A stretch of DNA of 21,149 bases. Origin: a virus. The notes below the pieces were generated by a model. That model ran no database searches. It was not told the origin of the DNA and saw only the letters and a list, made by a program, of their open reading frames with translations. The stretch lies in the IMG/VR virus record IMGVR_UViG_3300020430_001060, positions 1 through 21,149 of that record; one strand, written 5' to 3'. Every line of letters begins with the position of its first letter. Position 1 is the stretch's first letter. A program made the position numbers and the translations under genes. Shown piece after piece: positions 1 to 21,149 of this stretch.

Positions 1-402
1 ACATCTTATTTCTTCTAACCTAGCAATAATTTTTTTGCTAAAAGGAAATCTAATAGCTAACATATCTTCACCGGCGTATGTCATAATTTTTATCCAATGG
101 GATCGATCTATTGTTCTAAGAGGAAACATTAATTCATGCATATACAAATCAATGTCAATATCATTTTTTAAAAATTGATCTCTATATGTTTCAATCTTGC
201 GTTTGACTAATGCATACTGTCTATCAGTCATTGCAATATTTTTGGATAATTGTTTGGCAATGCTTTTTAAAATTTTTACATCTTCACTAAACATTTTGTA
301 ACCATGATCCATTTCTTTTGCATAAATGGGTTTTGGAATGCTTATTCCTGTAAGTAAGGATAGAAGATCCTCGCATGTGGATGGGTGTTTCTCTACTTTC
401 AT
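1..402 (-). CDS. N-terminal 134 residues of an unrecognised phage protein (runs off the window edge)
   Basis: The frame is open from an ATG at 402 to base 1 without a stop, so the 3' end lies outside the window. The 134 visible residues are charged and helical-looking with no membrane segment. Visible landmarks are MTDRQYALVKRKIETYRDQF (about 58-77), LRTIDRSHW (about 95-103) and IRFPFSKKIIARLEEI near the break. A short helical domain followed by a basic RFPFSKK-type stretch can precede the motor of SNF2/DEAD-like phage helicases, but no motor motif is visible, so this is only a guess. The start sits directly under a perfect sigma-70-type promoter whose predicted +1 is the A of this ATG, and there is no Shine-Dalgarno. 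It is the first gene after the glycan island and has its own promoter. Confidence 0.7.
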   Translation of the reverse strand, partial: MKVEKHPSTCEDLLSLLTGISIPKPIYAKEMDHGYKMFSEDVKILKSIAKQLSKNIAMTDRQYALVKRKIETYRDQFLKNDIDIDLYMHELMFPLRTIDRSHWIKIMTYAGEDMLAIRFPFSKKIIARLEEIRC

Positions 403-408
403 ACATTT

Positions 409-437
409 ATTATACTATATTATAGTAAAGATGTCAA
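409..437 (-). promoter_or_regulatory. Perfect sigma-70-type promoter, TTGACA-N17-TATAAT
   Basis: On the minus strand the -35 hexamer TTGACA is at 437-432 and the -10 hexamer TATAAT at 414-409, separated by exactly 17 nt, so both match the bacterial consensus fully. The -35 lies inside the last codons of the preceding glycosyltransferase gene (it encodes Leu-Thr), so promoter and coding sequence overlap. The expected +1 is 402, the first base of the next ATG. The match suggests host-polymerase (early) transcription of the downstream gene independently of the island. Confidence 0.8.
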
Positions 438-1271
438 GCGTTTTATAGGTAATCCTTGAGATATTTCTTCAATAGTCCATTCTGTGTAAGCAATGTCATT
501 TAACCATTGTGTTCTATCAGGCATGACCGGTGTGTTAATTCGTGCAAGATTTGTAGTTCCTACATCATAAGCTAGACTGTCAGGTCCAACAAATACCGGA
601 ATACCTTGCATGACAGCCTGTGTTGCAGGATTACTAGACCAGTTTACAACAGCGTAAGCATCAGAGCAATCAAAGTCAAAGTCGTCATAAGTTCCTTCTA
701 AGTGTTTAGGGGTTTGTATAATTACGTTTGGAAATTCTATTTCTATTGAGGGAATAGGACACCTTGGATGCGGACGTACAACAATTTTTCTGTTTGTGTA
801 TTGACGTATTAATTCTATACAATCAAACACCCAACTTTGTACAGTCTTTTGATTGCGCCATTGGTGACTTTTATTGTGTTGACATGCAATAATTATATCA
901 CCTTGTTCGTTATTGTATTTCCAAGGAGTAAGTGTCAAACCAAGTTTCTTGGCACGAGAATCATCATTACCCTTAGGTCCAAAATTAGCTTCTCTGTTGA
1001 TACCGTCAAGTCCAACTTTCCAAGTGAGGCCTCTCTTTAAGCCTCCTACCTCTAATACAATTACTGGTCGTCCTTCGGCTTTTGCTCTTTCCCATATAGC
1101 TTTGTTTCTAGCCATACGACCATACCACAAAACACTCCAAATAACATCGACATCACTATCCAAATCATTGAAAGCAAGAGTATGACCGTTATCCAAAACG
1201 CTACAACCAAAGGCATCAAAAATAGGTTTAGAATTAAGTGCACCGTTATCTGTCCATAAACTAAATTTCAT
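420..1271 (-). CDS. GT-B-like glycosyltransferase, paralog family member A (capsule-polysaccharide type)
   Basis: A 283-aa soluble protein without signal peptide. Landmarks are a IIIACQ strand (about 126-131), RPHP (166-169), and a C-terminal block VVNWSSNPATQAVMQGIPVF (208-227), followed by a WLNDIAYTEWTIEEISQG tail. The Ser-rich turn, small-x-x-A, G-[IV]-P layout resembles the donor-binding lobe of GT-B enzymes such as capsular Kdo/polysaccharide transferases; that family link is inferred. The same blocks recur in the proteins at 2097-3041, 3034-3882 and 12567-13337, so it is one of four paralogs. It begins 11 nt inside the end of the upstream gene and has only a weak Shine-Dalgarno. Sugar donor and acceptor cannot be read from sequence. 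Its last codons carry the -35 box of the next promoter. Confidence 0.75.
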   Translation of the reverse strand: MKFSLWTDNGALNSKPIFDAFGCSVLDNGHTLAFNDLDSDVDVIWSVLWYGRMARNKAIWERAKAEGRPVIVLEVGGLKRGLTWKVGLDGINREANFGPKGNDDSRAKKLGLTLTPWKYNNEQGDIIIACQHNKSHQWRNQKTVQSWVFDCIELIRQYTNRKIVVRPHPRCPIPSIEIEFPNVIIQTPKHLEGTYDDFDFDCSDAYAVVNWSSNPATQAVMQGIPVFVGPDSLAYDVGTTNLARINTPVMPDRTQWLNDIAYTEWTIEEISQGLPIKRLTSLL

Positions 1272-2109
1272 TCCAGTATGCTTCTGTCCTATTCACCATT
1301 AGATCTTTTGACAAGCTCTTCTTTGTATTTTTTCTGTCACCTTTCATATGATCAATCCATGTGCCTAGTACAGAATTAATTAATGGGTGACCGCCTCCGC
1401 CTGTCTTTGCTGTTCTTATATACATTTCTGCACTGTAATCTAAAACTTCTGGATAGTAATCTTTCATAGCATTTAAAATGTTTCCAAACACGAACGAGTC
1501 GTGCCATTCTTCTAATTTGAATATACCATTTTCTGGATCTTGATATACACGTTCAAATTCTTTGAGAAAGTCCTGACAGATCGTATCTTTCAAATTCAAA
1601 CCATAAAATCCGCACTCTGGCCATGTTTGTGATCCTTTACCTCTACCTACATAGGTTAACCATTTGTCTGAAGGTAGCAAAGATAAAAATTGTTCGTATG
1701 ACCACGGACTATGTACAAACGTATCTGCATCCATCCATACACACCAGTCTGTGCTTCTTTGACAAGCGTCGAACACTGCATATACTTTATTTGCAAAACG
1801 TATTGCGTCCCACTTAAATTTTTTATGCCAGTCTCGTGGACGTCTTGCTTTTATTTCATCTGGTGGAATTCCGTTTGCTCTTGGATCATTTGCCCATCTT
1901 TCTTTAAACGCATTTAGCTTTGGTAAGTTTTGTTTTGCATCTAAAATAGTAATTTGATTTGGATCAGGATTTGTAGGAGAACAATCTTCAGCATATACAA
2001 GTAGAGTAATTCTTTTATCAACTTGTTTTGCAAAACTTTCTATGAAACGTTGCCCATACAAATCCATACCTGGTTTATGAAACGTTGTGCAAACTACTAT
2101 GTTGCCCAT
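1261..2109 (-). CDS. GT-A-fold glycosyltransferase with DAD motif
   Basis: A 282-aa protein probably transferring a sugar from a nucleotide donor in the cytoplasm. It opens with a beta-strand start (MGNIVVCTTFHKPG) and carries WCVWMDADTFVHSPW, with the metal-binding DxD (Asp127-Ala-Asp129) typical of GT-A enzymes. A later EEWHDSFVF segment (about 212-220) could supply the catalytic acid side. No membrane segment is seen. The start was set at the ATG at 2109 because GAGGG (2117-2121) lies 7 nt upstream; an in-frame ATG at 2133 would extend it 8 residues but lacks an equivalent site. It overlaps the upstream gene by 13 nt and the next by 11 nt, implying coupled translation. Family subtype and substrate are not determinable here. 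Confidence 0.78.
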   Translation of the reverse strand: MGNIVVCTTFHKPGMDLYGQRFIESFAKQVDKRITLLVYAEDCSPTNPDPNQITILDAKQNLPKLNAFKERWANDPRANGIPPDEIKARRPRDWHKKFKWDAIRFANKVYAVFDACQRSTDWCVWMDADTFVHSPWSYEQFLSLLPSDKWLTYVGRGKGSQTWPECGFYGLNLKDTICQDFLKEFERVYQDPENGIFKLEEWHDSFVFGNILNAMKDYYPEVLDYSAEMYIRTAKTGGGGHPLINSVLGTWIDHMKGDRKNTKKSLSKDLMVNRTEAYWNEI

Positions 2110-3041
2110 GACCAATCCCTCATATGTTTCCAACAGTCGCCGTTACGTAGTTCATCTAATCTCCAATGACTCATTGCTAATCTTCTTAACCATTGTTCTC
2201 TATCAAAATCTCTATTTGGATTTTCAATTTCTCTTATATCCGTATTGGCTACTTCTGCGGCTTGACTTCTAGCTGGATCTAAAACAAATACAGGAACTCC
2301 TTCTACCGCTGATACAACACCAGGACTACTGTTATAGCTAATAACACACCAAGCATCATGCATATCTTTTAATAAACTTACGCTAGGAGAAGAATATCTT
2401 ACCTTATGTCCTATAGCTTTTAATTGCATCATATGTTTATGGTTGTGTTTATCACCTGGATGAAACCTAACCATTATAGGTCTATCTGAATATCTTCTAA
2501 TGTTTTGCAGTAATAAGTGTAACCAATTAATAACAGCCATACCATCCATGCTCCAACCATTGTCTCTTTGACATGCGATTAGAATATATTCGCCAGTTGT
2601 TTTCCATGGTTTGATTTGTAACCCTAGTCTGTCACGCATCTCTGCCCAACGGTTTGCATTTATTTTTGAATCGCAATACTCTCCTGTGTTAGGAAATATA
2701 CCATCATAACTATATCGTAGATATGTATTCTTGTTACCAGGATCATATGCTAAAAATAAATTTGCATCTGCAATAATTGTTCTACGATTGATTGCTTTTT
2801 GTCCTTCTATTACTTGTCTTCTTAAGTTCAAATGCGGAACATGTTTACTACCAGGATGCACAAATCCTTGCAATAATCCTACGTCAGCAGGTTCATAATG
2901 AAACGTGTTAATTATTGTTCCCTTATCTCCTATCTTAGAAACTCCTTCTATAAAGTATTCTAACAGTTTAGGCTTTTCTGGATTTTTATTTCCAGGCGGA
3001 ATAGCTTTCATATAAGCATTTACTTTTAATTGATTAGTCAT
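2097..3041 (-). CDS. GT-B-like glycosyltransferase, paralog family member B
   Basis: At 314 aa this is the largest of the four GT-B-like paralogs. It shares with the protein at 420-1271 the series LGLQIKPW (about 139-146), ILIACQ (153-158), VRFHPGD (191-197) and the block VISYNSSPGVVSAVEGVPVF (233-252), then a REQWLRRLAMSHWRLDELRNG tail. This order of acceptor lobe, basic H-P strand, and Ser/Gly donor-binding turn suits GT-B enzymes related to capsule polysaccharide transferases. The match is by eye, not by profile. The ATG at 3041 has GAGGAG about 10 nt upstream and lies inside the end of the previous gene (8-nt overlap). No signal peptide or transmembrane helix is seen, so it should act in the cytoplasm or at the inner membrane face. 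Confidence 0.75.
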   Translation of the reverse strand: MTNQLKVNAYMKAIPPGNKNPEKPKLLEYFIEGVSKIGDKGTIINTFHYEPADVGLLQGFVHPGSKHVPHLNLRRQVIEGQKAINRRTIIADANLFLAYDPGNKNTYLRYSYDGIFPNTGEYCDSKINANRWAEMRDRLGLQIKPWKTTGEYILIACQRDNGWSMDGMAVINWLHLLLQNIRRYSDRPIMVRFHPGDKHNHKHMMQLKAIGHKVRYSSPSVSLLKDMHDAWCVISYNSSPGVVSAVEGVPVFVLDPARSQAAEVANTDIREIENPNRDFDREQWLRRLAMSHWRLDELRNGDCWKHMRDWSWAT

Positions 3042-3882
3042 AGAGTTCCATCTCCTCTATCAATCTTAGTGCATAACCATTTGAAAATTCGTTTATCGTA
3101 TACTGACAATAAGCAAGATAATGTAATAAATTTTTAAATTCGTCTGCTGAAGGATATGTTGGATCTTCTATCCTTGAAAGGTCTTTGTTTGCAACAGTAT
3201 CTACACAGGAAGGAGCCATTGTGAATGCTGGTATGCCATAGTGCATTGCCTCTAATGCGGCCATGCTTTGGTATGTAACCAAAGCCCATATATCTTCTTT
3301 GAAACATTGAGCGGCGACTGATTTATCCTTAATCCTGTCTGGCCTCAGTCCTTTATCTCTTACAATGATCTCTCTCTTGGTATATTTTCTTAGTTCTTGA
3401 ATAGTATCTTGTACCCATTTGTCCCTATCAACTTTATAAAATTGACATGGTTTTTCAGATGGTGTTACAAGTAGTATGGGTCCATTTTTTAATCTATTAC
3501 CAGCAGGCACCTTAAATCCGCCATATGTCATATACGGTGCCAAGTTACATAAAATATCAAATCTATCACTAGGCATGTTAGGCTTTGGCTTTGTATGTTG
3601 GATATTGTTTTTTACAACCCTATACCAAGTTTTTCTTTTCATTAAGTTACCAATGTATCCGTTATCTACGTAATAAAAAGTTCTTCCTGTTTCCCAACAT
3701 TTCCAAATTTCTTTACGTTTGGTCATGCTTCTGAAGGTAATAGGATATTCAATTGGCCATGGAGAATCATGCAATTTACTTGATATATCTTTTCTATCTA
3801 TAACAAGTGCATTTGTTCCGTGTTGCCAATGCTTTAGGATTTCATCAGTTCCATCCAGCATCAACATTTGCTTAGGCATCAT
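3034..3882 (-). CDS. GT-B-like glycosyltransferase, paralog family member C
   Basis: A 282-aa protein whose N-terminal half contains FYYVDNGYIGN (about 69-79), shared almost exactly with the protein at 12567-13337 (FFHIDNGYIGN). The C-terminal half has EIIVRDKGLRP, then LVTYQSMAALEAMHYGIPAF (201-220) and LAYCQYTINEFSNG (256-269), the family signature also found in members A and B. It therefore links the two subtypes: the D-N-G-Y-I-G-N pair (C and D) and the R-x-H-P pair (A and B). A sugar transfer role to a surface-type glycan is inferred. Two adjacent ATGs occur; the first (3882) is better spaced from a GGAG site. It overlaps the upstream gene by 11 nt and the downstream one by 8 nt. Confidence 0.75.
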   Translation of the reverse strand: MMPKQMLMLDGTDEILKHWQHGTNALVIDRKDISSKLHDSPWPIEYPITFRSMTKRKEIWKCWETGRTFYYVDNGYIGNLMKRKTWYRVVKNNIQHTKPKPNMPSDRFDILCNLAPYMTYGGFKVPAGNRLKNGPILLVTPSEKPCQFYKVDRDKWVQDTIQELRKYTKREIIVRDKGLRPDRIKDKSVAAQCFKEDIWALVTYQSMAALEAMHYGIPAFTMAPSCVDTVANKDLSRIEDPTYPSADEFKNLLHYLAYCQYTINEFSNGYALRLIEEMELYD

Positions 3883-4585
3883 TATTATTTGCTCCGTGCA
3901 TCATATTATGTAATTCATTTTTCCAAAGTTGATGATACGTGCAGTATCTATAATTTTCAAACCAAGGACCGCCTTCTGTATAGTGTATAGCTTTTGGTTT
4001 TCCATCTTCAGGTTCAGTATACCAATCTACCAACCAGTTCCATTCATGGCTTACTTCGCCAACTTCTGAATCGTCCAGCCAAGCAAATCTATGTAGATAT
4101 TTTCCTGTAGTGTCTGGATTGTTTACAAGTTCGGTTGTAACTGCTTTGTTCTTTTCATGCCCACAGTTCCATAACACCATTGAACTCCAATTTTTTCTTG
4201 GATATAATGTCTGTTGTTGTCCGTCCATTTTAGTACCTGGCTTCGGAGTGTGGTCATGATGGGCACACATTACTGCATACTTGTCGTCAGCTAAATCAAA
4301 TAGATTTTGAACATCTTCTAAAAATATAAAATCACAATCGCAAAACAATGCCCAACCGCTAAAGTTAGTAAGTTCAGGAATTAAAAATCTACTAAAGGTA
4401 AATTCAGTAGAACCAAGTTTGTCTGTGTCTCTTTTATACCAACCTTGTTCTCTTAAGTCAGTGAGTTTCAAAGGTATCACTTCTACATTTTTATTTCTTG
4501 CTTCAAGGCTGTGTTTACAAACCTGCCATGCTACATCTTCTCTGGTATCGTAACCAACAAATACTTTTAATTTATCTTCTTTCAA
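3872..4585 (-). CDS. GT-A-like glycosyltransferase with DCD motif; probable TTG start
   Basis: A 237-aa protein starting KEDKLKVFVGYDTRED, a nucleotide-sugar binding first strand as in GT8-like enzymes. It carries WALFCDCDFIFLEDV with the DxD at residues 83-85 and a later IHYTEGGPWFENY region, where GT8-type proteins often have a conserved His/Gly-Pro-W motif. It probably transfers a hexose from a nucleotide donor. The reading frame can be extended to an ATG at 4612, but that ATG has no Shine-Dalgarno. The TTG at 4585 has GGAGGA (4591-4596) 5 nt upstream, gives a 14-nt overlap typical of this operon, and places the first strand near the N-terminus, so TTG is preferred. Acceptor unknown. Confidence 0.75.
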   Translation of the reverse strand: MKEDKLKVFVGYDTREDVAWQVCKHSLEARNKNVEVIPLKLTDLREQGWYKRDTDKLGSTEFTFSRFLIPELTNFSGWALFCDCDFIFLEDVQNLFDLADDKYAVMCAHHDHTPKPGTKMDGQQQTLYPRKNWSSMVLWNCGHEKNKAVTTELVNNPDTTGKYLHRFAWLDDSEVGEVSHEWNWLVDWYTEPEDGKPKAIHYTEGGPWFENYRYCTYHQLWKNELHNMMHGANNNDA

Positions 4586-5342
4586 TGTCTTCCTCCACAC
4601 AGTTCTCACCATATTGTATTTCTACAACTTTCAAAGGCTTATCTGTTTCATTTGCCAGCATGTGCCATTGGCGTCTTGGAATGTGTAAAGACTTGTGTTT
4701 TTCATATGTATTAAGTGTAATATCTGTTGATACATCTAATCCGTAAACTGATGCTACTCCTTCTGATACAAACCAATGCTCTGCTCTTTGTTCATGGCGT
4801 TGCATACTTAATTTCTTTCCAGGGTCAACTGTAAGTTCTTTTACTTTCACGTGCGGACCATATTCATGCAACACTCGATAATATCCCCATTCCCTTTCGG
4901 TTTTAGGTTCTTTCCATTCCTGAAGTATCCAACTTGATGAATTTTTTTTGAAATCTCCACCGACACCAAAAGCAAACTCAACCTGTGAACTATCTCCATA
5001 CATAGTTAATTCTGGAATATTGTCTTTGTCTCTATCTCCGCCATTGGCGAAAATAATTTTTTTATTATGTGCTTGTGTACATTGTAATTTAAAAATTGCT
5101 CCACAGGCAGAACCATCTGAATCGTCCCACGACACAGTATCGTCCACCATTTTTAGATTACTAACAATAGCATGTCTTTCTGCAAAAGGCATAAATGGTC
5201 GACCCTTTTTCCTAGTTAACCATTCGTCGGTATTGACGCCTACTATTAATTTGTCACCTAGCTTTTTTGCTTCGTTGAATAAATCTATATGACCTGAATG
5301 AAGAGGATCAAATCCTCCCGTGACTAAAACAATACGTTCCAT
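4572..5342 (-). CDS. Fusion of an HxGH nucleotidyltransferase and a mannose-6-phosphate-isomerase-type cupin
   Basis: A 256-aa two-domain protein. Residues 1-145 form a cytidylyltransferase-like fold: VTGGFDPLHSGH with the HxGH nucleotide-binding motif at 15-18, IVGVNTDEW, ANGGDR (99-104) and an SSSWI segment (135-139) in the place of the family's C-terminal Ser/Thr motif. This class includes RfaE2/HldE and TagD enzymes, which activate sugar or polyol phosphates with CTP or ATP. Residues about 151-246 are a cupin like the C-terminus of type II phosphomannose isomerases: WGYYRVL, VKVKELTVDPGKKLSMQRHEQRAEHW (metal-site type His residues at 183 and 189), and HIPRRQWH. The known partner of that cupin is a GT-A guanylyltransferase, so this pairing is unusual. 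Likely it makes an activated sugar precursor for the island; product uncertain. No clear Shine-Dalgarno precedes the ATG, but an ATAAATA box does. Confidence 0.82.
   Translation of the reverse strand: MERIVLVTGGFDPLHSGHIDLFNEAKKLGDKLIVGVNTDEWLTRKKGRPFMPFAERHAIVSNLKMVDDTVSWDDSDGSACGAIFKLQCTQAHNKKIIFANGGDRDKDNIPELTMYGDSSQVEFAFGVGGDFKKNSSSWILQEWKEPKTEREWGYYRVLHEYGPHVKVKELTVDPGKKLSMQRHEQRAEHWFVSEGVASVYGLDVSTDITLNTYEKHKSLHIPRRQWHMLANETDKPLKVVEIQYGENCVEEDIERR
4591..4596 (-). promoter_or_regulatory. Strong Shine-Dalgarno GGAGGA supporting a TTG start
   Basis: GGAGGA on the minus strand lies 5 nt before the TTG at 4585 and inside the last codons of the nucleotidyltransferase-cupin gene. The alternative ATG at 4612 is preceded by AAATACAAT with no comparable site, so this element decides the start of the glycosyltransferase at 3872-4585. 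Confidence 0.6.
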
Positions 5343-5347
5343 GTAGA

Positions 5348-5355
5348 TATTTATG
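5348..5355 (-). promoter_or_regulatory. Late-promoter-like box CATAAATA 5 nt before an ATG
   Basis: In the 20-nt gap before the nucleotidyltransferase-cupin gene, the minus strand reads CATAAATA, matching 7 of 8 positions of the T4 late box TATAAATA. It ends exactly 5 nt before the ATG at 5342, so transcription would begin at or next to the start codon. There is no Shine-Dalgarno. In an AT-rich genome this could be chance. Confidence 0.4.
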
Positions 5356-5362
5356 TACGCAG

Positions 5363-6034
5363 TTATTTACTGGTTGTTGATTTGATGCCTTGGCATTTTG
5401 TTATGTATGGTTTGTAACAACGGATCCACGGACAAAGTTGTTTGCACATTATGGCATCATTTGGCCACCAACCTATGTCTTCTTGTAGTTGCATTACTTC
5501 ACGTGCCGCTTTAGGAAATATAACATAGGCACTGTGTCCTGGTAATCCTTGAGGCACATCATTACCAGTAAGCCAAGGAACCTCGTTTACTCCGTTATGT
5601 AACTGTTTGTCATATTCTTTTGCCGAGAACGTAGCACCTATTGGATTGTTTATACTTATAGCACCTTCATCTGGCCACCATTCCAAAATTCCCATATCAA
5701 ATTGTTTTGTAAAAATAGCATCATGTTCTAAGATTAAGATTGGACGATTGAGTGATACACATTTACGCCAAAGCATGTAATGACTCTGTGCCGCCGCTAT
5801 ACGTTTATTGTTATCATAAGTTTTGTAAGCAGAAAGTATTAATCCAGTTTTAGGGCACTTTTGTTTTTTCCTTAAAGGCCAAGTGTAATTTACTTGCCAC
5901 ATGTTTTCAGGAGTTATTGCAGGAAATTTTTGCACATCTAAATGAGATTTCGTATCTATTATACTTTGCACACAACGATCAGAAAACATTTCACTGTCCT
6001 CATGTCCTTGTATGTAAATTACAAATGCGTCCAT
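5363..6034 (-). CDS. GT25-like (LPS-type) glycosyltransferase, 223 aa
   Basis: A 223-aa protein organised like glycosyltransferase family 25 (LPS galactosyltransferase type). It has an opening AFVIYIQGHEDSEMFSDRC, a middle helix RIAAAQSHYMLWRKCV (78-93), then ILILEHDAIF with Glu-His-Asp at 103-105 in the place of the family's E-D-D/DxD metal site, then GLPGHSAYVIFPKAAREVM (163-181) and WWPNDAIM (189-196). The same segments occur in order in the protein at 10468-11037. It probably adds a hexose to a growing glycan. Stop and start abut the upstream gene (TAAATG), giving tight coupling; the usual Shine-Dalgarno is not evident. The His in the metal motif makes activity worth testing. Confidence 0.75.
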   Translation of the reverse strand: MDAFVIYIQGHEDSEMFSDRCVQSIIDTKSHLDVQKFPAITPENMWQVNYTWPLRKKQKCPKTGLILSAYKTYDNNKRIAAAQSHYMLWRKCVSLNRPILILEHDAIFTKQFDMGILEWWPDEGAISINNPIGATFSAKEYDKQLHNGVNEVPWLTGNDVPQGLPGHSAYVIFPKAAREVMQLQEDIGWWPNDAIMCKQLCPWIRCYKPYITKCQGIKSTTSK

Positions 6035-6622
6035 TTATTTTTCTATTTTTAAAATATAACTGTCTTGTTTCTTTTTACTACGCCAATCGTGATGTGTCAC
6101 TTTATATTTTCCTATTGATTCTAACAGCTGGCTCCATTTTTCATGTGTGAAATCTTGTGCATGACTTTTAATCCACGGATGGTTCATGCTTACCTTATCT
6201 AAATTCCATACATCTTCTATGTAATATGTGTCTGTAAATTCTATTAGGTTTTCAAATGTTTTACGCTGTCCATCCGGAGTATGCAACCCGTCATCAATAA
6301 TAAAATCAAATTTTACATTTAATTTTTTGAAATAATCATAGCACTCCTTAGAAGTACTATCTAGTACTGCGTATTTTACTCTAATATTATTCAACATAGG
6401 AAGAGCAGTAGGATGTACTCTTTCGAATGTATCAATAGTATAAATGTCTGCATTTATAAAATAGTCTAACCATACATTTATACTTTCGCCCCTAAATGTT
6501 CCGACTTCTAAAATATTAATATTTTTCTTACGTAGGTGTTCGAAGTCAGCTTCATACAGTTCACTGTAGTTGTGCCAAATTTTTTCACAACTATGTTTTT
6601 TAAAAAGTTCTATCATGTTCAT
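6035..6622 (-). CDS. SAM-dependent methyltransferase-like protein, 195 aa
   Basis: A 195-aa class I methyltransferase-like protein. ILEVGTFRGES (37-47) is motif I for SAM binding, followed by YTIDTFERV (61-69), the acidic end of the second strand. FDFIIDDGLHTPDGQRKTFENL (106-126) and YYIEDVW (133-139) match the metal-associated Asp/His pattern of Methyltransf_24-type and cephalosporin-hydroxylase-like proteins of sugar clusters. It could O-methylate a sugar or nucleotide sugar. ATG at 6622 has GAGG 7 nt upstream and overlaps the stop of the upstream methyltransferase by 4 nt, so the two are a coupled pair. The pair shares fold but little direct sequence, so they probably act at different positions. 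Confidence 0.75.
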   Translation of the reverse strand: MNMIELFKKHSCEKIWHNYSELYEADFEHLRKKNINILEVGTFRGESINVWLDYFINADIYTIDTFERVHPTALPMLNNIRVKYAVLDSTSKECYDYFKKLNVKFDFIIDDGLHTPDGQRKTFENLIEFTDTYYIEDVWNLDKVSMNHPWIKSHAQDFTHEKWSQLLESIGKYKVTHHDWRSKKKQDSYILKIEK

Positions 6623-7191
6623 AGTTGTACCTCAAACTGATCTGTATGAAAATTATTTAAAGTATATCCAGTGTTTTTAATAAATTGGTCAACAGCATCT
6701 TTTACTCCTTGTTTTTTCGGACCATAATCATCTCCCAAAAGTTTTCCTCCTGGTTTGATAAATTTAACTGCATTTGTTAAATCATGAAGACAGCCGTTGT
6801 AGGAATGACTTGCATCAACATAGATCCAGTCAAGTTGTCCAGTAAATGTGTTAAACCATTCTGATGTTGGCATTCTATGAATAGTAACAGGCCTTCCATA
6901 AAACCTTGTCTTTACACCTTCATAGATTTTATCATAATATTTTTTGAAGCCTTCTGTAGTTGCTTCGCCTGTAAGTTTTGAATATCTATCTAAATATGCC
7001 TGGTAGCCACCAAATTCATTTGATTCTTCAAAAACTTCTGGTGCCCATGCATCGACTAAATGAATATGTGTGGCACGTTTTAGAAACTTGAGAGAACTGT
7101 CACCTTTCCAGACACCTAGTTCTGCACCAACGCTATATTCGGGTATACGTTTCCAAGTTTCGTCTGTTCCTGGATTGTTGCCAAACATCAT
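6619..7191 (-). CDS. SAM-dependent methyltransferase (Methyltransf_24 type), 190 aa
   Basis: A 190-aa protein with AELGVWKGDSS (23-33) as the SAM-binding glycine loop, IHLVDAW (43-49) ending the second strand in Asp, and LDWIYVDASHSYNGCLHDL (120-138), the VDASHSYxxxxxDL motif of Methyltransf_24 enzymes, then IKPGGKLLGDDYG (145-157). This strongly suggests a class I methyltransferase acting on a sugar hydroxyl, as relatives do in O-antigen and rhamnose-methylation clusters; the substrate is inferred. An 18-nt gap separates it from the upstream gene; AAGGA lies 9 nt before the ATG at 7191 (a second Met follows at once). Its stop overlaps the next methyltransferase start by 4 nt. Confidence 0.8.
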   Translation of the reverse strand: MMFGNNPGTDETWKRIPEYSVGAELGVWKGDSSLKFLKRATHIHLVDAWAPEVFEESNEFGGYQAYLDRYSKLTGEATTEGFKKYYDKIYEGVKTRFYGRPVTIHRMPTSEWFNTFTGQLDWIYVDASHSYNGCLHDLTNAVKFIKPGGKLLGDDYGPKKQGVKDAVDQFIKNTGYTLNNFHTDQFEVQL

Positions 7192-7209
7192 AACATTTTT
7201 TCCTTCATG

Positions 7210-7902
7210 TTATTTAATGTCTTGAGCAAAGCCATGCACACTACTGTGAATGTCACCATAAGGTTCACTTAACAACTGATACCAACCCCATTGGGCAGGT
7301 AGTAAGGCATGATTGTTTACAAGTTTTCTAACCAATGCATGATCAAAATGTTTTCTATGATGTATTATTACAGAACTTGGCAGGAAGCCAAACCAATCAT
7401 CTTCTTTATTGTCACTGTTGGCTGGAACTTCTACAATTTTGCCACTGCCGAACTCTGGTCCTCTATTTTCTCTTGTCATAAATCCAACAGGTCCTTTTTC
7501 ATATGCTTTTCTTAGCCAATGATTTAAATCTACTTGCCTGTCTATTTGAGTATTGTAGTCTAATCTCATAATTAAATCAAACCTAATTGGTATCTTTTTA
7601 AGCAGATCAGAATATTGTATCATAGGCACTATACCAAAATATAATTCGTCCCACATTAATTTTTTGTCAACATATTTTGCGAACTTGCCATGTTTAGCAA
7701 TAGCTTTTGCCTGCATAGGATGGTAATGCCATTTTGGATAATGCATAGTATATAATCTCTCATGAAAATTAGCAGGAATAAGATTTGTTTTATTTGTAAA
7801 TGAATGGAAATATAAATTTGCTTCAGGCAACTTACGCTGTAATTGTTCTATTACAGGAGAATTTTTGTCGTTCACTCCGGTAAAACAAATTGCTAGTTGC
7901 AT
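7210..7902 (-). CDS. Putative GT-A-like transferase with RLD motif, 230 aa
   Basis: A 230-aa soluble protein. It starts MQLAICFTGV, a hydrophobic first strand, and has FDLIMRLDYNTQID (108-121), in which Arg-Leu-Asp replaces a canonical DxD. The same D-x-I-x-R-x-D layout occurs in phage and bacterial proteins annotated as glycosyltransferase-like, and the surrounding genes support that reading. A later VGFMTRENRGPEFGSGK and PSSVIIHHRKHFDHALV segment (about 174-191) is consistent with a nucleotide-diphospho-sugar fold. It overlaps the upstream sulfotransferase by 10 nt. The lack of a full DxD makes function less certain than for the other transferases; an inactive or metal-independent variant is possible. 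Confidence 0.55.
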   Translation of the reverse strand: MQLAICFTGVNDKNSPVIEQLQRKLPEANLYFHSFTNKTNLIPANFHERLYTMHYPKWHYHPMQAKAIAKHGKFAKYVDKKLMWDELYFGIVPMIQYSDLLKKIPIRFDLIMRLDYNTQIDRQVDLNHWLRKAYEKGPVGFMTRENRGPEFGSGKIVEVPANSDNKEDDWFGFLPSSVIIHHRKHFDHALVRKLVNNHALLPAQWGWYQLLSEPYGDIHSSVHGFAQDIK

Positions 7903-8561
7903 GTGTAATTTTTCCTTGCAGAAGTATCAAAATCAAAATTCCAATAGTCGATATCTTCCTTATACCAGTCGGCTATTTCTTGTATTGTTTTGCTGTTGTA
8001 CAATTCTCTATAATTGACTTTGATACTTGTAACATTTCTTGCTCGCGGCATTGTTGATATTTGTAAGTACTTTGGTGCTTCTTCGTTTAAGTGTTCTAAT
8101 CTTAATATATCACATACAACATTGTTGTTGTGATCTTTTACATGATGTTTTTGTGGCCACCAACCTCGTATAGCCCTATACCAAGTCAAAGGCTTATTGC
8201 CCCATTGATGACGTTCTTCTATAAAATGATCTAAGGATTTTACATTTGCATATTCTGGTTTTACAAGTCCTCTATCTATAGCTTGTTTGGCGAAAAGATA
8301 TCTACTTACAACTTTGCTCCACGGATTGCGTATAATAGCAAAAGCCTTGTGTTGCATTGTAATATTAGGATTCACATCTATCCATCTAGCATGTTCAACG
8401 CCCTTTGTATCTCTCTCGCCATAGCTTTCCATAGTTTGTTTGAAACCTTTGAAATCTGTGATCCATTTCTTATTGACTGGTAAGATTTTATCTTGAAAAA
8501 TCTCACTTTCTCTGATTGTTACTCCGCCGTTTTTTGGAATGTGTATAAAAAGTTTTTTCAT
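7893..8561 (-). CDS. PAPS-dependent sulfotransferase, 222 aa
   Basis: A 222-aa protein with the two cofactor motifs of the sulfotransferase family. FIHIPKNGG (5-13) is the 5'-phosphosulfate loop, and AIIRNPWSKVVSRYLF (75-90) is the 3'-phosphate-binding RxPxxRxxSxY-type element. ILRLEHLNE (152-160) and a C-terminal YKEDIDYWNFDF (200-211) fit Sulfotransfer_2-like proteins, which are typically 200-300 aa. It would move sulfate from host PAPS to a carbohydrate hydroxyl. Key basic residues (Lys10, Arg78, Ser86) are present, so it looks active. It lies between a GT-like gene and a DUF6165-like gene; its start overlaps the upstream stop as ATGA. No membrane anchor is seen, unlike Golgi relatives. 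Confidence 0.82.
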   Translation of the reverse strand: MKKLFIHIPKNGGVTIRESEIFQDKILPVNKKWITDFKGFKQTMESYGERDTKGVEHARWIDVNPNITMQHKAFAIIRNPWSKVVSRYLFAKQAIDRGLVKPEYANVKSLDHFIEERHQWGNKPLTWYRAIRGWWPQKHHVKDHNNNVVCDILRLEHLNEEAPKYLQISTMPRARNVTSIKVNYRELYNSKTIQEIADWYKEDIDYWNFDFDTSARKNYTCN

Positions 8562-8938
8562 TTGTAGTTTGTATATTCCTTTTCTTCTATAACATCTGAG
8601 TAAGTAAGAACATTTATTTTTCTTTTTAATTCTGCACGTTTGTCATTATACAAATATACATTTCTAGAAAGTTCAATAAAATCATAACCAAAATTATTTT
8701 CAGCTTCGCATTTCCTTTTAGAGTTTTCTATGTCCCATAATTTCAAATTAATTTCATATAGATTATCTGCAAGATGTTTTATTTCAGCTCCGTGATTACC
8801 AACTTTTGCTTCTAAGTATATTAATTCTTTATTAATATTGAAAAGTTTTTTCTCGTCCTTTATTTTTACTTTTTTAATTTGTAGGATAGTAATCTTATCA
8901 AGCAGTTCACCATATGACACTTCTATTTTAACTTTCAT
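8558..8938 (-). CDS. DUF6165-like small protein of glycan clusters, 126 aa
   Basis: A 126-aa charged protein, predicted almost wholly helical and probably coiled coil. Its N-terminus IEVSYGELLDKITILQIKKVKI (5-26) matches the VSxGELxDKxTILxIKxxRI signature I associate with DUF6165 proteins, small proteins found beside glycosyltransferase genes. That recall is unverified. No catalytic motif is visible, and a structural or adaptor role in a transferase complex is possible but not shown by sequence. The gene sits between a GT9-like gene and the sulfotransferase, overlapping them by 11 and 4 nt. The ATG at 8938 lies inside the end of the upstream frame with only a distant GGGAT site. Confidence 0.65.
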   Translation of the reverse strand: MKVKIEVSYGELLDKITILQIKKVKIKDEKKLFNINKELIYLEAKVGNHGAEIKHLADNLYEINLKLWDIENSKRKCEAENNFGYDFIELSRNVYLYNDKRAELKRKINVLTYSDVIEEKEYTNYK

Positions 8939-9689
8939 TTATTTTTATCCCATTATCTTTTGCTCTGTGCATGTGATGACTCCATTTATTTTGATGGCTT
9001 GTTGTATATATGTGTATGTCTGAAGGAGCAAAATATACTTGGCTAAGATGTAAGAATCCACTATCGATACCAACATGATATTTTGCTTGTGTCATTGCGT
9101 ATGCAATATGTTTTAAACTATCTCTTAGTAAATGATTATTTGCTTGTCCTCCTACAGTAACAACTTCATAATCTTGATATTTTGATAATATCTTTGCCTG
9201 CCATTTATTATCCATACTTCTTCTTTTAGATGTAGAATCCCATTGCACAGTGATAAACTTTTTTGGTAAATTTAAATCATTACTACAATCTTCAGCAGAT
9301 AATTGTGGGAAATGTTTTAGATAATTTGTTAGATCAATACCTTCTTTGGGCTCAAACCTTTGCGGATAATCTCCATATATTTGCCCTTGTGCATTACTGT
9401 ATTGTTGTCTTACATAGTCTACAAAGTCTTGATTGCTTGTTGGTTCATAATTTAGATGTGGCATAATTGCAACACTTCCTTTAGGAAACAAAGATAAAAT
9501 TTCTGGCCAACTTTGAGGCTTATGCCGGTTCCATTGGTACTTGGTTAAATGTAACATAACCGGTGTATTTTCAATCACACCATAATTATATGACAACAAT
9601 ATACTATGAACCCTATCGCCTAATCCTGGAGCACCGTAATGAAAATTTTTCTTTACTGTGCTGTAAGCTCTCATTACCAAGTGTTTCAA
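8928..9689 (-). CDS. GT9-like (heptosyltransferase-fold) protein with TTG start
   Basis: A 253-aa protein with features of ADP-heptose:LPS transferases (GT9). PGLGDRVHSILLSYNYG (21-37) resembles the N-terminal GLGD-x-x loop, FITVQWDSTSKRR (145-157) the mid-protein strand with basic residues, VVTVGG (176-181), and HVGIDSGFLHLSQ (205-217) the conserved G-x-D-[ST]-G-x-x-H-[LI]-[AS] donor-site motif. It is shorter than typical GT9 enzymes (about 320-350 aa), so it may be a reduced version. The start is TTG at 9689: GGAGG (9697-9701) lies 7 nt upstream and TTGA overlaps the upstream TGA by 4 nt. An in-frame ATG at 9674 lacks a nearby ribosome site. Donor sugar is unknown. Confidence 0.72.
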   Translation of the reverse strand: MKHLVMRAYSTVKKNFHYGAPGLGDRVHSILLSYNYGVIENTPVMLHLTKYQWNRHKPQSWPEILSLFPKGSVAIMPHLNYEPTSNQDFVDYVRQQYSNAQGQIYGDYPQRFEPKEGIDLTNYLKHFPQLSAEDCSNDLNLPKKFITVQWDSTSKRRSMDNKWQAKILSKYQDYEVVTVGGQANNHLLRDSLKHIAYAMTQAKYHVGIDSGFLHLSQVYFAPSDIHIYTTSHQNKWSHHMHRAKDNGIKINES

Positions 9690-10471
9690 CCTATTGCCTC
9701 CATAAGTGCTTGAACGTTTTCTCCGTGTTGTGGTAAAAGATCTTTTAAGAAAAAATGTATAAATCTTGCTTCTTGCAATCTTGAATCTTCTATTCCTTTA
9801 TACAAGCCGTTCCATCTCCAATCCATGTTAAGTGTTGGTATGCTATCTTTCTTTACCCAGTAGTTCAATAACATTTGATCTGTTGACCATTTTCGATATC
9901 CTATACCATCTACAAAATCCTTGAACTCTGGTCTGCGTATAAATTCTTCTGCTGTCTGTCCTTTAAGATATGGTAAAAATTTTTTACTATTAATCACCAT
10001 CATTCCCATATTATAAAATTCTGCTCCCAGTTGATTCCATTTCCAATCAACATCTGTTAAATTTTCAAAAGCAGACTTTGAATATTTTCTAATTTTAGAT
10101 TTATATTTTTTTGCACAAGGTAATTCTCTTTCTGCAACTGCACCAAAGGCATATTCTTCTGTTAAGTCCCAAAAAATATTTGGTGAATCTTGTCTAATAT
10201 AAATGTCACTATCTATAATTGCAACTTGCTCGTAGTCATGTAAATGTGTAAATGCATTTTCTTTTTCGTAGATAGGCATATACCCTAGCCGTTCAACTGC
10301 TTCTTTACTTCGACCAGTCCTTGACATATCTGGCCTAATTTTAAGTATAGGTTCTCGTTGTACTATGTGTGTCATACTGTATTTGTTACAGTAATTTGCT
10401 ACACTCTGGATACAGTGTTCATATAGTTTACTTTGCTTACCAACTGCAACTTGATAAATCATTCTTTTCAT
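9686..10471 (-). CDS. GT-A-like glycosyltransferase with DSD motif, 261 aa
   Basis: A 261-aa protein with a GT-A layout: the first strand MIYQVAVG, and QVAIIDSDIYIRQDSPNIFWDL (82-103) holding the DxD at residues 87-89. Further on, WNQLGAEFYNMGMMVINSKKFLPYL (about 145-169) is the conserved F-N-x-G-[VM]-[ML]-x-x-N element of GT8-like and related enzymes. RKWSTDQMLLNYW follows, the D-Q-x-x-L-N motif that positions the acceptor. This ordered set makes a retaining sugar transferase likely. It has AAAGGA 6 nt before the ATG at 10471, which overlaps the upstream stop as ATGA. No signal or membrane segment is seen. Donor and acceptor cannot be predicted. Confidence 0.82.
   Translation of the reverse strand: MKRMIYQVAVGKQSKLYEHCIQSVANYCNKYSMTHIVQREPILKIRPDMSRTGRSKEAVERLGYMPIYEKENAFTHLHDYEQVAIIDSDIYIRQDSPNIFWDLTEEYAFGAVAERELPCAKKYKSKIRKYSKSAFENLTDVDWKWNQLGAEFYNMGMMVINSKKFLPYLKGQTAEEFIRRPEFKDFVDGIGYRKWSTDQMLLNYWVKKDSIPTLNMDWRWNGLYKGIEDSRLQEARFIHFFLKDLLPQHGENVQALMEAIG
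9697..9701 (-). promoter_or_regulatory. Shine-Dalgarno GGAGG deciding a TTG start
   Basis: GGAGG on the minus strand is 7 nt before the TTG at 9689, which overlaps the stop of the preceding gene as TTGA. The next ATG in frame (9674) would sit 22 nt from this site, so TTG is the better start for the GT9-like gene. Confidence 0.6.
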
Positions 10472-11037
10472 TTGAGGTCCTTTGTAAAACTCATTGCGTC
10501 TGATTTATATGTTACTTTATTTTCTCTGTCAAAAATCATTTCTACTATACCATCGCATAACAACCAGTCGGATGGCATAGCACCATTGTTATGTACCCAA
10601 TCTAAAATCTTCTTTGCTCCTGTTGGAGTAATTTTATAAGCCCTAGCACCTTCATACCAATTTCCTGGTGCAATAGGTTTTGCTTTTTTGAAGCCTTCAA
10701 ATTTATAAACATCACATTCTTTAATTGTACCCATTGGCTTATTGAATATTACATCATGTTCAAATATACACAATGATTGTTGGCTTACAAAGGCTTTTTG
10801 CCACAGTAAATATTGGCTTAAAAAACAACCTACAGTGCCTGGACGTTGCATGTATCTTTGACATTTTTTGTTTACTTTACTTGCAAATAAATTATAATCT
10901 TCAAGAGTTACATGTTGTCCGTTAACACCTTCGTATAACTGAACGTTCCAATCGTGCTTCTTTCCGGTAGTCATAGCTCTTTCTGCCATTGCTACACTGT
11001 TAGGAAAATCTGGTAAAAATATTATATGTCCTATCAT
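10468..11037 (-). CDS. GT25-family-like glycosyltransferase, 189 aa
   Basis: A 189-aa protein with the run of motifs expected of LPS glycosyltransferase family 25. N-terminal substitution-prone segment VAMAERAM, VQLYEGVNGQ (32-41), the diagnostic GTVGCFLSQYLLWQKA (67-82), CIFEHDVIF (90-98) with Glu-His-Asp at the metal-site position, GARAYKITPTGAKKIL (130-145) and MPSDWLLCDGIV (154-165). It is slightly shorter than typical members (about 230-260 aa). It is a paralog of the protein at 5363-6034; both have EHD where the family usually has EDD. It overlaps both neighbours by 4 nt (ATGA junctions). The role is probably addition of a hexose to a surface-type glycan. Confidence 0.8.
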   Translation of the reverse strand: MIGHIIFLPDFPNSVAMAERAMTTGKKHDWNVQLYEGVNGQHVTLEDYNLFASKVNKKCQRYMQRPGTVGCFLSQYLLWQKAFVSQQSLCIFEHDVIFNKPMGTIKECDVYKFEGFKKAKPIAPGNWYEGARAYKITPTGAKKILDWVHNNGAMPSDWLLCDGIVEMIFDRENKVTYKSDAMSFTKDLK

Positions 11038-11897
11038 AACTCTATGTTTTCGGGTAAATCTCTAAGTTCTCTATAAATTTTTTCTTTCCAGTGAGGTGGT
11101 AACCAATTCAGCTGTGCTGACTTAAAACGTTTATCATTCTTCTTATCACCTTTGCCTGTAGAAAATATATCATGTCTTTTTTGTCCCCAAGCATTCCATT
11201 TGTAAGGAATATTACCCCAAGGTCTACCTTCTGTGTTCCATTCTCGCATTACATTACGCAAAACATCTTGATCGACATACCAGTATATTTCTTTTTCAAA
11301 TGCTTCTATCATGCGTTTGCTAAAAAGTTCTCTAAACATAATTCCATTTTGTCCTGTGCCTAAACAAATTGCACTTGCAATAAACACACTTGGATCTTTT
11401 GGTTTTGGCATCACACAAACATGTCTTGTCAAATCTTGAAATTCGTTTTGGAAAAATCCGTTACGTAAAACAGTGTCACAATCTACTTGTAAAATATGTT
11501 GTGAATCATATTTGAATAGATGTGCGATTCGCATAAATCTTACACTGGCAAGATAAGTTCTCCTTGCTATGTAATCTAAGTCATCCGTTTTAAAAATATG
11601 CTGTCCTTCTTTCATACGTTTTTTATTTTTAGCAAGATTTTTGTAAAAGTCTTGGTTTACATCTTCATACGTGTATGTAAATTTATAATCTTTGGACATT
11701 GTATCTAAGACGTTTACATCCATGTTGCCTTCATTAATGATGTGACAATGTACATGCATCCAACCTAAAGTCCTGTTTATACTTTGTGCTAATGCATATC
11801 CATGTCTGTCAAAATAATCATAATCGCAACTAAAAAATACAATATCTTCTATATCTTTTGGTACTATGGTACCATGTAATTGAGGTAATCTAAACAT
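11034..11897 (-). CDS. GT-A-like glycosyltransferase with DCD motif, 287 aa
   Basis: A 287-aa protein. DIVFFSCDYDYFDRHGYALAQSI (18-40) is a nucleotide-sugar-type first strand and helix, ARRTYLASVRFMRIAHLF (111-128) the helix that precedes the metal site, and HILQVDCDTVLR (134-145) carries the DxD at 139-141. A later IMFRELFSKR and WYVDQDVL segment supplies a DQ-x-[VL] element like that in GT8-type enzymes. This order supports a nucleotide-sugar transferase. AGGAG lies 8 nt before the ATG at 11897. It overlaps the FkbM gene by 8 nt upstream and the GT25-like gene by 4 nt downstream. Sugar specificity unknown. Confidence 0.78.
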   Translation of the reverse strand: MFRLPQLHGTIVPKDIEDIVFFSCDYDYFDRHGYALAQSINRTLGWMHVHCHIINEGNMDVNVLDTMSKDYKFTYTYEDVNQDFYKNLAKNKKRMKEGQHIFKTDDLDYIARRTYLASVRFMRIAHLFKYDSQHILQVDCDTVLRNGFFQNEFQDLTRHVCVMPKPKDPSVFIASAICLGTGQNGIMFRELFSKRMIEAFEKEIYWYVDQDVLRNVMREWNTEGRPWGNIPYKWNAWGQKRHDIFSTGKGDKKNDKRFKSAQLNWLPPHWKEKIYRELRDLPENIEL

Positions 11898-12570
11898 CAG
11901 GACTGCTCCTTGGTCGAAAACCTAACACAGCATTTTTTTCTCCTTTGCCAAGTTTTCTAATTAGTCTATACCCTAATGGCATAAGAATTTTTCTAATACT
12001 ATCTCTTTCATATCCGTATCGTTGTGGATGATCTTTTCTTTCATATAAAATAATTGGTGAGCATCTTTTGATTGTTTCCAATGCACCTTTTGCCACTAAA
12101 GGTTCATATCCTTCTGCATCTATTTTTATAAAATCTACATTTTGCAAATTAAAACTATCTAAAGTTTTTATTCTATATTTGCCATCCTTTTTATCTGGAT
12201 CAACATGTGTACCAAAACTTTTATTTGTTGTTTTAATAGACACTTCTTTTTCTTGATCTCCTAAACCTACCGGGTGTGTTGTGCAATTATAAACTTTCTT
12301 CATATTCAAATTATACTGTAAGTGTGGAAGTAAATCTGTGTTAAGTTCAAATGCATGAACATGTTCGAAAGATTCTGATAGTCTATATGCAGTTATTCCA
12401 ACATGAGCTCCTATATCTACTGCAATACGTAATTTTGAACAGTGTGATATTGCTGTTTGTAATTCTAAATTTTGATACTCTTCAATTTGCCCCATGCCTT
12501 GTTTCTTAGCACTTTTTAAACAAATATCATTCTTGATTGTTCTCCAACCATCTAACTCTATATAATTCAT
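11890..12570 (-). CDS. FkbM-family SAM methyltransferase, 226 aa
   Basis: A 226-aa protein of the FkbM type, which O-methylates sugars and macrolide-like hydroxyls. The SAM loop is AVDIGAHVGITAYRL (50-64), the second strand ends in VHAFELN (71-77), LLPHLQYNLNM (80-90) follows, and the family-defining VDFIKIDAEGYEPLVAKGA (145-163) is complete, with PIILYE (172-177) afterwards. All expected motifs are present in order and spacing, so it should be active. It begins with an ATGA overlap on the upstream GT-B-like gene. In this island it probably methylates a sugar of the glycan, capping or tuning it. Confidence 0.88.
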   Translation of the reverse strand: MNYIELDGWRTIKNDICLKSAKKQGMGQIEEYQNLELQTAISHCSKLRIAVDIGAHVGITAYRLSESFEHVHAFELNTDLLPHLQYNLNMKKVYNCTTHPVGLGDQEKEVSIKTTNKSFGTHVDPDKKDGKYRIKTLDSFNLQNVDFIKIDAEGYEPLVAKGALETIKRCSPIILYERKDHPQRYGYERDSIRKILMPLGYRLIRKLGKGEKNAVLGFRPRSSPDV

Positions 12571-13337
12571 TGTTTTACCTGATACTTAAATGTGCATTGC
12601 CAAGCAACTCCACTTTGATAATCACTTCTATCAAATTGACTCCAAGCGATGTGTTCTAGCATTTCATTTCTGTCAAAATTTATTTTATTTTGCCAATGTT
12701 GTACTGCACTTTGTCCAAGGATTTCAATTGGCTTTCCTAGACATAAAGCCTCTACTGCGGCCATACTATGATATGTAATTACTTTCTTTGCTTTCTTCAT
12801 CATAGGAATAATTTCCTGCCATCTTTGCTTTCGTTTTCCTATTTTTTCTCTTATCACTAAAGGCCCTTGTCCTTCGTAGTATTTAATAGTTTTGTCTCTC
12901 CAGGATTTGTAGTCTTCTCCCATAAACTTAAATATGTTACTGTTATTAGGCATCACAAGTAAATTGTAATCGCCATGTGGATCCCATTGTCCCCAAAGAC
13001 TGTCGTCAATCTCAAGAAGTTTTCTCCTACTTTCACTTACTGGTTTGACAACTGTATTTTGTAATGAATTATAACTTATACGATAATGCATAGGACGTTT
13101 ATGTTTGTGATTACCTATGTAACCATTATCTATATGGAAAAAATTTATTGATTTATCTTTTATAATTGCATCAAATACCCAGTCATCAAATGGATGACTG
13201 AATGCTAGATATCTGTCTTTCTCGATTTCGTCAGCTGAAGAAATTGTCTTTACATCACAATCACTGTAAAGATAGGTAAAAATTTGACCTCTAAGTTTTT
13301 TACTATTTTCTGGAACTTGAAACTTATAAGGAAGCAT
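12567..13337 (-). CDS. GT-B-like glycosyltransferase, paralog family member D; first gene of the island
   Basis: A 256-aa protein, the shortest of the four GT-B-like paralogs. It carries FFHIDNGYIGN (66-76), the signature shared with the protein at 3034-3882, then LVIREKIGK (160-168) and VITYHSMAAVEALCLGKPIEI (186-206), the family's Ser/Ala donor-site turn followed by G-K-P. The C-terminal tail HIAWSQFDRSDYQSG (229-243) matches the tails of its paralogs. A capsule-type sugar transfer role is inferred. It overlaps the end of the UvsY-like gene by 14 nt, so the island is directly joined to the recombination operon and may share its transcript; AGG about 8 nt upstream is a weak ribosome site. 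Confidence 0.75.
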   Translation of the reverse strand: MLPYKFQVPENSKKLRGQIFTYLYSDCDVKTISSADEIEKDRYLAFSHPFDDWVFDAIIKDKSINFFHIDNGYIGNHKHKRPMHYRISYNSLQNTVVKPVSESRRKLLEIDDSLWGQWDPHGDYNLLVMPNNSNIFKFMGEDYKSWRDKTIKYYEGQGPLVIREKIGKRKQRWQEIIPMMKKAKKVITYHSMAAVEALCLGKPIEILGQSAVQHWQNKINFDRNEMLEHIAWSQFDRSDYQSGVAWQCTFKYQVKQ

Positions 13338-13779
13338 CTTCCATGCCTGCTACTCTTAACTTGACTACGTTAGTAATCTGCCACTGTTTTTGGTCAAGTC
13401 CTTTTAGCAAGCCGAGCCACTTGTTTCGCAAAAGTGCAAATTCGTTTATGATCTTTTCATAGTCAACTACATCTGCTTCACCGTCAACGTACTTCTCAAC
13501 GTCTCTACTAGACAAAGCTCTTTGATAATTTTCAAGATATTTTTTGAAAAATGTACTACGTAATCTACGTAACTCAATGTTGAGATAATTAAGAATTGCT
13601 TCTATTTCTTGCAGTTGTGCAAACCGTTGTTCAACGATGCCGGGCATTTCTGCCGCGGCACGTTCAACATTACCTTTTAACTTTACTTCTACTCTTGCAG
13701 TAGCTAGTTCAGATTCAAAATGCGATATTGCATCAGGTATTTTGTTTACATCTCTTGCAACTTCAGAATACCAACCCAT
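13324..13779 (-). CDS. uvsY: UvsY-like recombination mediator
   Basis: A 151-aa protein, close to the 137 aa of T4 UvsY, which loads the UvsX recombinase onto gp32-coated single-stranded DNA. Direct identity is low, but the C-terminal region YEKIINEFALLRNKWLGLLKGLDQKQWQITNVVKLRVAGME (about 107-147) has the pattern of UvsY: a helix ending in a W-x-x-LL core, a turn, then a [KR]-x-[WF]-x-I-x-[NH]-x-x-x-[LM]-[RQ] strand. The rest is helical and rich in Arg/Glu, fitting a helical hexamer-forming protein. It sits two genes after uvsX and three after gp32, as a mediator would. The assignment is by pattern and neighbourhood. Start ATG overlaps the upstream stop by one base (TAATG). Confidence 0.65.
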   Translation of the reverse strand: MGWYSEVARDVNKIPDAISHFESELATARVEVKLKGNVERAAAEMPGIVEQRFAQLQEIEAILNYLNIELRRLRSTFFKKYLENYQRALSSRDVEKYVDGEADVVDYEKIINEFALLRNKWLGLLKGLDQKQWQITNVVKLRVAGMEDASL

Positions 13780-14018
13780 TAATCATCCCAATCATCTTCT
13801 GGATCTCTATCATAATCTTCATTTTCATCGATATCCAGATAATAAGTTATAGCCGCATCTAAAAAATCACAACTGCCCATAGCATCTCTAAATGCAGTAT
13901 CGTCTGTTCCAAAATCGGCACATACATCAACATATTTTTCAGCTATAGTTTCTATGTGTTTTTTATCAATACTGTCCTTGAAAGTATTCCAAATGTCGAC
14001 TACCATACTTGATTCCAT
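13779..14018 (-). CDS. Acidic 79-aa hypothetical protein between uvsX and uvsY
   Basis: A small acidic protein of unknown function. The first 60 residues are helical with WNTFKDSIDKKHIETIAEKYVDV, followed by FRDAMGSCDFLDAAITYYL. The last 17 residues are almost all Asp/Glu (DENEDYDRDPEDDWDD), resembling acidic tails that contact single-stranded-DNA-binding or recombination partners. No catalytic motif is visible. AGGAG lies 5-6 nt before the ATG at 14018; only 2 nt separate it from uvsX, and its stop shares a base with the uvsY start, so the three are one operon. Position suggests a recombination accessory, but that is context only. Confidence 0.75.
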   Translation of the reverse strand: MESSMVVDIWNTFKDSIDKKHIETIAEKYVDVCADFGTDDTAFRDAMGSCDFLDAAITYYLDIDENEDYDRDPEDDWDD

Positions 14019-14020
14019 GT

Positions 14021-15082
14021 TTACTCCTGTTCTGGTTCTTCTTCTGCAACCTCGATATTTACCACAGGCTCACCTTTATTGGTAAAATCTGACATAACTA
14101 GATCTAGCATTTCACCAGTCCAGTTTTTTCTATATTCTTTGTGTTCAGTACCTTTGGAATCAATGTACTTTAGCCTATTACCGTCTTTGACAATTAGTCC
14201 TTGTTTTTCAAACATATCAACAAGTCCACTGTAAGGATCCATACCTGTTTCATATGGAATCTTTACTTGTACACCTTCAAACGGTTTAGCATAACGTGTT
14301 TTCATAACCTTACATGCGGCTCTGATACCACGTACATCACTTACTTTGTTACCATCTTCATCTTCTTTTAGTTTAAGTTTTTTCATTGCAACTACAATAG
14401 ATGATGCATAGATAAATCCTTGTCCACCTGATATCTTATCATCTGGATCAAACATATCTTGCGATGCATAAGTGTGGTTAGTACATACCATACCTACATT
14501 GTGACTACCAAACATGTTCACACAGTTTCTAACAAGAGCTGTCAGTGCCTTAGGCTTTCTACCCATATCACCTTTCAAATCACCCTTACCAAACTGGTCA
14601 ACATCAGTTGGTGTAAGCAACATACCTAACGAATCAATAACAAATAAAACTTTTGGACGTTCTTCTTCTGTCATTGCTTTGTAATCACTCATGAATACAC
14701 TTATAGTTTTAGCAACATCATCAATCATTGACATGTTAAGTTTTAGTAGTTTGCTTTCACTTGTATCTACATCTAGTCTTTGTAACCAATCTTCATCAAG
14801 TGCATTTTCACTGTCAACCAATACTACGAATATACCTTGATCTTGTGCGGCCTTTACAATATTACCTGCACAAAAATAAGACTTACCCGAACCGGATTCA
14901 CCTGCGAATACAGTCACTTTTCCTAGTGGAATACCTTTATGAAAATCACCACTTACTAGATAATTGAGTGCATAGTTACCTGTTGAAACCCAATCAGTCG
15001 GATCATTGAATCCTGCACTCATGCCTGTAATGGATTTTGTTAGTTGTGTCCTAAATTTAGTAGGATCAAACGCCTTTGCCAT
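14021..15082 (-). CDS. uvsX: UvsX, RecA-like strand-exchange recombinase
   Basis: A 353-aa RecA/Rad51-family ATPase, near the 391 aa of T4 UvsX. It coats single-stranded DNA and drives strand invasion for recombination-dependent replication and repair. Walker A is GESGSGKS (61-68), the catalytic-base region VLVDSENALDEDW (87-99), Walker B KVLFVIDSLG (144-153), and loop L2 lies around SGGQGFIYASS (218-228). The core-region phrase MVCTNHTYAS (198-207) matches the Gln/His sensor region of the family. The acidic C-tail (NIEVAEEEPEQE) may regulate assembly. AAAAGGAG 5 nt before the ATG is a strong ribosome site. It lies 52 nt after the gp32 stop, behind a strong hairpin, and is probably made from the same transcript as gp32. 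Confidence 0.95.
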   Translation of the reverse strand: MAKAFDPTKFRTQLTKSITGMSAGFNDPTDWVSTGNYALNYLVSGDFHKGIPLGKVTVFAGESGSGKSYFCAGNIVKAAQDQGIFVVLVDSENALDEDWLQRLDVDTSESKLLKLNMSMIDDVAKTISVFMSDYKAMTEEERPKVLFVIDSLGMLLTPTDVDQFGKGDLKGDMGRKPKALTALVRNCVNMFGSHNVGMVCTNHTYASQDMFDPDDKISGGQGFIYASSIVVAMKKLKLKEDEDGNKVSDVRGIRAACKVMKTRYAKPFEGVQVKIPYETGMDPYSGLVDMFEKQGLIVKDGNRLKYIDSKGTEHKEYRKNWTGEMLDLVMSDFTNKGEPVVNIEVAEEEPEQE

Positions 15083-15102
15083 AGTTTCTCCTTTTAAAGC
15101 CT

Positions 15103-15124
15103 AGTGGGGGATCTCTCCCCCACT
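15103..15124 (-). terminator. Perfect GC-rich hairpin between gp32 and uvsX (attenuator or partial terminator)
   Basis: AGTGGGGG and CCCCCACT form a perfect 8-bp stem with a 6-nt loop, in a 52-nt intergenic gap that is otherwise AT-rich. On the minus strand the stem is followed by AGGCTTT rather than a long U-tract, so full termination is doubtful. Partial termination or RNA-end protection could raise gp32 relative to UvsX, which fits the known need for gp32 in excess. No effect has been shown. Confidence 0.5.
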
Positions 15125-15134
15125 GTATATACTT

Positions 15135-16109
15135 TTATTGATTTTGTCTCGCACGGATCATGGAAAGAATATCTTCTGCCTTACCACTTGGCGCCGTTGC
15201 AGGCTCTTCAGCCTTTGGTGTTTCCGCTACCGGAGTTTGTACTGCCGGAGCTTCTTGCTTTGGGCTAGTATCCACCTTTGGAGTTTCAACCTTAGCCTTT
15301 ACAGGATCACCTGTTCTTGCCGCCATTCCTGCTGGACGGAAGTATTGACCGAACTTATCCATGTCATATGCTTCGCCATCAACAGATGCTTCAAACATTT
15401 CCTTCATTACCTTGACTTCTACATCAGTTGGCTTTTTAGGAAGGAAATCACTTAAATTAAACAACGAATTGCTTTCGATTGCTTTCATCTCTACGTCTGT
15501 CAATGGACGTTCCCTTCTTGACCAACTTGAAGTTGAATAGTCAGCATAACCGCCTTTTGAACTTTTTGTAAGACGGAAGTCAACACCAGCAGTATAATCT
15601 GTTGGTAGTTCTTCCATATCAGGATCCATAAGAGCCTGTTTAATGATTTGGAAAATCTGTGGACCAATAATAAAACGTCTAATTGGATTTTCTGGAAGTG
15701 AATCCTCATTAAGAGCATTCTCAGTTACAAACCCTTGGAATATGTAACTTCTTTTCTTCCAATACTTACGACCCATATCTTCAAGACTTGGATCTTTAAA
15801 CCAGCCACGAACTTCATTAAGAATGTCACAGCTTTCTTGATACATTTCCATGCAAGGAATTTGCACTTGAACTGGACGCGAGTCAGTCTCACCTTTTACT
15901 CCTGCAAAAGGCAGTTTGATCATCAAACGTTCTTTCCAGAAAAATGTATTGGATTCGTCTCCATCTGGAAGGAATCTAACTGTTGTAGTTTGACCTTCTT
16001 GCATGTTCCAGAATGGATAAATTGCGTTGTCCCCGCCGGAGCTTTGAGAACCACCTGTGCGTGATTCTTGTTCTTTCAGTTTTGCTCTGATCTCTGCTAA
16101 TGTTGCCAT
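15135..16109 (-). CDS. gp32: Single-stranded DNA-binding protein (gp32 type)
   Basis: A 324-aa T4-type single-stranded-DNA-binding protein. It coats ssDNA during replication and recombination and partners with UvsX and UvsY, its neighbours. An N-terminal basic region LAEIRAKLKEQ (4-14) corresponds to the cooperative-assembly segment. The OB core follows, with FFWKERLMIKLPFAG and VQVQIPCMEMYQESCDIL (80-97), then MGRKYWKKRSYIFQGFV (112-128). T4 gp32 uses His64, Cys77, Cys87 and Cys90 for zinc; here only Cys86 and Cys94 are visible and the CxxC is lost, so zinc binding may be absent. A Pro/Ala/Glu/Lys linker (about 264-308) leads to a short C-terminal KAEDILSMIRARQ helix. AAGGAGG lies 6 nt before the ATG. 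Confidence 0.9.
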   Translation of the reverse strand: MATLAEIRAKLKEQESRTGGSQSSGGDNAIYPFWNMQEGQTTTVRFLPDGDESNTFFWKERLMIKLPFAGVKGETDSRPVQVQIPCMEMYQESCDILNEVRGWFKDPSLEDMGRKYWKKRSYIFQGFVTENALNEDSLPENPIRRFIIGPQIFQIIKQALMDPDMEELPTDYTAGVDFRLTKSSKGGYADYSTSSWSRRERPLTDVEMKAIESNSLFNLSDFLPKKPTDVEVKVMKEMFEASVDGEAYDMDKFGQYFRPAGMAARTGDPVKAKVETPKVDTSPKQEAPAVQTPVAETPKAEEPATAPSGKAEDILSMIRARQNQ

Positions 16110-16139
16110 AATATGCCTCCTTAGTTTTGCCTTATAGCT

Positions 16140-16159
16140 TTGTGCCTAAACATGCACAA
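16140..16159 (-). promoter_or_regulatory. Hairpin in the gp32 leader
   Basis: On the minus strand TTGTGC (16159-16154) and GCACAA (16145-16140) form a 6-bp stem with the 8-nt loop ATGTTTAG. The loop's TTAG can pair with CTAA just upstream of the AAGGAGG ribosome site, giving a possible pseudoknot. T4 gp32 represses its own translation through a leader pseudoknot, so this may be the counterpart; no published match is claimed. Confidence 0.4.
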
Positions 16160-16181
16160 TAATATATACTGTACATGATAA

Positions 16182-16189
16182 TATTTATA
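16182..16189 (-). promoter_or_regulatory. T4-type late promoter box TATAAATA upstream of gp32
   Basis: The minus strand has an exact TATAAATA, the consensus of T4 late promoters read by gp55-class sigma with gp33/gp45. The predicted start near 16176 would give a leader of about 67 nt that contains the hairpin and the ribosome site. A TTGACT hexamer (16191-16196) lies just upstream but has only a weak -10 match (TACAGT), so a host-type promoter is less certain. Confidence 0.55.
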
Positions 16190-16212
16190 AAGTCAAGTGT
16201 TTTTTTGACTTT
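16189..16212. repeat. 24-bp palindrome overlapping the gp32 promoter region
   Basis: AAAGTCAA (16189-16196) and TTGACTTT (16205-16212) are perfect inverted repeats of 8 bp around an 8-nt AT-rich centre. It touches the late box and includes the TTGACT hexamer, a position suited to an operator or to a weak hairpin at the end of the upstream transcript. No U-tract follows on the minus strand, so I do not call a terminator. Confidence 0.55.
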
Positions 16213-16226
16213 TTTCTGAGTTTTGG

Positions 16227-18671
16227 TTATCTTAGTCCAGCTAAATGCTGAATTCTAGCCATTTCCTCATCTTGCCCAGCTAATAATTCTTCTATTACTG
16301 ACTGTGCTTCACGAACAGCTTCGTCACCGTATTTCTTTTGAACTGCGGTCAACACTGCTGTTTCGCCCTTTGGAAAAGCATTTTGAGTGTAATCATACAT
16401 GCTCTTCACAAATTCTTCTAATGGTACTTCGTTCTTTTGTTTTAGTTCATCACCCGGGCCTTTTGGACTTAGATCGATTACGTCCGGACCATTTGCCTTT
16501 TCTTCTTCTTTTTCTTCTGCATCATCTGTTGCTTTTTGGATTAATTTATATCCACCATATGCTAATACTACTGCAACACTGGCTGGTAATGCATACTTTG
16601 CCGCCATCCTTGCTATAGCTTCTGCACCTTCTGGCAAAAACTTCATGATATCTTCTACACTATTGACAATGAAATCCTTAAAGTCGTCTAATTTATCTAG
16701 AGCGTATGCTCCGCCACCTATTACTGCCGCTTTGCCAGGATTTTTTGCAACTGTTTTTGCAGTATTTTTTGCGATATTACCTGCTATTTTACTTCCTTGA
16801 ATAGCACCTTTTTTAATTGCTTCTTTGGCTCCTTTTTTGGCTAGTCCTCTACCTAATGCACCAATTGCCATTCTAGCAATCATACCAATAGCTGGAATAG
16901 CCAATGCTGGTAAAACTTCGTCAGTTCTTTCATCTTCTTCTTTAGTGTCTTTTTCAGCTTTGCTATATTTGTCTTTTAGTCGACCTAATTCTTCCTGACT
17001 AGCTCCTTCTCTGCCTGCCTTAGCCGCTCTTTTCATATATTCTTTGCCATGTTTTTTGACACCAGTGTAGTATTGCAAACCTGATTCATCTACATCTGTA
17101 TCATCAGCTAACAGTTTTGCCGCTGTTCCCTTATCCATTTTCACAGGATGTTTTTTGCCTGAACCTTTTGGATATTCAAAATCCTTTTCACCTTTTGCCG
17201 CCGCATTTGCCGCCGCCATTTTGAAATCTTCAAACGCAGGATCTTCAGCAATATCATAAGTTGCGTTATCAACAATTGAATCCATATGCTGTTCGAAATC
17301 TTCTTCCGGTCCTGCGTAATCACTTGGGTCAACATAATCTTCGTCATTTACTCTATCCCAAATATCTGCATTATGATTACCGTATTTCATGATAAATTCT
17401 TCACGTGACATTCCAGCCGCATCGTCTTCCATGTCCATTACCATGCCTTTTACTTTTCCTTCCTGGGCCATATCTTCTGCTAGACCTAGGTCATCAAGTC
17501 TATCCATGATCCATTCTACTGGATCACCATCTCTTGCTTTTTGTGTTCCATATGGCATTTCATCTGAATAGTAACGATACAAGGCTGTGTACAGTCCTGA
17601 GGCAGTATTGATATCACCTTCTTGTTTCATTCTTTCCACATCTTGTGGGTGTTTTGCCATTATAGCCATAACTTCATCTTTTTCCATACCTTCTGTCATT
17701 TCAGCAAGATTATCAGGATTGATATCTTTCACTTTATTAGCTTCACTAACAAGTTTATAAATGTATGGAAAGACACCTTTGAGCTCTTCGTTAAACTGTT
17801 TTATTGTTAGTTCATCAATCCAATTATTTGTAACATCTTCTGGAACTTCTTCTAGCACGGTTGTTTCGAAGTTCTCAAATGCTTCTTTATACTTTGAAGT
17901 TGACTGTAACGCATGTGCCGTTTTCTTTACGGCTTCAATTCTTTCATTTACGATATCCATATACTGAGCTAAACCTTCTGCCATTACACTAGAGCGATTC
18001 ATGTATGTTTTAAATTTTCGTAGGTTGTTTAGCTCTTCTGATAATCCAGAAATATATTTTCCAAAATCATCATATGGTTTTCCGCCTTCTGCAACGTGTC
18101 TTGCCATTGCTCTTGCACCATTCAAATGTCTGTAAGGATATTTAAATCTTTCTCCTTCAGTGCTTTCAATATAAATTCCAGCAATATCTCTTGTTCTGCC
18201 TGCTGGTTGTTCATGATTGATTGGCTGTGTATGCTTCACAATCATTTTAGCTGAACCAATATCTTGGAAACTGGTTCTACTTGTTCCGTATAGTTTAGAT
18301 TCGCTCATCTGTTTCTCCGTGCTTAGGTATTCATAGTCTCTTTTATCTAAATTTGATTTAGTTATATTTCTTGTATCAAAGTTTAACATACGTTTCTTAG
18401 CAAACTGTCTTAATTCTTTTAAAAATTCAAACCAATTACTTTTTAAACTTTGCTCCTGTTCGTCAAATAAATTATCGCTGTACATTATTGTAAGAGCTTT
18501 TTCATCAAGACTAACACTTACTTTTTTATCTTTTGTAAAATCAAATTCGAAAAACCTAGCATCATTAGGTCTATTAGTTATAGTGGCATCCTGATCTCCA
18601 ACTGTGATAGATGGATATCTGCCTCTTATCTTATTAAAAAGTTCTTTAGCTACTGTGTCAAGGTTTTTCAT
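16227..18671 (-). CDS. Large 814-aa putative virion or injected protein
   Basis: An 814-aa protein of no certain family. Residues 1-115 look like a compact alpha/beta domain. Residues 120-500 are helical and acidic, with a DAAGMSREEFIMKYGNHNADIWD stretch (about 417-439). Two hydrophobic segments follow (LPALAIPAIGMIARMAIGAL, about 587-606, and ALPASVAVVLAYGGY, about 694-708), separated by a Lys/Ala/Gly-rich linker. The tail ends EMARIQHLAGLR. The long, modular, partly membrane-seeking layout beside the terminase fits an internal or injected head protein, but the sequence alone does not prove it. It starts 8 nt after the terminase stop, with an ATAAATA box 5 nt before its ATG and no clear ribosome site. 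Confidence 0.7.
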   Translation of the reverse strand: MKNLDTVAKELFNKIRGRYPSITVGDQDATITNRPNDARFFEFDFTKDKKVSVSLDEKALTIMYSDNLFDEQEQSLKSNWFEFLKELRQFAKKRMLNFDTRNITKSNLDKRDYEYLSTEKQMSESKLYGTSRTSFQDIGSAKMIVKHTQPINHEQPAGRTRDIAGIYIESTEGERFKYPYRHLNGARAMARHVAEGGKPYDDFGKYISGLSEELNNLRKFKTYMNRSSVMAEGLAQYMDIVNERIEAVKKTAHALQSTSKYKEAFENFETTVLEEVPEDVTNNWIDELTIKQFNEELKGVFPYIYKLVSEANKVKDINPDNLAEMTEGMEKDEVMAIMAKHPQDVERMKQEGDINTASGLYTALYRYYSDEMPYGTQKARDGDPVEWIMDRLDDLGLAEDMAQEGKVKGMVMDMEDDAAGMSREEFIMKYGNHNADIWDRVNDEDYVDPSDYAGPEEDFEQHMDSIVDNATYDIAEDPAFEDFKMAAANAAAKGEKDFEYPKGSGKKHPVKMDKGTAAKLLADDTDVDESGLQYYTGVKKHGKEYMKRAAKAGREGASQEELGRLKDKYSKAEKDTKEEDERTDEVLPALAIPAIGMIARMAIGALGRGLAKKGAKEAIKKGAIQGSKIAGNIAKNTAKTVAKNPGKAAVIGGGAYALDKLDDFKDFIVNSVEDIMKFLPEGAEAIARMAAKYALPASVAVVLAYGGYKLIQKATDDAEEKEEEKANGPDVIDLSPKGPGDELKQKNEVPLEEFVKSMYDYTQNAFPKGETAVLTAVQKKYGDEAVREAQSVIEELLAGQDEEMARIQHLAGLR

Positions 18672-18676
18672 ATTAA

Positions 18677-18684
18677 TATTTATC
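18677..18684 (-). promoter_or_regulatory. Late-promoter-like box GATAAATA 5 nt before an ATG
   Basis: GATAAATA on the minus strand matches 7 of 8 positions of TATAAATA, overlaps the terminase stop codon and ends 5 nt before the ATG at 18671. That places a predicted late +1 at the A of the ATG of the 814-aa gene. Only a distant AGGA could serve as a ribosome site. Chance in AT-rich DNA is possible. Confidence 0.35.
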
Positions 18685-20263
18685 CTAAACCGCCTGTAAC
18701 GTATATAGGCATAGGCGGTTGTATAGGTTCGTCTCCTTCTGCTTGTGTAAATGTGTTGTAAATGCGTGGATCCCAGTCTTTTAGTACACTCATCATTCTT
18801 ATTGATAACAATGTTGCACTTATTAAATCGTCAGTTTGTCCTACCTTTGCTTTGTAACTTGTACCAGTAGCAACAAAATTCTTTAGTTCTGTAATCAGTG
18901 CTTTGCTGTATAAATGCAACTGATTATTTTCAACCATTGTTTTAAGCCTAGAACATGCACTTATTTTTGTTTGATGTGTTGTGTTAAATCCTTTTCTGAA
19001 TTTACGTACATGTCCTTTACGCATGGGTTCACTGATGAATAATCCTGGTATGTTTTCTTCTCCAAAATCATTTATTACTATCAAAGCGGCTTCTCCTATA
19101 GCATTGTTTTCAACACTCCAATATATGTTATTTGCGTTTCCTGTTTTGTCTTTTATGTGTGTGCATATATCTTTCAATATTCTTATTTGTGCAGGAATAG
19201 GAGTTTCGTTGTGTCGCCATTCTGCAACTTGTTTGTAAGTAGGTATTTCAAAAACCTGAATAGCCGCATAATCTCCACCAGTACCCATACTTGGGTCTAA
19301 TGCTACAACATAATTTTCTGTGCTTTTGAGATCACCATACCATCTAGTCTGGCCCATATTCATTTTAGGATCAGATCCTTCAAGGCTAGATAATTTTATT
19401 GCGTTGATTAGCGTTTCATCATATACTAGGAATTCACAACCATATTCGCGTCTAAATCTCTCTTCGCCTATTCTACCTAGTTCCGCTTCCTTCCATTTTT
19501 CATCTCTATCAGGATGTTCGTCCCACTTGGCAGTAAATCCGTGGAATCCGTTTATTCCTACTGCTTGTTCATTTCCGTTAGCATCAAATTTATTTTGGCT
19601 CTCTTTCCATATTACTGCAAATGTATCTTCGTCTGAATTAGGTGTGCTGGTAATGATTGCTCTACCACCTGTTGCAAGTGTTGGAGATATCGATGTCCAA
19701 AATTCATCGGCTATTGTTGGAGCCACAAAAGCAAACTCATCACAGTATAACAAAGAAATTGACATACCTCTTCCTGTATTGCCTGTAGTAGTAGCACTTA
19801 CAATTCGTGATCCATTTTCAAATTCCATTGATCCTTTGTTGTAATTAGTTACTCCTGCTCTTATAAAGTCAGGGCATAATTCATAACCATATCTCACTCT
19901 TTGCATTATTTCTTGTGCACCTGTGTATTTGTGTGCGGCTATTAATATTGTTTGGTCAGGATGAAACATAGCATACCATAACAAATAACCTGCGGCAGTA
20001 GTTGTTTTTCCGCTTTGCCTTGGCAACATGTTTATGTTGAATCTATTATTGTGATAACTTTCTAATAATCTGACTTGGTAATCAAAAGGTTCAAACAACA
20101 TTTTTCCTTCTACAGGATGCTGTATATTAAAAAAATGATTACAAAAATATAGATAGCCTGTGTCAGGATTTGCACAAGCCTTAAGATCTGCAATTTGATC
20201 TTCTGTAAAACTTTCTCTTGTATTGGCTTTTTTGGTTAAAACGCCATCTAAACTCTTTACCAT
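18680..20263 (-). CDS. gp17: Large terminase subunit (gp17 type)
   Basis: A 527-aa DNA-packaging motor, shorter than the 610 aa of T4 gp17. Its ATPase pumps DNA into the prohead and its nuclease cuts the concatemer. Walker A is PRQSGKTT (81-88), Walker B SLLYCDEFAF (170-179), and the coupling motif ITSTPNS (204-210). The C-terminal RNase H-like nuclease has its acidic sites in VALDPSMGTGGDY (320-332, Asp323), YWSVENNAIGEA (381-392, Glu385) and VGQTDDLISA (474-483, Asp478/479). All catalytic residues are present. It follows a strong terminator, so it needs its own promoter; only a degenerate AGTAAATA box (20272-20279, 8 nt before the ATG) and a poor ribosome site are visible. The 814-aa gene follows at once. 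Confidence 0.95.
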   Translation of the reverse strand: MVKSLDGVLTKKANTRESFTEDQIADLKACANPDTGYLYFCNHFFNIQHPVEGKMLFEPFDYQVRLLESYHNNRFNINMLPRQSGKTTTAAGYLLWYAMFHPDQTILIAAHKYTGAQEIMQRVRYGYELCPDFIRAGVTNYNKGSMEFENGSRIVSATTTGNTGRGMSISLLYCDEFAFVAPTIADEFWTSISPTLATGGRAIITSTPNSDEDTFAVIWKESQNKFDANGNEQAVGINGFHGFTAKWDEHPDRDEKWKEAELGRIGEERFRREYGCEFLVYDETLINAIKLSSLEGSDPKMNMGQTRWYGDLKSTENYVVALDPSMGTGGDYAAIQVFEIPTYKQVAEWRHNETPIPAQIRILKDICTHIKDKTGNANNIYWSVENNAIGEAALIVINDFGEENIPGLFISEPMRKGHVRKFRKGFNTTHQTKISACSRLKTMVENNQLHLYSKALITELKNFVATGTSYKAKVGQTDDLISATLLSIRMMSVLKDWDPRIYNTFTQAEGDEPIQPPMPIYVTGGLG

Positions 20264-20280
20264 AGTACCAGTATTTACTC

Positions 20281-20308
20281 AAAAAAATAGGCTCCGAAGA
20301 GCCTATTT
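20281..20308 (-). terminator. Rho-independent terminator with UUCG tetraloop
   Basis: On the minus strand AAATAGGCTC and GAGCCTATTT form a perfect 10-bp stem (20285-20308) closed by the very stable TTCG tetraloop, followed directly by a run of T. It lies just after the 256-aa gene and before the terminase, where it would end the upstream transcript. Confidence 0.9.
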
Positions 20309-20321
20309 GAATCTGGGGGGA

Positions 20322-21092
20322 TTACTTGTATTCTTTATATAAAGAAGATAGTTCTTCTTTAATTCTATCAGCAAGTGCCATAGGATTATCTCCTCCAGCT
20401 ACTTTTGGATATGCTTTTTTGGATTTGTTAATATCGTTTGTTGGAGGGTTAATAACATCTGATGCTGGACGATATTGCTCGTCTGGTGAATTTGCATAAT
20501 CACCTTCAGCCTCCATGTCGTCAACCATTGAAGAACCTGCCATTGCACCAGCCGCCTTAGGTAATTGACTACCAACTGCTCCGCCTAATGCTCCGCCAAC
20601 TGCCGCACCTGCTGGACCTCCTAATGCTCCGCCAATTGCTGAACCTGCCTTCATGCCTGCGCCTGCGCCTGCTTTTGATGCCACACCGCCAGTTGCTTTA
20701 TCTAATGCATCTGCCGCCACAGCTCCACCAGTACCTGCTAACGCTTTACCAACTACACCTGCTTTTAAATCCATATCACCTGGCACATCATCTTTACCAG
20801 GAATCTTAGGATCATCTTTCATAGCACCTGTCATTGGATCACCACATGATGGTTTATCTACTATACTTCTAAACTTGTCAATATCTTTTCTCATAGGCAT
20901 TGGCATGTCTGCGGCAACTGGTTTTGGATCCATGCCTGCGTTTCTCATCATTGCCATTAATTGACCTACTTGGCTAGCATCATCTCCTGTCATAGAAATA
21001 TTCATAGATGCCGCTTCATTAATTTTTTGTTTTTTTGATTTTTCTTCAGTCTCGATATTTGTCATCTGCTGAATCATATCTTTCATATTCAT
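20322..21092 (-). CDS. Gly/Ala-rich 256-aa protein with glycine zipper, unknown function
   Basis: A 256-aa protein of unknown function. The N-terminal part has ASMNISMTGDDASQVGQLMAMMRNAGM (about 28-54), then Met/Pro/Asp-rich linkers. Residues 111-188 are Gly/Ala-rich with repeated GxxxG spacing (AGSAIGGALGGPAGAAVGGALGG), as in glycine-zipper segments that insert in or pack against membranes. The C-terminus NPMALADRIKEELSSLYKEYK looks like a conserved helical tag. The MxISxxGxDAxxVxxLMxxxRNAG layout is one I associate with marine T4-like phage structural-region proteins, without certainty. GGGAG lies 8 nt before the ATG. It is the last gene before a strong terminator. Confidence 0.7.
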   Translation of the reverse strand: MNMKDMIQQMTNIETEEKSKKQKINEAASMNISMTGDDASQVGQLMAMMRNAGMDPKPVAADMPMPMRKDIDKFRSIVDKPSCGDPMTGAMKDDPKIPGKDDVPGDMDLKAGVVGKALAGTGGAVAADALDKATGGVASKAGAGAGMKAGSAIGGALGGPAGAAVGGALGGAVGSQLPKAAGAMAGSSMVDDMEAEGDYANSPDEQYRPASDVINPPTNDINKSKKAYPKVAGGDNPMALADRIKEELSSLYKEYK

Positions 21093-21093
21093 A

Positions 21094-21149
21094 TTACTTA
21101 CTCCCTATAGGTGATGTTGTTCCTATTTTGTCGCTGATATCTTTTGTAT
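21094..21149 (-). CDS. C-terminal 17 codons of an upstream gene (cut by the window edge)
   Basis: One minus-strand frame is open from the window edge to a TAA at 21096-21094 and reads TKDISDKIGTTSPIGSK. The stop lies 1 nt before the next ATG, and the GGGAG ribosome site of that gene falls inside this tail, as in the compact junctions elsewhere. A second frame also stays open for 16 codons, so the choice is tentative. Product unknown. Confidence 0.45.
   Translation of the reverse strand, partial: TKDISDKIGTTSPIGSK

Follow-up and report, generated by a model that had tools for sequence, protein, structure and literature searches.

A conserved core and an exchangeable cassette form a putative glycan-assembly locus between uvsY and uvsW in relatives of Rak2/121Q/Atu_ph07-type jumbo phages

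Glycan gene clusters have long been known in marine phages, and their function is unproven. In the T4-like cyanophages P-SSM2, S-SSM7 and S-SM2, the LPS clusters are large runs of glycosyltransferase (GT) and sugar-modifying genes that vary between phages (PMC3037559, PMC2984593) and are located near hli03/phoH and tRNAs (PMC3037559). In mycobacteriophages, the phage's own particle is the proposed target of phage-encoded glycosyltransferases, and subunits of the capsid and tail tube were shown to bear the glycan (Freeman et al. 2023, as cited in PMC12619734). In bacteria, group 2 capsule and O-antigen loci combine conserved genes with an interchangeable block, as in region 2 of kps, which is type-specific (PMC12887879).

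Here we describe a locus in a 21,149-nucleotide stretch of viral DNA (the window; IMG/VR record IMGVR_UViG_3300020430_001060) that resembles each of these systems in part. Unlike the cyanophage clusters, it occupies a fixed site between uvsY and uvsW, combines a conserved core and a late-type motif with an exchangeable cassette, and sits in a Rak2/121Q-type, non-cyanophage backbone. It shares the plan of capsule and O-antigen loci but lies in a phage replication and recombination run, and the phage contigs searched carry neither an initiating phosphoglycosyltransferase nor a flippase. Compared with the mycobacteriophage genes, the set is larger and cassette-like. A literature search on marine jumbo-phage glycosyltransferases and sulfotransferases returned no description of this locus.

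Lineage and genomic context

The preliminary description had related the phage to marine T4-like genomes; a cyanophage-type T4 origin was rejected on the basis of UvsX matches and gene order. The nearest UvsX matches are the jumbo phages Phosso (69%), Atu_ph07 and XaC1 (67%), Vibrio 2.275.O (64%) and 121Q (63%), and the order terminase (TerL), structural protein, ssb, UvsX, UvsY is that of Rak2/121Q/Atu_ph07-type jumbo phages. Judged by these two characters, the phage belongs with that group. The window is a fragment of 21 kb, and one relative, its UvsX 85% identical, sits on a 335-kb contig. A host assignment from the Neomarinimicrobiota metagenome-assembled genome (MAG) that includes the 335-kb phage contig was set aside as a possible binning artefact. 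The genes flanking the locus are as follows.

W01, 20322–21092, minus: putative structural protein, glycine-rich; weak PHROG tail matches
W02, 18680–20263, minus: terminase large subunit; Pfam Terminase_6N/6C; late-type motif TAAATA at 20272–20277
W03, 16227–18671, minus: virion structural protein; PHROG virion structural; late-type motif ATAAATA at 18677–18683
W04, 15135–16109, minus: gp32-like ssb; PHROG 7e-60
W05, 14021–15082, minus: UvsX; PHROG UvsX 4e-69
W07, 13324–13779, minus: UvsY, fixed left boundary of the locus in 69 spanning loci; PHROG UvsY 7e-15
W26, 1–402, minus: N-terminal part of a protein of about 400–450 amino acids without assigned function, which precedes UvsW in relatives

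A conserved core and an exchangeable cassette

Directly after uvsY, 18 co-directional open reading frames (W08–W25) occupy the minus strand from 13337 to 420, as the preliminary description had reported. Counted from uvsY, 15 of the 18 junctions overlap, by 14, 4, 8, 4, 4, 4, 11, 4, 10, 4, 41, 11, 8, 37 and 11 nt in order; the other three are an 18-nt gap (W16–W17), an abutment (W18–W19) and a 20-nt gap (W19–W20). The overlaps of 41 and 37 nt result from choosing the longest frames; later in-frame starts would bring them into the 4–14 nt range given earlier. Homologues of all 18 genes recur in the same order on other contigs, and dN of 0.04–0.23 against dS near saturation indicates purifying selection across them.

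Comparison with more than 200 IMG/VR loci placed the island of relatives at this one site, between uvsY and uvsW. W20–W25 form a near-universal core (W21, W23 and W25 in 78–80 of 80 loci), found in a lineage whose UvsX identity spans 65–100%. By contrast, the interval between uvsY and W20 is an exchangeable cassette that ranges from 8 bp to 9.3 kb, and phages with 85–90% identical UvsX have almost no cassette genes in common. In this phage the cassette comprises 12 genes, W08–W19, limited by uvsY and the W20 promoter motif; its order and content are kept in many contigs. The locus is therefore not the single 18-gene unit first proposed but two parts, a core with its own late-type motif and an exchangeable cassette.

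Cassette genes:
W08, 12567–13337, minus: GT-B-like member of the Kdo-transferase-fold superfamily, with neither QXXXD nor RXHP; hhalign to W22 E=3e-25
W09, 11890–12570, minus: FkbM methyltransferase; PF05050 1.5e-13
W10, 11034–11897, minus: putative GT-A; invariant D139xD141 only
W11, 10468–11037, minus: GT25; PF01755 4.5e-11
W12, 9686–10471, minus: GT8; PF01501 4.7e-6, over cut-off
W13, 8928–9689, minus: possible GT9, heptosyltransferase-like, weak; PF01075 0.056 and TIGR02193 (heptosyltransferase I) 6e-4, both under cut-off
W14, 8558–8938, minus: DUF6165 protein; PF19662 1e-8
W15, 7893–8561, minus: sulfotransferase (Sulfotransfer_2); PF03567 1e-5, over cut-off; PHROG galactose-3-O-sulfotransferase 1e-6
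W16, 7210–7902, minus: conserved protein, GT-A-like in the preliminary description only; 76% mean column identity in relatives
W17, 6619–7191, minus: Methyltransf_24; Pfam 5.6e-14
W18, 6035–6622, minus: methyltransferase; Pfam 2.8e-5, just under cut-off; PHROG methyltransferase 1.2e-10
W19, 5363–6034, minus: GT25, final cassette gene; PF01755 4e-11

Core genes:
W20, 4572–5342, minus: nucleotidyltransferase (TagD/ECT/HldE type) fused to a type II mannose-6-P-isomerase cupin, first core gene; PF01467, PF01050, PDB profile matches, NCBIfam
W21, 3872–4612, minus: GT8-like, invariant D92xD94; PF01501 6e-6, over cut-off
W22, 3034–3882, minus: Kdo-transferase-fold superfamily, motifs lost, absent from some relatives; hhalign to W23 E=3e-36
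W23, 2097–3041, minus: Kdo-transferase-fold superfamily, RXHP present, QXXXG in place of QXXXD; hhalign to W25 E=4e-54
W24, 1261–2133, minus: GT6-fold glycosyltransferase, invariant D135xD137, inverted in many relatives; AF2 pLDDT 90.1, Foldseek GT6
W25, 420–1271, minus: GT-B, retaining Kdo transferase fold, RXHP kept, QXXXD changed to QXXXS; AF2 pLDDT 94.7, Foldseek WbbB/KpsC/KrkA

The earlier view that almost all of these genes encode transferases or sugar-modifying enzymes holds for 15 of the 18, which are supported as transferases or as sugar-, methyl- or sulfate-modifying proteins, and fails to gain support for W10, W13 and W16. Pfam matches at or over cut-off cover W09, W11, W12, W14, W15, W17, W19, W20 and W21; W18 is assigned by PHROG, W24 and W25 by fold, and W08, W22 and W23 by profile–profile comparison. 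The predicted sugar-activating fusion (W20) and the methyl (W09, W17 and W18) and sulfate (W15) tailoring were all recovered. W10 had no family match in Pfam and further family searches, and W16 none in Pfam and one more; a distant paralogy of W10 to W24 or W21 was rejected, hhalign aligning the DxD stretch only. The best PDB matches of W24 in Foldseek are GT6 enzymes, but at a TM of only about 0.4. Its inverted copies are not shadow frames, because opposite-strand homology scores reach 538 bits. A recent capture of W20 from SAR11 was also rejected; the phage copies sort into deep, separate clades, and therefore no host is inferred from W20. The SAR11 and SAR86 homologues of W20 adjoin what look, on inspection of the sequence alone, like polA and gyrA genes.

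Methyltransferases, glycosyltransferases and sugar-modifying enzymes dominate the cassettes of relatives. A sugar-nucleotide epimerase or dehydratase is indeed missing from the window, as noted earlier, but relatives' cassettes include epimerase/GDP-mannose-dehydratase-like and UDP-glucose-dehydrogenase genes. Non-glycan genes (redoxin, radical SAM) occur in some cassettes, as do 2OG-oxygenase genes.

Cultured phages carry homologous genes in other settings. In Pelagibacter phage Mosig EXVC030M (MT647606, about 125700–130700), as here, a single run of overlapping genes combines methyltransferases and a sulfotransferase with W24, W21 and two genes of W22 type; that island is smaller, lies beside RuvC and ribonucleotide reductase and has no W20, and the genome, of 141 kb, is classed in Kyanoviridae. 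In Caulobacter jumbo phages (CcrColossus and relatives), W23- and W21-like genes are neighbours and are accompanied by a W25-like and a sialyltransferase-like gene, but these are few, have no link to UvsY and are flanked by giant tail genes on one side and the lysis cassette on the other.

A Kdo-transferase-like family without the nucleophile

Profile–profile comparison and the predicted fold of W25 unite W08, W22, W23 and W25 in a superfamily that has the fold of retaining Kdo transferases. WbbB, KpsC or KrkA account for all of the 23 best PDB matches of the W25 model (TM 0.40–0.56), the retaining beta-Kdo transferases of GT99, GT107 and GT140; sequence-profile comparison of W23 and W25 with solved chains gave nothing useful. 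The (K/R)XHP CMP-binding motif of these enzymes is present as RXHP in 30 of 31 W23-type and 28 of 28 W25-type sequences. Unlike WbbB, KpsC and KrkA, core W23 and W25 are without the Asp nucleophile of QXXXD (motif as defined in PMC12887879), which is found only in divergent paralogues (4/31 and 3/28, respectively), and W22 and W08 are without both donor-site motifs.

A shared promoter motif suggests late expression of the core

Two promoter-like elements bound the core.

5348–5354, minus: late-type promoter motif ATAAATA, at −12 of W20, right cassette boundary; TAAATA at −11 in relatives' upstreams
409–437, minus: sigma70 consensus TTGACA-17-TATAAT upstream of W26, which it starts, closing the island

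TAAATA stands at −11 of W20 in 51 of 67 unique upstreams and in 51 of 77 of a second, partly overlapping set, and a sigma70-like promoter precedes W26 in 12 of 19. The T4-late-type ATAAATA at a fixed −12 is also found before terminase, W03 structural and tail-tube homologues, as well as before structural genes in cultured relatives; it was not found before ssb, uvsX, uvsY or the cassette genes. By its sequence, the motif shared by W20 and structural genes suggests that the core may be expressed late, together with virion genes.

Proposed function and alternatives

We propose, with a probability of about 0.5, that this locus assembles, late in infection, a glycan whose outer chemistry can be swapped and which probably decorates the virion. 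W20 would convert host intermediates into an activated sugar or polyol, the core enzymes (up to five glycosyltransferases) would assemble a basal oligosaccharide on one fixed acceptor, and the cassette enzymes would lengthen it and add methyl and sulfate caps, yielding a type-specific glycan; cassette exchange would change the exposed chemistry of the particle. Two points make a virion protein, of the tail or the capsid, the most likely acceptor: the core appears to share its expression with virion genes, and homologues adjoin tail genes in Caulobacter jumbo phages. Homologous glycosyltransferases directly follow the giant tail genes in CcrColossus and lie beside TerL in ct7QV12. The proposal as a whole also draws on the gene families and folds, the fixed site with its conserved core and variable cassette, the purifying selection and the failure to find an initiating phosphoglycosyltransferase or a flippase on the searched phage contigs. 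We counted against virion decoration that W08–W19 are coupled to uvsY without a late motif, that the CcrColossus homologues also adjoin the lysis cassette, that LPS-core-type enzymes could act on host LOS, and that some cassettes hold redoxin or radical SAM genes.

A more specific form of the virion-decoration reading, which we offer tentatively, is antigen-switching of the phage's own particles: the late core would attach to a virion protein a base glycan specific to the phage, using a new, Asp-less family of Kdo-fold transferases that keeps the CMP-site motif, and exchange at the uvsY–W20 boundary would set the glycan type. Without the catalytic Asp, these transferases would need another mechanism or donor.

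The initiating phosphoglycosyltransferase Bac_transf (PF02397) was found in 0 of 8 records, most of them fragments, and a Wzx-type flippase (PF01943) on none of the phage contigs searched, mostly fragments, matching only elsewhere in the MAG bin, on a non-phage contig. The preliminary description had argued from the missing flippase to a soluble or virion acceptor. This does not follow, because LPS-core enzymes (GT8, GT9 and GT25) act on lipid A–core at the cytoplasmic face without a flippase of their own. Nor does the number of transferases specify a long, defined oligosaccharide, as had been supposed; gene count does not fix length, because three of the glycosyltransferases are unproven and W08 and W22 are without both donor-site motifs.

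The same enzymology admits a different target, in that the enzymes could modify host lipid A–core or LOS at the cytoplasmic face for export by the host, blocking superinfection or keeping progeny off debris. GT8, GT25 and the possible GT9 are typical LPS-core families, the Kdo-transferase fold is present, cassette variability is like that of surface-antigen loci, and this is the usual reading of cyanophage LPS clusters (PMC2984593). We nevertheless consider host-surface remodelling less likely than virion decoration: the core is near-universal across the UvsX range, yet one would expect the LOS cores of hosts to differ; the late-type motif speaks against early superinfection exclusion; and homologues adjoin tail genes.

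The non-glycan genes in some cassettes, together with the 'stuffer DNA' proposed for cyanophage LPS clusters (PMC3037559), would fit a hypervariable hot spot at which the uvsY–W20 interval gathers unrelated accessory genes without a single glycan function. This is improbable given the predominance of glycan and methyl-transfer families, the window-type cassette maintained under purifying selection and the conserved core. Decoration of a modified base of the phage genome, for which the site beside recombination and replication genes and the known DNA-hypermodifying phage glycosyltransferases (Pyle et al. 2024, as cited in PMC12619734) might speak, is highly improbable, as no thymidylate-synthase/hydroxymethylase-type gene turned up on the phage contigs searched, among them the 335-kb and 203-kb records and several fragments (the single match is on another contig of the MAG bin), the GT families differ from known DNA glycosyltransferases and sulfate transfer would be unexpected. 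A Tet_JBP profile search (TET/JBP-type oxygenases) gave no match in the phage records and none in the controls either, and so speaks neither for nor against this reading.

Implications

With one site, one conserved core, many swapped cassettes and a motif suggestive of timing, this lineage offers a clean comparative system. The choice between a virion and a host glycan is directly testable in cultured phages with homologous genes, Pelagibacter Mosig and Caulobacter CcrColossus, and a Kdo-transferase-like family without the nucleophile should interest glycosyltransferase enzymologists. If virion glycans are type-switched, they would add, on the side of the phage, a dimension of diversity like that of bacterial O-antigens.

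A glycan island behind the recombination genes

The preliminary description had claimed 18 coupled glycan genes joined to the phage recombination operon, and all 18 open reading frames are present and co-directional, with overlaps at 15 of 18 junctions counted from uvsY. Its family assignments held in part on profile search: nine genes exceed the Pfam cut-off; W10, W13 and W16 are putative, unproven transferases. W18 falls just under the cut-off, and a PHROG match backs it as a methyltransferase. The island genes are under purifying selection (dN 0.04–0.23), with dS near saturation.

21092 down to 13324: W01–W07, encoding a glycine-rich protein, terminase large subunit (TerL), virion structural protein, gp32-like ssb, UvsX, a 79-aa protein and UvsY
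13337–420, minus strand: W08–W25, the island, comprising a cassette (W08–W19) and a core (W20–W25)
409–437: TTGACA-17-TATAAT promoter, which starts W26 and closes the island

A cyanophage-type 'marine T4-like' placement finds no support. UvsX from this complete 21,149-bp IMG/VR contig is nearest to that of the jumbo phages Phosso, Atu_ph07, XaC1, Vibrio 2.275.O and 121Q (63–69% identity), which share its gene order, TerL–structural–ssb–UvsX–UvsY. Behind UvsY, these phages lack a glycan island: small genes come next, then a nuclease- or exonuclease-like gene, and UvsW. Because 335-kb and 153-kb contigs of a Neomarinimicrobiota MAG (RS350) carry this locus with an 85% identical UvsX, the lineage is probably jumbo-sized. 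The locus copies on these two contigs (PBPT01000016.1 and PBPT01000082.1) are near-identical. Between UvsX and UvsY, the acidic 79-aa protein W06 (13779–14018) is conserved in the lineage, and profile searches matched it to no known family. W26 (1–402), about 400–450 aa in relatives, sits before UvsW behind the consensus sigma70 promoter and matched no Pfam family.

A near-universal core and an exchangeable cassette

Relative loci, fetched with UvsX, W20, W12 and W24 as queries, follow a single layout: UvsX-W06-UvsY-[cassette]-W20-W21-(W22)-W23-W24-W25-W26-UvsW. Of 80 loci centred on W24, 80 contain W25, 79 W23, 78 W21, 68 UvsW and 66 W20, all lower bounds because locus ends are cut off; W20 is missing from one subgroup (L265–L285). 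In about 25 loci, W24 is inverted with its neighbours' strand unchanged (for example, L095:11759-12604, L011:19139-20014 and L113:9710-10558), sometimes with an additional ~180-aa gene.

The cassette between UvsY and W20 ranges from 8 bp to 9,339 bp, and its 223 ORFs form 92 clusters at 45% identity. Pairs of phages at 85–90% UvsX identity have a mean of 9% of their cassette clusters in common; 179 of the 320 pairs have none in common, although both members carry genes. None of the window's 12 cassette genes was found in loci whose UvsX is 88% identical to its own; the window-type cassette recurs in many contigs, with gene gains and losses. The top families among 88 cassette representatives are methyltransferases, GT25, GT29, epimerase/dehydratase, sugar dehydrogenase, sulfotransferase and pyruvyltransferase, and some representatives are non-glycan genes.

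A late-type motif precedes the core

ATAAATA lies at −12 of W20, where a Shine–Dalgarno sequence is usually missing. Of 67 unique W20 upstreams, 51 carry TAAATA at −11 (51 of 77 in a second, partly overlapping set), and the motif lies in this region ahead of terminase (19/35) and of W03, the structural gene (26/39), too. It also precedes several 387–464-aa genes, one matched to the Phosso tail-tube gene. It is absent before ssb and UvsY, precedes UvsX in 2 of 85 upstreams and is missing ahead of almost all cassette genes. Across 1,167 upstreams, ATAAATA was found 65 times at −12, against about once at most other positions. In cultured relatives it stands ~27–38 nt ahead of the W03 homologues, of tail-tube genes and of certain other structural genes. 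Given this positional distribution and the structural genes of cultured relatives, ATAAATA looks like a T4-type late promoter. The −12 spacing suggests that late mRNAs of the lineage are nearly leaderless. The spacing differs between −12 without a Shine–Dalgarno sequence (W02, W03 and W20, in the window and relatives) and 27–38 nt with one (cultured relatives).

Enzyme chemistry and homologues

By profile match, W20 fuses a TagD/ECT/HldE-type nucleotidyltransferase to a type II mannose-6-phosphate-isomerase cupin. Full-length homologues occur in SAR11 and SAR86 genomes, and most phage copies group in clades of their own. The fusion is chromosomal in SAR11 (next to an apparent polA) and SAR86 (next to an apparent gyrA; L126, L128, L158 and L168). 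Three Rhodobacteraceae-binned contigs (Water_Bin34; L159, L166 and L136) carry a terminase homologue ~6 kb from the W20 homologue, and so could belong to phages of a different group.

The predicted structure of W25 (pLDDT 94.7) matches the retaining beta-Kdo transferases WbbB, KpsC and KrkA; that of W24 (pLDDT 90.1) matches GT6 enzymes with low TM-scores. By profile comparison, W23, W22 and W08 belong to the W25 superfamily (hhalign E: W23–W25, 4e-54; W23–W22, 3e-36; W22–W08, 3e-25). Two motifs mark the retaining Kdo transferases: QXXXD, whose Asp is the nucleophile, and the CMP-binding (K/R)XHP (PMC12887879, PMC9587256). In W23 and W25 the RXHP motif and the Gln are intact, but Gly or Ser replaces the Asp; canonical QXXXD persists in some divergent paralogues, and W22 and W08 have neither motif. 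We therefore treat the family as predicted structural kin of Kdo transferases, and do not class it among them.

In Caulobacter jumbo phages (CcrColossus and others), W23-like and W21-like genes adjoin each other; in CcrColossus the pair follows W25-like and sialyltransferase-like genes, directly behind giant tail genes and ahead of lysis genes. W24 and W25 homologues adjoin TerL in podovirus ct7QV12, and a W21 homologue lies near KdsA/KdsB in S-SCSM2R. In Pelagibacter phage Mosig (L206:10796-16630), a single run of genes comprises methyltransferases, W24, W21, two W22-type genes and a sulfotransferase, a previously unremarked island homologous to the core in a cultured phage.

Novelty and probable acceptor

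Big glycan clusters are already known in the marine phages P-SSM2 and S-SSM7, and papers on them have raised the question whether such clusters are functional or 'stuffer DNA' (PMC3037559, PMC2984593). LPS genes are reported for 76% of PGC_C, a cyanophage-like marine jumbo cluster (PMC9123017), and moraphage core genes include four glycosyltransferase groups (PMC12619734). Within the open-access subset of papers searched, these features appear to be new: the fixed uvsY–uvsW site; the division into an exchangeable cassette and a near-universal core that begins with a late-type motif; and the Kdo-transferase-fold family that lacks the Asp.

We favour the virion as acceptor, at a probability of roughly one-half, because of the late-type motif, homologues that neighbour tail genes or TerL, the near-universal core and the lack of initiating or flipping enzymes (PF02397, PF01943), none of which was found on the phage contigs searched, most of these records being fragments. 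Remodelling of host LOS is a more tentative reading: LPS-core-type enzymes work without a flippase, and late action is compatible with progeny release. That the island instead modifies DNA is unlikely: the phage contigs searched, several of them fragments, carried no hydroxymethylase-type gene of the thymidylate-synthase fold. For the glycan itself, W20 would most likely supply an activated precursor, the core enzymes would assemble a base oligosaccharide and the cassette enzymes would lengthen and cap it.
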